From: Pelagomonas calceolata
Lineage: Eukaryota; Sar; Pelagophyceae; Pelagomonadales; Pelagomonadaceae
NCBI GenBank assembly: GCA_918797485.1
Contig: CAKKNE010000002.1
Span: 3,190,501-3,254,500 of the forward strand
Length of the DNA: 64,000 nucleotides
Direction of reading: 5' to 3'
Shown piece after piece: positions 1 through 64,000 of the stretch; within the stretch, counting starts at the first letter, position 1, and each line of letters begins with the position of its first letter. The position numbers and the translations under genes were made by a program. The notes beneath the pieces were generated by a model, which was not told the DNA's origin, ran no database searches, and saw only the letters and a program-made list of their open reading frames with translations.

Positions 1-619
1 ACCTAGAACGCACCTGTTCCACGTCTTGCGACAAGGACGCCACCCGTGGCACGTTCCCGAAGGGCGCAAAATAAGTTTCCAAGTGGCCGATGGCATCTAA
101 CAGGTTGGCCGCCTCGCCGTACCTCTTTTGTGCTACCGCGTCTTTGAGTTGCGCGGACGCCGCATGAAGCATGTGGAGCCGTTTTAAAGCTGTTATCGTT
201 CTCTGTAGATTCCGTTTCGCGCGATCTAGATCTTTTATATCTGCACAAATTTCCCTGACCAAGTTCTCGCTCTCCGAGGCCTTGGTCTTGATGGACGCGA
301 CCCGTGTGCAAAGTTCGGCCATGGCCTCGCGCGCCGTCGCGATGTCCTTCGTCGCTCGTGCGCCCGCTTCGGCCTGGGCGTGGACCGCTTTACTAATCTC
401 CAGATCTAGTTGTGATACTTGTTCCGCGGCGTCCTCGATGCGTGGTTCGAGCGACGGCAAGGACCGCTCGTTCGGAAACAACACGTTTAGATACGCGACC
501 GGGTCAAAATCAGTGGCATCTAGTGGATCTTCGCTCGGCAGCACGTCCGCCAAATTCTGTTGCTGCTGGTCGGACATCGAGGGCAGCTTGCGCGGCGGGT
601 CCGTCGCGGGGGCGGCCAT
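1..619 (-). CDS. VPS53: VPS53, GARP/EARP tethering complex subunit (N-terminal part, runs off window)
   Basis: The reverse strand reads without a stop from the ATG at 619-617 to the window edge, giving 206 residues of the N-terminus. After an acidic leader comes YLNVLFPNERSLPSLEPRIE, followed by long heptad-like helices with QLDLEISKAV and LQRTITALKRLHML. This is the usual start of Vps53: an LFP-(N/S)E-x-SL box, then the Vps53_N coiled coil. VPS53 joins VPS51, VPS52 and VPS54 in the GARP complex that tethers endosome-derived vesicles at the trans-Golgi network. The forward frame here is Ser/Ala-rich and is a shadow. An internal Met (MSDQQQQNLAD) is a possible alternative start. A dyad promoter element lies 262 bp upstream. 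Family identity rests on motif recall, not a search. Confidence 0.85.
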   Translation of the reverse strand, partial: MAAPATDPPRKLPSMSDQQQQNLADVLPSEDPLDATDFDPVAYLNVLFPNERSLPSLEPRIEDAAEQVSQLDLEISKAVHAQAEAGARATKDIATAREAMAELCTRVASIKTKASESENLVREICADIKDLDRAKRNLQRTITALKRLHMLHAASAQLKDAVAQKRYGEAANLLDAIGHLETYFAPFGNVPRVASLSQDVEQVRSR

Positions 620-880
620 GTTATGTTGTTTCTTCTACTATGTGCTGCCGCTGGTCTGCCGCGAGGTTGGCTTCTGTTGTAGCGCTCGTCTGCTGGTCGC
701 GCACGGGTGCGTCGCGTCGCGCCAGGCGGTGGTCCAGCCGAGGTGAGGGTTACGAGCTGGCAGCTTGCACGGTTTGAGCGCGGTGTCAGCTGGCGATCTG
801 TAGAGCAATAGAAATCGCATTCAGAGCCTATGAAACGGCAGGCGCGCGGAGGCCGCGAGCGCGACCTGGACCAAAATTGC

Positions 881-904
881 GCTAGCGGCCTGTAAGACAC
901 TAGC
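881..904 (-). promoter_or_regulatory. Dyad promoter element, 18-bp class (VPS53 upstream)
   Basis: GCTAGCGGCC then TGTAAGACACTAGC. The CTAG cores start at 882 and 900, 18 bp apart. It lies 262 bp upstream of the VPS53 start. The rest of the 620-1039 gap shows no gene. Confidence 0.75.
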
Positions 905-1039
905 AATCAGGCGGGTTTTGAGCGTTTTTACGCGGTCAAGCGCTGACGCGCGGTCCCCCCGAGGCGAGGCTCCTCCGACGAGTCCTACTCCACCCGCCAC
1001 GCCGTCGCCGCGGCGCACTGGAATCGACATCGTAGCAAC

Positions 1040-2155
1040 TTAGCTCCCCCGCGTCGGCTCCCACGGCCGCTGCGGGATCTGCGCGCGCGCCCGATCTCTC
1101 AACACGCAGAGCATCTCGCGCTTGTATTTTTCTTGGGACGGCCGCTTGCTCAGACACGACCAGGGCCCCTCGCCGAGCTCCCTATCTTTGTCATCTTCCC
1201 TAATGAGCGCGACGTTCTGTGTGAGTTCCGGCGTGTTGTCGCCGATGTCGCAGATCTTGTACGCGCGCGTGCAGAGCATGCGGTTGATGCGCGTCGCGAC
1301 GTCGCTATTCCTTAAACCTTTGTCCTTCTGGAACATCGTGGGTGGCGCCACGGCCGGCGAGACCTTGGCCGTCGTCCTTCTAGAGCGTTTTGTCGAGGTC
1401 AGCGACTTGCGCGAAGCTGTTTGAGAACCGCCGAAGCCCACTCTAAGAGGCTTCCTCGCAACTAAGGGATACATGACGCGCATCTTTTTAATGCGGTCCT
1501 CGCGAAAGGCCAACACGCGCTGCTGCATCTCGTGGAAGCGCATGGTCCCGTCCGGCGACGTCTCCACCCCTTCAAAGATGTCCCTGACCTCATCTTTTGA
1601 CAACTGCGGCATGAGGCCCTTGCCCCGCTTCGACTTCATACGCGCGTCAGCTTGACTTATCAATTCGTTCTGCTGCTCCTCACTCAACGTGCATAGGGCC
1701 CTCCCTTCTGAGACGTAAACCTGCAGGCAGTCCTCCCTTTCAAACTGGTGGCACATCGCGTCTAATTCCCACCTCCCCAAAACATGCTGGCCCTTCGGGC
1801 CACTTCGTAACTGCTGCTGTCGGTCTAACGGTCCATAGAACCCAAATGCGTACAATCTTCCAGTGGACAGCGGGTGGTAGAGGTCCGCCGGGAAGACGAA
1901 GCTGATGAGGTCGTCGATCGACACTAAACTCTCTGGATTTTCACCCTCGAAGCCCGTTAACGCGAACCTTGTGCGCTGGGGCTCCGGCTCCTGGTCTAGG
2001 TCCGGCGCGGCCTCGGCGGTCTCGGGCCGGCTGCCCTGGGCTGAGCCCTGGGCTGATTCCTGGGCCGTCGCGGGCCGGCTGCCTTCCTGGCTGCCCTGGG
2101 CCGTCGCGGGCCGGCTGGGGTCGGCCTCCTCCGGTGCCGCTTCCGCGTCGGCCAT
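1040..2155 (-). CDS. EF-hand-like protein of unknown function, possible ciliary protein
   Basis: 371 residues. The first ~60 are low-complexity with repeats of SRPATAQ and SAQGS. A conserved-looking body follows (FALTGFEGENPESLVSIDDL, then FPADLYHPLSTGRLYAFGFY). Around residues 165-225 two helix-loop-helix-like stretches occur (LSEEQQNELISQADARM; LSKDEVRDIFEGVETSPDGTMRFHEMQQRV). The second resembles a degenerate EF-hand, with a DGT-rFhE loop. The basic C-terminus has TASRKSLTSTKRSRRTT and a tail rich in Arg and Lys. The layout recalls flagellar-associated EF-hand proteins, but I cannot name the family. The gene diverges from NCA2 and shares a promoter gap with a dyad element at 2304. The start is the first Met of the frame. 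Confidence 0.7.
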   Translation of the reverse strand: MADAEAAPEEADPSRPATAQGSQEGSRPATAQESAQGSAQGSRPETAEAAPDLDQEPEPQRTRFALTGFEGENPESLVSIDDLISFVFPADLYHPLSTGRLYAFGFYGPLDRQQQLRSGPKGQHVLGRWELDAMCHQFEREDCLQVYVSEGRALCTLSEEQQNELISQADARMKSKRGKGLMPQLSKDEVRDIFEGVETSPDGTMRFHEMQQRVLAFREDRIKKMRVMYPLVARKPLRVGFGGSQTASRKSLTSTKRSRRTTAKVSPAVAPPTMFQKDKGLRNSDVATRINRMLCTRAYKICDIGDNTPELTQNVALIREDDKDRELGEGPWSCLSKRPSQEKYKREMLCVLRDRARAQIPQRPWEPTRGS

Positions 2156-2303
2156 GGCTCTTCGTGCTCCTTTGCGGCTGCCCTTCGCGGCGCTGCGAGT
2201 TGCGAGCGGCTGTACGTGAGGCTAGTGGAGTCGGTCTGGGCGTCGAATAAACGGCCTGAACTGGCTCAGGGAAGTGTTCCTTGGTCCTAGACGTGCGGGT
2301 TTC

Positions 2304-2325
2304 GCTAGCGGAGTGAGACACTAGC
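2304..2325 (-). promoter_or_regulatory. Dyad promoter element, 16-bp class (EF-hand gene / NCA2 divergent promoter)
   Basis: GCTAGCGGAGTG then AGACACTAGC. The CTAG cores are 16 bp apart (2305, 2321). It is 149 bp upstream of the minus gene and 229 bp upstream of NCA2. Nothing else is recognised in 2156-2553. Confidence 0.7.
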
Positions 2326-2553
2326 GTTTCCCGACTCGTTTGCTCCGGCGGGTCGTTTGAACCGCTACAGCAGAAGCGGTGAAGACTGATCAGTGATATA
2401 CAAAGCCAGGCAGTGCGCGCATCTTTGAAAAACGCGAATTGCAGCGAAACTCCGCTGAACGGCCGCAAAAGTGAGTTGCCACACACACTGACTTGCTCGC
2501 AGCACTGATAGCTCCGTTACTGATTCCCCGTCACGCGCTGGAAACCGTGAACC

Positions 2554-4140
2554 ATGCTCGACCCACTGCTGCGCTACGCTATAGCGGCAGCCATCGCGGC
2601 GACGGCCGGCCGCGGCCTCGTGCGGCGCGGCCAGCACGCGGCGTTGTTTCCGGCACCGGCGGGCCTGCTCGACGCGGCTCTGGACCACGGCGATTCAAAG
2701 TTCGGACGGACGAGCCGCACGGAGGTCCTCGGCTCGCTCGCGGCACGCATCGACGAAAACGGGCGCACGACCGCGGACGAGACGGCCTACGCCGATGCGG
2801 CGCTGCGGCTGGCGCGCGACGCAGAATTACTCTTCGCCGCGCGGCGGCTGCGGGCGGCGCGGCGCCGCGGCGCGCGAGCCAAGCCCAACGCCTTATCAGA
2901 GGATCTGGCGGAACCGCTGGCGTCCATCGGCGCGGCGGAGAAGGTGCTCAGCGCGCGGCCGCTCGATGAAGACTGGCAGGCGCGGAACTGGGCGCGCGAG
3001 GCTCGTGCTCTCGCGGCGGACATTTTGGGGGTCGACGAGACTACTCCTGTGAAGCTCGTCGCAGCGGCGCGCCAGCGGTTCCAGGAGGTCGCGGGCGACG
3101 CCGACGCGACGTACCTCCGCTATCAGGGCCGGCGCAAGGCCGCGGTGCGGGTGGTTTGTTGCGTCGCCGCGGCGCGCGGCGGCCTCGCGCTGCGCCGCTT
3201 CGCCCGGAGCCAGGGCGGCGTGCGCGCGGTCGCGGGGCGCGTCGCCGTGACGACCAAAGAGATTATTGAAAGACGCCTGATCGTGCCGGCCGTCGAGGTC
3301 CTTGCCGATCTACTGTCTCCCTCGAAAGAGCACCTGATGGCCGACCCTCAAAGCCTCCGTCAGGCCGAAGCGACGCTCGAGGCGATGCTGACGGACTGGC
3401 TCCGGGACCGGGAGTCTACCTTGTCATCTGACGAGATCGCCGCGCTCGCCAAAAAAGGGGACCTCACGTCCGTCGGCGAGACTTTGGCCGCGGAGACGCG
3501 CAAGCCTCTGACGGGATTAATCAGCGGTGCTGACACGGTGTCCCTACATAACCCTCACGCCGTCGCCGCGACCCGTCGACTCGCCTCCGCAGGCAACATC
3601 GTCCGCGCGCTCCTGATCCAGTTGCAAGCGTCGGCGCGCGACGCGCAAGTGGCCTTGGCGGCGGTCGACGACTTATTGGCTGCCCAGACGGTGACGATCC
3701 GCGCCCTCGCGCTCGTGCCCGCGCTACTACTCCTGGTGCTGCTTACCAAGGGCGTCAGGATCCTGTTCCTGGCGCTGTTCTCCCGGTCGGTCAAGCGCAC
3801 GGACGACGTTAAGAGCGAAGCGGCGGCCACCCTCCAGGAGATGCAGCGCATCGCTCTATTGGCCCGCGACGACAGCGAGCCGCTCTCGGACGTCGCGCTG
3901 GGCGCGCTGGCCGTCGAGACGTTCGCGCTCTCCAATTTGCTCCGAGTGCACCGCGCCCGCTTCAAGCCGGCGCGGCTCCGGCGCCTCGACCGCGCCCTGC
4001 GGGACCTGTTCGCGCCGCTGCCCGCGCGGGCCGTCGTCGCGGCGCTCGACGCGCTCGAGCGCGACCACGCCTTTCTCCGACTCGCGAACGCGCGCGAGCC
4101 GCCGCCGCCGCTGACGCTCGTGTGGAGGGACTCCCCGTAG
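2554..4140 (+). CDS. NCA2: NCA2-like mitochondrial membrane protein
   Basis: 528 residues. The C-terminal half carries the NCA2 signature: an RALLIQLQASARDAQVALAA helix, then DDLLAAQTVTIRALALVPAL running into a hydrophobic segment (LLLLVLLTKGVRILFLALF, about residues 390-415), then a helical tail rich in Arg and Leu. NCA2 in yeast is needed for proper expression of the mitochondrial ATP6/ATP8 transcript and sits in a mitochondrial membrane. The N-terminus (about 1-30) is hydrophobic and then basic, compatible with membrane insertion or a presequence. The IIERRLIVPAVEVLADLL stretch sits where NCA2 proteins have a conserved membrane-proximal block. Identification is from pattern memory of the family. 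Confidence 0.7.
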   Translation: MLDPLLRYAIAAAIAATAGRGLVRRGQHAALFPAPAGLLDAALDHGDSKFGRTSRTEVLGSLAARIDENGRTTADETAYADAALRLARDAELLFAARRLRAARRRGARAKPNALSEDLAEPLASIGAAEKVLSARPLDEDWQARNWAREARALAADILGVDETTPVKLVAAARQRFQEVAGDADATYLRYQGRRKAAVRVVCCVAAARGGLALRRFARSQGGVRAVAGRVAVTTKEIIERRLIVPAVEVLADLLSPSKEHLMADPQSLRQAEATLEAMLTDWLRDRESTLSSDEIAALAKKGDLTSVGETLAAETRKPLTGLISGADTVSLHNPHAVAATRRLASAGNIVRALLIQLQASARDAQVALAAVDDLLAAQTVTIRALALVPALLLLVLLTKGVRILFLALFSRSVKRTDDVKSEAAATLQEMQRIALLARDDSEPLSDVALGALAVETFALSNLLRVHRARFKPARLRRLDRALRDLFAPLPARAVVAALDALERDHAFLRLANAREPPPPLTLVWRDSP

Positions 4141-4189
4141 TGTGCAAGTGTTGTAAGCAAATTATTATTATGATATACTATGTTCACGG

Positions 4190-4660
4190 GAACGATAGCG
4201 AGTCTGATGTGTAAAATCTTCGTGCAGTGGACGTACCAAAAGCCGGCATGAACTTCGTGAAGAAGAACTTGAGGAAGCCGCTGATCGTGTACTCGGGCGT
4301 TCCACTTCTTCTCGGCGCTTCCTCGGCGACCTGCTTCTGGTACTTGAAGACTGCGTAGACGAAGACGAAGCCTGCGAGGGCGACGTCCTCAGAGCGCGCG
4401 TAGGCGACGGACGACTCGAAACGGCAAAATTATCGATTTGGGCGCCGCGGCTCGCAGAAGCCCGCGATCATCACGAAGGGGATTAGGCGAATTACGAGGT
4501 CCCACGCGCCGGACGCGCCGAGCGCCGCCGCCGCGGCCAACGCCACAGCTGCTCCAGCAATTTCGATCATGTTATCGCGGCGATGGCGTACGTCACCGTG
4601 CGCCGTCGCGTGCGGCTTGCGAGTCGATATGATGACGCGCGCGGCGATGGCGTACCACCA
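4190..4660 (-). pseudogene. Small membrane-protein remnant with an in-frame TAA, or an unresolved two-exon gene
   Basis: On the minus strand a frame begins near MIEIAGAAVALAAAAALG, continues through a second hydrophobic helix (GAWDLVIRLIPFVMIAGF), meets TAA at 4432-4430, and then continues in the same frame with another helix (DVALAGFVFVYAVFKYQ) and a basic amphipathic tail (ISGFLKFFFTKFMPAFG). Either this is a decayed gene or a short intron removes the stop. No canonical GT..AG pair flanks the stop closely. I do not recognise the protein. It lies in the gene-poor 4.1-6.4 kb tract beside repeats. Confidence 0.3.
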
Positions 4661-4672
4661 CGCCGTCGCCCA
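4577..4672. repeat. Two copies of a GCGGCGATGGCGTAC-type motif
   Basis: Near-identical GCGGCGATGGCGTAC segments occur near 4577 and 4642, each followed within 20 bp by a CGCCGTCGC string. A related GTCGCGGCGATGGCGTGG lies at 5366-5383. They mark this tract as repeat-bearing. Their origin is unknown. Confidence 0.4.
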
Positions 4673-4910
4673 CCGGGGTGTGTACGCCACCACCGCGTCA
4701 ACCAACGTCTCCTCATAAAGACGACCGCCCCGGACTGAGCCGCTCGGACGCAGCCCCCATACGCCATCAGCGCGTGGCGCGGTCCTCAGCAAGTCGATAT
4801 AAATAATTTTACGTCGGCGGCGGCGGGGGGTGCCAACGGGGACCACCACAAAAGGGTAGACAACAGAAGCCTCTGCACAGGGCGTGGGAATGGGAGCTCC
4901 GCGCGACGTG

Positions 4911-5420
4911 TCAGGCCAGCGTTCTATATGATGCGCTCGGCGACTCCATGTTGAGCTGGTCCGCCGCCGAGGGCGCCCCGACGGGCGCCGCCGATTTGGG
5001 GGAGGGCGTCGGCGAGTTCTGGGCCGAAACGGAGGGCTCGCTCGGCGCGCGCGACAGGAAGCTGCGCTCCATCATCTCCGCCGCCGCGACCCAGCGGTCG
5101 TAGTTCTGCTCGAGCGCGACGTGCGACTCGTAGGTCAGCTTGAGGCAGACGGAGTCGCGGCCGGCCACGCGCGCCCAGGCGACGTCCACGAGGCCCGGCC
5201 ACTGGCGGAAGCTTCCGCTGTTCAGTTGGAGCCAGCGCTCGAGCGCCTCGAGTTGACCTGCGGTCGGGGTCGCGTCGATGGCGGGGCGCTTGAAGCGTGC
5301 GTCTCTCTGGAATTTTTCATGGACATGTCGCGAGCGTGCGTCTCTCTGGAATTTTTCATGGAGCCGTCGCGGCGATGGCGTGGCGGTTGAAGGGTAGTTT
5401 ACTTTTTCGACGCCGCGCGT
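4911..5420 (-). pseudogene. Fragment of an unrecognised protein whose upstream part contains a 13-codon tandem repeat
   Basis: A minus-strand frame without a Met start reads from about 5420 to the stop at 4911. It begins around GVEKVNYPSTATPSPRRL, passes two copies of a 13-residue unit containing HEKFQRDAR, and then enters a globular-looking stretch: AIDATPTAGQLEALERWLQL, then SGSFRQWPGLVDVAWARV and SVCLKLTYESHVALEQNYDR, ending in a Ser/Pro-rich tail. The globular part is convincingly protein-like, but no start or splice-supported upstream exon is visible. It could be the last exon of a gene, or a copy of a multigene family carried with the flanking repeats. Function unknown. Confidence 0.4.
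5295..5372. repeat. 39-bp tandem repeat (two units)
   Basis: GCGTGCGTCTCTCTGG followed by AATTTTTCATGGA occurs at 5295-5323 and again, identical, at 5334-5362, a period of 39 bp. The period is a multiple of three, so it keeps frame in the minus-strand fragment. Confidence 0.85.
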
Positions 5421-6359
5421 TGACCCGGCCGCGCGGCAAGCGTGGTCTCGCAGCAGAGATTCGAGTTCTCCCGTTTCATGACTATAAGCGGCTTCAAATG
5501 GCGAGTCTTGGGGCGATGGCGATCCCGGACCGTCGAATTATAGCGGCGTTTTGCTCGGCCTTCCCCAGCAGACCGGCCAGCGTCCCGGGCGACCAGTTAG
5601 GGGCTGTTTCCTGTAGGAACGCACTGCAGGTCCCGCGCTCCCTCACGCAGGAGGGCGGGTGAAGGCACAGCCCTCCTGCTGGGTCCTTCGCCCGCAGCGA
5701 GGTGCGCCCCCGTCTGGGCTAGTTATGAGGCTTCTACTGTCACTGTTCGACGGCGTTCCCAGCCTCGTGCCCTTTTTTCACGGGCCGTGGTAGTTTTTAT
5801 CACTGACCGCCTTGGATCATCAATCAGCCTAGCGTACCCTCGTTGACCCAAACGAAACACGCATGCAACCACCAGGGCGGTCACTCTACCGGTGCGCGGA
5901 CTCGTACTGAGCCTGCTTTTTGGCGTCTGTTGGGGTTGAGTCCGGCCGACGTCGCCGACGACGGACGGCACCGGAGTTACTTACCTATTGTTAATCACGA
6001 AAGCTAGATGCCGCTCGGCCCCGGGACGTTCGTTTGAGGGATCGCGTCGAGGACGACGTACACGTTGAACAGGAAGTAGAGGACCAGCAGGAAGTAGCCG
6101 TGGCGCGCCGTGTATTGGTCGGCGCCAGTGGCTAATTGACCGGGGTTTTGCCTCGAGCTTGCACACCAGAGGCAGGAATTAAATGCTGTTTTGAGAGACA
6201 ATTATCACGCAAGCCGGCACGGATAGCAAACGCTGAATGGCTCAGGCGACCTGAGGAAAAAATGCTGCAAACCCGTTTTTTGACGACACGCCTCGATGCG
6301 CATCCCTTAGTAGGGTGCCAGCACGCAACGAGAGAACTCGCTTCTCAAATCACAACACA
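5421..6359. other. Gene-poor interval with one possible short membrane ORF
   Basis: No convincing gene. A 65-residue minus-strand ORF at 6004-6201 has one strong hydrophobic helix (HGYFLLVLYFLFNVYVVLDA). It could be a terminal exon or a relic, since neither an upstream exon nor a homologue is recognised. The ORFs at 5297-5662 (+) and 5723-5971 (-) have compositions typical of chance frames. Confidence 0.3.
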
Positions 6360-7667
6360 TTACCCGGGACCACCCTTCCGCACCCGCGCCGCGTAGTGCG
6401 CGTCGCAGCCCCCGACGTCGCTTGCCACGTGCCACGGCCAGAGCCGCAGCGCGCCGTCGACGACACTATCATTATCCACAAAACCGAGCTCCGCCGCGGC
6501 CACCTCCACGAGATGCGCGTCCGCCGTCCTTTCTAAAAACGCCGCGAAGCTCGCCTCCGCGTCGGCGGTCAGCGCCGAGCACGAGCTGAACACGAGCAAA
6601 CCGCCCGGTTTCAAGCAGCGCCAGGCCGCGTCTAATAAAGCCGCCTGCGTCGCCGCCAACGCTTCCAGATCGAGGTCTTTGCGAAGCACGTCCGGCCGCC
6701 GCCGCGCCGTCCCCGTGGCCGAGCACGGCGCGTCCACGAGGACGCCGTCAAACATATCTTCCACGCGCGTCGCGTCCTGGACGCGTACATCTACATTACA
6801 CCTGCACCTCTGCAAATTCTGGCGCAGCCGTGCAGCCCTATTTGTACTCTTCTCGACGGCCACGACCTCAAAACCAAACGAAGATAATTGGAGGGCCTTG
6901 CCGCCCGGCGCGCTGCACATATCCAAAACCTTTGCGCCCTTCGGCAGGCTTTTGAGGAGTTGGGCCGCCTGCGCGGCGCCGGCGTCCTGCGCCCACCAGA
7001 CGCCCTCGTCGAAGAGAGGCAGCGCGGGGACCGGCGTCCTCTTGTACGGTCGGAGGGCCACTCCAAAATCGCCGTAGCTTTGCGTGGCGCCGTCGACGGC
7101 CTCGATTAACTGATCCCGTTTCTCGGAAGAAGCGCAGGTCACCTGGAGCATGGCTGGTGGTTTTCTACATGCCTCGAGGTAGCGGTCCGCGAGTTCCGCG
7201 CCGCGGTCCTTCACCAATAAATCATATAAAGGCGGCTTCGTTTCCTGTATTGAGGGCGTCTCTCTACTCAACCGCCTTAATACCGCATTAGTTAAACCCG
7301 GGTTGCCACCCCGCTTCTTGCAGAGCTGGACGCTCGTGTCGACGGCCGCGCGGTTCGGGATGCTGTCGAAATACAACAATTGCGCGACGCCAAGCCTCAG
7401 TATTTGGAGTGTGGAGCCGCGCGGCCGTTTGTCGCACGCTTCGTCTAACAAAGCGTCTATTTCGGCCGCGTGGCGGTGGCACTTCTCGACGAGGTCGGCA
7501 GCGAAGCGTTTTTCCCTTTCATCGAGGCTCGTCGTGTGCCTTGCGAGCAGCGCCGCGGGCGTTTCCTTGCCGGTTTCTCGCAGCACTTTGTGCGCTGCGA
7601 GGCGTGCCGCGAGGGGGTCCAGCGCTGACGCCTGGATCGCTAACGCTGCGACGAGGAGGTTGTGCAT
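6360..7667 (-). CDS. rsmB: RsmB-type rRNA cytosine-5 methyltransferase with plastid-type leader
   Basis: 435 residues from the chosen Met. After a leader come a NusB-like helical domain (about 20-145), a small RNA-binding linker, and a Rossmann SAM domain. Motif I is VLDMCSAPGGKALQL. The catalytic motif IV is VDAPCSATGT. The motif VI region is FSSCSA. Both cysteines of the m5C methyltransferase mechanism are present. In bacteria RsmB (Fmu/Sun) methylates C967 of 16S rRNA. The start is placed at the Met at 7667, 33 codons into the open frame, because it begins a signal peptide (MHNLLVAALAIQASALDP) with an ASA cleavage site as expected for complex-plastid import. The upstream 33 codons are not leader-like. 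It shares a divergent promoter with plastid ribosome recycling factor. Confidence 0.85.
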   Translation of the reverse strand: MHNLLVAALAIQASALDPLAARLAAHKVLRETGKETPAALLARHTTSLDEREKRFAADLVEKCHRHAAEIDALLDEACDKRPRGSTLQILRLGVAQLLYFDSIPNRAAVDTSVQLCKKRGGNPGLTNAVLRRLSRETPSIQETKPPLYDLLVKDRGAELADRYLEACRKPPAMLQVTCASSEKRDQLIEAVDGATQSYGDFGVALRPYKRTPVPALPLFDEGVWWAQDAGAAQAAQLLKSLPKGAKVLDMCSAPGGKALQLSSFGFEVVAVEKSTNRAARLRQNLQRCRCNVDVRVQDATRVEDMFDGVLVDAPCSATGTARRRPDVLRKDLDLEALAATQAALLDAAWRCLKPGGLLVFSSCSALTADAEASFAAFLERTADAHLVEVAAAELGFVDNDSVVDGALRLWPWHVASDVGGCDAHYAARVRKGGPG

Positions 7668-7822
7668 TCTTGCTGCAATGTGAGCAAGGTGTGGCACGGC
7701 GTTTTGCGGCGCTTCCAATTGCTGTGTATCGATGCGGCGGCAAGCGTGCTGTACTATAGCAAACACTACCCCACTCTTGAAGCTCTGAGCGTGCAGTAAA
7801 GCAACTTCACCGCAAAACTCGA

Positions 7823-7846
7823 GCTAGCGTGCTGTAAGACACTAGC
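7823..7846 (-). promoter_or_regulatory. Dyad promoter element, 18-bp class (RsmB / RRF divergent promoter)
   Basis: GCTAGCGTGCTG then TAAGACACTAGC. CTAG cores at 7824 and 7842. It lies 156 bp from the RsmB start and 105 bp from the RRF start. Confidence 0.8.
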
Positions 7847-7950
7847 CAGCATCGGTGCCCCCAAGTGGTGCAAGGCTGAGACGCCGCATAGGACCGCTGG
7901 TGGAGCCGCAGGCTCGTGGAAAGTCACAGCTCTTCAGCGAGTGCGCAACC

Positions 7951-8613
7951 ATGGCCCGCATCACCGCTCTCGTCGCCGCGGCGACGCTGTGCAACGCCTG
8001 GACGCCAGCACGGCACATCAGGCCTAGATCGATCCAACTTAGAGCAGCGGACGAGGACTTCGACGTCGACATGATGTTATTGGAAACGGAAGAAAAGATG
8101 CAGAAGTCGATCGCGGCGTGCGTGTCCAATCTCGGCGCGCTACGGACGGGCCGCGCCTCTCCAGACGTCTTGAAGCGCGTGGTGGTGGACTACTACGGGG
8201 CGGAGACGCCCTTGAACCAGCTCGCGTCCATCTCCGTGGCGAGCGGCACGCAGTTAGTTGTGAGCCCTTTCGACAAAAGTACGTTGGGCGACGTCGAGGC
8301 CGCGCTACTAGATGCCAATTTAGGAATGACGCCGAACAACGACGGCGAGATCATCCGCCTCAACATTCCCCAGTTGACCGAGGATAGAAGGAAAGACGTC
8401 GCCAAGGAGGCGAAAGCTGTAGGGGAAGAAGCAAAAGTCGCGGTGCGCAGCACGCGGAAGAAGGCCAACGACTCCGTCAAGAAGAAGGGCAAGGATTTGA
8501 GCGAGGACGTCGCGAAGGACGCCCAGGACCAGATCCAGAAGCTCACCGATAAACTGGTGAAGGAGATCGATGCCTTGGTCGCGAAGAAGGAGAAGGAGGT
8601 CATGACCGTCTGA
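7951..8613 (+). CDS. frr: Ribosome recycling factor, plastid-targeted
   Basis: 220 residues from the ATG at 7951. The body matches RRF throughout: a helix beginning MQKSIAACVSNLGALRTGRA (the N-x-L-x-x-x-RTGRA signature), YYGAETPLNQLASISV, the GMTPNNDGEIIRLNIPQLTE segment, RRKDVAKEAK, and a C-terminal helix. RRF, with EF-G, splits post-termination 70S ribosomes. A longer frame opens at 7855, but the Met at 7951 begins a signal peptide (MARITALVAAATLCNAWTPA) followed by a basic transit-like stretch, so it is preferred. The ~185-residue core is complete. The stop is 15 bp from the converging Cdc48 stop. Confidence 0.92.
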   Translation: MARITALVAAATLCNAWTPARHIRPRSIQLRAADEDFDVDMMLLETEEKMQKSIAACVSNLGALRTGRASPDVLKRVVVDYYGAETPLNQLASISVASGTQLVVSPFDKSTLGDVEAALLDANLGMTPNNDGEIIRLNIPQLTEDRRKDVAKEAKAVGEEAKVAVRSTRKKANDSVKKKGKDLSEDVAKDAQDQIQKLTDKLVKEIDALVAKKEKEVMTV

Positions 8614-8628
8614 GTAACGACCTTTACT

Positions 8629-11307
8629 CTAGGGGTAGGACGGCTCCTCGGATGATGAAGGCGCGTCGCCCGGCGGCGTGGACGCGTCGGCCGCCGACAC
8701 CCAGCCCTTCTGCGCGAAGGAGAAGACTTGCGTCGCCGTCGACTTGGCCGACGTCTTCATCGACTCGTCGAAGGAGTTGTAGCGGTCGATCTCCGACTGG
8801 GGGATCGACTTGCGCGCCCGCGAGACGGCCTCCTCGAAGTGCTCCTTGGACACGAAGGGGAGTTGCGCCTCGCCGGCCTGTTCGCGCCGGACGGCGTCCT
8901 TGACCGCGTTCTTGGCCGCGCGCTGGCAGATCTCGGAGATGTCCGCCCCCGAAAAACCCTCCGTGAAGTCCGCTAATTTTTCCAGGTTTACCTTTGGATC
9001 TAGAGGCGCTTTCCTGAGTGATGCCTGGAAGACGGATAGTCTCGAGTCCCTATCAGGCAAAGGAATATGGATGAGCTGGTCCAAGCGACCTGGCCGTGTC
9101 ACAGCAGGATCCAGGATGTCGGGCCGGTTCGTCGCACCGATCACAAAAACGTTCTTCTGGCCCACGGCGTCGATCTCCGCGAGGATCTGGTTCATGACGC
9201 GGTCTCCCGCCTCCGAGCCGCCTGAACTTCCGGATCTAGCTTTGGCAATAGAATCCATCTCGTCGAAGAACAGGATGCACGGGGCGGCCGCGCGAGCTTT
9301 ATCGAACAAGCTTCGGACGTTCGCCTCGGACTCGCCGAACCACATCGTCAACAATTCAGGCCCTTTCACGGAGATGAAGTTCGCCCCGCATTCATTGGCA
9401 ACAGCCTTGGCAATGAGAGTTTTACCGCAACCGGGAGGGCCATAAAACAGCACGCCCTTCGAAGGAGGCATGCCAAATTTCTCATATTCTCCGGCAAATT
9501 GCACGGGATATTCAACCGTCTCTTTCAGCTCCGTCTTCACGTTCTCGAGGCCGCCGACGTCGGCCCAGGAGACGTCGGGCACCTCGACGACCGACTCTCG
9601 CAGCGAGGAAGGATTGCACGTCTTGGCCGCTTTTGTGAAGTGCGCCTTCGAGACTTTGAGGTGGTCCGGGTCCAGGTCCAACTGCTCGGCCAAAGCCGCC
9701 CAGGAGGCCTCCTGCCGTTCCTCATCGAGCATGCCTTCCGTGAAGGGCGCGTTCGACTCGGCGTCGCGTAATGCGCCTCTCACACACAGTAAAGCGGCTT
9801 CCGTGCACAGTTGCGCCAGATCCGCCCCGACGAAACCATGACAATCTCGCGCGACGTCGTCCAAGTCCACATCGTCCTCCAAAGCCATATGTCGCGTCTT
9901 CACTGTGAGGATTTCCCGTCTCGCCGCCTCGTCGGGCACCTCCAGGGCTACCTCTCTGTCTAGTCTACCGAACCGTCGGACCGCCGCATCCAATTCGTTG
10001 GGCGCGCCCGTGGCTGCCAATACGACAACACCGGAATTACTTCGTAGACCGTCCATCAGTGTCAACAACTGAGCACAGACCCGCTTGTCCTGCTCCGAGT
10101 CGGCCTTGTCCCGCTTCTGGGCGATGGCTTCGAGCTCGTCGATCATGACGACGGAGGGCGCGTTTCGTTCCGCGGACGCAAATTTAGCTCTTAACAACTC
10201 TTCTGCTTCGCCGGACTTCTTGGACGCGACGTCGCCGCCGTTCAGCTGCTCGACGTGGGCTCCCGACTCGTAGGCCGCCGCTCTCAGTAAGGTGGTCTTG
10301 CCACAGCCCGGCGGGCCATGCAACAACACACCTCGAGGGGGATCCACACCTAGTGATCGAAATAGCTCAGGCGAATGCAAGGGCATCTCCAGGACCTCCC
10401 GCAACACATCGATGTGATGACTGCATCCCCCAACATCAGCATAAGTAGGCATCGTTAATGATTCATCGTCATAAGGCGAATCGCATATTAATGTGGTTGT
10501 TGAACCGATGATGGCCTCGTCTCCCGAGTAGGCGCCCTCGATACTCACGACCTTCCACTGGACGTCGTAGGTCTCGCCGTCCATGTCGAGCGGCGCCGTG
10601 AAGATCTGATTGAGCGATACGGGTCGTTCTTTCCCCCCAAAGTACGGGGCTAGACAGCCGTCAAATGCTATGTCATCTGCTGCGGCGTCGTCACTTCCAA
10701 GGGCGTCCTTGAGCGGTTCTGGTAGGGTTTCCCTTAATGGTGCTACCGAACAAGATAAAGCTTCTCCTAGCTGCACGCCGTGCAGCGTGACGGCACTACC
10801 GGTGAAGGCGGCGTTGTCCGCGACGTTCTTTGAGAGTACGGCTGCGGCACCTTCTGTCGATTGGTCTAATCTTGAAACGCGCGCGACTGACTTTTGCCGC
10901 CTAGACCCGTGGACGCGGACGCAGTCGCCCTCGTCGAGATCCAGCGTGGCGAGGGCGTCGTCGGACAGCTCTATACTGGAAGCGTCGAGGTCGGAAATAG
11001 ACGCGTCGACGGACGCCGTGGGGAAGTCGCGCGGCGGCGGCGGCGGCGGCCGTTCCACAACTTCCGGGGCTTCTTCCTCCTCGTCTTCCTCCTCTTCCTC
11101 TTCAACAACAACCTTCTTCTTGGCCTTCTTCTTTTTCCGGGTTTTCGTCGAGCCGCCCCGCAGCAGGTAGAGCTCGCTCGCCGCCGCGGACCGCGCGGCG
11201 AGCTCGCCCTTGGTGCGCGGCCCGAGCCAGCTCGTCAGCAGGCGCCGGGTCACCGACCCCTCGGCGAGCAGCGCGAGGGCCGCTAGCCGCAGCAGTGTGC
11301 GCAGCAT
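8629..11307 (-). CDS. CDC48: Cdc48/p97 AAA+ ATPase with signal peptide (organelle-type Cdc48)
   Basis: 892 residues, about 85 longer than usual Cdc48, the excess being N-terminal. A hydrophobic leader (1-20) is followed by a basic stretch, a Lys tract (55-66), an acidic tract (69-82), polyproline, and then the Cdc48 N-domain. D1 has Walker A GPPGCGKT (331-338), Walker B MIDE (388-391) and the arginine finger region RRFGRLDRE. D2 has Walker A GPPGCGKT (623-630), FFDE (680-683), ATNRPDILD and RPGRLD. Two D1 features differ from canonical Cdc48: Cys for Thr in Walker A, and ATGAPN where sensor 1 is normally ATNRPN. The leader points away from the cytosol. In algae with red complex plastids a symbiont-derived Cdc48 drives the SELMA protein-import machinery in the periplastidal space, which this could be. 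That assignment is inference. Confidence 0.88.
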   Translation of the reverse strand: MLRTLLRLAALALLAEGSVTRRLLTSWLGPRTKGELAARSAAASELYLLRGGSTKTRKKKKAKKKVVVEEEEEEDEEEEAPEVVERPPPPPPRDFPTASVDASISDLDASSIELSDDALATLDLDEGDCVRVHGSRRQKSVARVSRLDQSTEGAAAVLSKNVADNAAFTGSAVTLHGVQLGEALSCSVAPLRETLPEPLKDALGSDDAAADDIAFDGCLAPYFGGKERPVSLNQIFTAPLDMDGETYDVQWKVVSIEGAYSGDEAIIGSTTTLICDSPYDDESLTMPTYADVGGCSHHIDVLREVLEMPLHSPELFRSLGVDPPRGVLLHGPPGCGKTTLLRAAAYESGAHVEQLNGGDVASKKSGEAEELLRAKFASAERNAPSVVMIDELEAIAQKRDKADSEQDKRVCAQLLTLMDGLRSNSGVVVLAATGAPNELDAAVRRFGRLDREVALEVPDEAARREILTVKTRHMALEDDVDLDDVARDCHGFVGADLAQLCTEAALLCVRGALRDAESNAPFTEGMLDEERQEASWAALAEQLDLDPDHLKVSKAHFTKAAKTCNPSSLRESVVEVPDVSWADVGGLENVKTELKETVEYPVQFAGEYEKFGMPPSKGVLFYGPPGCGKTLIAKAVANECGANFISVKGPELLTMWFGESEANVRSLFDKARAAAPCILFFDEMDSIAKARSGSSGGSEAGDRVMNQILAEIDAVGQKNVFVIGATNRPDILDPAVTRPGRLDQLIHIPLPDRDSRLSVFQASLRKAPLDPKVNLEKLADFTEGFSGADISEICQRAAKNAVKDAVRREQAGEAQLPFVSKEHFEEAVSRARKSIPQSEIDRYNSFDESMKTSAKSTATQVFSFAQKGWVSAADASTPPGDAPSSSEEPSYP

Positions 11308-11616
11308 CGTGCCGCGGGCCCGACTGCAAGCCTACAAGCTTGGACAGCAAGTCCTTTGAGCGAGAGCCGCAGCGATTGCTGGATTCCGTGCGTGATCGCT
11401 GGTCGTATGCAGCAGTGTGGAGGGCTTGGTGCCTTTTCGAGGATCAGCGTCGCGCACCGTCGCCCAAGAGACGCGCCTCCTCCTTGCATCCACGCGGTAC
11501 TACAACCAATTTTGGAAACCTAAATTGCGTCTACGAGCCCTATTGGCACCCTTGGGACGCCTCTTGGAGCCTGTGAACGAGTTTTGGCAGACACAAAACC
11601 CGCGCTCGAGTTTCGG

Positions 11617-11624
11617 CTGGCTGC
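11617..11624 (+). repeat. Left copy of 8-bp target-site duplication
   Basis: CTGGCTGC directly flanks the inverted-repeat element at 11625. The same octamer recurs at 12091-12098 on the other side. Confidence 0.7.
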
Positions 11625-12090
11625 ATGGGGGGGGACACAAAAATGGGAGGGCGGGTTCTCGATGAGCCTTGCTTCAGCAGTTCCGGGGATTTGTCCGGAG
11701 GGAGGCCTCTAGCCGGCTCGTCGACCAAACCTCGTGTTTGGGGACGGCCGATTCGGGACCCTAAATTGGCCGTCGTCGTGCCATTAAGCGCCTCTACCGA
11801 GCCGCAGGCTGCTCCTACGCAAAAACTTCATCGATGGCGCACCGTCAGTGGGCCCTCACGGACATCGTCAAGCAGTGGCTGTTGATACCGGCACGCCGCG
11901 GCGGAGATACGGGGCTGCCAATTGCATCGGTGCGGTAATATTAGGGTCCCGAATCGGCCGTCCCCAAACGCGAGGTTTGGTCGACGAGCGGGCTAGAGGC
12001 CTCCCTCTGGACAAATCCCCGGAACTGCTGAAGCAAGGCTCATCGAGGTCTTGCGCTAGAACCCGGTTTGGGGTTAGTGTCCCCCCCCCT
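11625..12090. mobile_element. Non-autonomous inverted-repeat DNA transposon (MITE-like), 466 bp
   Basis: The termini are ATGGGGGGGGACAC (left) and, read inwards from the right, AGGGGGGGGGACAC. Inside are two 105-bp arms, 11660-11764 and 11941-12045, that are inverted copies of each other with three mismatches by eye. About 176 bp of unrelated sequence lies between them. The element is flanked by an exact 8-bp direct repeat, CTGGCTGC. It has no convincing ORF. Long inverted repeats plus an 8-bp duplication fit a cut-and-paste element (hAT-like by duplication length, but the G-run terminus is not a standard hAT end). The near-identical arms suggest recent activity. It sits 142 bp upstream of the next gene's start codon. 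Confidence 0.8.
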
Positions 12091-12098
12091 CTGGCTGC
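12091..12098 (+). repeat. Right copy of 8-bp target-site duplication
   Basis: CTGGCTGC, identical to 11617-11624. Confidence 0.7.
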
Positions 12099-12231
12099 CG
12101 CGCGACGAGCTCGCGTAGCGCCGTGCGGTCACGTAGGAATCGACGAGAGTGCCTTCCTCCGATTCTCCATCTATTGATCATCAACTGGCTGCCCTTCACT
12201 CAGCAGTGCCACACTGTGCAATCAATCAGGA

Positions 12232-12804
12232 ATGGAGGGCCAACGCATCACGCTGGACCCCACAGCACATACCTCATTCGCAGAACGCCTCGCCGCGGCG
12301 GAGCGCGCGCGCGCCGGGCGCGGCGCCGCGCCGGACGACGAGGGCGAGCGCAAGGGCGCGACGACGCTGTTCCTCTACGGCGCGTTGCTGGTCGCCTGCG
12401 CGGCCGTCGCGGGGCAGACCGAGTTCGACGAGGCCCTGGAGCGTGTCGCGGCGGACGCCGTCCTCAAACTCGCGCACGGCGGCGGCGTCGCGATCGTCTG
12501 CGCGTTCTCGCTGCACCGCAGCGAAACGCGGCCCGGGCGCAGACGAGGCGTCCAGTCCAACGCCGCGAAGTACCTGCTCTGCGCCCTGGGCGCGAACTTC
12601 GCGTGGCGCGCGTACCGGCTCCGGGGCGCCGCGCCGCTCGACGAAGAGGGAGAGGTGCCCGAGGCGGCCCAGGCGCTCGCGGCCGTCATCCTGCTCCTGG
12701 GCCTCGTGGGGCTGCTGGCTTCTTGCTTCGAGGGCGCGGGCCAGCAGCGCGACCGGCGCCGGCGCGCGATCGCCGAGTACTCGCGGCGGGCGAAGGTCGA
12801 GTAA
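12232..12804 (+). CDS. Small multi-pass membrane protein, unknown
   Basis: 190 residues. The N-terminus is hydrophilic (to about 42). Hydrophobic segments follow at about 43-62 (TTLFLYGALLVACAAVAG), 78-92 (weaker), 110-125 and 145-165 (ALAAVILLLGLVGLLASCF). The tail is very basic (QQRDRRRRAIAEYSRRAKVE). No family recognised. No dyad element is visible in its upstream region, which is instead occupied by the inverted-repeat transposon ending at 12090. Confidence 0.6.
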   Translation: MEGQRITLDPTAHTSFAERLAAAERARAGRGAAPDDEGERKGATTLFLYGALLVACAAVAGQTEFDEALERVAADAVLKLAHGGGVAIVCAFSLHRSETRPGRRRGVQSNAAKYLLCALGANFAWRAYRLRGAAPLDEEGEVPEAAQALAAVILLLGLVGLLASCFEGAGQQRDRRRRAIAEYSRRAKVE

Positions 12805-12922
12805 ATGTCTTGTTGTTTGCTACTTTCCTGTGTCTTGCTGCGGGGACGTTTCTCAGGCCAGAGAGGGCTTTGGGAGTTTTTCGACGCTTTTGACGACGCT
12901 TTGGCGGCTCGGATTAAAACGT

Positions 12923-12946
12923 GCTAGCGACCTGAAACACACTAGC
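12923..12946 (-). promoter_or_regulatory. Dyad promoter element, 18-bp class (kinesin upstream)
   Basis: GCTAGCGACCTG then AAACACACTAGC. CTAG cores at 12924 and 12942. It lies 290 bp upstream of the kinesin ATG, in the tandem gap 12805-13235. Confidence 0.7.
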
Positions 12947-13178
12947 TCTAATCGGCTGTTGTAGTCTAACAACCCTTGCTACGCGCAGCGCCGGCCAAAA
13001 TACGGCCGCCAAATCCTTGTACGCAAGCCTATACACTCTGGCACGCGGCTGAACGCGAAAAATCGCACCGAACGGCGTCCCTCGCGCCGATTGACGGCGT
13101 TAAGCGCTCGAGGCCGTCGCAGCGCATTTTGACGCCCCGCTCGCGCCCCGCAGGCAGCGCGCGAGCTAGTGAAGGGAT

Positions 13179-13235
13179 AGCAAGCAGCGCGCAACGAAAA
13201 AAAACAGCAAGCAACGCGCAACGAAAAAAAAAAAG
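13179..13235 (+). repeat. Tandem A-rich leader repeat immediately before kinesin ATG
   Basis: Two ~27-30 bp units, each reading AGCAAGC(A)(G/A)CGCGCAACG followed by 8-11 A residues, at 13179-13205 and 13206-13235. The second A-run ends one base before the ATG. This is probably the 5' untranslated leader. Confidence 0.65.
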
Positions 13236-15728
13236 ATGCCGACGCGCCGCGGCTCGATCCAGCTCGGCGGCGCGCCGGCGCCGGTCGAGGACAGCGCCAT
13301 GCGCGCGGTGGACGTCGGCGCGGCGGTGGAGGGCCGCGACTCCTTCGGCGAGGAGGACGACGACGAGGTGCCGGTCAAGGTGCTGGCCTCGGACTTTGAC
13401 TCGGCCGCGATGGCGCCGCCGCCGCCGCGGGCGCCGGCGCCGGCGCGCGAGGAGTCGCTCCAGGTCTTCTGCCGCCTGCGGCCGCTGGCGCGGGGCGAGC
13501 AGGGCGGCGTCGTCGACGTCATGGACCCGCACACGATCCGGTCGGCGCCGCCGGCCGCGACGCAGCGGCACGCGTCGCACCACGTGCGGCGCGAGGCGCG
13601 GGACTACACGTTCGCGCGCGTGTTTGACGCGGCGGCGACACAAAATGAAGTCTACGAGCGCACGACGGCGCCGCTCGTCGACGGACTGTTTGGAGGACGG
13701 TCCGCTTTGTTATTCACCTACGGCGTGACGAACGCGGGCAAGAGCTACACGATGATGGGCAGCCCCGAGGACAATGATACGGCGGGCCTCCTGCCGCGGT
13801 CGCTCGGCGCGATCTTGGCGAGGGCCGAGGACCAGCGGTGCGAGGTGCGCCTGAGCTTCCTCGAGATCTACAACGAGCACGTTTATGATCTGATGGCCCC
13901 GACGGGCCGCTGGGCCAAGCGCCGCGCGTTGAGGGTTAAGGACGTCACGACCAGGATCGAGGTCGCGAATCTCACTTCCACGAGGGTGACGTCGGCGGCG
14001 CACGGCTTGGAGCTCTGCCGCGCGGCGCAATCACAACGAAAGACGTCGAAGACGGGCCTCAACCAGACGTCGTCGCGGTCCCACGCGATCTGTAGCTTGG
14101 AGGTCCGGAACGCGGCCGGCGCGTCCACGCAGCTCATGCTCGTCGATTTAGCTGGAAGTGAAAGAGGAGACCGCACGGGCGCCGCCGTGGGCGGCGCGCG
14201 CCAGAAGGAGGCGAACCACATCAACCAGTCCATCTCGCGGTTGATGAACTGTTTGAGAGTGGTCCGAGAAAAGCAGCACCACCCCTCTTCATCTCTGTGC
14301 GTGCCCTGGCGCGAGTCGAAGCTGACGCACCTCTTCCAGTACCTGCTCCAGCCGCCGAACGACGGCCAAATTGCAAGGGTCAGCATGGTCGTCTGCGCGT
14401 CGCCCGCCGCTGCGGATCATTCGGAAACGACGTATGTGGTCGGCAACGCGGCCCAGGCCAAGGCCGTGGCCATCGTGGCGCCGCCGCAAAACCAGCAGCG
14501 GGCGGCGCCGACGCGGAACCAGAACTACGATCGGAACGGGCGTCGGGTGGTCGAGGGCCAACAGACGCAACCGATCCCGAAGAAGCGCAAGGTGCCCGGC
14601 GGCGCGCGGCCGTCGCAGGAGAGCCTCGCGGACACGGCGTCGACTACTTCTGATTTGGAGTCTGAGGTTACTGCTCTGAAGGCCGCTCTCACGGCCGCCC
14701 ACGAGCGCATCTCGGAGGTGGAGCGCGAGGTGCGCGCCGAGTGCGCCGAGGAGATGGCTGCCACAATCCAGCGCATCCAGCAGGATTATGCGAGACGCGC
14801 GCGGCATTCGAGCGTCGCGGGCCCGCCTCCAGCACCGATGGATGTGGAGACCCAACCCGCACAACAAAGGGACCTCTGCAAGAGCGCGCGCAAGGCCCAG
14901 GACCGGGACCGGCTCGAGGCCTACGTCCTGGATTTGGAGGCGCAATTCCAAGAGGCGGAAGAGGAATTGGAGCGGGTCCGCGCGGCCAAGGACGCCGAAA
15001 TTACTTCATTGCAAGCGCAGCACGGCGACGGCGTGCCGCGGGCGGAGTACGACGCCGTCTGTCATAGATTGGAGCAGCTTGAAAGAGATGCCGCCGCGAG
15101 GCAGGCGGCGCGCGCGGAGGCCGAAGCGCAAAAACTGCGGGAGGCCGTGCGTGCCGCCGAGGCGGCGCAGGAGGCGCGCATTCAAGAAGCGGAGCGGCGC
15201 GCGGCGGCCGACGCCGACCGCGCGCGGCAAGCCCTCGAGGAGGCGTCGTCGGCGCGCGCCGCCGCGGACTCGTGCAAGGCGAAGTCGGACCGCGACGCCG
15301 CTTTATTAGAAGAAGCGACGCGGCGCGCCGAGGCCGCCGAGGCCGCCGTGAAGCACGCCGAGGCCATGGTCCAGCGCCAGCGCGAGTCGCTGCCGCCGCC
15401 GCCGCCGCCCATTTATGCTGATGCCGGGCCCGTCGTGCCGCCGGCGGCCGGCCCCTTCTCGCCCGCGAAGTCGCCGAAGAAGTCGCCGAAGCGCAAGAGC
15501 CCCGCGAAGAGCCCGGCCAAGGAGAACGCGTCGCCCCTCCGGAGCGTCATGGCGGCGCTGACCGGCTCGCCGAAGCGGACCAAGGCGCCGGCCGACGCGG
15601 CCCTCTCGCTCGACGCGCGCGCGCGCAAGATCAAGGACGAGCGCATCGCGCGCGCGAAGGCGCAGCGCGGCGGCGTCGCGACGGAGGTGCCCGTCGCCAA
15701 GCGCACGCGCGGCTACAAGATCCTCTGA
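13236..15728 (+). CDS. Kinesin-6-like motor protein
   Basis: 830 residues. The motor domain runs from about 75 to 415: entry strand LQVFCRLRPLA, P-loop GVTNAGKS (163-170), switch I SSRSHAICSLEV, switch II LVDLAGSER, then INQSISRLMNCL and WRESKLTHLFQYLL. The TNAGK(S/T) P-loop and ESKLTHLFQ match the kinesin-6 group (KIF20/KIF23), which acts in the central spindle and cytokinesis. The stalk (about 480-720) is Ala/Glu/Arg-rich coiled coil. A polyproline run follows. The tail has repeated SPKK/SPAK units, typical of DNA- or Cdk-targeted basic tails, and an AKENAS KEN-box-like degron. A KEN box would fit cell-cycle-regulated destruction. Subfamily placement is by motif only. Confidence 0.88.
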   Translation: MPTRRGSIQLGGAPAPVEDSAMRAVDVGAAVEGRDSFGEEDDDEVPVKVLASDFDSAAMAPPPPRAPAPAREESLQVFCRLRPLARGEQGGVVDVMDPHTIRSAPPAATQRHASHHVRREARDYTFARVFDAAATQNEVYERTTAPLVDGLFGGRSALLFTYGVTNAGKSYTMMGSPEDNDTAGLLPRSLGAILARAEDQRCEVRLSFLEIYNEHVYDLMAPTGRWAKRRALRVKDVTTRIEVANLTSTRVTSAAHGLELCRAAQSQRKTSKTGLNQTSSRSHAICSLEVRNAAGASTQLMLVDLAGSERGDRTGAAVGGARQKEANHINQSISRLMNCLRVVREKQHHPSSSLCVPWRESKLTHLFQYLLQPPNDGQIARVSMVVCASPAAADHSETTYVVGNAAQAKAVAIVAPPQNQQRAAPTRNQNYDRNGRRVVEGQQTQPIPKKRKVPGGARPSQESLADTASTTSDLESEVTALKAALTAAHERISEVEREVRAECAEEMAATIQRIQQDYARRARHSSVAGPPPAPMDVETQPAQQRDLCKSARKAQDRDRLEAYVLDLEAQFQEAEEELERVRAAKDAEITSLQAQHGDGVPRAEYDAVCHRLEQLERDAAARQAARAEAEAQKLREAVRAAEAAQEARIQEAERRAAADADRARQALEEASSARAAADSCKAKSDRDAALLEEATRRAEAAEAAVKHAEAMVQRQRESLPPPPPPIYADAGPVVPPAAGPFSPAKSPKKSPKRKSPAKSPAKENASPLRSVMAALTGSPKRTKAPADAALSLDARARKIKDERIARAKAQRGGVATEVPVAKRTRGYKIL

Positions 15729-15803
15729 AGCAGGAACCCCTCTCCCCTTTCCCTCCCCCGGTTTAAGCAGCCTGTTTATCGACAAATAGATTTAGTCTCG
15801 ACT

Positions 15804-16289
15804 TCAGATGTAGCCGAGGTACTGCGGCTTCCTCCCGCCGATGATTTTCTTCGACAGGACCGGCGCGGACGCGTGGCAGAGGGCCAGCGCGGCCGCGGCC
15901 CGCGCGGCCTGAGTGACGTGCGGCGCGACGGCCGCGGGCGCGTTCGTCGAGAGGGCCCCCAGCGCGGCCGCCCAGGCCGCGGCGTAGAGGGCCATCGTCA
16001 TCCAACACCGCGTCCGCGCCGTCGCGAGGGCGCCGACGGCGGTGACGACGAGGAGCGCGCCGACGGCGTCGTAAGCCGGTGCGCCGCCGGCGAGGTCGCA
16101 CCACGGCCCGCGCGCCGCGCAGAAATCGACCGGGTCCGTCAGCAGGTGATAGCCCGTCCAGAGCAGGACGACGGGAGTTATGCGGTAGAGGAGGGCGTAC
16201 AAAGCCACGTAGGCGAAGGTGCCCAGGAGGATGGCGGCGGACGTGAGGGTGGCTACCGCGCCGACGCCGAGCACTAATGCCTCAGGCAT
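15804..16289 (-). CDS. Four-helix membrane protein, unknown
   Basis: 161 residues, almost entirely hydrophobic, with segments at about 4-25, 27-50, 72-90 and 97-118 plus an amphipathic Ala-rich stretch, ending KKIIGGRKPQYLGYI. One predicted loop holds DFCAARGPWCDLAGG, with two cysteines that could pair. The KK near the C-terminus is compatible with ER residence but is not at the canonical position. No family recognised. A dyad element lies 143 bp upstream. Confidence 0.6.
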   Translation of the reverse strand: MPEALVLGVGAVATLTSAAILLGTFAYVALYALLYRITPVVLLWTGYHLLTDPVDFCAARGPWCDLAGGAPAYDAVGALLVVTAVGALATARTRCWMTMALYAAAWAAALGALSTNAPAAVAPHVTQAARAAAALALCHASAPVLSKKIIGGRKPQYLGYI

Positions 16290-16431
16290 GTTTGCTTGTG
16301 CAGCCTCTTGCTTTTGTGTCGCCTTGGAGGCTGCCCTTCGTCCTGGAGTGCTCTACGGTCCACGATTCGTGGAGTTTTGATGCCTTCGCGCCACAGGTGA
16401 CGTGCGAGCGAGCTGCCGAAACCAGAGAACT

Positions 16432-16455
16432 GCTAGTGTCTTACGTGCCGCTAGC
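16432..16455 (+). promoter_or_regulatory. Dyad promoter element, 18-bp class
   Basis: GCTAGTGTCTTAC then GTGCCGCTAGC. CTAG cores at 16433 and 16451. It lies 143 bp upstream of the minus-strand gene starting at 16289. Confidence 0.8.
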
Positions 16456-16552
16456 CCTCGGATCTAAACGCGGAGCCCTTGATTTGCGCGCGCGGTCTAT
16501 CGGTACATATCCCGGACATATGAGAGCTCACAATACAATTAAAACAGTCATC

Positions 16553-17773
16553 CTAGTCCGGCCGCAGCCGGTCGCCGGCGCGCGGCTTGTCGTACCCGTA
16601 AAATTCCGCGAGGCGCAGCATCTCCGCCGCGAGCGGCTTGTCGACGCGTCGCAGGTCGCGCCAGGACAGGCGCAGGCGCCCCTCGTTGCGCCGGTTCGCG
16701 CCGTCGTCGAACGGCCCGACTTCAAAAATCCGCTCCCACCGCTCGCGGAGCGCCGGCAGCCACGCGCGCCATCCGCGGTGCGCGCACGTCTCCGCGGCGG
16801 CGGCCAGCCGTTGAGGCGGCTTCGCGGCGGCCGCGGCCTTGGAAACGATGGCGCAAACGCCGTCGTCCTGCTCGACGCGGACGACGCCGGCCGCCGCGCC
16901 CTTTTTAATAAGAAGCTCGAGCGCGCCGTAGTAGGCCGCCCAGGCCCGGGCGAAGCCGTGCGCGCACGAGATTTGCGCGAGCGGCGCCTCCTCCAGCCCG
17001 ACAATGCGCGCCATGGCCAGGATCTGCGGCTCAACCGAACGCGTCCCGTTCGCGGCGAGCGCCCCGTCGCCGCAAAAACCAGCAACGAGGGACTCGACGG
17101 TGCGCAGCGGGTGTCTCACCAAAACGACGGGCTTCGGCGCCAGCTGGATGGGGCACGTGCCCTTGGCGCCGCAGCCGCGCCAGCGCCGCGCCGCCGCCGG
17201 GCACGCTTTCCGCCAGCATTGACCGATGCGCTTCATCGCGCCGCCCGGCGCCGCGCCGCGGTGGTCCCGCTCCTCGCCGCACTCGCCGCGCGCGTCCAAA
17301 AATATTAGTTGGGGGTGCCACGCGCGCTTCAGATTAGTCAAACAGAGCGGGTCCCGCTCCTTGTCGTCGAGCGGATCTAAATAAAGGAGCGCATGCGCGT
17401 AGCCGACGGCGCCGTCCCGCCCATCAAAGCGCTCGTGCGTCACGTCCAGCCCCAAGGCCCGCAGCTCGCGACTCGTGTGCACCGTCCCGGAACCCATCGC
17501 TCCGACGACGACCACGGACGCCACGCGCGACGGGGGTCCGTCCCGCAGGAGCGTGCAGAGCGTGTACGTGGCCACGCACGCTACGACGAACCGCGTCGCG
17601 CGCCACCGGCTCCGCGGCGGCGCGCGCGGCATGAGTCGCCGCCGCGGCGGGAGGCCGCGGTAGTAGCGCGGCGTCGGCCGCGGCGAGCGCACGGTCGGGT
17701 GCCAGCGCACGTGCGGGCTTCTCTCGGGCGGCGGCGGTGGCGGTGGCGGCGCGCTTTCCGTGTGGCGGCGCAT
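16553..17773 (-). CDS. Type II membrane sulfotransferase-like protein
   Basis: 406 residues. A Pro/Arg-rich cytosolic tail is followed by one membrane anchor (about 62-80, FVVACVATYTLCTLL) and a lumenal domain. VASVVVVGAMGSGTVHTSRE fits the 5'-phosphosulfate-binding loop of PAPS-dependent sulfotransferases. VVLVRHPLRTVESLVAGF fits the 3'-phosphate-binding strand (R-x-P-x-x...S). Paired cysteines (CWRKACPAAARRWRGCG) suggest lumenal disulfides. The product would modify glycans or glycoproteins in the Golgi. The acceptor cannot be deduced. The loop has Gly-Ser-Gly-Thr rather than the most common Arg-Ser-Gly-Thr, so activity is not certain. An internal Met near residue 48 is an alternative start. 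Confidence 0.65.
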   Translation of the reverse strand: MRRHTESAPPPPPPPPERSPHVRWHPTVRSPRPTPRYYRGLPPRRRLMPRAPPRSRWRATRFVVACVATYTLCTLLRDGPPSRVASVVVVGAMGSGTVHTSRELRALGLDVTHERFDGRDGAVGYAHALLYLDPLDDKERDPLCLTNLKRAWHPQLIFLDARGECGEERDHRGAAPGGAMKRIGQCWRKACPAAARRWRGCGAKGTCPIQLAPKPVVLVRHPLRTVESLVAGFCGDGALAANGTRSVEPQILAMARIVGLEEAPLAQISCAHGFARAWAAYYGALELLIKKGAAAGVVRVEQDDGVCAIVSKAAAAAKPPQRLAAAAETCAHRGWRAWLPALRERWERIFEVGPFDDGANRRNEGRLRLSWRDLRRVDKPLAAEMLRLAEFYGYDKPRAGDRLRPD

Positions 17774-17963
17774 TATTGCGTCCTCTTCTCCAGCGCACTC
17801 TTTGAGAGCTGAACCCAGACTGGCCTGTCTAAAAGCTGCGATGTCCCCTACGGCTTGTGATTGCCTGGGCGCGAGCGCACGCCTTCAAAGGCTTCAAAGG
17901 CTTTAATTCAAGCACACGTTTGGCATGCGTTCGGCCCGACAAGCCTGACCGCGAGAGGAGCGT

Positions 17964-17987
17964 GCTAGCGTAATGTAAGACACTAGC
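17964..17987 (-). promoter_or_regulatory. Dyad promoter element, 18-bp class (sulfotransferase / GNAT divergent promoter)
   Basis: GCTAGCGTAATG then TAAGACACTAGC. CTAG cores at 17965 and 17983. It lies 191 bp from the minus start and 83 bp from the plus start. Confidence 0.8.
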
Positions 17988-18069
17988 AAGCACGAGGTCG
18001 TGCAGCGCTTTACGAGGATATTCGCCTCCCGCGGCTGCCCCGCGCAGAGAACAGCTGCCCACGACCAAG

Positions 18070-18930
18070 ATGTTCGTCCAGCGCATGCTCAAGGACCCGG
18101 CCTTCGCCGCAAAGGTCAAGGAACAGCAATTGATAGCCGCCTCAAAAGGGCAAAACGCGGACCCGAACGTCATCGACGAGGCGACGGCGCAGCGATATTT
18201 GGATGAGGACGAAGCAGCTCAAAAACGAGAGAAGACGGAGGTCAAGCCCATGTCACAGAAGGAAGCCGAGAGCCTGGAGCGCGTCGACAACCGCGCCGAG
18301 CAAGTCAAGGTCGTCGCGCAGTCGCTGGCCTTCGTGGGGCTCGGTGTGCGGGCCGTGGCGGCGGGCATGCTCGGCGCGACGAACGATCCCGAGGTGGCGC
18401 GGGACGTCTGTACCATAATAAGACAAGCCCACAAGCCGGAAGAAACAAGGGTCGGTGAGGCGTTTAGAGAAGGTGAGATGATCGACGTGGAGACGGTCGA
18501 GGCGATGCTGGGCGATGTTTCAATACGATGGGTGGCCGTCGAGGCGGCCTCCGGGCGGGGCGTGGAACAGGACGGCGCGAGACTGGGCGTCGCGGCTTTT
18601 AGTGTTGCGGGGAATAGGTGTGACGTGCGTTTTTTATGTGTCAGGCCGACGTACCACGGGCTGTACGTAGGGCATCGACTCTTGGAGCGCGTCGAGCGGC
18701 TCGCGGTGGCCGCGGGCGCGCGGCAGCTGTGCTGCTGCGTGCCGTCTTGTAGAACGTCGATGCGGCGGTGGGTCGAGCGGCGGGGCTTCCGGCCCTTATC
18801 GGTCGCGCCGTTCCCGCTCGAGGCGCTCCCGTTCAAAATTACGAGAGCGGACGCGAAGCTTGTTGTGTATGGAAAAGACATCGGCGACGCGCAGCCGCCG
18901 CCGCCGCCGTCGTACGATAATATGGATTAG
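18070..18930 (+). CDS. GNAT-family N-acetyltransferase-like protein
   Basis: 286 residues. The N-terminal ~100 residues are helical and charged. A short hydrophobic Gly/Ala stretch follows (SLAFVGLGVRAVAAGML). The C-terminal half is GNAT-like: an acidic region, strand RLGVAAFSVAG, then CDVRFLCVRPTYHGLYVGHR and LLERVERLAVAAGARQL. The last part fits motif A (V-R-P-x-y-x-G-x-y-V-G-x-x-L-L) where acetyl-CoA pyrophosphate binds, although the usual R/Q-x-x-G-x-G/A is altered to HGLYVG. The tail is Pro-rich (PPPPPSYDNMD). The substrate is unknown. Confidence 0.6.
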   Translation: MFVQRMLKDPAFAAKVKEQQLIAASKGQNADPNVIDEATAQRYLDEDEAAQKREKTEVKPMSQKEAESLERVDNRAEQVKVVAQSLAFVGLGVRAVAAGMLGATNDPEVARDVCTIIRQAHKPEETRVGEAFREGEMIDVETVEAMLGDVSIRWVAVEAASGRGVEQDGARLGVAAFSVAGNRCDVRFLCVRPTYHGLYVGHRLLERVERLAVAAGARQLCCCVPSCRTSMRRWVERRGFRPLSVAPFPLEALPFKITRADAKLVVYGKDIGDAQPPPPPSYDNMD

Positions 18931-18974
18931 CTTTCTTGTTTTTTTTGGATCTGTCCGGGCGAGTATCACGGAAT

Positions 18975-18994
18975 GCTAGTATGTCACACCTAGG
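18975..18994 (+). promoter_or_regulatory. Degenerate dyad promoter element (golgin upstream)
   Basis: GCTAGTATGTCACACCTAGG keeps the left arm and a CTAG at the right, but the spacing is compressed. It is 178 bp upstream of the chosen golgin start. Confidence 0.4.
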
Positions 18995-19171
18995 GTGGCA
19001 GGTAAAAAGTGCGCGGAGCGTGCCTCGGGTGCATTTTCGCACAGGTCTGGGCTTCTTGCGGGGTTTGTGGTGCTGGTGTATTGCTGCAACGCCCAGGAGC
19101 ACGCGCAACCGCTGCAGTTTCGCGCCATAAGCAAGCTTATCAGCACGACCACCGCTCACTGTGCCGCACGC

Positions 19172-22100
19172 ATGAGTTTCGCCGCCATGAGCGCCCAGGT
19201 CGTGACGCCGGACGCCTACAACAAACTGCAGCAGGACCACGAGCAACTGCGCGCGAAGACGGCGCAGCTCGTCGGCCAATTCAAAGCGCTAAAGGCCGAG
19301 AAGGAAGCTGCCGCGGCCGAGGCGGCGGCCAAGAACGACGCCGTCGTCGCGAAGACGCGGGAGTTGGTCGCGCGGTACAAAGCGTCACAAGCGGAGGTCG
19401 AGGACCTGCGGTCCAAGGCGGGCGCGCCGGACCCAGCATTAGTGGAGCGGAGCCGCGCCCTCGCGGCGCGCTACAAGCAGCTCCAGGGCGAGAAGGCGGC
19501 GGCCGACGCCGAAATCGCGAACCTCCGCAGCTCGACGAGCGAGGCCGAGGCCTCGTCCTTCGCACTAGAGACCACCAAGGCCGAGCTCGACGTCGTGCGC
19601 CGGGAACTCGACGCGGCGCGCAAGACGACGCAGGGGTTGCGCGCGGACGCGGAATCGGCGAAGAAGGCGGCGGCGGCGGGCAGCGCCGAGGTCGCCGGCC
19701 TCAAGCAGCAGCTCGCCGCCGCGGGTAGCACGAGTAGCCAGGCGGTCGACGCCCTGCAAAAGGAGCTCGCCGCAGCGCGCGCTGACGGGGACGCTCTGAG
19801 GGGCGCCGACGCCGCCTCGCGCAAGGAGATCGACGCCCTGAAGGGTGCGCTGGACGCCGCGCGAGCATCCACGGGCGACGCCGAGGCCGCGGCGCGCCAG
19901 GAGGCCGACGCGCTGCGCGGCGAGGTCCAGGCCTCTCGCCAGGAAACCGAGACGCTCAAGAAGGCTCTCGAGGCGGCGCGGTCGAACGCGCACAAGGCCG
20001 CGAAGCAGGAAGCGGAGGCCCTGCGCGGCGAAGCGGCCGCGGCGCGCGGCGAGTGCGACAAGCTCAAGCAAGCGCTCGCCGCGGCACAAAAAAGCACCGG
20101 CGAAGCCGCCGCGGCGGCGGCCAAGGAGGTCGAGGCATTGAAGGGCGAGGCCGCCAAGGCCCGGGAAGCCTTATCCGCCGCCCGCGAGAACGCGAACGCG
20201 AAGTCCAAGGCCATCGAGACCGCGCGCGCCGAGGCCAAGGCCGCGGTCGCCGCTGCGAAGTCGGAGGCCCAGGCAGCACAGGCAAAGCTCCAGGGCGAAG
20301 TCGACGCCGCCAAGGAGCAGCTCGCGACGGCGACCGCGGCGCTCGAGGCCGCGCGCCAGAGCTCGGGCGACGCGGCGAAGCAAACGTCCGCGGCGGTCGA
20401 GGCCGCGGGCCGCGAGGCCGATAAATTGCGCGGCGAGCTCCGGGCAGCGCAGCAGGCAGCCAAATCCGCGGCGACCGAGGCGCAGCAGGGCGCGGCCAAG
20501 GCGGCGGCGGCCCTGGACGCGGCGAAGGCGGACGCCGCTGCCGCGACGCAGGAGGCCAAGAAGCTGCAAAGTGCACTCGCCGCCGCGCGCCAGGACGCCG
20601 GCGACGCCGCCTCCGCGCGCGAGGCCGCCGACGCGGCGAACAGCGAGGCCCAGAAGCTGCAGAGCGACCTCGCGTCGGCTAAGAAAACGATCGACGAGCA
20701 GGCGCAGAAGCTCAAGGCCGCGGAGCGCGGCCGCGACGAGGCCGTCGCCGCTGCGGCGACGACGAAGACCCTCGCGGAGAAGACTGCGGAAAAGGCCGGC
20801 AGGGAGACCTCGAAGCTGAAGGAGGAACTTGCCGCCGCGCGCCAGGGCGCCGGCGACGCGGCGAAGCAGACGGCCGCGGCGGTCGACGAGGCGCGGGCCG
20901 AGGCGAAGGCGGCGCGCGGCGACGCCGACGCGGCACGGAAAGAAGCTAAAGCCGCCCAGGACGCGGTGGACGCGGCGCGCAACGAGACCAAGGCCGCCCA
21001 GGACCTGCTCGCGGCCGCGCGCGAGACGTCCGTCGCCGCCGCGCAAAAGCTAACCGAGGCAATCGACGGCGCCGCTGCGGCCAAAAAAGAAAACGCGGCG
21101 CTGCGGGACGCGCTCGCCAAGGCGAGTAGCGGCGGCGGCGCCGCCGAGACCGAGGCCCAGCGCTTGAAAAAGGAGCTCGCCGCGCTGGGCGACCGCTTCG
21201 ACGACGCCTCCGCTTCGTTGGATGCCGCCAAGGCGGAGGCCGGCGAAATCACGCACCAGCTCGAGACCTGCGTCGTGAAGAGCGAGGAGGCGGCGAAAAC
21301 GTTAGGAGCCGCGCTTGAGGCCGCGAGGCAAGAGAACGACGCGGCGCGCAAGGAAAATCTCCGCCTCGCGGGCGAGCTCGAGGACGCAAAGCAGGCGTTG
21401 CACGACGCGCGCGATACTGCCGACCAGGCGACCGCGGGGTCCGCGGACGCCGTGGCCGCCGCCAAGGCGGAGCTCGAGCGCCTCGCGGGCGACGTGACGA
21501 GCCTGCGGTCGGAACTGAAGGAGAAGGACGCCCAGCTCAGTGTCGCGGCCGAGCTCGAGGCGAAGGCGAAGGCGCAGCTCGCGGAAGCCGAGGATTCGGC
21601 GAAGCGCATGCAGGCGGTGCAGCAGAGCGCCACGGCGACGCAGGCGCAGCTCGCCGACGCCGTCAAAGAGGCCGTCGACAACAATGAGGTCCTCGCGCGG
21701 GAGCTGAAGGCGCGCGACGACGAGCGGGCGGCGCTCGAGGCGGACCTCGCCGCCGCCAAGGGCGAGCTCGAGGCGGCGCGCACCGAGGCCGGGGCGGCCG
21801 GCGACCGAGAGGCGCTGGAGACAGCGGCGGCCGCGCGAGAGGAGGCGTGGCGGGCCGAGGTCGACGAGCTCAAGGCCAAAGTATCTGAACTCGCCGCGGC
21901 CAAGGCGGATGTCGTCGACGTGCTGCGGCGCGCGAAGGCCGCGGACGGCACCGAGCTCGCTAAGGCAAAGGCCGAGGCAGCGGACGCGAAGAAGCGGCTC
22001 GCCGAGGTCGAGGCCGCGGCGCAATCGTTAAGGAGCGGCGCCGACGCCGTCCGGCAGAAGTTTCAACAACTGGAGAGCGAGAACGCGACGCTGCGGGCAA

Positions 22101-22333
22101 ATGGAAACGGCGTCGAGTTCGAGCCCGAGGACCGGTTTGTGTACCTCAAAAACCTCATGTGCGAGTACCTCGCGACGGCCCCCGAGGACTCCGCGCGCGC
22201 GCCGATGGAGCGGGCGATGAAGGCCGTGATCGGCTTCGACGATTCCGACGCGAAGCGCCTCGAGGCGAAGAAGGCCGAGCACGCGAAGCGGGCGCTCGGC
22301 GGGCTGGCGGTGTTCTTCGGCGGGAGCGGGTAA
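19172..22333 (+). CDS. GRIP-domain golgin, long coiled coil
   Basis: 1053 residues from the ATG at 19172. The frame is open from 18995, but the first 59 codons are not coiled coil and precede a better start, MSFAAMSAQVVTPDAYNKLQ. Almost the whole protein is Ala/Glu/Lys heptad repeat. The last ~75 residues break from it: FEPEDRFVYLKNLMCEYLAT, then RAPMERAMKAVIGFDDSD. This matches the GRIP domain, with its key Tyr and the YLKN(V/L) start, which binds Arl1-GTP to recruit golgins to the trans-Golgi. It would capture vesicles there, upstream of the GARP complex (VPS53, also in this window). Only 14 bp separate its stop from the converging LRR gene. Confidence 0.85.
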   Translation: MSFAAMSAQVVTPDAYNKLQQDHEQLRAKTAQLVGQFKALKAEKEAAAAEAAAKNDAVVAKTRELVARYKASQAEVEDLRSKAGAPDPALVERSRALAARYKQLQGEKAAADAEIANLRSSTSEAEASSFALETTKAELDVVRRELDAARKTTQGLRADAESAKKAAAAGSAEVAGLKQQLAAAGSTSSQAVDALQKELAAARADGDALRGADAASRKEIDALKGALDAARASTGDAEAAARQEADALRGEVQASRQETETLKKALEAARSNAHKAAKQEAEALRGEAAAARGECDKLKQALAAAQKSTGEAAAAAAKEVEALKGEAAKAREALSAARENANAKSKAIETARAEAKAAVAAAKSEAQAAQAKLQGEVDAAKEQLATATAALEAARQSSGDAAKQTSAAVEAAGREADKLRGELRAAQQAAKSAATEAQQGAAKAAAALDAAKADAAAATQEAKKLQSALAAARQDAGDAASAREAADAANSEAQKLQSDLASAKKTIDEQAQKLKAAERGRDEAVAAAATTKTLAEKTAEKAGRETSKLKEELAAARQGAGDAAKQTAAAVDEARAEAKAARGDADAARKEAKAAQDAVDAARNETKAAQDLLAAARETSVAAAQKLTEAIDGAAAAKKENAALRDALAKASSGGGAAETEAQRLKKELAALGDRFDDASASLDAAKAEAGEITHQLETCVVKSEEAAKTLGAALEAARQENDAARKENLRLAGELEDAKQALHDARDTADQATAGSADAVAAAKAELERLAGDVTSLRSELKEKDAQLSVAAELEAKAKAQLAEAEDSAKRMQAVQQSATATQAQLADAVKEAVDNNEVLARELKARDDERAALEADLAAAKGELEAARTEAGAAGDREALETAAAAREEAWRAEVDELKAKVSELAAAKADVVDVLRRAKAADGTELAKAKAEAADAKKRLAEVEAAAQSLRSGADAVRQKFQQLESENATLRANGNGVEFEPEDRFVYLKNLMCEYLATAPEDSARAPMERAMKAVIGFDDSDAKRLEAKKAEHAKRALGGLAVFFGGSG

Positions 22334-22347
22334 GATTACTACTAGTA

Positions 22348-23685
22348 CTAACTCTCTTTACCATTGTAATACCAAGAGTGAATAATACGACCATCGTCAA
22401 CCATACCAAAACCAAGTTGCAATTCATCAAAATCGCAGGCTTCGACCGTCGCGCCGCGGTCCTTCAAGAGATCGACGATGCCTTGACACAGTACACGATC
22501 TAGTCCGGCGCGGTCGCTATCGTACTCGCGCAGAGACCAGCCCAGACCCCTAAGATTCGGGCAGCCCTGGAGGAGGCGGAGCACGTCAGCGGCGCTGAGT
22601 GGACTTCCTGGTTCCGGGGGATCCGAGGCGGAGTACTCAATTGTGATACTAGAGAGCGTCGCTGCGGACTGGCTCCGAGTTATTGCGTCGACAATACCCG
22701 AGGTCAAGAGGCCGAGATACTCGAGCTCCAACCACTCCAGGCGTAAGTGAGAGCAGGCCGCAGCAATACATGCGTCCGTCGTCGTTTCGTCTTCGAGATG
22801 GAGGCACGTGATCCGCGCAGTCGTGCGCGAGAGATCAATATAAAATCCTGGCCCCGGCATCGAAGAACCCTGGGGTATTTTGAGCGAGCAAAACTCCGGA
22901 AAGCCGCGGGCCGCGGCAAGAATTGCATCGGGTTCGAGCACAGTGTCGTCATCGATCTCGCCAAAGTGCTGGAGGCTATCGCCGAGGGGCGTGCCGACGA
23001 TGGCCTCGATAACGTCAGCGGTGACATGGCAGCCATCTAATTCCAGGTACCTCGCGTGGCGGCAAGTGAGCGCCGTTTTTCTTATGGCATCGATGAGCGT
23101 CGGCCTGTAGGGTCGGCTGCCGCCGTCGAATAATAAATTGACGTGATTAAGCCGGGGGAAATGGTGCTCGTAAGTTTCTGCGGGACTGTGCCCAATGTGC
23201 GAGAAGCTTACCTCATTCAAATCGGGACAGGCCGCACTGATGGAAATCACGGTACTATCAGGGATAGCAACACTCGATGGACCTCGTAACTTGGTTAATT
23301 TTGGCGATGCCTGGCACATCCTCAGTAGTGCCTCCGCCGTAACGTCGCAGGTCCATAAATTGAGCGAGAACAAACCACCATTCGTTCTCCGGACGAACGC
23401 GTCGAGCGCCGCGATCCTTTCCGGGGAACGAACATGGGCGGAGAGACGAATGCAACCGGCGCCGAACACGCGCCCCACGGCCTCGTCGCGTCGCGGATCC
23501 GCTTCGCCGCGAAAGTGAACATGCCGGCACAGGAACGAGCACGACGACGAGAGCCCGCGCTGCGCCAATGCGAGCCCGCTTTTGGAGGTCGCGCGCAAGG
23601 CGTATAATTCCTTGCTTATCCGGAAGCTGTACTGTGCCACCTTCGTGGTGAGGACCTCTTCTGGCAGAGAATATGTGGTGCCCAT
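22348..23685 (-). CDS. Leucine-rich-repeat protein with F-box-like N-terminus
   Basis: 445 residues. The N-terminus (LPEEVLTTKVAQYS, then SKELYALRATSKSGLALAQ) has the P-E-x-L and L-x-x-x-S-K spacing of an F-box. It is followed by irregular LRRs of the AMN1/FBXL type, visible as repeated L-x-x-L-x-L-x-x-C/L units (LFSLNLWTCDVTAEALLRM; ARYLELDGCHVTADVIEAI; LEWLELEYLGLLTSGIVDAI). If the F-box is real it would be a substrate adaptor of an SCF ubiquitin ligase. Codon use is visibly less GC-biased than in neighbouring genes. The start is the first Met. Confidence 0.65.
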   Translation of the reverse strand: MGTTYSLPEEVLTTKVAQYSFRISKELYALRATSKSGLALAQRGLSSSCSFLCRHVHFRGEADPRRDEAVGRVFGAGCIRLSAHVRSPERIAALDAFVRRTNGGLFSLNLWTCDVTAEALLRMCQASPKLTKLRGPSSVAIPDSTVISISAACPDLNEVSFSHIGHSPAETYEHHFPRLNHVNLLFDGGSRPYRPTLIDAIRKTALTCRHARYLELDGCHVTADVIEAIVGTPLGDSLQHFGEIDDDTVLEPDAILAAARGFPEFCSLKIPQGSSMPGPGFYIDLSRTTARITCLHLEDETTTDACIAAACSHLRLEWLELEYLGLLTSGIVDAITRSQSAATLSSITIEYSASDPPEPGSPLSAADVLRLLQGCPNLRGLGWSLREYDSDRAGLDRVLCQGIVDLLKDRGATVEACDFDELQLGFGMVDDGRIIHSWYYNGKES

Positions 23686-23838
23686 CCTGTCTTGCAGGTT
23701 GGGCTGCCCCTGGCACCTGGTACGACGATTGCGCGCGTAAGATCTGTGTGCTCGCTAGTATGTATGTTGTTATAGCCCCCCCCTCGCCCGCTGACGAGCG
23801 GTTGCGAAAAACGAGACTTGATGCCCCTCACAGCCCCA

Positions 23839-23862
23839 GCTAGTGTCTTACATGCCGCTAGC
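23839..23862 (+). promoter_or_regulatory. Dyad promoter element, 18-bp class (LRR / parvulin divergent promoter)
   Basis: GCTAGTGTCTTAC then ATGCCGCTAGC. CTAG cores at 23840 and 23858. It lies 154 bp from the LRR start and 92 bp from the parvulin start. Confidence 0.8.
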
Positions 23863-23953
23863 TCTCGCAACAAACGCGCTTTGCTGCCGGCCTCTCTCCG
23901 CATCCTGTGTTTGTTTTCGACTCCTCTTTTGGCTGCTGTTGGATCGCTGCATA

Positions 23954-24919
23954 ATGCCAGCACTCATGCTGCGCTCGCTGGCTCTCACAATGGTTTGCTC
24001 TCAGACCACAGCCTGGGTCCGCGCGCCCACGCTGCGACCACCGTCGTCGCGCAACGGTTTCTTAGATGACGCGTTGGACAACGTCAAGTCCGGCCTGGCC
24101 AAGATGTCGCAGACGGCGACGGTCCAGCACGTGCTCGTGCCGAGCCGGACGACGGCGCTCAAGCTGCAGCGCGAGTGCTGGCCCAGTGTTTTGAAATGAA
24201 GCGCCACGCCATCGACGCGACGGGTCCGTCCATCACGCAGGGCGGAGGAGGAGGGCGTGAGCCCCGAGGTCATCGGCCGCCTCGCGCAGCAGTACTCGAC
24301 GTGCGGCTCCGCCCAGAAGACGCCCGACGCCTCGTTCAAGATGCTGCGCGGTCGGCCGGGCGAGCTGACCTTCAAGCGCGGCGAGATGGCCAAGGAGTTC
24401 GAGGACGTCTCTTTTACGGCGCCCGTCGGCAGTTTACAAGTCGTCGACACGCAGTTCGGGTCGCATTTGATTTACATCAACGCGCGCGACGACGCGGACC
24501 CGAAGGTTGGAAGGGGGAAGAAATCCAAAAAGCAGAAGGGCTTCGGCGTGCGGGGCGGCTTCGTTGCGCCGACGCGGACGAGGCCGTCTTCACGTCTCGC
24601 CGCCTCGAAACTACCCCCGCTCGTCGAGAAGCTGCAGTTGTTAGTACCGTTGGGCTTCGTCGCGCAGATCAGTTTTCTGGTTGCGTCAAATCAAATCTCG
24701 GGGCCCGAGAATTTGGAGGAGTACGGCCGCATCGGCACGGAGTACCTGAAGACGAACACCGACTTTTCGGGCCCGCGCGGCGAGGTCATGCGCATCCAAT
24801 CGGAGGCCCAGCAGATCTGGTGGAACAACGTGCTCCGGGACCTCGAGGCGGGCCGGCCGGTCAAGCCGCCCATCACTTCCCCTTACCCGAAATACGAGCT
24901 GTTCAAGGGGGGGAGTTAA
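23954..24919 (+). CDS. Parvulin-type peptidyl-prolyl isomerase, probably plastid-targeted, with C-terminal extension (two exons)
   Basis: Model: exons 23954-24174 and 24241-24919, 299 residues. Exon 1 holds a signal peptide (MPALMLRSLALTMVCSQTTA) and the first parvulin strand (ATVQHVLVPSRTTALKLQRE). Exon 2 resumes EEEGVSPEVIGRLAQQYSTC, then FKMLRGRPGELTFKRGEMAK, and ends the domain with QVVDTQFGSHLIYINARD. This is a complete rotamase fold in family order. The usual GG-D-L-G motif is replaced by RGRPGELTF. A basic linker and a ~110-residue extension follow, with one hydrophobic helix (LQLLVPLGFVAQISFLVA) and an aromatic tail (AQQIWWNNVLRDLEAGRPVK), suggesting membrane association. Two open frames overlap here, but only splicing joins the isomerase. 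Confidence 0.7.
24175..24240 (+). other. Predicted 66-nt intron in the parvulin gene
   Basis: It begins GTGCTGG and ends ATCACGCAG. Removal joins CGC-GA to G-GCG, keeping the isomerase in frame. It contains an in-frame TGA if retained. The length is a multiple of three. Confidence 0.65.
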
Positions 24920-25071
24920 GTTTTGTGGCTCAATCCTGCCGCCAGTGAGGTTGCGGAAAGGGGGGAGAGAAGTTGAGATGATAGTACGATACGTTTTTAT
25001 CCACAAGGCTTGGTCCGGGGAACGGGAAGGCGGGCGGGAGAGGGAGAGGAAGGGAAGGAAGAGGCTTCTTG

Positions 25072-28000
25072 CTAGCGCGAGCCGCGGAGGCGGCGAGCGG
25101 CGGGCGGCGGCGCGTCGACGACGCGCAGGTCGCCCCACCAGTGGGGGCCCGAGTCGTCTTTGTAGTTCCAGGTGGCGAAGTAGCCGTCGCCGTACGTGTC
25201 GTCGACGGCCTCGGCGCTGCCAAGCACCCAGTCGCCGCGCATGATCTGACACGTGATGCGGTTGCCGACGGCCGAGCCGGAAACCGTGTACCACGTCCCG
25301 GGCTCGAGGGCGAACGCTGGTGCGTAGGAGGCGACCGTCGACCGGCTCCCGTCCTCGCGCAGCACCTCGACCGAGAGCGTCGAATCCGCCTTGCCGTCTC
25401 GTCCCGTGTTGACGGTGCAGCGGTAGCCCGCGCGGGGTTGGTAGCGGAAGGAGTCGTCCCAGTCGTCCGTGACGCGGAGCAGCAGGCCGTAGTCGCGGCG
25501 GATCGAGCCCTCGGACATAATTCGCGCCGAGATCGTCGCGTCGGTTTTGGGGGCCGCCGTCGCGTACGATGAAGAGAAGCGGTCGTCGCCCGACCGCATG
25601 AGGCATCCTTCTTCGTCGTCGTCGTCGCGCGTTGCGCCGAAGGTGAGGGACCCGCTCACGACCGCCATCTTGGTCCCGTCGTCGCGCGCGCAGAGCGAGA
25701 GCGCGCCCGCGGCCGTCGGGGCGGCCGTCGGCATCGCTGACGGTCCCAACGTGGGCTTGGCCGTCGGGTGGACGGTGGGCCGCGGCGTCGGGCGCGGCGT
25801 GGGCCGCGGCGTGGGCGTCGGCGTCGGTTCCGGCGTCGGGCTCGTCGTCGGTTCGGGCGTGGGCTCCGGCGTCGGCCCCGCCGTCGGCGCGGCGACGGGC
25901 TCGCGCGTCGGCGCGGCCGTAGGGACGAATGTCGGTTTGAGCGTGGGCGAGACCGTCGGCGCCGTCGGGTGCGCCGTCGGGCTGGTCGTCGGCGGCGCGA
26001 AGCACGCGACAAGAACTTCGTCGGACGTCGCGTGCTCGGACTCGAGCCCGCCGGGGAACACGGCCCACGCGCGGGCGCGGACCTTGTCGCCGCACGCGAT
26101 GTCGGGCGTCTGCAGCAGGAAGTAGCGCCGGCCGTCGTGGTGGCGCGGGATGTCAAATCCGTACTCGGGCCCGTGCCAGGCGCCTTCTCCATTCACGCGG
26201 TACTCGACCCAGAAGGTCTCTCCATGATCATAATTCCAGTGCAGCAGCATCACGCTGTTCATCTCCGGGGGGCTCACGAGCTGGACATCGGTGAGCGGGT
26301 CGGGGACGGCCGAGGGCGCGTAGGTCGTTTTCATGGAAGGCGCGTAGCTCGGGACGGCGGTCGGTTGAGAAACGGGCGGCGTCGTGTGGTGCGTCGGCGT
26401 GTCGGTCGCGGCCGACGTCGGGCGGTAGGTCGGGGCAGGAAGTGCGTCGGGCGGCACTTGTTGCATCGTCGGCCGCGGCGTCGGTCTCAACGTGGGGTCG
26501 CCGCCGGACACCGTCGGCCGCGGCGTCGGCGCCGGGATCGGTCTCGCGGTCGGTCTTAAAGTCGGCGCCGGGATCGGTCGCGGCGTGGGCCGCACCGTTG
26601 GCGCCGGGAGCGCCGCCACCGTCGGCGATAATGTAGGCGCGCGCGCGCTCGAGAAGACGTGCACCTCGAATCTGCCGAAGTCGCCGCCCTCCATAACCAC
26701 TTCACCGTCGATCCGGAGCTTGTACCAGCCCTCGCCGAAGGCGCAGCAGTTGCCGTCGCCCCAGGCGTCGTAGATCGCCCACCGGTAGGTGCACGCGCCG
26801 CGGGGCAGCGCGACTTCCTGCTCGATGTACGGCTCGTCCGAGTTGAAGGGGCCGCCGGCCTTCTCGCCGGGCCAGTCGCACTCGTCGGCGTCGCCCTCGA
26901 CCAAGTCCAGGGTCCAGGTCGTCTCTTGCGGGTAGTTGTCCGTCTGGATCTCGATGTGTAATCGTAAACGGTTCTCGGTCGGCGCCATGGACGTCGTCGG
27001 TTTCATCGAAGGCGCGGCGGACGTCGGCACTTTGGTGATTGTCGGGGCCGCCGTCGGCGCGCCCTCTACACAACAGTCGACGAACGCCTCGGCATCTACT
27101 AAACCTTTGCCGAGCTTGCCCTCCATGGCGGGGGTGTTCTCCGACGTGATGTCGGCGGCCGTGTCGTACAAACAGTGAAGCAGCTCGGCCTTCGACGCGT
27201 TCGGGTTCGCCGACTTTCCTAAGGCTAAAATGCCGGCGACATGCGGGCACGCCATCGACGTGCCACTTGCCGTGCCGTAGCCTTCGTCGGTCATCGTCGA
27301 CATGACGTCGACGCCCGGCGCGCTGATGTCGACCCACTCGCCGTAGTTAGAGAACGACGCCCGCGTGCCGCCGTTGTCTAGGGCGGCGACGCCGACGACG
27401 CCGTCGTAGCAGCCGGGGTAGTAGCACGCCTCGGAGTTGCTGTTGCCCGCGGCGAAGACCACAATACCGCCCATGTCATTGTAATAATCAATAGCGTCGA
27501 GCACCGCCTGCTCGTAGACGTCGGGCGAGGTGTAGCCCCAACTATTGGATGAGATCTGCGCGCCGTTGTCCGCGCCGTAGACCAAGGCCTCGGCGAAGCC
27601 GCCCGTGTTCGAGTCGCCGAAGCCCAGCGAGATCATGAGCCGCGCGCCGCTGTCAGGAGAGCCGTTCCCGCCGGCGACGCCCGCGACGCCGATGCCGTTG
27701 TTCGTGTCCGCGGCGATGGTGCCGCCACAATGACTGCCGTGCCAGTGGCCGCCCAGTAAATCGTTGCCCGTGTCGTCGGCGTGGTTGTAGCCGTTGCAGT
27801 CGTCGACGTAGCCGTTGCCGTCGTCATCAACACCGTTGCCGCAGATCTCGCCCGGGTTCTGCCAGATGTTCTGCTGGAGGTCCGGATGATTGGTGTCGAT
27901 GCCCGTGTCGAGGACTTGCACGACGACGTCCGGAGAGCCGGTCGTGTGGTTCCACGCACCAAAAAGGTTGGCGACGTCGTAGTGGTGCTGCGAGTCGAGC

Positions 28001-28588
28001 ATGGGGTCGTTCGACGCCGCGGCGAAGAGGCTGATCTTGAGTTCCGCCTCGGCGGCGGACACGGCCGCGCCGAGCGTGTCGTCGTGCGCCGTCAGCGCGG
28101 ACATCTTCTCGAGGGCCGCGACGGTCGCGGCGCCGCCCTCGCTCTCGCACTCGTACCACATGTCGAGGCCTGCGCAGGACGAGCGTTCGGACGTGCGGGC
28201 TTCCTTCACTGATTCGCCGGCGCCAGCGGCGTCTCTGAAATTGATTGTGGGACACTGCGGACGCACCGTGCGCCTTGTGCTGCTTCTCGTGCGTCTTGCT
28301 CGGTCGGAACAGACGGTGCGGGTTCTTACACGCGACGCCGTCGGCAATTTTCCCGGCAATGGCCGCGGCGCCGTCGGCCGAGGCCGCGACCGCGCTGCTG
28401 TCCAGCTTGTAGCGCAGGCGCTTGTTGACCGTGTCGGGCTTGCCCTTGAGATCGTTGATGGTGGCGTCGAGCTTGTCGTGCACCGCCGGAGACATGGCCG
28501 ACGAGCCTCCGAGCAAGGCCAATGCAAAAAGGACGCGCCGCGCGGCTCCTGCAGTGTTTGCAGTGGTTTTTCGATGGTTTGCAGCCAT
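25072..28588 (-). CDS. Secreted subtilisin-like serine protease (S8) with Pro-Thr stalk and lectin-like C-terminus (two exons)
   Basis: Model: exon 1 28588-28267, exon 2 28208-25072, 1152 residues. Exon 1 has a signal peptide (RRVLFALALLGGSSA) and a propeptide. The S8 domain in exon 2 has the Asp motif VVVQVLDTGIDTNHPDL, the His motif HGSHCGGTIA, oxyanion SSNSWGY and the Ser motif GTASGTSMACPHVAG, so all triad residues are present. A Ca-binding-like D-x-D-G-x-G loop follows the Asp motif (GVDDDGNGYVDD). Next come a beta-rich domain (ETTWTLDLVEGDADECDW), a long stalk of P-T-x-x-P-T repeats, an FN3-like module, a second stalk and a LamG/concanavalin-like end domain. It is probably cell-surface or secreted. 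The long open frame upstream to 28788 is out of frame with the signal peptide and was not used. Confidence 0.8.
28209..28266 (-). other. Predicted 58-nt intron in the subtilase gene
   Basis: Read on the minus strand it begins GTGCGT and ends GAATCAG. Removal joins ...HKAH to VKEARTSERS in frame. A 76-nt alternative (donor GTTCCG) also restores frame, so the exact borders are uncertain. Confidence 0.5.
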
Positions 28589-28896
28589 TTCTGGTAGGTT
28601 GCGAGCTTATTGGGGGTAGTTTGCGAAGGTGCCAAATTGTGATGTGTTGGAGCTGCCATGATGGTGTTTTCAGGGACCATGCCGGGCAGCCTCGATTTGC
28701 GGCAGAGGCCAGGAAACAAGGCGGTGCGATTTGATTGGGCCTTCTTTTGTAGTATTTCTAAGACCCATATCACTGCTCGGAGATACATAGCACGCTACCC
28801 CAATCACCGTCGACGCGCCCAAGCAACACAAAAAACACCGGGCCGCGCGCGAGAGACCGACATCTGAAACCTAAAGCTTACGACCCCCGTCATAAT
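28589..28896. other. Intergenic, subtilase upstream / AspRS 3' side
   Basis: 308 bp with no gene and no dyad element. This is one of the few promoter gaps without even a degraded copy. Confidence 0.4.
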
Positions 28897-30666
28897 CTAG
28901 GGCGTCAGGCGCCCCGGGTCGCGCGGGAAGCACGAGGTCTTGCGGATGTTCGTCAAATCCAAAAAGAGCATGACCACCCGCTCCAAGCCGACGCCGCCGC
29001 CGCCGTGCGGGAACGCGCCGAACTTGAACGCATCGGTATAACCCTTGATGGAGTCGGGGTGCGGCCCGCCGTGGCCCGCGTCGCCGTGGCAGTGGTTGAC
29101 CCGCTCCATGAGTAAGGTATGGTCGTGGATGCGCTGCGCCCCGGAGCAGATCTCTTGACCCCGCATGAAGATGTCGTAGCTATTGGACAACTGTTCCGCC
29201 GCGGGTACTTTCTTATAAGTAGCAGGATCCGGCATGGTATAGAACGGTCGGATCGACAGGGGGTACTTGTCCATGATATAAAAGTCGGTATCGTACTTTT
29301 CTAAGATGAGATCGCCCAAGATCTTCTCATTTACCGTAGATAGATCATCAAAAGCGCCCTGTTGTTCTTCGGTGACGCCCGCTTCTCGCAGCAACGCAAT
29401 ACCCTCCGCAAAACTAATTCTGAGAGGCTTATCCAAAAATTTGAACGGCTGGAACGGGTAGACCTGCGATACCAACTCCAGCTCCTTGCCGTACTTATTT
29501 TGTAAAGTACGGAAGATATGGTTGAATAACTTGCCGAACAAATCCAGGACCTCGTAGTAGTGCTCGTAGATGGCCATCTCGAAGTCGAGGCCCGTGAACT
29601 CGCACAAATGCCTCCGCGTGTTGCTGTCCTCCGCGCGGAAGACGGGGCCGATCTCGTACACTCGTTCGAAGTCGGCGCATGCTGAGAGCATCTGCTTGTA
29701 GAGTTGGGGCGACTGGGCTAAGCAGCAGTCCCTTCCAAAGTACTCGAGCTTGAATACCGACGAACCACCTTCTGATGATCCAGCTAACAATTTAGGGGAG
29801 TTGACTCCCGTAAAGCCCTGGTCGTTGAGGTAGGACGCAAATAAGAGAGGTACCGCACTTCGAATGCGCATGATGGCCTGGTTGGCCGGGGTTCGTAGAT
29901 CAATCACCCTATGATTCAAGCGCGTGTCCAACCCAACCGTGACTTCGCCCTCCTTCGGGTCGTTCTCGTTGCGACTCGCGTCGACGATCTGGAACGGCAG
30001 ATCGGGTACGGCTTTGGACACGATAAAGCACTTCTTGATCGCGAGCTCGACAGTCGATTGGGTGGTGGCCGAGACCTGGGCCGATGCTACTGAAGCTTCC
30101 ACATCTACAATAGATTCGGAGGGGATCTTGCCCAGGAACGCGACCATGGCCTTGGGGATGGCCGGGGCGCTTGCGACGCCCTGCACCGTGAAGCAGCCCT
30201 GCCTCAGGACGACGAACGCTAAATTGCCCTTCGCTCTGACAGCATGCACTCTAGCGCGGACCCACACGTCGCTCCCGATCAAATGAGGTCCCACAGCACC
30301 GACGGACGTCCACCGCCGCGCCGTCATGGACGCACTCATACAAACCCCGGGCTCGCCGAAGACGTCGGCCGACGCGGCTTCCGCTTCTTTGGCCTTGGCC
30401 GCGTCCTCGGCCGCCTTCTTCTGCTTGGCTAATATCCTCAATTCTTTTTTGGAGGGGCCTTGCGGCGCCTTGGCCTTCTCCTTCTTCTTTTTTTTATCTA
30501 CAATGGCTAAAGCGTGATTGGGGTCGAGGGCCGTGATCTCCTGCTTGAGTTTCAATAAGCCGGCGACCTCGGCCTTGATCGTGTCGGCGTCGGCTTTGCT
30601 GGTCTTGAGCTCCTTGACCTTGAGGCCTTGCGCGCTGATCTGCTGCTCGAGCTCGGGGACGCCCAT
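28897..30666 (-). CDS. DARS1: Cytosolic aspartyl-tRNA synthetase with WHEP domain
   Basis: 589 residues. The N-terminal helical hairpin (QISAQGLKVKELKTSKADAD, then AEVAGLLKLKQEITAL) is a WHEP domain, followed by a Lys-rich linker. The OB-fold anticodon domain (about 120-235) contains DVWVRARVHAVRAKGNLAFV. The class II core has motif 2 GPVFRAEDSNTRRHLCEFTG and motif 3 GGGGVGLERVVMLFLDL, plus the archaeal/eukaryotic AspRS signature PKLLAGSSEGGSSVF and the ending IRKTSCFPRDPGRLTP. It is full length for the eukaryotic cytosolic type. The reaction charges tRNA-Asp with aspartate using ATP. There is no organelle leader. Confidence 0.95.
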   Translation of the reverse strand: MGVPELEQQISAQGLKVKELKTSKADADTIKAEVAGLLKLKQEITALDPNHALAIVDKKKKKEKAKAPQGPSKKELRILAKQKKAAEDAAKAKEAEAASADVFGEPGVCMSASMTARRWTSVGAVGPHLIGSDVWVRARVHAVRAKGNLAFVVLRQGCFTVQGVASAPAIPKAMVAFLGKIPSESIVDVEASVASAQVSATTQSTVELAIKKCFIVSKAVPDLPFQIVDASRNENDPKEGEVTVGLDTRLNHRVIDLRTPANQAIMRIRSAVPLLFASYLNDQGFTGVNSPKLLAGSSEGGSSVFKLEYFGRDCCLAQSPQLYKQMLSACADFERVYEIGPVFRAEDSNTRRHLCEFTGLDFEMAIYEHYYEVLDLFGKLFNHIFRTLQNKYGKELELVSQVYPFQPFKFLDKPLRISFAEGIALLREAGVTEEQQGAFDDLSTVNEKILGDLILEKYDTDFYIMDKYPLSIRPFYTMPDPATYKKVPAAEQLSNSYDIFMRGQEICSGAQRIHDHTLLMERVNHCHGDAGHGGPHPDSIKGYTDAFKFGAFPHGGGGVGLERVVMLFLDLTNIRKTSCFPRDPGRLTP

Positions 30667-30821
30667 GGCTTTGCTGTGGCGTGCTGCTTGAGGTGGTCGC
30701 GTCGGCTAGCGTGCGGTTGCAGCTGTGTTGATGCTGCCTTGTTCTTGCAATCGCCGTGCAGCAATGGCAAGCAAGTGAACGCCCACTCGCTGTGTGTGGC
30801 TCGTCGACGATTTTTGGGAGA

Positions 30822-30842
30822 GCTAGTGTCTTACAACGCTAG
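30822..30842 (+). promoter_or_regulatory. Dyad promoter element, 16-bp class (AspRS / HAD-ankyrin divergent promoter)
   Basis: GCTAGTGTCTTAC then AACGCTAG. CTAG cores at 30823 and 30839. It lies 156 bp from the AspRS start and about 320 bp from the HAD start. The rest of 30667-31160 shows no gene. Confidence 0.75.
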
Positions 30843-31160
30843 GGTCGATGTTTCTCCAGCAGTCTTCTTTCGCTGCATCTCAGTGCCGAAAGCACGCATG
30901 GCTCATGCAAGGCCACGGCCCCTGAAGCTTGGACTTTTGGCCACCGCAGTCCGTGATTGATGCCCCATTAATCGGCTGGTGATTGGGTTGCAAACGACAT
31001 AACCTGCGAAGGACGCGAGTTCGATTGCATCTATCGCTGCTGCATATTGGCAGACTTTGGTAGGGAGAGCAGACAGCTCACCACTCAAAGACTCAAACGT
31101 GCGCTGCTTTGATAGGTTGCACGCCACGCATTTGCGACCAGGATCACGCGTTGTGTGTGA

Positions 31161-32318
31161 ATGCGTTCGAAACTCCTGATGATGGCCGCGCGCGGCCTGT
31201 CAACGACAGCACGGCGCCCGCTGCGAGGCGTCGTCTTCGACCTGGACGGCACGCTCACGGTGCCGAACCTGGATTTCAAGGTCATGTACGAGCGCTGCGG
31301 CGTCCCTCAGAACGAGGACATTCTCGAGGCCATCGCGGCGATGCCCGACGCCGAGGCCGCAACAGCCGCGGCGATCGTCGAGGAGATGGAGGAGGAAGGG
31401 CGCCGGACCTTGGAGCTGACGCCGGGCGCGCGGGAGTTCGCCGAGTGGCTGGCGCGGCAGGGCATTCCCACGGCCCTCGTGACGCGCAACACACGCGCAA
31501 CAATCGACCACCTCCACGCGACGCTCTGGAAGGGCCTGCCGCCCTTTTCGCCCGCGATTTCTAGGGATGACACCTACGCGCCCAAGCCGCATCCCGCGGC
31601 GCTCGAGGCCATTTTGAAGACGTGGGAGATCGCTGATCCGGCCGAGGTTGTGATGGTCGGGGACTCGCCGGCGAACGACGTGGTCTTCGGGAAGAAAGCG
31701 GGCGTGGCGACGGCGCTCGTCGACTCCGGAAGACGGTTTGTAGAAGGTGGCTCCGACGAAGGCGCTTCCATGGTAGTGGAGAACATCGCGGCCTTGGCCG
31801 CCGGCTTCCACGAGCGCTTCGAGCTCCCGAAGGCGGGCCCGCTTCAGAAGTACGACGTCCCTTCTCCTAGTTCGGACGCGGGGAAGGCGGCGGTTGCTGG
31901 GGACCTGGCCCGCCTCGAGGCCTGCGCCGACGTCTCTCTTCCCGACGCCTCGGGGAACACGCCGCTCATCTGGGCGGCCGACAGCGGGGCCGCCGACGTT
32001 ATTCCTTACTTGCGGGACCGCTGCGACGTGAATCACCGCGGCTATCTTGGTGCAACTGCTGTGTGTCGCGCGGCCCGCAAGGGCCATCTCGACGTTTTAC
32101 AATTATTGCTCAAGGCGGACGTAGACGTTAATCTACCGAATGACAAGATGCAGTCGCCGTTGCACTTCGCAGCCTTCAAGCAGAACCGCGCTTGCGTGGA
32201 TGCGCTGCTCGCCGCCGGTGCGTCGACGTACGTCCTCGACCGCAAGGGCCGCACGCCGGCGGAAGACACAAGTGACGAAGAGATCCGCGCGGCCATCCTG
32301 GATGGCCGCGCTAGCTAG
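31161..32318 (+). CDS. HAD-superfamily phosphatase fused to ankyrin repeats
   Basis: 385 residues. A short basic leader (AARGLSTTARRPLRG) could target an organelle. The HAD domain (about 22-215) has motif I VVFDLDGTLT, motif II TALVTRNTRAT, motif III with KPHP and motif IV VVMVGDSPANDV. All catalytic aspartates and the Lys are present, with a helical cap between motifs I and II, as in the phosphoglycolate phosphatase-like subgroup. Three ankyrin repeats follow (about 240-370): DASGNTPLIWAADSGAADVI, YLGATAVCRAARKGHLDVLQ, KMQSPLHFAAFKQNRACVDA. The ankyrin end presumably binds a partner. The substrate cannot be deduced. Starts at Met 7 or 8 are equally possible. Confidence 0.8.
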   Translation: MRSKLLMMAARGLSTTARRPLRGVVFDLDGTLTVPNLDFKVMYERCGVPQNEDILEAIAAMPDAEAATAAAIVEEMEEEGRRTLELTPGAREFAEWLARQGIPTALVTRNTRATIDHLHATLWKGLPPFSPAISRDDTYAPKPHPAALEAILKTWEIADPAEVVMVGDSPANDVVFGKKAGVATALVDSGRRFVEGGSDEGASMVVENIAALAAGFHERFELPKAGPLQKYDVPSPSSDAGKAAVAGDLARLEACADVSLPDASGNTPLIWAADSGAADVIPYLRDRCDVNHRGYLGATAVCRAARKGHLDVLQLLLKADVDVNLPNDKMQSPLHFAAFKQNRACVDALLAAGASTYVLDRKGRTPAEDTSDEEIRAAILDGRAS

Positions 32319-32340
32319 TGTTGTAATATGCAAAAAGTTA

Positions 32341-32997
32341 CTACGCGTGCAGCGCCGCGAGCTTCTCGTTGAGCGACTTCAGGAGCCCGCTCTCCGTCTC
32401 GAGGGCGGCCCTCAACTCCGTGACGATGCCCTCGGCCTCCTTGGCGATCCTGGCGAGGTCCTCCGGGGTCGTCGCGGCGGCCGCCGGCGCCGCCGGCGCC
32501 GGCGACGCGGCGGCCTCGGTCGCCGACATGGCCGGCGTCTTATCCTCCTCGACGGGCTCGACGGTCGCCGCCGCCGCTGCCTCGGCTTTCTTCGCGGCCC
32601 GTGCGGCCTTTCGCTCCTCCTTGGTCGATCCGTCGGACGCTGCGGTCTCAGAGACGGGCTCGACCGTCGCGGCGGCCGGCGCCGCGGCTGCGGCCGGCGC
32701 GGCCGCTGTGGCCGCCGGCGCCGCGGCCGTGGCCGCCGGCGCCGCCGGTGCCGCCGCGGCGGCGGCCTTGGCCTTCTCGGCCTCGGCGAGCATGGCCTTG
32801 GCTTTTTCCATAGCGGCGGCAGCTTCAGCCATGGCCTTCTCGCGCTGCGCCTCCTCCTGCTTTTTTAAGTCGGCCGCCTCGTCCTCGGGGACCAAATTCA
32901 CCTCCTGGAGCGTGCGGCCTCGGCTGCGCGTTGCTCTCAGGTTGTCCGCATGGGAGAGGCTGAGGGCCAATGCTACGACGAGCTTGCGCAGCATCAT
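32341..32997 (-). CDS. Secreted Ala/Pro-rich coiled protein, related to the N-terminus of the 39.2-kb gene product
   Basis: 218 residues. The signal peptide is MMLRKLVVALALSLSHA. A charged helix follows (DLKKQEEAQREKAMAEAAAA, then MEKAKAMLAEAEKAKAA), then Ala-Pro low complexity and a C-terminal helix VTELRAALETESGLLKSLNE plus KLAALHA. The same order and similar local sequence (signal peptide, LRG/RR-LE block, QEEA coil with M-A-K-A-x-A, Ala/Pro run, then L-x-A-x-L-x-x-E-S-x-L-L-x-x-L-x-x-K-L) occurs in the first ~270 residues of the protein encoded at 39238. Function unknown. Confidence 0.65.
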   Translation of the reverse strand: MMLRKLVVALALSLSHADNLRATRSRGRTLQEVNLVPEDEAADLKKQEEAQREKAMAEAAAAMEKAKAMLAEAEKAKAAAAAAPAAPAATAAAPAATAAAPAAAAAPAAATVEPVSETAASDGSTKEERKAARAAKKAEAAAAATVEPVEEDKTPAMSATEAAASPAPAAPAAAATTPEDLARIAKEAEGIVTELRAALETESGLLKSLNEKLAALHA

Positions 32998-33127
32998 CGA
33001 CGGTCGCTCGCGAGGCCGGGGCTATGGGATGATGCGGGGGCAGCTTTTAAAGCCGTGGGAGCGCACGGTGTTGGTTGCAGGAGATGCACAAAAATTATTT
33101 TGTGTCCAGCAAGTGATCGAGAGGCCG

Positions 33128-33149
33128 CCTAGCAGGCGCTCTGCTTAGC
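33128..33149. promoter_or_regulatory. Possible degraded dyad element upstream of the Ala-rich gene
   Basis: CCTAGCAGGCG then CTCTGCTTAGC, with one intact CTAG arm and one TTAGC arm. It lies 131 bp upstream of the start at 32997. The core is not conserved. Confidence 0.25.
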
Positions 33150-33210
33150 CGCGTCTGTCACTCTGCGGTGGTAAGTATCCAAATAATCACAGATTACACA
33201 CAGAATAAAA

Positions 33211-34629
33211 TCACCCGCGCGGCATCTCCGAGTAGTCGTCGACGACGAAGGAGCCGCTCGTCGCTCGCGTCGTCGGCGCGGCCTCCTCCATGAGCGGCTC
33301 CTCCAGGGAGTCCTCCGTCGGCGCGCGCCGCCGCGGCACCAAACCCGCGGTGTGCGGGTCGACGCGGCCTACCAACGCCAGCCAGACCAATGCCGCGATT
33401 AATTGTGTTGCGGCAGTCACGACAAACGTCAGGGCGTACCCTCCTCGATCGACCAAATAGCCGCCGAGCACGGCGCTCCCCGACCAGCCGAACCGTGTGA
33501 CCCCGTCGAGCGCGTTCCAGCGGCCTCGACTCGCGTGAGGCACGTGGTCGTTGAGCGCCGCCTTTTTTAATGGGCGACAGGCGTGCTGCGCGCAAGTGAG
33601 CAAATATAAGAGAACTGCACCGGCGCGCTTGATGGTTGACGTCAACGCGGGCCGCCCGGGGCGCAGGACGTTTAGACGCCCTGCGTCGGCCCAAGCCAGA
33701 CCTATCAGTGCAATCGCGGCCAGGACCATGCAGACGGCGCAGACGCGAGCTTTCCCGGCGGACTGGCTCCACCGCTCGCAGACCCGCGACCCGCAGATCA
33801 TAACTAAAGCGGCGCCGATGGACAACGCGTTCGCCGCGACGGGCGAGAAGGCCGCCCGGTTCTTGAAGAAGAGCGGAATAAACTTCACCGTCATGCCCGA
33901 CCCGAAGCCTGATATTAGATCCGCCACCAGTATCAGCCGCGCGATGCCCTCGTCGCCCTCCTTGTCTGCCTCCTCGTCGTCGCACGCATCCGCGCCCACG
34001 TCTCGCAACCCCAGTAAGAGGAGCGCCGGCGGCGCGCACAGCGCCAGACCGACGACTGCCACTGTTTTCAGCGCGGCGAGGGACCAGTCGTCCCCAATGC
34101 ATAGGAAGAGCACCAGCGCCAGCGCCGGGCCCGCCGTCGTCGCCAAAAGGGTCAGCATGAATTTTTGTGATGTCGCCTCGGCGCGTTGCGCGCCGCGCGT
34201 CGTCGAGTCCGCGAAGAGCGTCTCGAGGGCCGTGCTCCACACTCCTTGATACGCGCCGAACGCCGCAAGGCCGACCGTGACGTAGTCGAAGCGCGCCCGG
34301 GCGGAGACGTCGCTTACGGCAATGGCCAGGATCAGTCCTAACGAGGCCACCACGCCCGTGACGCAGGCGACGCGGCAGACGGTCCGCCGCCGGAACCGGT
34401 CGGCCGCCCAGCCCGCGAGCAGGCCGCAGGCGCACTGCGCGATGCCCTGGGCGCCCTCGGCGAGGCCCACCCGCGCGTTCGACCCGCCCGTGAGCACGTA
34501 GAGGTAGCCGCTCAGCACGGCGTAGGACCAGACTCCTCGTGCCGCGCCGGCCGCCAGCGTGAAGGCGTAGGCGAGGCTGAGGTTTCTTGCTTTTGTCTTG
34601 TCGATTGTTGGTGTGGGTGGAGCGCACAT
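33211..34629 (-). CDS. Major facilitator superfamily transporter
   Basis: 472 residues from the ATG at 34629. The frame is open to 35136, but the extra N-terminal ~169 codons cross the dyad element at 34826 and are not protein-like, so the Met before PPTPTIDKTKARNLSLAYAF is used. About 11-12 hydrophobic helices occur. The loop after helix 2 is GLLAGWAADRFRRRTVCRV, the MFS signature (G-x-x-x-D-R-x-x-R-R). The acidic tail has EDSLEEPLMEEA, a dileucine-like ELL/EPLM sorting motif. The closest style is the DUF/MFS_1 group of algal transporters. The substrate is unknown. Confidence 0.75.
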   Translation of the reverse strand: MCAPPTPTIDKTKARNLSLAYAFTLAAGAARGVWSYAVLSGYLYVLTGGSNARVGLAEGAQGIAQCACGLLAGWAADRFRRRTVCRVACVTGVVASLGLILAIAVSDVSARARFDYVTVGLAAFGAYQGVWSTALETLFADSTTRGAQRAEATSQKFMLTLLATTAGPALALVLFLCIGDDWSLAALKTVAVVGLALCAPPALLLLGLRDVGADACDDEEADKEGDEGIARLILVADLISGFGSGMTVKFIPLFFKNRAAFSPVAANALSIGAALVMICGSRVCERWSQSAGKARVCAVCMVLAAIALIGLAWADAGRLNVLRPGRPALTSTIKRAGAVLLYLLTCAQHACRPLKKAALNDHVPHASRGRWNALDGVTRFGWSGSAVLGGYLVDRGGYALTFVVTAATQLIAALVWLALVGRVDPHTAGLVPRRRAPTEDSLEEPLMEEAAPTTRATSGSFVVDDYSEMPRG

Positions 34630-34825
34630 TCTATCAGAGCTTGTGCGCCGCCCGGCGGCCCGCTGGTTGCACAGGGCTCCCGCTTCAGAGAGGCTCTCTG
34701 GTACTACCCTAGTCGAAGTCGTGCGGCAAGCGCACTGGGTCCAGAGCTTCTCGCAACTTGCGAGTTTCCCAAATTTCACGTGTAAGCTGCGGTGTAGGAG
34801 CTGCCAGCTCGTGCAGCAGCCGCTT

Positions 34826-34849
34826 CCTAGTGTCTTACAGACCGCTAGC
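34826..34849 (+). promoter_or_regulatory. Dyad promoter element, 18-bp class (MFS / 34.9-kb gene divergent promoter)
   Basis: CCTAGTGTCTTAC then AGACCGCTAGC. CTAG cores at 34827 and 34845. It lies 197 bp from the MFS start and 67 bp from the plus-strand ATG at 34916. Confidence 0.8.
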
Positions 34850-34915
34850 TCCTGGCGCGGCGGACGCGAAGCACGCTGTTTTCGAGCCTCTGCGCAAGCG
34901 TGGCGCTGCATTTCC

Positions 34916-35459
34916 ATGGCTGCGAGTGATCTTGGTCCAAAGGCGTTGAATGTCGCAGCGCTCAATGACTTGTGCCATCTGTGCCCAACCTGGACCCAGG
35001 CTGGCTGTGCGCTAAACGCGGTCAGCCGCGAGGTATCAAAGCTCGCAGCAAACGTGCGACGCCGGCGGCGGCGGAAACTGCTCGCGCTGCGCAATGAGAT
35101 CCGCCGGCACACTTTCGTGACGCTCCGGACCGTCAAAGGCGAGTGCAGCTGTTGGTGGAAAATCCACGGCGTGCGGGACGAAACCGTCGCGGTCTGCGCA
35201 GAAATTATTCATGTCAAGTCGCATTTTCGCGCGTGAGTTAAGATTTCACCCGTTCGGTGCAACGCAGGTCGTTCTCGAGCGCCTCGAGATGCGTCATGAC
35301 AAGAACCGCTTCTGCGTCATCATGGTGCCTCTCGACGAGTGGGAGGCGAAGTTCGAAGAGTGGAACGACGACGAAGACCATAGAGTGTCCCTCTGCCAGG
35401 AATGCTGGTACGACGGCTTTATGATGTACCCTCACGTTTTCGGCCATGAGTCGGATTAG
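34916..35459 (+). CDS. Small F-box-like protein, probably two exons, unknown
   Basis: Exon 1 starts with MAASDLGPKALNVAALNDLC and continues through a helical, F-box-like stretch (LCHLCPTWTQAGCALNAVSR, then EVSKLAANV) and CSCWWKIHGVRDE. A second frame, open from about 35211, gives FCVIMVPLDEWEAKFEEWND and LCQECWYDGFMMYPHVFG, rich in Trp, Tyr and Cys and convincingly coding, with stop at 35459. A donor at 35171 (GTGCGG) or 35213 (GTCAAG) with the acceptor at 35267 (CAACGCAG) joins the frames. The textbook donor GTGAGT at 35233 gives the wrong phase. No family is recognised beyond the weak F-box resemblance. Confidence 0.45.
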
Positions 35460-35481
35460 TTGGCCATGAGTCGGATTAGTT
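35442..35481 (+). repeat. 20-bp tandem duplication across a stop codon
   Basis: GGCCATGAGTCGGATTAGTT occurs twice head to tail (35442-35461, 35462-35481). The first copy contains the stop of the 34.9-kb gene (TAG at 35457-35459). Confidence 0.8.
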
Positions 35482-35555
35482 GGCTTGGCGCTATGTACTA
35501 AGTTTGTGAATCTAAACGATCTGGAAACGTCCGCTGCCTGCCGTGAACATTTTAC

Positions 35556-37700
35556 TCACCCCACGCTCAGCGGCGGCGTCCACTGGCTCCGCCCCGTCGC
35601 GACGTTGTGGTAGAAGGGCCGCCGCTTCTCCTCGGACCACGCGACGCGCCACTCGTCATCCAAGACCGTCGTCGGCACGTCCTCCTCCTCTTCTTCTGTC
35701 GCGGAGGAGGACTCTTCAACAGGCGCCGGCGGGACGGCGCCGCCGGCCGGCAGCACGCCGGGCACCGCAATCTCCATTGAAGGGCCGAATTTCGCGAGCG
35801 TCTCCCCGACGCAGAACGCCGCGCGGAACAAGTACGAGCGCCCCGCCGTCAGGTTCGGCACGAGCGCTCTATCAGAACCGCCCCGGTAGCAACGCCGCCA
35901 GGCGTCATCTGAGGCGTCCCGGACCTCGACGACGTAGACGGCGTCCCGCGACGGCCGCGGCGGCGCTAATTGTAACTCGCAGGTGCGCTCGCACCAGCCC
36001 GGCCCCGTGGCTACTTTACAAGGGTCAGGCGGCGTCTTGTACCACCGGATGATTTTGGGCTTCTTCGGCGCGGGCCCGGCCGTACAGAAGGCGTGCGCCG
36101 CAAATCTTGAAACCTGGCCGCGCGCCGCCGCGACGCAGCACCGTACCCTGTAGCGCGTCAGGGGCCTCAGGTTCTCCACCCTACAGCCGGCGCCGGGGCC
36201 CGCGTAGACCGGCTGCCACGCGCCCGCGCGGAAGACGTCGAGCTTGATCGCGTAGTCCGCCTCGGCCGCGGCCGCCTCCGACTTGAGAGAGCAAGCCGCT
36301 TGCCTTTCAGCAAGCTTGACCACGAGCTTCTCGGGCACGCCCTGCAACCTATACTTCTCCGCGACGCTCCCGAGCAGCTTCATGTGAGACCGCTGGACGA
36401 CCCCGAGCCGCTCCCAGTCCCCCGCGTCTCTTGCCCTCGCACACCGCGCGCCGTCTATTCGCAAAGAGGCCCAGGTCCTTCCATAAACCTCTTCCAGTCG
36501 ATGCGGCCTCAGGAGGAGCGCGCGGACTTCATCACTCGACAGCTTGTCCAGTGATACTTTGCCGGCGACGGCCCGGTCGTCGCTCGCGACTTTTGCGTTC
36601 GTGGACGTGTCGCGCCGCGTCCACCGCGGCGTCCACCTTAGTAAGAGCGCGCGCTCCTCCGCGCGCGCCAGCTCCAGGAACGGCGCCTCGAAGAGTACTG
36701 TGGAAGCCTTCTGCACCCGACGCCTCATCGTCGTAGAGGGCCCGTCGTCCTCGGACGCCCACCGCACCAACTTCGCGAGGCCCTCGCTTCGACGCTCGGC
36801 ACCGTCCGGCAGCTTGTACGCAGTGAAAGGCGGCCAGAGGCCCCGTACCACCACCGCGCCCCATAATTCATAAGGTTCGACGGACGACGCGCCCATGCCC
36901 GCGTCGTCCTTTAAACCTAAAGAACGAGCCACGGGTGGAGGCATCTCCGCCGCGGCGTCGATCTCCACGCGTTTCCTCACGCGATCGATGCCGGACACGC
37001 GGACCCACCGGCCCCTATCATGTCTCAATTTCATCCAGTCGCCCTGTTGTAGCGACGGTAATGCAGGCAGCGACGCGTCCGTGCACGCGACTTTACTCAA
37101 CCCAATTGCGTCGCAGAACCATCGTTTCAATTGCGCCGCTAAAGGTTCTGCGGAGGGTTCTCCCTCGAAATCCGTCAAAGGGACGACATCCACGGCAGCG
37201 ACGGGCTCCGCCCTCAAGACAAGTCCGGCGCCCGGCTTCGCACCGTCCATCTTCCCATAACTTTGGGAAGTGACGTGCTCGACGTCCCAGTCCGCTTCTG
37301 GTGAGGCGAAGCGCCGCCACTTCCGCGCGCATTTTGTGGGGACGTGTGCATCATCATTACCTTCTCGCATCCACTGGGTCCAGCTCCCCAACAACGTACA
37401 CGCGTCGACGGCCGCGAGGGCCCTCCCGACCTCGTCGCCTCTGTCATGCTTGAGTCTTTCCAAACACCTTCGAGCTTGCGCCCTATCTTGAGACAACTGC
37501 CGGTCCGCTTTTCGAGCCAGGTCCTCGGCGTCCTGTAATTTAATGGCGCGCGCCTCGCGTTCCGCGCGGTTCGCCTCAAAAACGAGTTCCTCCAGTGCCG
37601 TTCTATTGGCGAAGGCGGCGCTCTCCATGGACTTTGTTAACGGAGGCGGCGGCGGGTCGTTTTCCGGTAAGGGGTCCCGGGGGTAGTGGTAGCCGTCCAT
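35556..37700 (-). CDS. Large protein with fibronectin-III-like modules and a C-terminal WW domain
   Basis: 714 residues. The N-terminal ~120 residues are charged coil (EELVFEANRAEREARAIKLQ). The middle is unrecognised, with QQGDWMKLRHDRGRWVRVSG resembling a small SH3-like or tudor-like barrel. From about 470 there are two FN3-like modules, seen as VYAGPGAGCRVENLRPLTRY-RVRC and CYRGGSDRALVPNLTAGRSY-LFRA. The last ~30 residues are a WW domain: EWRVAWSEEKRRPFYHNVATG-RSQWTPP, with both Trp and the Tyr-His pair. WW binds Pro-rich partners and FN3 mediates protein contacts, so this is probably an intracellular scaffold. There is no signal peptide. Confidence 0.7.
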   Translation of the reverse strand: MDGYHYPRDPLPENDPPPPPLTKSMESAAFANRTALEELVFEANRAEREARAIKLQDAEDLARKADRQLSQDRAQARRCLERLKHDRGDEVGRALAAVDACTLLGSWTQWMREGNDDAHVPTKCARKWRRFASPEADWDVEHVTSQSYGKMDGAKPGAGLVLRAEPVAAVDVVPLTDFEGEPSAEPLAAQLKRWFCDAIGLSKVACTDASLPALPSLQQGDWMKLRHDRGRWVRVSGIDRVRKRVEIDAAAEMPPPVARSLGLKDDAGMGASSVEPYELWGAVVVRGLWPPFTAYKLPDGAERRSEGLAKLVRWASEDDGPSTTMRRRVQKASTVLFEAPFLELARAEERALLLRWTPRWTRRDTSTNAKVASDDRAVAGKVSLDKLSSDEVRALLLRPHRLEEVYGRTWASLRIDGARCARARDAGDWERLGVVQRSHMKLLGSVAEKYRLQGVPEKLVVKLAERQAACSLKSEAAAAEADYAIKLDVFRAGAWQPVYAGPGAGCRVENLRPLTRYRVRCCVAAARGQVSRFAAHAFCTAGPAPKKPKIIRWYKTPPDPCKVATGPGWCERTCELQLAPPRPSRDAVYVVEVRDASDDAWRRCYRGGSDRALVPNLTAGRSYLFRAAFCVGETLAKFGPSMEIAVPGVLPAGGAVPPAPVEESSSATEEEEEDVPTTVLDDEWRVAWSEEKRRPFYHNVATGRSQWTPPLSVG

Positions 37701-37843
37701 GCTTGTGCGTTGCGTCGCGTTTGGAGGCGTGTGGAGGCTGCCCTGCTCTAGAGTGAGTGGTGTGTCCTACTTACTGTGCGCCTTGGGAGGCAGCCTTTTC
37801 GCCTGTGGGTCGTTGCTTCGACAAATGGAGACGAATGCGACCA

Positions 37844-37859
37844 GCTAGGGCTAGCTAGC
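37844..37859. promoter_or_regulatory. Degraded dyad element (FN3/WW gene upstream)
   Basis: GCTAGGGCTAGCTAGC holds several CTAG cores without the TGTCTTAC core. It lies 144 bp upstream of the FN3/WW start, where intact elements sit in other promoters. The rest of 37701-38089 shows nothing. Confidence 0.35.
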
Positions 37860-38089
37860 CGACCCACGCACGCTGCTTTTGTGCGCGCTGGTCTCAACTG
37901 GCATGCAGGTTTTGCTCCGTGCGGGGTGATGATACAGATGTACGACGCGCGTGTTTTCCCCCGAGGGGCTCCGCCCACTAGTCCTAGAACCGAACAGAAA
38001 CGAACACGGATACCATCGAGCACGCGCCCTCCCCGCCGCCGCGCCGACGCAAAGATATACTACTACGTTACGTCATAAAAGCAAGGGCG

Positions 38090-38731
38090 CTAGACCGTCA
38101 GGTACTCGCGCTCGACGCCCTCGGCGTTGATGCAGACGAGGCGCACGATGCCGCCCGAGGAGCCGTCCCGCGCCATCGCGCGCTTGATCGCCTCGGCGAC
38201 GAACGCCTTGCACTCGGCGAGCGACATGCCCGGCTTGAACTCGTGGTCGACGTGGCCGTAGATGTACGTGCTGCCGGACCCGCCGATGGCGAAGGGCGCC
38301 TTGAGGCACGTCCCGCCGAGGGGAATGACGTACACGGACCCACCGTCGACCTCGTCGTAGCCCGCGACGATGACGCCGGCGAGCAGCTGCTCCTTGTTCG
38401 TATAACAAATACGCTTCGCTAATGAAGCTGCTGTCTTTACGAGTGGCGGGGCTCCGACCTCGATCGCGTGCGACGCGAGGTAGTGTCGCACGTAATCAGA
38501 GACCGCTTGCGTGTCCGCCGCGCTGCCGCTTCTACACATGAAGATCTTGTCGTGCAACGCGCTGACCTTGTCCGAGACGCGGTTCGCGATGTACGTACCG
38601 GTGCTGACTCGAGAGTCGGCGCCCATGACGACGCCGCCGGCGTAGCTCACGGCCATGATCGTCGTGCCCGTGCTCACCTCGCCGTCCCGTAGTTGGGCGC
38701 CGGCGTAGGCGTCGGGGGGCGTGGGGTCCAT
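38090..38731 (-). CDS. PSMB6: 20S proteasome subunit beta1 (caspase-like site)
   Basis: 213 residues. A 22-residue propeptide ends G|TTIMAV, so Thr23 becomes the N-terminal nucleophile. The catalytic Asp (GADSR) and Lys (RVSDKVS) follow. [20 protein letters not shown], then [20 protein letters not shown], are beta1 signatures. [20 protein letters not shown] covers the conserved Ser-Gly-Ser region. It is full length. In the eukaryotic core particle beta1 cleaves after acidic residues. It shares a divergent promoter with the gene at 39238. Confidence 0.93.
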
Positions 38732-38913
38732 GGTTTGGTGTGCTTCCGCGCGTCGCCGCGGCGGTCGAGCAGGGCTCTACTGCGATGCCAAATGCGAGGG
38801 CGCGCGCTCAAATGATGCAGCGCGCGGTTGTGAAAATGAAATAGTGCTGCTGAGTGTGGCAAATTTGTCCCTGCCGCTAAAGCGGTACTACGCCGCGCGG
38901 CGCGAGTCGATTA

Positions 38914-38935
38914 GCTAGCGACCTAAGACACTAGT
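38914..38935 (-). promoter_or_regulatory. Dyad promoter element, 16-bp class (PSMB6 / 39.2-kb gene divergent promoter)
   Basis: GCTAGCGACCT then AAGACACTAGT. CTAG cores at 38915 and 38931. It lies 183 bp from the proteasome start and 303 bp from the plus start. The rest of 38732-39237 shows no gene. Confidence 0.75.
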
Positions 38936-39237
38936 ACCGGACGTGCCAGGTGTATACGGTCCTCGGATACCGTGCTTGTGCTCCAAGACGATTCTTGATG
39001 AGCGCAAACACAGACTCGAAACTTCGAGATTTTGTGGCACGTCGGTCGGCTTGCCATAGGTTGCTATTGCGCTGCCAAAAACGGTTGTGTACGTTCGTCG
39101 GTAACTGCAGAAAGCTGTCTCAAGGTCGTCAATAGCTTCTGCGGCACCGATAGCTCGAGCGAGCAACTCTGCGGCGAGTGCCAATAATTGCTCTCTGAAG
39201 CTTTTTTTGTATCGCGACGCGCTTGCGACAGAGAGAC

Positions 39238-41604
39238 ATGAAACTAATCCTCGCCCTCGCGCTGAGCGCCGCGGCCGCCACGCCGGCGCTGCGCGGCGCC
39301 GAGCCGCGCCGCCGCCTCGAGGCGCTCGAGCTCCTCGGCGCCGAGGAGTCCGCTAAAGTAGAAGCCGAGCAGGAGGCGGCGCGCGCGGCGGCGCTCGCCG
39401 AGGCCATGGCCCAGCTCAAGGAGGCCCAGGACATGATGGCCAAGGCCGAGGCGCTCAAGGCCGCGGCCGCGACGGCCGAGGCGGCGCCCGAGGCGCCCAA
39501 GGAGCCCGCGGCCGCCGAGGCGCCGGCCGAGGAGCGCGTCGCCGTCGCGGCGCCCGCGGCGCCCGCGGCCGGCGACTGGGAGGCCCAGTACAAGGCCCTG
39601 GAGGCGGCCAAGGCGGCCAGCGAGGCCGCGGCGGCGCCCGCCGAGCCGGCCGAGGAGCCGGCCGAGGAGCCGGCCGCCGAGCCATCTGAGCCGGCCGCCG
39701 AGGCCGCCGCTGAGCCGGCCGCTGAGCCGTCTGATGCCGCCGCCGAGCCCGCCGCTGAGGCCGCCCCTGAGGCATCCGAGGCCAAGCCGGCAGAAGAGCC
39801 GGCGGCCGAGCCCGCCGCCGAGGACCCGCCCGCCGAAGCGTCCGCCACTGCGACGGCCGAGGCGACGGAGCCCACGACGACGGAGCGCATCGCCACGGAC
39901 GTGGCCGAGCTCGCCGCGGGCGGCGGCGACCCGGCCGTCGCCGCCGAGGCCGCGGCGCTCGTGCAGAAGCTCCAGGCCGAGCTCAAGGAGGAGTCCGCGC
40001 TGCTGGCCGCGCTGGCGGCGAAGCTCGACGCTATGAGGGGAGACGCGCCGGCCGCCAAGGCGGAGACCGAGCCCGCGACTACCGAGCCCGCTACTACCGA
40101 GCCCGCGACGACGACGACGACGGCCGAAAAAGCGCTCACGGTCGCCACCTGGAACATCGCGGCCATCAACAACAACCCCTTCGAGTACTGGATCCACTCG
40201 GAAGACGAGGCCTACAACAAGTTGATGAGTGACGTCCAGGCCTTCATCAGTGAACCGGGCGACAAGGACGTGCGAGTCAAAGAGGTCTTCACGGACGCCA
40301 TGTGGGACGAGCTCAAGGAGAAGATGAAGGGCGCGGGCTGGGCCGGCGTCGACGATGTGGACGACCTGTGGCAGGACGACTACCGAAGACGCAAGATCGT
40401 CTCGGGCTTCCTGAAGGACGCCGAGCTCGGCTCTAAAAGACTCGCGTCGATGCCGGACCGCGTCACGAACACGATTCGAAGCGTCGACGGCAAGAAGATG
40501 CGCCCGACGGTCATCAACTGCTACGAGCAGGAGTTTTCGTCGCTCCAAGACTGGTGGACGCAGTGGAAGACGTTCATCTTCGAGACCGAAGTCACGACTA
40601 AAAGTGGAGAGGCCCCGAAGCCCGTCTACGGCCTGCTCCAGCCGATCAAGCGCTCCAAGTATCCCGCTATTAGTATGGCGGAAGAAGCCGTATCCTTACC
40701 TTTACAGACGTTGGCCGGCGCCATCTTCGACGCTATCTTAGTGCACATGATGCAGAATGTCGCGGCGGACACGTGGCAGCCTCTCAGAACGCAGCTCTGC
40801 GAGGCCCTCAACCGCAAGAAGGACTCGCGGACGCTGGATATCCTCGACCAGAAATACTCAGACGCTGATATAGTCTTCGTCCAGGAGGCCGCTTCGTCCT
40901 TCGTCGAGGCCGCGAAAGCGCACGCGTTGGGCGAGCGCTACTCTATCATCGCGCCGGCTTCCTTGGATCCGAAGCGCGACCAGAACTCGTTAGTGCTCGT
41001 CAAGAAGGGCTTCGGTTCTTTCGAGGAGGTCGACGTGCTGTCTTCGCTAAGTGATGCTCCGGTCGCCGCCGGCGATTTGCTGGTGGTGCAGAACGACGAG
41101 TACGTCCTCGCGTCTTTTCATGGAGACACGAACGGTCTGGCCACGATCCCCATCACGGACGCCGTGCTCGGCAAGGTAGGCGACAAGACGCTGATCTTCG
41201 GCTTGGACGCCAACACCTACGAGGCGAAGCGCGACGGCTACCAGAACGCGGAAGAGTACCAGGCGCACATCGTCGAGAAGGGGTTGGCCTCGCAGCGAGG
41301 TAGTACCAAGGACATGGACCCGAAGCTCTACACGACCTTCAACGCTAGGACGTACCTCCAGCCGCAGCTCAACAAGGCCGTATCGTACGAAGAGCGCTTC
41401 ACGAACGTGAACGTGGACCGCAACCCCAAGGACTTCGTGCTCTTTTCTACGTCGTTGGAGCTCGTCTCCACCAGCCGGGACAACACGGCCAAAACGTCGT
41501 CGTCGTCGGGCGAGCCCAAGTACGACAACGAGAAGATGTTCCCAACCCTCAAGTTCCCCTCGGACCACGCGATCACGAAGGTGGTCCTGAAGGCGAAGAA
41601 CTAG
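39238..41604 (+). CDS. Secreted endonuclease/exonuclease/phosphatase-fold protein with long Ala/Glu-rich N-terminus
   Basis: 788 residues from the ATG at 39238, which begins the signal peptide MKLILALALSAAAATPALRG. The frame opens five codons earlier. Residues 20-300 are coiled and Ala/Pro/Glu low complexity, resembling the 32.3-kb gene product. From about 303 the EEP fold appears: LTVATWNIAAINNNPFEYW, DADIVFVQEAASSF (the catalytic Glu in QEA), LIFGLDANTYEA (D-x-N) and FPSDHAITKVVLKA (S-D-H). The four hallmark motifs of Mg-dependent EEP phosphodiesterases are present. The large insert between the first and second motifs (about 210 residues) is unusual. The secreted location suggests an extracellular or vacuolar nuclease or phosphatase. 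The substrate is unknown. Confidence 0.78.
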   Translation: MKLILALALSAAAATPALRGAEPRRRLEALELLGAEESAKVEAEQEAARAAALAEAMAQLKEAQDMMAKAEALKAAAATAEAAPEAPKEPAAAEAPAEERVAVAAPAAPAAGDWEAQYKALEAAKAASEAAAAPAEPAEEPAEEPAAEPSEPAAEAAAEPAAEPSDAAAEPAAEAAPEASEAKPAEEPAAEPAAEDPPAEASATATAEATEPTTTERIATDVAELAAGGGDPAVAAEAAALVQKLQAELKEESALLAALAAKLDAMRGDAPAAKAETEPATTEPATTEPATTTTTAEKALTVATWNIAAINNNPFEYWIHSEDEAYNKLMSDVQAFISEPGDKDVRVKEVFTDAMWDELKEKMKGAGWAGVDDVDDLWQDDYRRRKIVSGFLKDAELGSKRLASMPDRVTNTIRSVDGKKMRPTVINCYEQEFSSLQDWWTQWKTFIFETEVTTKSGEAPKPVYGLLQPIKRSKYPAISMAEEAVSLPLQTLAGAIFDAILVHMMQNVAADTWQPLRTQLCEALNRKKDSRTLDILDQKYSDADIVFVQEAASSFVEAAKAHALGERYSIIAPASLDPKRDQNSLVLVKKGFGSFEEVDVLSSLSDAPVAAGDLLVVQNDEYVLASFHGDTNGLATIPITDAVLGKVGDKTLIFGLDANTYEAKRDGYQNAEEYQAHIVEKGLASQRGSTKDMDPKLYTTFNARTYLQPQLNKAVSYEERFTNVNVDRNPKDFVLFSTSLELVSTSRDNTAKTSSSSGEPKYDNEKMFPTLKFPSDHAITKVVLKAKN

Positions 41605-41733
41605 GTTTGGCGCGGCCGGTGCGGGGCCGCGACCGTATGGAAGGAGACGGCGTGGGCGTGCTGACGGCGGGTGTCCTCGGCGGCGGCGACGTCGCCTCAT
41701 TAGGTGTGCCCTCCCCTGTGTAACTTGATGATA

Positions 41734-42528
41734 TTACTTCTTCTTCTTAGAAGACCTCTTCTTCGCGAGCTTGGAATGCGCCGGCGTCTCCTTGCCCGCC
41801 TTCTTTTTGAGGACTGCTCGGCGCTTTCCCTCGGCCTTCGCCGACGGTTCCGCCTTGCGCTTCGCCCCCTTCTTTACGACGGCCTCGAGCCCCTTCTTGT
41901 CGAGCGCGGGCTTGACAGAAAGCTGCGCGCCGCCTGGCAACTGCTTCTTGTGGAGCTTTTGTGCTGATGTAGAGACGACGCTACCTTCCCGCAATTCGAC
42001 GTAGGCGCTCGCGGCCTTGCCCGGCGCGCCGACGGCCCGCACCTTCGTGACCGCGCCCTCGCCGAGCGTCGCCTCGGCGAGCTTTGTGAGCTCCCGCCGG
42101 TCGAGGTCGCCGTTAAAAGCTCGCACGAACAACGTCGGCGGGCCGCCGCCGCCCTGTTGCAGCTCCTTCTTCTTCGCCTTGGCGCGCTCGCGCTGGCGCT
42201 GCCTTCGAGCTTTACACTTGGCCTGCTTGTCCGCGGGTGCCGCCGCGCCAGGCTCCTGCTTTGCTTTCGGCGGCGGCGCGGCGGCGGCCGCGTCCTCGTC
42301 CTCCGAGTCCGCGTTGGCGTCGGCGCCGGCCCCGAACCCGTGCGAGCGCTCGAAGCGCGACACCTCCCGCGCGAGCGCGCCGGACGAATCCGAGCACGCG
42401 CTGCCCGCGTCGCTCCATTCGTCGTCGCCGACGAACGCGTTGATGGCCGCGAGGTCCGCGGGCGACAGCGAGTCGTCGTCGCTCTCCGAGGCCGACGACG
42501 ACGCGTCGCTGTCGCTGGACGACGACAT
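41734..42528 (-). CDS. Basic nuclear protein with RRM-like domain
   Basis: 264 residues from the ATG at 42528 (the frame is open to 42678 without protein-like sequence). An acidic Ser/Asp N-terminus (SSSSDSDASSSASESDDDSL) is followed by a Lys/Arg-rich linker, an RRM-like beta-alpha-beta unit (PTLFVRAFNGDLDRRELTKL, then GEGAVTKVRAVGAPGKAASA-YVEL), and a very basic C-terminus ending AKKRSSKKKK. The composition suggests a nucleolar or ribosome-biogenesis RNA-binding protein. RNP1 is degenerate. It converges with the EEP gene. Confidence 0.6.
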   Translation of the reverse strand: MSSSSDSDASSSASESDDDSLSPADLAAINAFVGDDEWSDAGSACSDSSGALAREVSRFERSHGFGAGADANADSEDEDAAAAAPPPKAKQEPGAAAPADKQAKCKARRQRQRERAKAKKKELQQGGGGPPTLFVRAFNGDLDRRELTKLAEATLGEGAVTKVRAVGAPGKAASAYVELREGSVVSTSAQKLHKKQLPGGAQLSVKPALDKKGLEAVVKKGAKRKAEPSAKAEGKRRAVLKKKAGKETPAHSKLAKKRSSKKKK

Positions 42529-42769
42529 GTTTCTGCGTCGGCGCGGCACTCGCGCTTGCTTACAACTTGCCCACAAGTGGGAGAGCACTGCTCTCGCAGC
42601 GGCGGTGTGCGAACTGTGTCGCTGTCCGGTCTTACGCGTGCTGGTGAGCTCGCACCCTCTCTGCAGCTCTCGTGACAAGCTGTGTCCGTGCGTACTGTTT
42701 GCGTTCGGCAGGCACAGCAGCAGGAGCAGCGTGCAGTTTTGTGTCGCCCAGAGATTGCCTGATCAGTCA

Positions 42770-42790
42770 CGCTAGCGTGCCGAACTGACT
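42770..42790 (-). promoter_or_regulatory. Half dyad element (RRM gene / METTL1 divergent promoter)
   Basis: GCTAGCGTGCC retains one full arm. The second arm reads ACTGACTCGG and lacks CTAG. It lies 242 bp and 99 bp from the divergent starts. The gap 42529-42888 is otherwise empty. Confidence 0.4.
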
Positions 42791-42888
42791 CGGTCGCTGG
42801 CTCGCAGGACTGCTCAAAACAATCTGCGAACCGACGCGCAGCGGTACGTACGTACACCCTGCAGTGCTGTGGAGAGTGCAGCCTAACA

Positions 42889-43665
42889 ATGGAGACTCCT
42901 CCCCCGCCGCCGACCGACGAGCAGGCCGCGGACTACCCGCAGAAGCGCTTCTTCCGCAGCCGGGCCCACTGCAACCCGTTAAGTCACAACGACGCCGCGC
43001 CCTACCCTCAAAAACCATCGGCGCTCGACTGGGCGAGCCTCTACCCGAGACGCGACGCCAGCAACGGTTCAAACATCGCATTCCTGGACGTGGGCTGCGG
43101 GTTTGGCGGTTTGGCGGTGGCGTTATCGACCTTAGCGCCGACGAAGCTCACGCTAGCTTTGGAGATCCGACCGAAAGTCGCCGAGTTCGTCAGAAGACGC
43201 ATCGAAAGTCTGAGGAGGCAGCACCCCGGTTCCTATGAGAACGTGGCCTGTTTGAGATATAACGCCATGCTCCACTTGCCAAATTTACTGCCAAAATCAT
43301 CCCTCGAGAAGATCTTTTTTTGCTTCCCCGACCCGCACTTCAAGGCGAAGAACCACCGCCGACGGATTGTGTCAGAACCGCTACTCGCGGAGTACGCCTA
43401 CGTCCTCAAGGAAGGTGGTCTCTTGTACGCCATAACAGATGTTGAGGAGCTACATAAGTGGCACGTGGCCAAGCTGGACTCTCATAAATGTTTTGAGAAG
43501 GTCGATCTGCGTGACGACGATCCTTATGTGAATGCCATCACCCAGGAAACGGAGGAGGGGAAGAAGGTCACGCGCCAGGGCGGCCACATGAAGGACGGGA
43601 GCAAGTACGCTGCCGTTTATAAACGTGTCCGCTTCGAGGGGGCCGTGGAGCTGTGGCCCGAGTAA
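42889..43665 (+). CDS. METTL1: tRNA (guanine-N7)-methyltransferase
   Basis: 258 residues. The N-terminus matches METTL1/Trm8 (KRFFRSRAHCNPLSHNDAAP, the conserved R-x-H-x-N-P box). SAM motif I is FLDVGCGFGGLAVAL, followed by LALEIRPKVAEFVRRRI. The family signature FFCFPDPHFKAKNHRRRI is intact, and the ending EGKKVTRQGGHMKDGSKYAA matches too. It makes m7G46 in tRNA variable loops and, in eukaryotes, needs a WD40 partner (WDR4/Trm82), which is not seen in this window. It is cytosolic or nuclear, with no leader. Confidence 0.95.
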   Translation: METPPPPPTDEQAADYPQKRFFRSRAHCNPLSHNDAAPYPQKPSALDWASLYPRRDASNGSNIAFLDVGCGFGGLAVALSTLAPTKLTLALEIRPKVAEFVRRRIESLRRQHPGSYENVACLRYNAMLHLPNLLPKSSLEKIFFCFPDPHFKAKNHRRRIVSEPLLAEYAYVLKEGGLLYAITDVEELHKWHVAKLDSHKCFEKVDLRDDDPYVNAITQETEEGKKVTRQGGHMKDGSKYAAVYKRVRFEGAVELWPE

Positions 43666-43777
43666 CTTGTGAAAGCAGTGTCTTAGGCCTTTGCTGCTGT
43701 GCTCTGCACACAGATTGATCCTGACCGGGGCAGGCGGTCTGAAGCCACCAAGAGGCTGACTTTTTGAAGGGCAGCCA

Positions 43778-45133
43778 ATGGCGGCGTGGCCCAGAAACGT
43801 GGTGAAGGAGCACCGGGCTGCCGCTTGGCTGCTTTACATATTCCTGCTGAGCTTATTTATCACCTACGCCAGCGTCACTATAAACCATAATCTGCAGCGC
43901 CGAGACCACCCGGTTGTGGTGGAAGACGTCGTAGAGGAGGCGTGGACGCTACCGGACATCGTCGTGTGCCTCATTTACACCGATGGATTATTCGAGTTGG
44001 GAAGGTATGCTTGTGGTGATTATAATATATTTGATGATGACGATGGCAATTATCAATGGTGCGACGCCTCCGCTTACCTGGTGGGGGGCAACGTCACTGC
44101 CCGCGATGATCCACACGTCTGCGTTCACTTCGAGACATCCACGCTCGGACAGCGATCGCGAGGCGATCAAACATTGCTGGAATTTACATGGAAAGAGCAC
44201 GACCCTTTTCGACTAGTCGACTGGGATCCAAAATGGTCACAGTTGCGCGAGGCAGCTGTGATTCTGCGCGGTGGTGGAGGAGATATGGGAGAGTACCTGC
44301 GAACCCTTTTCTCAAGCGGTGGCTTTATGGCCGACGAACTTTATTATCTTCCCATATCTACGGCTTCCGACGATGTAGGTTTCTCAAACGACATGAACCC
44401 TGAGAAGGAGGTCCATCGGCGGCTTGGACATCCCTACAAGCTTCCGCCGCCACCGACACAAGACGAGGCCAGCTTTCGGGCGACTTTTACCACGAGTCCT
44501 TTGGTGAATTACCAAGGGAATAATAGTAACATGCAATTCGAGAGCTGTTATGGAAGCGACGAAAAAGGAGGCTCAGCATTCTCGGTGCCGAACGCCCACG
44601 GCTGTCCGGGGCATCCCGTTCCATGGTTGGCTGACTACCTTAAGTTCTATCCCGACTACGTGACCGTGGGCTACTTTCAGCTCTACATTGACATACACTC
44701 ATTAAAAACACGTTACTACATCGAGCAAGACCCCATGGAGCCCCTGAAGCTCTGGGGCATACTGGCGGGCACATTCACTCAGGTCGGCATGCTCTTCGGG
44801 CTATGCTTCATCGGCAAGGCGCACCTCCGCGCACGCTTTTCGAGGAAGGCGGCCGAGGCGGTCGGTGAACGATCGTCGAGGCTCGGCGCGCGCCTGTCGT
44901 CGACGCCCGCGGTCACGCGGCTGCGCACGCGGTCGGCGAGCCTCGGTGCGCGCCTGACGCGATCTCTTCCGGGTTCGAAAGCATCGAGATCGGAGGACAG
45001 CGATGCCGACGCGAGCGCCGCCGTCGAGCTCGGGGAGGTCACGAACCCAGTGTCGTCGCCGGAGCCACTCGGCAGGGGCGAACCGGAGGGCATTGATGTT
45101 TTCGCACCACCTCGCGCGTCAGGACTGCTATAA
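43778..45133 (+). CDS. Two-transmembrane protein with DEG/ENaC-like topology, unknown
   Basis: 451 residues. A short N-terminus is followed by TM1 (about 17-35, AWLLYIFLLSLFITYASV), a ~310-residue extracellular-type region with several Cys and N-x-S/T sites (GNVTARDD, NNSNM), TM2 (about 328-348, LWGILAGTFTQVGMLFGLCF), and a basic then acidic cytosolic tail with SRLGARL repeats. TLPDIVVC just after TM1 resembles the F-P-x-V-T-x-C motif of DEG/ENaC/ASIC channels, and the topology fits a trimeric channel of that kind. The pore G-x-S motif is not clear, so this is a suggestion only. The lower GC of its first kilobase stands out. No clear dyad element precedes it. Confidence 0.55.
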   Translation: MAAWPRNVVKEHRAAAWLLYIFLLSLFITYASVTINHNLQRRDHPVVVEDVVEEAWTLPDIVVCLIYTDGLFELGRYACGDYNIFDDDDGNYQWCDASAYLVGGNVTARDDPHVCVHFETSTLGQRSRGDQTLLEFTWKEHDPFRLVDWDPKWSQLREAAVILRGGGGDMGEYLRTLFSSGGFMADELYYLPISTASDDVGFSNDMNPEKEVHRRLGHPYKLPPPPTQDEASFRATFTTSPLVNYQGNNSNMQFESCYGSDEKGGSAFSVPNAHGCPGHPVPWLADYLKFYPDYVTVGYFQLYIDIHSLKTRYYIEQDPMEPLKLWGILAGTFTQVGMLFGLCFIGKAHLRARFSRKAAEAVGERSSRLGARLSSTPAVTRLRTRSASLGARLTRSLPGSKASRSEDSDADASAAVELGEVTNPVSSPEPLGRGEPEGIDVFAPPRASGLL

Positions 45134-45143
45134 TCACATGTAG

Positions 45144-45980
45144 TTACTTGCCCGGCGAATTCAGGAGCCCCTCGAAGAAGCTTCGCGCGTTGGACGACTC
45201 CGGCGTCGGCGCCGCCGCGGCCGCCGCGGCCGTGGGCGTCGCCGGCGCCTCGTGATCACCCGCGCGATTTGCCAGGTTCTGGAGCCACGCGTCCCGGTCC
45301 TCGATCACGGTTGGTGGCGCCGCCAGCTCCTCCACGACGCCGTCGTCGCCGTCCGGCGCGTCCAAAGCGGCCTCGCCCGGCGCGTAGAAGGCCTCGTCGC
45401 CGTCGTAGCGCGACGCCGGGGACGCCGCGCCCGTCAGCAACGCCATCAACGCCTCGCGGAGCGTCGCCCGCATCGTCGCGTCGCCCGCCTCGCGCAGCGC
45501 CGCGAGCGCGACGCCCGCGTCGCCGCAGCGCCGCCGCAGCGCGCCCAGCCGCGACCCGCCGAAGGCGATTACCAAAGTGGGCGCGCCGTCGAGCGCCGTG
45601 AGCCAGCTCTGGAAAGCGGCGGCCGGCGCGTGGCCACCGTCGACGACGACGACGGCGGCGGAGTGCGAGGCGGCGCGCAGGGCGCCTCCGACCGCGCTCT
45701 CCGGCCTCACGAGGTCCGCGGCGACGGCGGGCCGGCCCACGACTTGCCACGTCTCGGCGCCCTCGACCGCGGAGACCGCGCAGCAGCCGACCGTCGCGGA
45801 CTCCGTTGATACATCATCGCTCAGGGCCGCGCGCGCCAGCTCGACGAGCCGCGTCGTCGCCGCGCAGATGACGACGCGACGCGGCGGCGGCGGTTGGGGG
45901 GCGGCGCAGAGCTCGTCCCAGAGCGCTGCGACGGGCGCCGTCTCGGTTTGCGGCGGTGGCGGCGCGACGGCGGCGGCCAT
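45144..45980 (-). CDS. Unrecognised protein with Rossmann-like/GTPase-like core
   Basis: 278 residues. It alternates predicted strands and helices: RRVVICAATTRLVELARAAL, HSAAVVVVDGGHAPAAAFQS, then APTLVIAFGGSRLGALRRRC, with a disordered acidic and Ala-rich tail ending NARSFFEGLLNSPGK. The pattern (buried VVVVD, W-L-x-x-L, LVIAFGG, R-x-x-C-x-D-x-G-V) vaguely recalls the pseudo-GTPase fold of alpha/gamma-adaptin-binding protein p34 (AAGAB), but no diagnostic motif is present, so I do not assign it. Its stop is 10 bp from that of the converging gene. Confidence 0.6.
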   Translation of the reverse strand: MAAAVAPPPPQTETAPVAALWDELCAAPQPPPPRRVVICAATTRLVELARAALSDDVSTESATVGCCAVSAVEGAETWQVVGRPAVAADLVRPESAVGGALRAASHSAAVVVVDGGHAPAAAFQSWLTALDGAPTLVIAFGGSRLGALRRRCGDAGVALAALREAGDATMRATLREALMALLTGAASPASRYDGDEAFYAPGEAALDAPDGDDGVVEELAAPPTVIEDRDAWLQNLANRAGDHEAPATPTAAAAAAAPTPESSNARSFFEGLLNSPGK

Positions 45981-46128
45981 CGTTTATGGCTTGTATGCGT
46001 CGCTTCTCGGGGCCGCGTCCTGCGCTAGCGAGCGTATTGATGCTGTGGTTAGACAGCGACTGCGCGAGCACGATTAGCGGAGCAAAATAGCGGCAAAATG
46101 CCGAAAAAAACTGCGGCTCTACCGAATT

Positions 46129-46150
46129 GCTAGTACGTCGCAACGCTAGC
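46129..46150 (+). promoter_or_regulatory. Dyad promoter element, 16-bp class (45.1-kb / 46.2-kb divergent promoter)
   Basis: GCTAGTACGTC then GCAACGCTAGC. CTAG cores at 46130 and 46146. It lies 149 bp and 48 bp from the two starts. The core is ACGTCG rather than GTCTTAC. Confidence 0.7.
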
Positions 46151-46197
46151 TAACTGCCGTTCGTTGGTAGGTCGGGGCAGCCTAAAAAGCGTCCAAG

Positions 46198-47301
46198 ATG
46201 CTCGTCAAGGCCAGCGTGGCCCGGTCCCCGAACCAGCTCGCGCAGCACGTGCGCCAGAAGGTGCTCGTGGCCGCGGTAGCTAGGGGCGTGCCGACCATCA
46301 ATGACCTCTTAAAAAGGGCCGACGAGGACAAGTCCGGTGCTCTATCTTATAAAGAATTCTACACCACTCTGAGAAAATTACTACAATTAACAGCAGCGGC
46401 GGTGACCGACGACGCGGTGCGCCAGACCTTCAAGGTCATCGACAAAACGGGCGACGGCGCGCTGTCGCGCGAGGAATTTGCCACCTTCCTACGGGGCAAG
46501 AACACGTCGGACGATGCTCAGTTAGTGGACTGCCTCGACGCGAAGAACAAGCTCGCGGCGCGCCAGGCGGCACTACGGAGAGAAGCGCGCCTGAAATTGC
46601 TGCGGAAACGACTACGCAAGGCCGTGCAGCTCCACGGCTCCTTCTTCGAGAACCACAGCGTGGAATGGTCCCTGGACGAGTTCTTGGACGTAGTACGCAA
46701 CACGCTAGCATTAGGCGCGCACGCCATCACGGACGCCGACGTCGAGATGGTGTTTCGCGAGCTGAGCGACGGCGACGCGCTCCACCCCGACGCCGTCGCG
46801 CGCTTCGTCAACCCCGAGAAACCAACGACGGAGAAGGAGAACGCCGCACCTCCAACACCAGCCCCGGACGCGCCGTCGCGCCTCGACGCGCTCTCGCGGC
46901 CGAAGCGCGTCCACGACAAGCCGCCTCCATCGGAAGACGCGACGCCCTGGAAGGCCACGTCCATCACGTCGCCGATCCCGCCGCTGCCCCCCTCGCCGCG
47001 GACGCCCGGCGGGACGCGGCGGTCGCGGCCACCGGCGTCGCCGGGCGGACGGGCAGACGCGCTACTCGGCGCGCGCGACGCGCTGGGTCGCGCCGCCGAG
47101 GCGCTCGCCGCGAGCGACACGGCCGCCGAGGACGACCCCGCAGAATTAGCGGTCGCCGTCGAGCAGCTGCGCCAGCTCTGCGTCCGCGTCGCCGCCGCGG
47201 CCGACGGCGTCGCGACGCTCGCCGCGACGATCAAGCGGAAGCGGGGCGCGCAGAGCCTGGCGAAGTCCGTGTCCTTCTCCGACGACGTCGTGACGCCCTA
47301 A
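46198..47301 (+). CDS. EF-hand calcium-binding protein with disordered C-terminus
   Basis: 367 residues. Two good EF-hand loops occur: DEDKSGALSYKE (about 42-53) and DKTGDGALSREE (about 82-93), both with Asp at positions 1 and 3 and Glu at 12. A basic coil (ARLKLLRKRLRKAVQLHGSF) and a weaker third hand (EWSLDEFLDVV...) follow. The rest is Pro/Ser-rich with TP and SP sites, plus TEKENAAPP, a KEN-box-like element. It could be a calcium-dependent cytoskeletal or cell-cycle regulator. The family is not recognised beyond EF-hand. Confidence 0.75.
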   Translation: MLVKASVARSPNQLAQHVRQKVLVAAVARGVPTINDLLKRADEDKSGALSYKEFYTTLRKLLQLTAAAVTDDAVRQTFKVIDKTGDGALSREEFATFLRGKNTSDDAQLVDCLDAKNKLAARQAALRREARLKLLRKRLRKAVQLHGSFFENHSVEWSLDEFLDVVRNTLALGAHAITDADVEMVFRELSDGDALHPDAVARFVNPEKPTTEKENAAPPTPAPDAPSRLDALSRPKRVHDKPPPSEDATPWKATSITSPIPPLPPSPRTPGGTRRSRPPASPGGRADALLGARDALGRAAEALAASDTAAEDDPAELAVAVEQLRQLCVRVAAAADGVATLAATIKRKRGAQSLAKSVSFSDDVVTP

Positions 47302-47663
47302 GAAAGACTGCTAGGACTTCTTCTTAGCGCCCCCCTTTCTTTCTTCCAGGCCGCGCTCAAAGCGGGTTGTGGTTCTGTAGAGAATACTTGTTATAGACAT
47401 GACACTAACACGGCCGCGTGCGAGATGCCTCCGGAGGGAGTGCGTCGCACAGCAACCGTGGGCGGCCCTAACAGTCCGGTCCTGTCGCAATAACCAGTCC
47501 GATCCGTTCCCGACCGCTCGCCTCTTAATACGCGACCACCATTCGGCAGATGGTGGCCACGGACGCCGACCTGACCTCGGGGGCCTTCCGACGCTCGGTA
47601 ATCTAACCCAAAGTTTTCTTCTTGCACGATCCGCTCCGTCGAGCGTCGTGCTCGCCGCTCACG

Positions 47664-47800
47664 TGTCCGTAGTAAATTCGCAGCGGCGCGTTGTACTAAA
47701 TCCGTATGGATCCATAGTAATACCGCGGTGTCCGTAGTAAATCCGCGGTGGACAGTTGTACTAAATCCGTGGGGGTCCGTCCTAGTAATCTCCATACTGG
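47664..47800 (+). repeat. Imperfect 66-bp tandem units with GTCCGTAGTAAAT / TTGTACTAAATCCG motifs
   Basis: Units begin GTCCGTAGTAAAT at 47664 and 47730, with a shorter GTCCGTCCTAGTAAT at 47775. TTGTACTAAATCCGT recurs inside. A perfect palindrome TATGGATCCATA lies at 47705-47716. No coding sense. Confidence 0.65.
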
Positions 47801-47822
47801 TCTGTTGTACTAAAGATAATGG

Positions 47823-48015
47823 TAGGACCGCGGTCGTGCCTCCGCTATATATAATACACGACCCGCGAGTGTGCTCATGGCCTCGTCGGCGTCTCTGACT
47901 CATGGCCTCGCACACGTAATATAAATTGTAGGGCGTCAACTAAGCGACGACATGTCGGCGATACCGACTCTAATAGTAGGACCGCGTTCGTGCCTCCGCT
48001 ATATATGATGCACGG
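47823..48015 (+). repeat. Direct repeats of a ~38-bp TATA-containing unit, 154 bp apart
   Basis: TAGGACCGCG(G/T)TCGTGCC then TCCGCTATATAT(A/G)ATRCACG occurs at 47823-47860 and 47977-48014. Between them CTCATGGCCTCG also occurs twice (near 47873 and 47899). The interval 47302-48150 has no supported gene. It may be a decayed repeat element or a promoter duplication. Confidence 0.65.
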
Positions 48016-48150
48016 CGGCCGCGAACTAGGCAAACGGATTCGGTGCGCCGGTGCTGCCGAGGCCCCTAGACACCACCACATCTTTGTTAGGAATGTTGTT
48101 TAGGAACATCAAGTTGTGTTTGAAGGTCTCAGCCATCAGGTGGGTCACCT

Positions 48151-48576
48151 TCAATGACACCTTGTGTTGACGACGGAAGGCCAATTGCTGGGCGGCGGAA
48201 CGCTCAATTTTACTGTTTTTTTGGCCGGTTTAAAACCCTGAATATGCTCGCGACGTTCTTTCCGATTCGGCTCTTCGTTGGTAGCCGTCGCCTTCAGACC
48301 TTTAGTGAAAAGGCGTTCATCTTGATCACGCTTCCGTCGGTTGCTGCGTTCGTTCACACGTTTGAAATGGCGTAAACGGTAACGTTTCTTCGTATCAGCA
48401 TCTAGATCGACGGGCTTCGTCGGATATGACGAGCCCGACCCGTTTCCACCCAAAGCAATTACCGTCGACGGACCGCCGCCGCCGTCTTGGGGCCCCAAGG
48501 CCTTCTTGTGCGCATCTTTGGTCCCGCCGGGCCCGCTCCCGACATCTCCCGTTCGTGGCGAAGCGCCACGGTCCAT
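48151..48576 (-). CDS. Possible basic protein, unknown (low confidence)
   Basis: 141 residues, Gly/Ser-rich then strongly basic (LRHFKRVNERSNRRKRDQDE, then PNRKERREHIQGFKPAKK). Two other frames are open over its 5' half, and splicing with an upstream exon is possible. The minus-strand sense is supported by composition and by the dyad element 199 bp upstream. Function unknown. Confidence 0.35.
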   Translation of the reverse strand: MDRGASPRTGDVGSGPGGTKDAHKKALGPQDGGGGPSTVIALGGNGSGSSYPTKPVDLDADTKKRYRLRHFKRVNERSNRRKRDQDERLFTKGLKATATNEEPNRKERREHIQGFKPAKKTVKLSVPPPSNWPSVVNTRCH

Positions 48577-48774
48577 CTTCGGCCGTCGCGTGCCTCGCGG
48601 AGGCGGTGGCCTTTGTGGGCTTGGTGCTGCCCTTCAGTGGACTTCCTGCTGCTTTTTGGGGCAGCAGACACTTGCGCAGCGTGCTCGGCGTCCGTGGCTC
48701 GCTCGTGGCGAGCTCGTTGGCGAACTTGTGCGGAAGGCACAACTAGGCCACCAGCCAAACCTGGGCTTTTGCTT

Positions 48775-48798
48775 GCTAGTGTCTCAATAGACGCTAGC
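48775..48798 (+). promoter_or_regulatory. Dyad promoter element, 18-bp class
   Basis: GCTAGTGTCTCAA then TAGACGCTAGC. CTAG cores at 48776 and 48794. It lies immediately after the stop of the small Lys-rich reading frame (48802) and 199 bp upstream of the minus ORF at 48576. Confidence 0.7.
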
Positions 48799-48801
48799 GC
48801 T

Positions 48802-48894
48802 TTATTTTTTTTTGCGTTTGCGCTTTTTCTTTTTTTTTGTTGGCGCATCGGCGGAATCGCTGCCGGAGCCGCTGGCACTCGATTGGGCTGCCAT
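48802..48894 (-). CDS. Terminal exon or short ORF ending in a Lys/Arg tract
   Basis: From the ATG at 48894 the minus strand encodes 30 residues, Ser/Ala-rich and then KKKKKRKRKKK, with stop at 48802. Upstream a 43-codon frame starts MLKVLVGCPAREQASERSPG near 49110 and contains GTACTT and GTAAGC donors. A CAG acceptor at about 48906 would join an exon to GKMAAQSS. The GTACTT donor keeps frame, giving a ~70-residue basic protein. It is very short and uncertain. Confidence 0.3.
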   Translation of the reverse strand: MAAQSSASGSGSDSADAPTKKKKKRKRKKK

Positions 48895-49272
48895 CTTGCC
48901 CTTCTGCAGTGGTGGTTTACCTTCTACACGCCCGAGGCGAGGCGCAACACAGGCAAACAGAATGCCAGCGCCCGGGCCCGACAGCGCCGCTTACTTTTTT
49001 TGGGACCGCGCCAGGATGAGGCGGCTAAGTACCTTTCTGTCAATTTTACGCGTCGACCTGTCCCCCGGGGATCGTTCCGAGGCTTGCTCGCGCGCCGGAC
49101 AACCCACTAAAACTTTGAGCATTAGTTGCTTTGCTTAGAGCTAGGCCACCAGCCGAATCAGTAGTTCACTTTTACACAGTCTTCTCCGAGGCAGCGGCAC
49201 GGCGAGCCCGCGCATTCCGCTTCCACCTCGCACGCTTTGCTGCGAGGTGCAGGTAATTCGGCCGTGGCGCCG

Positions 49273-51335
49273 TCAGAGGGCGTCACGAGCTCCCCGCCGC
49301 CGAGCGGTGCCGCCGCGACGACGGGAGGCAGGAGAGTTTTTCGCTTTTTTCTTGGTCTTCTTGGCGAATTTCTTCGCCGCCAGCGCCGTCGCGACCTTCG
49401 CGGTCGACTCATTTTCTTCTCGCGCCTTCGCGTCGGCCACGACTTCGAGCTGCATTGCTATGGCCGTGCCCTCCGGCGGGAGGGGCTCCGCGTCCTTCGA
49501 CGGCCGCCGCCGCTCCGCCCGTCGCTCCGCGTCGTATTCCTCGAGCACGGCGCGGACCTCGCTCTTGTCCTTCAGGATCGTCCGCTCGTCGCCGGCGATT
49601 TGGTCCTTGGCCAGGTCATACGCCGTGTGGCCGAAGCTATTTGCAATGGTCGGATCTGCGCCTGCGCGTGCAAGCGTCTCGGCGAGAGATCGGCGACCGC
49701 CACGCCATCGGACCGACGTCGAGTGAAGTTTGATTCACGCGCTGCGCAGGACCGTGGGCCAGCAACAGCTCGGCGCACTTCTTCTGGTCGCAAAAAATCG
49801 CCACGGCGAGCGGCGTCCAGCCTTTGGCATCCCGCCGGTTGGGGTTCGTCCAGAACACCTTGGCGGCAACCTGTGCATAAATCAACCAGTGAGCCGGGTG
49901 GCCGAGGAACCACGCTATTGAGCAGGCGTCGCGTCGATGGCGTGGAGGTCGACGCGGCGATTCAGGACGAACGCGCCGTAAATTTGATTTCCACACAGGC
50001 GGCGACCGACTCGTCGCCCGGCTGCGTCGTCGGCGGGTCGATGGTCCCGTGGTGCGTCAGCAGGAAGGCGCAGAGTTCGACGTGCCCGTGCTGCGCGGCC
50101 AGATGCAGGCACGTGCCGCCGCGCTCGTCTCTTGCAGTATTCGCCGTGCACCGCGGCCGCTCCTTGTGCGTCGTGGCAAATTCTACAACCTCGTCGAGCA
50201 ACTTTTGGAGTTGCGCCGCGTCGCCTCGGACAGACGCTTCAATAAGCTCGTTGCGCAACACGTCGCGCGCGTGCGCCTCCCGCTGCGCCGCCGTCTTGAG
50301 GCGCTCCTGCAAAGCGAGCTCCATCGCCTTCTCCCGCTTCTTCAGCAGGCGCTGCGTCTCCTTTTCATCCCACGCCTCGAGCACGGCACGCGTTTCTTCG
50401 TTCGACGCTATGTCGAAGGGCCGCTCGAAGTCGCGGTTCGTGATTGAGGGGTCGGCGCCGCTCTTGAGCAGCAGCGTGCACATCGCTGAAAACCCACCGA
50501 AGGCCGCGCGCCAGAGCGGCGTCCTACCTAGATCCGACTGCGAGTTCGGGTCGGCGCCGAGCTCCAGCAAATACGTCACAAGTTCAGAATGGCCCTGCGC
50601 CGCCGCATCACTTAAAGGCGTGTTGTCCCGCGCGTCGACACTATCGACGTAGAAGCCCTGCTCGATCAAGCGCTTGACGTCGTCGATCTCGTTCTCGAAC
50701 GCGTGCTCGACCATGTCCGGTGAATTGCGTCGGACTTCGCGCGCGCCTAACGTATCGGCGAGGGCGTCGTCGGCGTCTTGTGCTTTGTTAGCGGTCTTGG
50801 CCGGCGTCTCGCCGACGGCGACGATCGAGAACGCGTCTCGCACGTCTTCTGGCAATTCGAGGGTGCGCGGGTCGCCCTTCCCTACGACCACGACGAGCGC
50901 GAAGTCGTCTCGCGGCAGGAACTCGTGCGGCTCGGGGTCGCCCTGGTCCGGGCGGAGCAGCGTCGACCAGACGTCCTCGCGGAATAACTGGCGCTTGTCC
51001 AGGATGGCTCTCGGGAAGTAGTTGTCCTCGAAGGCGGCCTCGAGGCCCCGGAGCGTGTCGACGGACGAGTACGCGAGGCACATCGTCGAGCCGCACTTGA
51101 GGCAGCCCACGAGCAGCCGGCGCAGGTGGTCGCGCTCCATGTCCTGCTGGCTCTCTCCCAACAGAAAGCAGCCCCGCTGATATCTCAAAAAGCGCGACGC
51201 CTGCTCCGTCGGGTCGAGCACGAGGGGCCACCGCTCGTCGACGTAGAGGCAATGCTCCAGCGCGTCCGGCAGGGCCTTCAGGACGATGGGCTTCGGTGGC
51301 TGCGCGGCCTCGTCGACCGAGGCCGCGGCACCCAT
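49273..51335 (-). CDS. IQANK1-like ankyrin-repeat protein, myristoylation-type start, several short introns
   Basis: Exon 1 runs from the ATG at 51335 to about 49990. The frame is open from 51389, but MGAAASVDEA is an N-myristoylation-type start. The N-terminal ~190 residues (ALPDALEHCLYVDERWPLVL, then RFLRYQRGCFLLG, DDFALVVVVGKGDP) resemble the dynein-like AAA lid remnant of IQ-and-ankyrin proteins. Ankyrin repeats follow (ARDNTPLSDAAAQGHSELVT; LGRTPLWRAAFGGFSAMCTL), then a helical insert and another repeat (GGTCLHLAAQHGHVELCAFL). Coding sense then moves to other frames: AKGWTPLAVAIFCDQKKCAE (about 49740-49870) and ARAGADPTIANSFGHTAYDL leading to a Lys-rich end at 49273. So two or more short introns exist, with borders I could not fix. 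A different last exon could end at 49158. Confidence 0.6.
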
Positions 51336-51506
51336 CTTTATGTTAGTTGTCAGGGCTATGGGCAGCACAGATGGATGGGGCTGCCTCACTGATGGGGCAG
51401 CACTGCTGTGTCACGACTTTGTGATCGTGATGCGATGACGATGATGGCGCCTCCAAAGCGTGACAGATGAACGAGGATGCGCATATGCGTAGCGCCGGCC
51501 TGAGAG

Positions 51507-52219
51507 CCCAGCGGCCTGGCTAGTAGGTTCGACGACGGTGAGGGAGACCCGCACTCAGTTTTTTAGGGCTTTTAGCCCGTAGCTCGACGCGCGGGCAACC
51601 GCGTGCAACAAACCCACTGACAAAGAAAGGTCATAATAACCTATCGACACGCGACAAAAGACGCGGCAGCGATTGGGCTGCGTCTCGCAGAGAAACCGGC
51701 CAAAAACCATGAAAAATGACGCTCGACAGCCCTTGGCTGCCCCGTATCGCGCCGATCGGGCCACCGCAGCGTCGGATATCGTAGTCCGTATGGCCGTCGA
51801 CGATCTGAGACAAAAAGCAGCGGCAGCGGCCCATGGGATGTCGGTCTATGTGTGGTCCGCGTTCTCGACGTGAACGCGCGTCGGGCCGAAAACGCCACCA
51901 ATTAAGGCGAGATTTGGCTCGGGCATTTCCAGCCACCGCGTCGGACATCTCAGACGGTCCCGGGGGATTTAGCCGCCCGGGCGCCCCAAACGAGCGTATC
52001 GGGGCAGCCTAGAGGGAATAAACCGACTTTTGTCAATATGGGGCGGCAGCCGCTGCTTTTTGCGCAAGGCGGCCTTAAATGAGTTTTTTGGTCGATAGAC
52101 ACAAAAAGCAGTGGCTGGCGAGCACCTTCGCCACTGCCGATTTGCTCAAATTTGGCCTCCACAAAACCCGAAAAGCCGTGCGGGTTGCCGTTGTCGAACC
52201 TACTAGCCAGGCCACTGGG
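51507..52219. mobile_element. Inverted-repeat DNA element (MITE-like), 713 bp
   Basis: The left end is CCCAGCGGCCTGGCTAGTAG, continuing GTTCGAC. The right end, read inwards, is CCCAGTGGCCTGGCTAGTAG-GTTCGAC, 26 of 27 identical, with CCCGCAC conserved slightly further in on both sides. The interior holds copies of GA(G/C)ACAAAAAGCAG(C/T)GGC and one inverted copy (GCCGCTGCTTTTT), but no credible ORF. CAG(C/T)GG near the tip is hAT-like. I see no clean target duplication. It fills most of the gap between the ankyrin gene and Sec20, and its right end abuts a dyad promoter element. Confidence 0.65.
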
Positions 52220-52225
52220 AGCAGA

Positions 52226-52247
52226 GCTAGCGTATCGACATACTAGT
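52226..52247 (-). promoter_or_regulatory. Dyad promoter element, 16-bp class (Sec20 upstream)
   Basis: GCTAGCGTATC then GACATACTAGT. CTAG cores at 52227 and 52243. It lies 196 bp upstream of the Sec20 ATG and only 6 bp outside the inverted-repeat element. Confidence 0.7.
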
Positions 52248-52442
52248 ACCAAAAGCAAAAGCGGCAAAAGCGGCAAAGCTCACGCCGCTGTAGCGCATAC
52301 GTGAAGCAACACAGCTCTGTGGTGCCTATCACAATTACAGAAACCGCATTTATAAACTCCGCTTGGGTTAAGAGCGATACAGGCGCCGTAACACAACCTC
52401 TGAAGCATCTAAGCAGAGCTGTAAAAACAGCACAAAAAAAAA

Positions 52443-53516
52443 ATGAACGCCCGCTTAGAGCGCGAGCTCGGCACGCTGGCAAAACATGTAGAGGCCCTCG
52501 AACAGCTGGCGAACGAAACTGATAGGGATGCGTCCTTCGCGCGGCGCGCGCGCGGCGCCGCCGGGGCCGCGGCCGCCGCGCGGCGCAGCCTCGCTGCCCA
52601 ATTAGAAATAGCGGAGCGCGCGGCCGCGGAGGCGCCGGAACCGCGACGCAAGCAGCTGGGCGTGGCGCCGCGCCGCGCGCGCGTCCGATTGTCGGCGCTG
52701 AGCGAGGCGCTCGCCCGCGCATTACGAGGCTGCGGCGTGGCCGGCCAGGCCGTGCAGATCCTGGAGCAGCTGGACCGCGACGCGCTCTTTCAGAGCGCTT
52801 CATCGAAGACGCCGCAGAAGACACAGAACGAGGACGCTCGCGCGGCGGCGGCGTCATTAAGAAGGACGCGCGACTTATTAGCAAGGGGCCTCGACCAGGT
52901 CGCCGCGGCGGCCGAGGCCATCGAGGAGGACGCGTCCTTGTTCTCGGGCGTCCTCGGCAAGCATTCCAAGATCGGCGGCGCCGTGAAGCGCGCCGGGCGG
53001 GCGATCCGGAGCATCAAGACGCAGGAGGACCGCGACCTCGCCTCCATGGTCGCGTCGGTCTGCGTCTTCTACCTCGTCGTGTTTTACATAATTTGGCGCC
53101 GGCTGCCGCTGCGCGAGGTGCTGCGGTGGGTCCTTTCATCATTGTGGGGCCTCTGCTTCGGTGGCAGTGCTACGGAAGAGGTCGCGGAGACGGCCGTCGC
53201 GGCCTGCGCCGCGGCGGCCGCCGCCGGCGCGGCGCTGCCGGCGCACTGCGCCCTGCACGAGGCGGCCGCGGCCGCCGCCGCGTCGTCTGTGCAGGAGGCG
53301 CCGTCTGCGGCGCCGCCCGCGCCCGAACGGGACCCCGATCCGCCGGCCTGCGTGGACACGGCGGGCTGGCACGACGGCAAGAACGGCTGCTCGGGCTACG
53401 CGCGGCACGCGGACACGTGGTGCGACTTGTATGGAGGCACGGACTACAACGGCCAAGGGCCCGCGGCCGTCCACTGCTGCGCCTGCGGCGGCGGTTCCAC
53501 GAGGGACGAACTGTAG
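52443..53516 (+). CDS. SEC20: Sec20-type SNARE with lumenal cysteine module and RDEL tail
   Basis: 357 residues. The cytosolic helical region (1-135) is followed by the Sec20 SNARE helix (about 137-195: SLRRTRDLLARGLDQVAAAA, then FSGVLGKHSKIGGAVKRAGR) and a membrane anchor (about 200-218). The ~140-residue lumenal part is an Ala spacer then a Cys-rich module (CVDTAGWHDGKNGCSGYARH, then WCDLYGGTDYNG and HCCACGGGS). The last residues are TRDEL, an ER-retrieval signal. Yeast Sec20 likewise ends in HDEL. Sec20 (Qb-type, with Use1 and Ufe1/syntaxin 18) mediates Golgi-to-ER fusion. The Cys module is not a usual part of the family. Its stop is 40 bp from the converging IST1 stop. Confidence 0.8.
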   Translation: MNARLERELGTLAKHVEALEQLANETDRDASFARRARGAAGAAAAARRSLAAQLEIAERAAAEAPEPRRKQLGVAPRRARVRLSALSEALARALRGCGVAGQAVQILEQLDRDALFQSASSKTPQKTQNEDARAAAASLRRTRDLLARGLDQVAAAAEAIEEDASLFSGVLGKHSKIGGAVKRAGRAIRSIKTQEDRDLASMVASVCVFYLVVFYIIWRRLPLREVLRWVLSSLWGLCFGGSATEEVAETAVAACAAAAAAGAALPAHCALHEAAAAAAASSVQEAPSAAPPAPERDPDPPACVDTAGWHDGKNGCSGYARHADTWCDLYGGTDYNGQGPAAVHCCACGGGSTRDEL

Positions 53517-53556
53517 TAAGAGACATTTGTGTGTGATTACAAACGAAACGCGAACG

Positions 53557-54543
53557 CTACCGCCGCAGCGCGTTCAGGCGCGCCTCGAGGTCCGAGACCG
53601 CGTCCGGGGGCGCCTCGTCCTTGGACTCCTCCTCTTCCGCCGGAGGCGCCTCCTCTTCGGGCTCCTCCGGGAAGTAGGCGGGCTTCGTGAACGTGCGGCC
53701 CTCGGCGAGCTTCGCGTCGATCATCGCCTTCGCGCGCATTTCTTCCTCGGTGGGCGCAGGCGGCGGCACGACCGTGGCCACGGGCGGCTGCGGCGGCACG
53801 ACGCCGACCACAGAACCGACAACAGGTGCCGAGGGGTTCACGACGGCGACCGGTGGCGGCGGCGACGGCGGGGGCACCGGGGCGCGCTCGTAGACCGCCT
53901 CCAAACCACTCCCGGGCGCCACTGGTACAGAATAGCCGCTCGGCGCGGGCATCGCCGACGTCTCGAGCTGCTCTTCACTTAGATCTAAATCGGGCACCTC
54001 CCACTGGACCTTGTATTCTTCGGCGATGGCCTTCAAGTACTTTACCACGAGGTAGGCGGACGGCGGCGCGACCCCCAGCTTGTGCACGACTCTCACGTTG
54101 GCCCTTTCGCCGACGTTCTTTCTTGCATCATTGAAGAATTCTTTGCCGTATTTGAGGTCTAGTTGTTCTGCCACCACCTTAAGTTCAGGCACTTCCGTTC
54201 GGGGCGCCGCCCAGATCAACGTACAGCAGGCCTCCCTTAGGTCCGGGGGACAGTCTTTCTCGGAAGTTATGAGTGCTGCTCGTTCATGCAACAGCTCGCA
54301 GAGCAAAGATAACAATTCATATGCTTCGATGGTGAAGTCGTCTCTGATCAATTTCTCTACCCTTATACGGGCCTTTTCTTCCTTCCCGTCTCGGAGCAGC
54401 TGCGCGATTTCCCTTTTCTGGGTCTTGATCAAATTCGTCTTCTTAGAGTTGAGAATAGCCAGGCGCTGCTCGGCCATCTTCAGGTGGGGCTTCAGCTTCG
54501 AGACGCGGTAGCGCTCAAATCCTAAGGCGCGGAGGAGGCCCAT
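53557..54543 (-). CDS. IST1: IST1, ESCRT-III-related protein
   Basis: 328 residues. The N-terminal ~190 residues match the IST1 core: KLKPHLKMAEQRLAILNSKK, then LIKTQKREIAQLLRDGKEEK-ARIRVE, and LLCELLHERAALI. This is the four-helix ESCRT-III fold with the conserved K-x-R-x-I/A-x-L-L-x-x-G-K-E-x-x-A-R. A Pro/Val-rich linker follows. The last residues (VSDLEARLNALRR) form a MIT-interacting motif (D-L-x-x-R-L-x-x-L-R) that docks VPS4/LIP5. The complete architecture suggests a working regulator of ESCRT-III disassembly in endosomal sorting or abscission. Confidence 0.92.
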   Translation of the reverse strand: MGLLRALGFERYRVSKLKPHLKMAEQRLAILNSKKTNLIKTQKREIAQLLRDGKEEKARIRVEKLIRDDFTIEAYELLSLLCELLHERAALITSEKDCPPDLREACCTLIWAAPRTEVPELKVVAEQLDLKYGKEFFNDARKNVGERANVRVVHKLGVAPPSAYLVVKYLKAIAEEYKVQWEVPDLDLSEEQLETSAMPAPSGYSVPVAPGSGLEAVYERAPVPPPSPPPPVAVVNPSAPVVGSVVGVVPPQPPVATVVPPPAPTEEEMRAKAMIDAKLAEGRTFTKPAYFPEEPEEEAPPAEEEESKDEAPPDAVSDLEARLNALRR

Positions 54544-54684
54544 TTTTGTTGCGGTGGTTTACCCCACGCCACAAAATTGGAGCCGTAGGGGGGCGAGCGC
54601 AGTCTTCACCCAAGCTGTCGCACGCTCAACTGTTGTATCTTTCGTCCAATCCAGCGCTTGCTTATTCCTTAAAAAAATAATCCA

Positions 54685-54707
54685 CCTAGCGTCTGTAACG
54701 CACTAGC
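54685..54707 (-). promoter_or_regulatory. Dyad promoter element, 17-bp spacing (IST1 / aminotransferase divergent promoter)
   Basis: CCTAGCGTCTG then TAACGCACTAGC. CTAG cores at 54686 and 54703, the only clear copy with 17-bp spacing. It lies 142 bp and 93 bp from the two starts. Confidence 0.7.
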
Positions 54708-54799
54708 GCACGAGCTCCAAGTTCACTCTGGTGCCGCACTGGTGCACCACGTGCACAACTTGCTTCTAGAAGACCTGCACGCACGCCATCGTCGAGACA

Positions 54800-56293
54800 A
54801 TGCACCTCGCAAGAGCCACGCTGCGCCGCGGGCACCGCTGCCTCAGCACGCACTCATCAGTGATCAACGCCCTAGACGTGCCGGACAAAACACAGCACAA
54901 ACCACTGCCAGCCGTGGACACGCGCTGCGGCACGCCGTCGCCGGACCACCCTCAACAAAACTGGTCGAAACAACAAATCGACCGCGCGGCGAAGGACCAT
55001 GTGGTGTTTACGTACGGGCCGACGGACGCGCAAAGGGACGCGGTACCATTATTGAGGAGAGGCGAAGGCAGTTATCTGTATGATGACGACGGCAAGCAGT
55101 ATTTAGACTGGACGTCGCAGGCCGTCTGTGCCAACTTAGGGCACACGGTGCCACAATCGGTCAAGGCCGCCGTCGCCCAACAATTAGATACTTTACCGTA
55201 CGTCTACGGCGGCTTAGGATTGGTCGAGCCTAGAGCTAGACTAGCCTCCTTACTTTCAGAAATACTGCCCGGCGATTTAAACGGGTTCCTGTTCCCGTCG
55301 AGCGGCGCCGAGGCGAATGAGGCCGCGATTCGCATCGCGCGGCAGTTTACCGGAAGATCCAAAATTCTAACACGATATCGATCCTACCACGGCGGCACGG
55401 CGACGGCGCTGTCGGCCACGGGCGACTTTCGGAGGAACTTCATTGAGGACGCGCCGGGTTTTGTGAGACTCATGGACCCGAACCCGATGCAGTTCTCCTG
55501 GGGTCGTGACATGGCCGACGCGTCGGAGCGGGCGCGCGGCGCTTTAAGGGAGCAGGTCTTGGGGGAAGGTCCCGACACCATCGCGGCGATTCTAGTAGAG
55601 GCGATTCCCGGAAGTGCGGGCGTGCTACTGCCGCCGGACGGCTATCTGCAAGCTATTCGATCGATCTGCGACGAGTTTGGGATTGTCATGATTATTGATG
55701 AAGTGATGGCGGGGTTTGGACGGACAGGTAAAATGTTCGGGTTCCAGCGTTTTGATGATGTGCTGCCGGACATTGTGACGTTCGCCAAGGGCCTCACGGC
55801 GGCGTGGCTGCCTTTGGCTGGTGTCGCGATGCGCTCGCACATCCAGGACCATTTTCGTACAAATCCTCTCGGGTATGGTGCGACGTACCAGGCGCATCCG
55901 GTCTCCCTCGCGTGTGGGTATGCCGTGGTCAAACATATGTTGGATGAGGATATTGTGGGAAGAGTGCAACGAGAAACGGCGCCGGTCATGGAGGCGGAGA
56001 TGGCTTCCCTCGTAGAGGACTTTGCCTGTATCCGGCAGGCGCGGGCCGTCGGTCTGTTCGCGTGCTGCGACTTGGTCTCCACCAAAACTGGAGACAGGGT
56101 CGCGCCGATGGCCGGCGGCGGGCCGAATGCGGAGAAGGTCGCGGCCTTCAAGCGCGCGCTCAAAGAAGAGGGCCTCATTGCCTTTTTCCGCAACTGCATG
56201 ATCCACGTCTGCCCGCCGCTGACGATCACGCCGGAGGAGCTGCGCGACGGCTTCGGGCGGCTGCGGCGGGCGTTATCTAGCGTGGACTTCTAG
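54800..56293 (+). CDS. Class III PLP-dependent aminotransferase, mitochondrial-type leader
   Basis: 497 residues. A basic presequence (MHLARATLRRGHRCLSTHSS) is followed by the class III core: LDWTSQAVCANLGHTVPQSV, FLFPSSGAEANEAAIRIARQ (PLP phosphate region), YRSYHGGTATALSATGDFRR, VEAIPGSAGVLLPPDGYLQA, VMIIDEVMAGFGRTGKMFGF (PLP-pyridine Asp) and FAKGLTAAWLPLAG with the Schiff-base Lys. Length and motifs fit the omega-amino-acid:pyruvate group (taurine-, beta-alanine- or AGT2-like). The exact amino donor cannot be read from the sequence. Confidence 0.88.
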   Translation: MHLARATLRRGHRCLSTHSSVINALDVPDKTQHKPLPAVDTRCGTPSPDHPQQNWSKQQIDRAAKDHVVFTYGPTDAQRDAVPLLRRGEGSYLYDDDGKQYLDWTSQAVCANLGHTVPQSVKAAVAQQLDTLPYVYGGLGLVEPRARLASLLSEILPGDLNGFLFPSSGAEANEAAIRIARQFTGRSKILTRYRSYHGGTATALSATGDFRRNFIEDAPGFVRLMDPNPMQFSWGRDMADASERARGALREQVLGEGPDTIAAILVEAIPGSAGVLLPPDGYLQAIRSICDEFGIVMIIDEVMAGFGRTGKMFGFQRFDDVLPDIVTFAKGLTAAWLPLAGVAMRSHIQDHFRTNPLGYGATYQAHPVSLACGYAVVKHMLDEDIVGRVQRETAPVMEAEMASLVEDFACIRQARAVGLFACCDLVSTKTGDRVAPMAGGGPNAEKVAAFKRALKEEGLIAFFRNCMIHVCPPLTITPEELRDGFGRLRRALSSVDF

Positions 56294-56444
56294 GGTTAAC
56301 TTTAATTGGGTGTGAGATGCTCGCTCGCGGTCGTCGCGGCCGCGGCCGCGCGAATCGCGCCGAGCCACGACAGAGGTAACTGGGTCGCTTCTAGGCGTGG
56401 GCCTGGGTGGTTCTAGACCTGTAACAACCACAGTGCGGCCCGTT

Positions 56445-56467
56445 GCTAGTAGCTTTACTCGCATAGC
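56445..56467 (+). promoter_or_regulatory. Degenerate dyad element (WDR76-like gene upstream)
   Basis: GCTAGTAGCTTTAC then TCGCATAGC. The left arm, a TTAC core and a CGC-x-TAGC right arm are present with mismatches. It lies 202 bp upstream of the ATG at 56669. The gap 56294-56668 holds no gene. Confidence 0.45.
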
Positions 56468-56668
56468 TGGTTTTTGCCAGCTCTGTCCCGCTCCCCCCGA
56501 TAAAAACGCGCCTGTGTTACCAAGCTGCGAGCTGCAAACAACGACACACGTGCCCGGTCTTTCGCTGCTGCATCAATTTTGCACGCATCGTCGCTACAAG
56601 AGCCTGACACAGCCGCGCTCTCCCAAACAAGATCCATTGAAACGCTGCGTAAACGCTAGTTAATCAAT

Positions 56669-58555
56669 ATGGAGGCCACCCACAGCGCCGAGGCCGCCGA
56701 AAAGAAGGGCCTGCCGTCAGGTTGGACCGCGTCGCGCACCAAGGCCGGCCGCTGGACCTACATCGCGCCGGACGGCGAGGAGTTCTCGAGCCTCGCGTCG
56801 GCCAAGACCGCGGCCGCCAGCCAGAAGCCGCCACGCGTCTCCGAGTCGCCGACGGCGCGCCCCGGCGCCGCGGGCATCGACCGGTCGACCGGCGCCCTGG
56901 CGCGCGCGGCCGACCCCGTGCAGCGCGCCAAGGCGGCAGCCGCGGCCGCGCAAGCTGAGGCCATCCTGCCCTCGACGGGCGACGACGGCCTGAGCCAGTA
57001 CGAGCGCGAGCGCCTCGGCCGCATCGCGCGCAACGAGGCGTTCATGCAGTCGCTCGGGCTGGGCGGCGGATTAGCGGGCGGCACGCCGGGCGGCAAGCGC
57101 GCCGCGGCGTCGCAGCGCGGCGTGCCCCGCAAGAAGGTGAAGAAGGCTCCGGCCGGGCCCGCGCGCCGGTCGCCGAGATTGGAGGAGGAAAAGACGGGCA
57201 AGAAGGCCTCCGAGCCCCTCGCGGCGCTCTCCTACTCCACGGCCGAGGCCAAGCCCGAGCGCGAGCGCCTCACGGGCGACCACGCCTACCGCGTCGACGG
57301 CTTCGACTCCGCGCGCACGGCTCAGCCATTCTCGGCCAAGCAGGCCGAGTCGGCCGCCGCGCGCGTCAAAGCGCTCAAGGCTTCAAATGCAGACGCCGAG
57401 GCCATTGAAGAGGCCGAGGCCGACCAGAAGGCCTGCGACGCGGAGGCCGCCGAGGCCCTCGCGGCCGTGACGGCCGAGGACGCCGAGGAGCGGGCCGACG
57501 CGGCGCGCCTCGTGGCGCGCGTCGCCGGCGCGGCGAGCGGCACGCGCAAGGCGCTGAGCGAGGCGCGCTACGCCACGTCCCTGCAGCAGATGCGCATCCG
57601 CGACGTCGACATCGCCAAGGTGACGCAGGCCCGGACCTACGCGCTCGCCTGGCAGCCGCGTTCTGATAGGTTACTGATCGCGTCGGGCGACGTGAACGGC
57701 CAGCTCGGGCTCTGGGACGTCGACGAGGCGGACGCCGAGAAGTGCTGCTGGTCGCTCAGTCGGGCTCATAGCCGGCCCGTGACGGCGTTGTACTGGGACG
57801 GCGGTTCCGTGATTTCGGGCGGCTACGACTCGCTCGTGCGCAAGTGCGCGCTGGACCACGCGCCCCTGGTCTCGACGGTCGTCGCCGATTACTACGACGA
57901 CGACGTCGACGACCTCACGCACTTCTGCCTCCAGGGCGACGTGGTGTGGGGCGCCCACAAGTGCGGCGGCGTGTCTCGATTTGATTCTAGGGCCGGGTCT
58001 CCCACCTCGAAGAAGCTCATTATCGACGCTCATGGGAGGAAAACGGCCCACATCGGCGTGCGGCCCGGCCACGAGTTCCACCTCACGACGTCGTCGAACG
58101 ACGGCTCGGTCGTCGTCTGGGACGTGCGCAAGCTCAAGCCCAAGAAGCCGACGGAGGTCTGGGCCTACGAGCACGCCAAGTCCGTGCACGGCTTCTGCTG
58201 GTCGGCGGACGGCAAAACGCTGGCCTCGTGCTCCTACGACGACACGGTCGGCTTCCACGATGTGGATAAGGACACGACCGTGTCCGTGCGCCACGACAAC
58301 CGCACGGGCCGCTACCTGACGCCCTTCAAGCCGACGATGGACCCGCACGCTCCCTTCCCGGCGGTCATCATGGGCTCCATGGGCCGGCCGCGCTGCGTCG
58401 ACGTGCTCCGGGCCAAGGCGCCGAACACGCTCATCAAGTTGAACGACCGCGACAACGTCTTCCACGCGGTCACGTCGCTCCACGACGTCCACCCCTACGC
58501 GCACGTCATCGCCGGCGCGAACAACAGCGGCCGGCTCTCGATCTGGCGCGCCTGA
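56669..58555 (+). CDS. WDR76: WDR76/CMR1-like WD40 protein with MBD-like N-terminus
   Basis: 628 residues. The N-terminus (GLPSGWTASRTKAGRWTYIA, then PDGEEFSSLASA) resembles an MBD/TAM fold. LSQYERERLGRIARNEAFMQ-SLGL is the characteristic helix of CMR1/WDR76 proteins. From ~310 a seven-bladed propeller follows: LAWQPRSDRLLIASGDVNGQ-LGLWDV, HSRPVTALYWDGGSVISGGY, HEFHLTTSSNDGSVVVWDVR, VHGFCWSADGKTLASCSYDD. Family members bind damaged or methylated DNA and act with CRL4 ubiquitin ligase and nuclear quality-control sites. The middle is Lys/Ala-rich and likely nuclear. It converges with the OSCA gene, 44 bp between stops. Confidence 0.85.
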   Translation: MEATHSAEAAEKKGLPSGWTASRTKAGRWTYIAPDGEEFSSLASAKTAAASQKPPRVSESPTARPGAAGIDRSTGALARAADPVQRAKAAAAAAQAEAILPSTGDDGLSQYERERLGRIARNEAFMQSLGLGGGLAGGTPGGKRAAASQRGVPRKKVKKAPAGPARRSPRLEEEKTGKKASEPLAALSYSTAEAKPERERLTGDHAYRVDGFDSARTAQPFSAKQAESAAARVKALKASNADAEAIEEAEADQKACDAEAAEALAAVTAEDAEERADAARLVARVAGAASGTRKALSEARYATSLQQMRIRDVDIAKVTQARTYALAWQPRSDRLLIASGDVNGQLGLWDVDEADAEKCCWSLSRAHSRPVTALYWDGGSVISGGYDSLVRKCALDHAPLVSTVVADYYDDDVDDLTHFCLQGDVVWGAHKCGGVSRFDSRAGSPTSKKLIIDAHGRKTAHIGVRPGHEFHLTTSSNDGSVVVWDVRKLKPKKPTEVWAYEHAKSVHGFCWSADGKTLASCSYDDTVGFHDVDKDTTVSVRHDNRTGRYLTPFKPTMDPHAPFPAVIMGSMGRPRCVDVLRAKAPNTLIKLNDRDNVFHAVTSLHDVHPYAHVIAGANNSGRLSIWRA

Positions 58556-58599
58556 GCCCCTGTCTACTAACCTGAACGTTGTATGAAAACATCACATTC

Positions 58600-61161
58600 T
58601 TATATGTAGTCCGTGGCGTCGGTCGGGTCCGAAGCGTCGCGGGGCGGAGGAGTCGTCGCGCGCTCGGGCGAGGCCTCGGGGCTACGGCGGCGCGGCGGCG
58701 TGTTCGGCCGCGAGCCCGCGTCCGAGAGCCGCGCGATGTGCTGCAGCAGCGGGTTCGGTGTGCCAACCGCGCCGGGCGGCGCGTAAGAACCGTCGTCGTC
58801 GACGCGGCCACCGCTCCGGTCGACCTTCACGGCGACGTTCAGAGGGAGCCCGTCCAACAAATCGTGGTAGCCGATGCGGTAGGCCAACGCGACGAGTTGG
58901 CTCACGAACGGCAGCGGCACGACCGCCGCCGCGAGGCCCCAGTCGCGCGACGACGTGAAGACGCCGATCAGGACGATCTGCGCGCCCGTCAGAGCCACGA
59001 GGAGCGACTGCAGCAACATCGGTAAAAATGCCCCTCCAAGCTGGCACGGCGGCGCGTAGACGTGGAGCAGCTGGTGCTTGTAGACGAGCCACGCCGCCGC
59101 GAAGTAAGCTAACGCGAACGGCGCGACGAGCGGCGTGACCACCGAAAACGTCAGCAGAATACAACAGACCACGACGACGTTCGGCAGGATCCAGCCGTAC
59201 CGCGCCGGGTCGCACTCGTCGTGGTCGTCGAAGGGGTTGCCCCGCCTTCGCCTCAGTTCCTTGACGGCCGTCTTCGAGACGAGCGCCCAGGCCCGCGCGA
59301 GCTCCCAGGCCAGGCCGAAGCACGTCTTCACGACGAGCGCGCTCACGAAGTAGCCCGCCGAGTCCGCGACGCGCCCGGCAATCAACTCGACCGCCTCCCG
59401 CGGGTTCTGGCGCGCGACGTGCGTCAGGTCCTCCACACTGAGACTCACGATGCTCCCGTAGATCCACAAGAACTGGAAGACGACGTAGCGCCGAAAGACG
59501 GACGTCTCGACGGCGCGCCGGTCGAGGGGCCGCTCGTAGAAGATGGCCACGGCGTACGCCACCCAGGGCACGACCAGCAAGAAGACGAGGCCGCCGCCCG
59601 TCGCCAGGGCCCGCGTCGCGAAGGTCGTCGCGTCCTCCTTTGATTGTTTTTTGGTCACGAAGCCCGAAAGCGCCACTAACAACGGCGCCAGGTACTCGGC
59701 GCACCACCGCTGCACGCCCTCCTCCCGGAAGAACGCGGCGACGGCGCCCAGCAGCGTCAGGAACGCGACGCCGCAGAGCGGCACCGCGACGTAGTCGACG
59801 GCCCAGGTCCTTAACCTCCTCTGGCGGAGCGCCGTCGCCGCGTGCCTCCAAATAATGTCCCGGGGCCGCGGCGCCGGGGCCGCGACGACCGTGAACGCGC
59901 GCGCCGAGAGCTTCACGGACGCCGCGACGGTCGCCGCTCGAAGTGTCGAGAACGTGGCGAAGGCCGTCGACCGGCTCGGTCGGCCCCTTACTAAAAGATA
60001 GAGCTCCTCGCAGAGGAAGGGCAGGTGCGCGTCCACGCCGCCCCGGTCCTCATCGTCGGGGTCGCCGTCGAGGAGCCCCTCGCGCAGGCCCTCGCGCCGC
60101 CCCCGGAGCCGCTCCGTCAGCCGCGCGAAGAACGCGTCGCAGCGGCCCCGGCGCTCGTCCTCCGGGACGACGAGGCGCACCGCCGCGACCTCGCCGGGGA
60201 AGAGCGTCTCGAGGTGGGCCTTGAGCGCCGCCTCGTCGCGCAGCGCCGGCGGCAAATGTTGTAGGGATACAGTATACGACGCGGCGCGCGGCCAGTCCGG
60301 GTCGCCGCGCAGCAGCCAGCCCAGCCGCGCGTCGCGGTAGGCGCGGTACCGCGCGCGCACGGCGCGGTAGACCTCGAGCGCGACGACCCAGGCGCCCAGC
60401 ACGGCCGCCCAGGCCGCCGTCCGCGCGCGCGCCCGGTCGGTCGCGTCCGTCGCGACGGCGCCGAGCGTGACGCGCGCGAATGCGGCGCGCTGGCGGGCAG
60501 CTGTATCCGCCGCCGCGAGGCCCGAATCTTCCAGTGGCCGCGCGGCCCAGTAGTAGATCGGCAATAACACACAGCAGCCGAGCGCGCAGCAGAACGCCGC
60601 GAGCCGCGCGCAGAGCGCCAGGAAGCTGCAGCACGCGTAGGCGTCGAGGCCGTGAAGTTCTATCAGCGCCATGTCCGGGCACGAGACCGAGCGCCGCGCC
60701 CAGTCGCAGGCGCCCCCGACGGGCCGCGCGTGGCGCTCGAGGCCCGTGGCCCTTTGTCCCAGCTTCGCGAGCCGCGTAGACGTAAGTTGGCGCCGCGACG
60801 CGTAGACGTAGGCGCGCTTTCGAAAGGCCTCGCGGAAGACCAGCAGCAGGACCATCGCTAACGCGTAGAGCTGGACGACGCCGAGAACGAAGCCCCACGA
60901 GTTTCGCTGAGCGTTCAGTCCTAATGTCGGCGCTCCCGTCGGCGCTCCCGTCGGCGCGGCCGTCGTTGGTACAGCTGTTGGGCCCGGCGTCGGCGCGGAC
61001 GTCTTGCGAGTTGGTGCGGCCGTGCTTTTGAGCGTCGGCCGGAGCGTCGGCGGCGGCGTAGAGGCGGCGGCCGGCTGAGTGGTGGGGGCGGTTGTGGCGT
61101 TACTGGAGGCGGCGTCGCAGCACGAGGCCAGCAGCAGTGCTGCTGCGGCAGCAGCCCTCAT
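58600..61161 (-). CDS. OSCA/TMEM63 (CSC1-like) mechanosensitive channel with N-terminal Thr/Pro stalk
   Basis: 853 residues from the ATG at 61161, which begins a signal peptide (MRAAAAAALLLASCCDA). A frame opens 7 codons earlier. Residues ~20-100 are an extracellular Thr-Ala-Pro stalk with TAPTGAPT repeats. About eleven hydrophobic helices follow in OSCA order, with the cytosolic loop (PWPRAASYTVSLQHLPPALR-like entry, then ETLFPGEVAAVRLVVPEDER and RSTAFATFSTLRAATVAASV) and the pore region (YVVFQFLWIYGSIVSLSVED; SAGYFVSALVVKTCFGLAWE). The tail is Ser/Pro-rich. OSCA/TMEM63 proteins are osmotic or stretch-gated cation channels. The secreted-type stalk before TM0 is longer than usual. Confidence 0.85.
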   Translation of the reverse strand: MRAAAAAALLLASCCDAASSNATTAPTTQPAAASTPPPTLRPTLKSTAAPTRKTSAPTPGPTAVPTTAAPTGAPTGAPTLGLNAQRNSWGFVLGVVQLYALAMVLLLVFREAFRKRAYVYASRRQLTSTRLAKLGQRATGLERHARPVGGACDWARRSVSCPDMALIELHGLDAYACCSFLALCARLAAFCCALGCCVLLPIYYWAARPLEDSGLAAADTAARQRAAFARVTLGAVATDATDRARARTAAWAAVLGAWVVALEVYRAVRARYRAYRDARLGWLLRGDPDWPRAASYTVSLQHLPPALRDEAALKAHLETLFPGEVAAVRLVVPEDERRGRCDAFFARLTERLRGRREGLREGLLDGDPDDEDRGGVDAHLPFLCEELYLLVRGRPSRSTAFATFSTLRAATVAASVKLSARAFTVVAAPAPRPRDIIWRHAATALRQRRLRTWAVDYVAVPLCGVAFLTLLGAVAAFFREEGVQRWCAEYLAPLLVALSGFVTKKQSKEDATTFATRALATGGGLVFLLVVPWVAYAVAIFYERPLDRRAVETSVFRRYVVFQFLWIYGSIVSLSVEDLTHVARQNPREAVELIAGRVADSAGYFVSALVVKTCFGLAWELARAWALVSKTAVKELRRRRGNPFDDHDECDPARYGWILPNVVVVCCILLTFSVVTPLVAPFALAYFAAAWLVYKHQLLHVYAPPCQLGGAFLPMLLQSLLVALTGAQIVLIGVFTSSRDWGLAAAVVPLPFVSQLVALAYRIGYHDLLDGLPLNVAVKVDRSGGRVDDDGSYAPPGAVGTPNPLLQHIARLSDAGSRPNTPPRRRSPEASPERATTPPPRDASDPTDATDYI

Positions 61162-61215
61162 TGGCGTATGAAACTGCACCAATGCACGTTATGCAAAGTT
61201 CAGGCCTGCATTCAG

Positions 61216-61237
61216 CCTAGTGTATCGACACACTAGC
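61216..61237. promoter_or_regulatory. Dyad promoter element, 16-bp class, near-perfect palindrome (OSCA upstream)
   Basis: CCTAGTGTATC then GACACACTAGC. CTAG cores at 61217 and 61233. It lies 55 bp upstream of the OSCA ATG. The remaining gap to 61382 has an AGCCTC triplet repeat and no gene. Confidence 0.75.
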
Positions 61238-61382
61238 TCTTCGCTGGTACGGGGAACCCTGCGATGTAACTAGCCTCAGCCTCAGCCTCGCTTTTCGCGC
61301 ACTAGTCCTTCTAAAAGGCGAAGACAAGTACGCAGACGAAATATTATGAAGAAGCACATGATTAGAACAAACAGAAGAAGAC

Positions 61383-64000
61383 CTAGGAGTTCATGAAGTC
61401 GAACGCGGAGCTGGCCGGCGCCGGCGCCGCCGCCGACATGCCGGCGAACGGGTCGGCGCCGCCGGGCGGTGGCGGCAGGCCGCCCATGGAGGGCATCGGC
61501 GCATTCGTCGCGCCGCCCATGCCCGCGAAAGGATCTCCTGACGAGAGGCCCACCGACGCGAAGGGGTCCACGGATGCGCCGCCGCCGAACGCTGGCGCGG
61601 AGGCGCCGCCGGAGGCGAACGGGTCGTTGCCGGCGGCGAAGGGGTCCTCCGCGGCGAGCTGCGCCGTGAGCTTCGCGACGCCGCCGTTGCTGGACCCGGG
61701 CGGCCGCCAGACGGCGTCCTGCTGCTTCGGCGGGCCGCGCGCGGGCGGCCCGCGGCGGCGCGGCGCCGGCGCCGGCGGCTTGGGCAGCTTCGGGATCGGC
61801 ACGGCCGGCGCCCGGGCGTGGCTGGCGCTCGTGAGCGCGAGCGGGTCGCCGGGCATGGCGCCAGCACCAAAGTTGTAGTCCGACGCGTGCGACGAGCCCG
61901 CGCCGCGGTAGACGTCCGCCGCCGGCGACGGCGCCCGGGGGACCGGGGCCGGCGCCGCGGCCGCCGGCGACGGCGTCGCCCGGAACGGGTCCGGCGCCGA
62001 CATCCGCGGCTGGACAGATGAGGGGCTGTCGAGCTCGCCGCGGCGCGCCTGGATCGCCGAAGCGAGCATGGCCTCGACGCGGCCCGCGACCATGTCGAAC
62101 TGCCTCGCGTTCAGGGCCTTCTCGTCGAGCAGCGGGATCAATGAAGGCAGCACGTCTCTCAAGATGCGCGACTGCTCCGGTAATCTTTTAGCGACGAGGT
62201 CGAAGCACCCGAGCACGCACATCGCTAAAGCAGGCTGGCCGTGCACTAATCTCACAGAATCGCGCAGCGCCGGCAGAACGACCCTCATCAGGACCTCGGG
62301 CGGCGTCGCCGGGGGGCGGTCCAAAGCCGCGGCGAGCGCCTTGTGCGCCGTCACGCGCGTCGCCAAAGCACAAGTCTTCGACGCGACGCACCTACAGACC
62401 GCCGGCACGAGATCTGTGGAGACACGACTAGAGACGCCGTTCCGGGCGGCGATCGACGCCTTCGCGATGACCGCGTCCAAGACATCGGACGAAGCCAGCT
62501 GTCTCAATGCAGCGTCTCTGAGCCGAGGCCCGGCGTCGTCGCGCAGCGCTCGCGCCAAAGCGTCGACGACGCGCTTCGCCGCCCACGACGCGTCGGCCCG
62601 ATCCAACAGCAGCGTGGCGTGCTCGACGACGGCCAGGACGGCCTGGGGCCCCGCCGCGTCGACCAGGAACCGCTCCAAAATGGGCTGGATGCTCTTGCGG
62701 AACGCGCGCGCGTCGAGGCGCGCGGCACACGCGAGTAACGCCGGCGCCGCGGGCGCGCAGAGCTTGGGCTGCGCGCGGACGCACGCATCTAATGAAGGCA
62801 GGACCACGATCAGCAAAGTGCGGTCCGTGAAGCACTCCCGGTACTCGACGTCCGCGCCACTGTCGAGCATCGACGTCAGGTTGCCCAAAAACGCGGCAGC
62901 TAAAGAAGGGTCCCTCGATGGCAGCGCGTCGAGCTCCTTGAGGGCCGCCACGGCCGGCGCGTGGAAGAGGGGGCAGCCTCGTAATGCGGCCGCATCCAAG
63001 CGCGACTGCGGGTGCACGGCCAGAGAGCGCGACACCGCGTCGCGGACGAGCGACGGCAGTTGCGAGGGGTCCAGCTGTTGTAACCGAGAACACGCGCTGC
63101 GGTGGCCGTACAGATTGTCGCATCCTTGTAAAGCTTTGGAACCGGTAAAGACCTCCCACAAGACACACCCCAACGAGAAGACGTCGCACGCGGGCGCCGC
63201 GACGCGGTCGCCATTTTTGGTAAGTTCGGGCGACGTGTACTCGAGCCGGGGCTCGCCCGTCAGCTCTCCCCCAATAGCACCTTCATTAGCAAAGTAGGGG
63301 CTCGCGACGCCGTACTGGCCCGCCGGGATCGATAGCGCCAACCCAAACCCGCCCAACCGCCAGTCGCCCGTCTTCGTCAGCCAGATGCTCTCGGGACTCA
63401 CGCCGAGGTGCGCTCTTTGGACCATGCCGCCCGCACCCTTCAAAGCCTGCAGCGCGTCCGCGAGCGACGCGGCGCCTCTTGCCACTTCAGCTGTCGTGAA
63501 GGCGCCGTCGCGCCAGTGGCTCGGAACCTTATCACTGGCAACGCCGGGCCACGTCTTGTGCAGGGCGTTGCCCAACGAGCACGCGACTCTTTCCCCAACA
63601 AAGACGATGGCCTGCCTCGACTCCAACGTCTCGATGAGCTGGAGGCAACCGGGTGGGGCTTTTCGGGACGCGGTCGCGACGGCCGTGCCGACCCCCAACG
63701 CCGCCGAGGCCATGGCGTCCCTCAAAGACGTGGGGCCCGCCGCGGCGGCCCTCACTTTTTCGAGCTGTCTCCTCTCGATGCCCGCGAGATTTGCTAAAGT
63801 GGCCACGTCGCGCCGCGCCGTCATCACCACCTTTTCGAAGAGGCTCTTCTGGTTTCGCAATTGCTTTTCGAGGGCCGCCTTCTCAAACACGAAGACCGAG
63901 ACCTCGAGGCCGTCCTTCTTGCGCGTCGCCTGGTACGACTTCCACTGGTAGCCGTGGCCGCCGCTCCCGGTCGCGTCCTTGTCGACGTCGTAGCGCTTGC
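61383..64000 (-). CDS. SCYL2: SCYL2-type pseudokinase, clathrin/AP-2-linked (N-terminus beyond window)
   Basis: 872 residues visible. The frame stays open past 63890 to the window edge (YQWKSYQATRKKDGLEVSVF, then VFEKAALEKQL), matching the N-lobe of SCYL2. The kinase-like domain lacks catalytic residues. Where HRD and DFG should be, the sequence has RAHLGVSPESIWL and WRLGGFGLAL, and the VAIK Lys is absent (VSVFVFEK). The HEAT-like helical repeats (about 330-640) follow. The disordered tail has several DPF motifs (AEDPFAAGNDPFASGG; VDPFASVG; GDPFAGMGG) for adaptor appendage binding. SCYL2 (CVAK104) acts in clathrin trafficking between trans-Golgi and endosomes. Confidence 0.88.
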   Translation of the reverse strand, partial: KRYDVDKDATGSGGHGYQWKSYQATRKKDGLEVSVFVFEKAALEKQLRNQKSLFEKVVMTARRDVATLANLAGIERRQLEKVRAAAAGPTSLRDAMASAALGVGTAVATASRKAPPGCLQLIETLESRQAIVFVGERVACSLGNALHKTWPGVASDKVPSHWRDGAFTTAEVARGAASLADALQALKGAGGMVQRAHLGVSPESIWLTKTGDWRLGGFGLALSIPAGQYGVASPYFANEGAIGGELTGEPRLEYTSPELTKNGDRVAAPACDVFSLGCVLWEVFTGSKALQGCDNLYGHRSACSRLQQLDPSQLPSLVRDAVSRSLAVHPQSRLDAAALRGCPLFHAPAVAALKELDALPSRDPSLAAAFLGNLTSMLDSGADVEYRECFTDRTLLIVVLPSLDACVRAQPKLCAPAAPALLACAARLDARAFRKSIQPILERFLVDAAGPQAVLAVVEHATLLLDRADASWAAKRVVDALARALRDDAGPRLRDAALRQLASSDVLDAVIAKASIAARNGVSSRVSTDLVPAVCRCVASKTCALATRVTAHKALAAALDRPPATPPEVLMRVVLPALRDSVRLVHGQPALAMCVLGCFDLVAKRLPEQSRILRDVLPSLIPLLDEKALNARQFDMVAGRVEAMLASAIQARRGELDSPSSVQPRMSAPDPFRATPSPAAAAPAPVPRAPSPAADVYRGAGSSHASDYNFGAGAMPGDPLALTSASHARAPAVPIPKLPKPPAPAPRRRGPPARGPPKQQDAVWRPPGSSNGGVAKLTAQLAAEDPFAAGNDPFASGGASAPAFGGGASVDPFASVGLSSGDPFAGMGGATNAPMPSMGGLPPPPGGADPFAGMSAAAPAPASSAFDFMNS

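What the first reader, a model, noticed from the sequence alone, without database searches (positions are those of the whole stretch)
881..61237. A genome-wide-looking dyad promoter element: GCTAGTGTCTTAC - spacer - CGCTAGC
Seen directly: 15 clear copies (881, 2304, 7823, 12923, 16432, 17964, 23839, 30822, 34826, 38914, 46129, 48775, 52226, 54685, 61216) and about five degraded ones (18975, 33128, 37844, 42770, 56445). All are intergenic and at the 5' side of at least one gene, 48-320 bp from a start codon. I found none inside recognised CDS or in 3'-to-3' gaps. Divergent promoters share one copy, and the orientation of the asymmetric core does not track gene orientation. The genes served are unrelated (proteasome, AspRS, SNARE, channel, plastid translation). 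I know of no described stramenopile element with this sequence. Inference: it is a general promoter or nucleosome-positioning element bound by an abundant dimeric protein that reads CTAG half-sites.
Basis: partly seen in the sequence, partly recalled or inferred. Interest (0 to 1): 0.88.

Follow-up and report, generated by a model that had tools for sequence, protein, structure and literature searches.

The report
Shared promoter dyad in marine alga
A 22-24 letter DNA signal recurs just in front of unrelated genes in what is probably a tiny marine alga, most likely as the landing site of an unidentified, widely used gene-control protein; it has not been tested experimentally.

Summary
The element is real. 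All 15 "clear" copies are at the stated places. A matrix scan gives 15 sites at 24 bits or more, nothing between 11.6 and 24.4, and a null of 0.35 sites per 64 kb at 14 bits. Among 18,350 gapped 4-mer pairs in noncoding DNA, the top 26 all lie inside this dyad. All 15 are noncoding, one per gap, in 8 of 10 divergent gaps (P 0.0008), and 47-289 bp from the nearest start codon I chose. There are no target-site duplications above chance. The five "degraded" copies are not above chance. Searches by sequence gave 15 further copies on contigs of four bacterial MAGs that are, or probably are, picoeukaryote contamination. All 15 are in stretches called noncoding and 13 are upstream of a called gene. 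Consensus over 30 copies: GCTAGTGTCTTAC-N2-4-CGCTAGC. Orientation may weakly track the gene (21 of 28, P 0.013, post hoc; 0.036 with one doubtful gene changed). Best reading: a promoter-proximal site for an abundant sequence-specific factor, working like yeast general regulatory factors. The protein, transcription starts and nucleosomes are untested.

The parts
881..904 (-). dyad copy, N14; upstream of minus gene with ATG at 619 (VPS53-like by eye, recalled, not tested)
2304..2325 (-). dyad copy, N12; divergent gap, ORF 1040-2155 (-) / NCA2 gene 2554 (+)
7823..7846 (-). dyad copy, N14; divergent gap, RsmB/NusB methyltransferase (-) / ribosome recycling factor (+)
12923..12946 (-). dyad copy, N14; upstream of kinesin gene 13236 (+)
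16432..16455 (+). dyad copy, N14; upstream of ORF 15804-16289 (-, no Pfam match)
17964..17987 (-). dyad copy, N14; divergent gap, ORF 16553-17773 (-) / GNAT acetyltransferase (+)
23839..23862 (+). dyad copy, N14; upstream of a rotamase-like coding stretch (+, from about 24242) and of ORF 22348-23685 (-, no Pfam match, no HMM coding support); gene assignment doubtful
30822..30843 (+). dyad copy, N12; divergent gap, class II tRNA synthetase D/K/N with WHEP domain (-) / HAD-ankyrin gene (+); present in the relative L015
34826..34849 (+). dyad copy, N14; upstream of MFS transporter if its start is ATG 34629 (-)
38914..38935 (-). dyad copy, N12; divergent gap, proteasome subunit (-) / ORF 39238 (+)
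46129..46150 (+). dyad copy, N12, GTCG-centred variant; divergent gap, ORF 45144-45980 (-) / EF-hand gene 46198 (+)
48775..48798 (+). dyad copy, N14; upstream of ORF 48151-48576 (-, no Pfam match, no HMM support); weakest gene assignment
52226..52247 (-). dyad copy, N12, GTCG-centred variant; divergent gap, ankyrin gene (-, 891 bp away) / Sec20 SNARE (+)
54685..54707 (-). dyad copy, N13; divergent gap, Ist1 (-) / class III aminotransferase (+)
61216..61237 (-). dyad copy, N12, GTCG-centred, nearly perfect palindrome (strand arbitrary); upstream of RSN1_7TM channel gene (-)

Best explanation
The dyad GCTAGTGTCTTAC-N2-4-CGCTAGC is a promoter-proximal, double-stranded binding site for an abundant sequence-specific protein (or a pair of related DNA-binding modules). 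It most likely acts like a yeast general regulatory factor site: one copy is placed about 50-290 bp before start codons, once per 5' intergenic gap, and often serves two divergent genes at once by keeping the promoter region open. Shown: the sequence, its statistical strength, its place upstream of genes, one copy per gap, the divergent-gap excess, and recurrence in independent contigs. Inferred: that a protein binds it, that the protein has two flexibly linked contacts (because the spacer varies by 2 bp), and that it acts on chromatin opening or initiation.
For: 15 of 15 copies noncoding and in 15 different gaps (P 0.0014; 8 of 10 divergent gaps, P 0.0008). Nearest start codon 47-289 bp, sd 68 against 205 for random placement in the same gaps (P 0.006), with start codons chosen by me. 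Unrelated genes served. Fifteen further copies found by sequence on other contigs are in stretches called noncoding, 13 of 15 upstream of a called gene (contigs). Across 30 copies both CTAG arms, T6 and T10 are invariant while the inner 2-4 bases are free; the copies were found by resemblance, so this is partly by construction, but in the window no site scores between 11.6 and 24.4. No target duplications above chance. No RNA family or tRNA matches.
Against: No transcription-start, chromatin or protein-binding data. Only 6 of 16 tandem gaps carry it, so it is not universal. In the one orthologous pair, the dyad (1 change in 22) is no more conserved than its gap (24 substitutions in 468 aligned columns plus 6 indels), although the single change restores the consensus base. 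The possible orientation bias is unexpected for a purely orientation-free barrier. Two of the 15 gene assignments (23839, 48775) rest on ORFs without Pfam or HMM support, and one relative (L070) lies 388 bp from its gene, counted by hand.
Confidence: 0.62

Rival explanations
1. A regulon-specific activator or repressor site (for example cell-cycle, diel or growth genes) rather than a general factor: a large minority of promoters carry it because they share a programme.
For: Many bearers are housekeeping-type genes (proteasome, tRNA synthetase, RRF, Sec20, Ist1), and 10 of 16 tandem gaps lack it.
Against: Bearers also include an MFS transporter, kinesin, a channel and an ankyrin gene; a density of 15 per 64 kb is high for a regulon.
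Confidence: 0.2
2. A core promoter element that sets the transcription start, like oomycete INR/FPR/DPEP.
For: Located in 5' gaps near start codons; a possible orientation bias.
Against: Oomycete core elements lie mostly within 50-100 nt of the start codon and are orientation-biased (1.8-5.9 forward:reverse; PMC3599244 passages). Here distances run 47-289 bp in the window, one copy serves two divergent genes, and the sequence does not resemble YCAYTYY, MWTTTNC or SAASMMS (by eye).
Confidence: 0.07
3. A boundary, insulator or replication-origin site that happens to lie in 5' gaps.
For: One copy per gap and a divergent-gap excess; yeast Abf1 and Reb1 also have such roles (recalled).
Against: The constrained distance to start codons favours a promoter role; nothing here tests origins or contacts.
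Confidence: 0.08
4. A mobile element or its footprint (MITE, introner terminal repeat).
For: Dispersed 22-24 bp dyads; introns of introner-like length are reported in Pelagomonas (PMC9481584 passage). One pair of copies (16432 and 23839) aligns over 41 bp at 88%, about 17 bp beyond the dyad.
Against: Direct repeats of 4 bp or more flank 2 of 15 copies against 1.04 expected; apart from that one pair no sequence shared outside the dyad was seen by eye or by self-BLAST; copies are in noncoding gaps at one per gap; the unit is only 22-24 bp.
Confidence: 0.02
5. An RNA hairpin in 5' untranslated leaders.
For: The arms can pair (GCUAGUG with CGCUAGC).
Against: Both orientations occur, one copy serves two divergent genes, and the window has no Rfam match at gathering scores. 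No folding was run.
Confidence: 0.01

Closest known systems
Yeast general regulatory factor sites (Reb1, Abf1, Cbf1, Rap1)
   Same: Sequence-specific sites in promoter regions of unrelated genes; Abf1's site is bipartite with a free spacer (recalled). GRFs act as barriers that help maintain nucleosome-depleted regions (PMC11069190 passages).
   Different: Unrelated sequence (recalled comparison); longer; variable spacer of 12-14 between CTAG arms; protein unknown; no chromatin data.
Animal long promoter motifs (ZNF143/THAP11 M4 site ACTAYRNNNCCCR; Drosophila Motif 1 and DRE)
   Same: Long promoter motifs of many genes (M4 and THAP11 from the PMC5006282 abstract start in a search listing; ZNF143, Motif 1, DRE and their use in bidirectional promoters recalled).
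   Different: Sequence differs; the lineage is distant; no homologous factor tested.
Oomycete core promoter elements INR, FPR, DPEP
   Same: Stramenopile promoter motifs near start codons; that paper also mentions non-oriented motifs 75-300 nt upstream of the TSS (PMC3599244 passages).
   Different: Those three are 7-nt, oriented and near the TSS; different sequence (by eye).

Membership tests
General regulatory factor site (as in yeast) | Enriched in 5' gaps of functionally unrelated genes | tested here: met
   15 of 15 noncoding, 8 of 10 divergent gaps, varied Pfam families
General regulatory factor site (as in yeast) | Lies in a nucleosome-depleted region and keeps it open | not testable with these tools
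   No chromatin data held
General regulatory factor site (as in yeast) | Bound by a known GRF protein | not testable with these tools
   No whole genome held; the binding protein was not sought
Oomycete-type core promoter element | Strand-oriented relative to the gene | tested here: inconclusive
   21 of 28 face one way, P 0.013, post hoc; window alone 10 of 15, P 0.30; 20 of 28, P 0.036, with one doubtful ORF left out
Oomycete-type core promoter element | Fixed position at the TSS | not testable with these tools
   No 5'-end data; distance to ATG varies 47-289 bp in the window
Transposable element / MITE | Target-site duplications | tested here: not met
   2 of 15 against 1.04 expected, control maximum 4
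Transposable element / MITE | Shared sequence beyond the terminal repeats | tested here: not met
   60-bp flanks show no common sequence by eye; one pair, 16432/23839, aligns about 17 bp beyond the dyad
Structured RNA | Match to a known family | tested here: not met
   0 Rfam matches at gathering scores in the window

The most novel reading that the evidence does not exclude
Pelagophyte algae use a lineage-specific architectural promoter factor that reads an unusually long (22-24 bp), flexible-spacer dyad at a large share of their promoters, and it is the organising element of compact bidirectional promoters.
Probability: 0.4. Interest if true: 0.75.

Novelty: new member of a known kind. Interest (0 to 1): 0.58.

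Why it matters
If this is a Pelagomonas-like genome (an abundant ocean alga), it would be a strong, simply defined promoter signal in a lineage for which the search listings I saw named no promoter element. It gives a direct handle for finding its DNA-binding protein, for building expression tools, and for asking how general promoter factors evolve outside yeasts, animals and plants.

Tried and rejected
Mobile element: disfavoured (no target duplications above chance; one pair of copies shares about 17 bp beyond the dyad). RNA element: no Rfam or tRNA match, and both orientations occur. Degraded copies and solitary half-sites: not above chance. Mimicry in viruses: the consensus pattern gave 0 hits in viral contigs. 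A relaxed pattern, which did not cover the N12 form, gave 31 contigs with one match each. Of these, 18 score 16 bits or more and 9 score 24 or more; one (L046) has a second, 17.2-bit site; GC is 0.34-0.52 and none is similar to the window (counted). I read them as chance in a very large collection, which was not tested. L006, titled as an insect symbiont, GC 0.43, looks bacterial by eye; its match is read as chance. Orthologous footprinting on L015 gave no excess conservation. Extending the contaminant search to 389, 90 and 71 genomes (550 in all) found no match beyond the three genomes already known.

Rows dropped: in relative contigs, L025:848 (13.3 bits, in a coding stretch) and L072:2112 (16.0 bits, arms broken) were not counted as copies. 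Bare CTAG pairs without the rest of the consensus at L021:3925, L023:5463 and L023:6119 were not counted; they lie in stretches called coding. L014 and L017-L019 were checked only for CTAG pairs (none), and of L016 only the first 6,000 bases were scanned with the matrix. A first ranking of gapped pairs counted palindromic pairs twice; one search replaces it.

Literature: motif strings gave 992 papers; of the 30 listed I saw titles, abstract starts and counts only. Searches for Pelagomonas, Aureococcus, pelagophyte and stramenopile promoter motifs were seen as listings. In PMC9481584 the words promoter, motif, upstream, intergenic and transcription factor occur 0 times in the main text; I saw passages of it, not the whole, and no supplements.

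Full report
What was checked. The window (64,000 bases, GC 0.645) is eukaryotic nuclear DNA by gene content (proteasome, kinesin, Sec20, Ist1); no whole genome is held for it. All 15 clear copies are at the stated coordinates. CTAG-N12-CTAG occurs 6 times and CTAG-N14-CTAG 9 times against simulated means of 0.27 and 0.22 (the N14 pair at 2287 is a chance pairing, and the copy at 54685 is N13). A two-part matrix (13 + gap + 7) built from the 15 copies scores them 24.4-35.1, with nothing else above 11.6; null means are 0.35 at 14 bits and 0.15 at 16 bits, and leave-one-out scores are 20.9-34.7. Over 18,350 gapped 4-mer pairs (gaps 0-20, at least 3 occurrences) in noncoding DNA, each occurrence counted once, the 26 top-ranked pairs all lie inside the dyad; the first outsider is a run of A. 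These pairs overlap and are not independent.

With the dyads masked, the eight half-site and core words tested were not significantly in excess (lowest P 0.06, GCTAGYGT).

Position. A codon-periodicity HMM trained on 24 ORFs, 21 of them with a Pfam match at or above its curated cut-off, split the window into coding and noncoding (noncoding 16,661 bp). All 15 copies are noncoding, each in a different gap (P 0.0014). They occupy 8 of 10 divergent, 6 of 16 tandem and 1 of 10 convergent gaps; after adding two ORFs without HMM support, 9 of 11, 6 of 16 and 0 of 11. The divergent excess has P 0.0008 and 0.0006; absence from convergent gaps is uninformative (P 0.62 and 0.50). Distances to the nearest start codon are 47-289 bp, median 153, sd 68 against 205 at random (P 0.006), using start codons chosen by me. 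The larger random spread owes much to a few long gaps, and the values for 23839 and 48775 depend on ORFs without Pfam or HMM support. The start used for 34826 was 34628, one base off the ATG at 34629.

Further copies. A scan of bacterial and archaeal genomes with CTAGTGTCTTACN{2,4}CGCTAGC hit six stretches. Five are in four MAGs whose run and isolate names point to seawater (recalled); the sixth (L006) is read as a chance match. L015:17370-19515 is 93.8% identical to window 30610-32735, so one contig end comes from the same or a closely related species. Eukaryote-type domains were found on L023 (importin-beta-like, C2), L021 (EDR2_C; IQ just under its cut-off) and L025, a part of L071 (RING). 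On L022 the matches are not diagnostic, the two ORFs of L016 gave none, and L020 gave MgsA; L069, L070 and L072 were not scanned. For these six, eukaryotic origin rests on the motif and, except in L020, on the coding signal. Relaxed searches in the same four genomes gave more. Not counting the orthologue in L015, 15 further copies were collected: L016 1, L020 1, L021 1, L022 4, L023 1, L069 3, L070 1, L071 2, L072 1. All are in stretches called noncoding. In 13 of 15 a gene start lies on one side, 90-388 bp away (counted by hand; median 162). L020 and L023 sit near contig ends with the other side unknown, and in L020 the HMM called almost nothing coding, so its call is weak. In L021 the copy is about 150 bp before a thioredoxin gene, but the EDR2-like gene on the other side looks 5'-incomplete, so the copy could lie in its intron. 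These copies were found by resemblance to the consensus, which biases their sequence but not their place. The pattern was absent from all but three, already known, of 550 genomes in three classes (389, 90 and 71).

Anatomy (30 copies). Left part G-CTAG-T-G-T-C-T-T-A-C and right part C-G-CTAG-C. Both CTAG arms, T6 and T10 are invariant. C-7 is 29 of 30 and G-6 is 29 of 30. The whole element is 24 bp in 16, 22 bp in 10 and 23 bp in 4. Because CTAG is itself a palindrome, the inverted arrangement rests on the flanking G7 (25 of 30) and its mirror C-7 (29 of 30). The halves differ: CTAGT on the left, CTAGC (reverse complement) on the right. A minority variant has a GTCG centre (46129, 52226, 61216, L022:461, L069:8486). 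The left 13-bp half faces the nearest gene in 21 of 28 placeable copies (P 0.013, post hoc; orientation assigned by hand). Without the doubtful ORF at 23685 it is 20 of 28 (P 0.036).

What it is not. No target duplications above chance; flanks look unrelated, except that 16432 and 23839 align over 41 bp at 88%. No RNA family or tRNA, and no consensus hit in viral contigs. In the one orthologous pair the dyad has 1 change in 22 and the rest of the gap 24 in 468 plus 6 indels (60-bp flanks: 4 of 58 and 6 of 58, plus 4 indels), so this pair gives no evidence of extra constraint; the change is toward the consensus.

Mechanism. The best reading is a proximal promoter site for an abundant sequence-specific factor, working like general regulatory factors, which bind promoter DNA and act as barriers that help maintain nucleosome-depleted regions (PMC11069190 passages). 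A rigid dimer would not tolerate a 2-bp spacer change easily (about 70 degrees of helix turn; established knowledge), so flexible contacts are inferred. It is not an oomycete-type core element by sequence or spacing (PMC3599244 passages). Whether it is a GRF site by membership is untested on the defining chromatin features.

Source organism. Pelagomonas calceolata fits: 63% GC, 16,667 genes, 0.45 introns per gene (PMC9481584 passages). This is inference; no named pelagophyte sequence was compared. At 15 per 64 kb a genome of about 32 Mb (size recalled) would hold some 7,500 copies; this is extrapolation.

Novelty. A new promoter element is a new member of a known kind. Its length, strictness and density look unusual to me (recalled comparison). 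I found no description in the searches listed in Tried and rejected, which cover open-licence papers only and were mostly seen as listings.

Noticed in passing
window 11658-11764 and 11941-12047: Inverted repeat with 107-nt arms, 97% complementary, 176 nt apart, fold-back/MITE-like; it sits in one of the two divergent gaps (HMM calls) that lack the dyad.
   Followed up: partly
L015, L016, L020-L023, L069-L072: Bacterial MAG records in the genome collection contain what are, or probably are, picoeukaryote contigs or chimeric contig ends (surest: L015:17370-19515, 93.8% identical to the window; L021, L023 and L071 by domains).
   Followed up: partly
28 placeable dyad copies: Possible orientation bias: the 13-bp half faces the nearest gene in 21 of 28 copies (20 of 28 with one doubtful ORF left out).
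   Followed up: partly
window 46129, 52226, 61216; L022:461; L069:8486: A minority GTCG-centred, more palindromic variant of the dyad, with N12 or N13 in 5 of 5.
   Followed up: no
window 16432-16472 and 23839-23878: Two dyad copies share about 17 bp beyond the dyad (41 bp at 88%).
   Followed up: no
window 47663-48024: Short local direct repeats (51-54 bp, 82-87% identical) beside poorly resolved ORFs.
   Followed up: no
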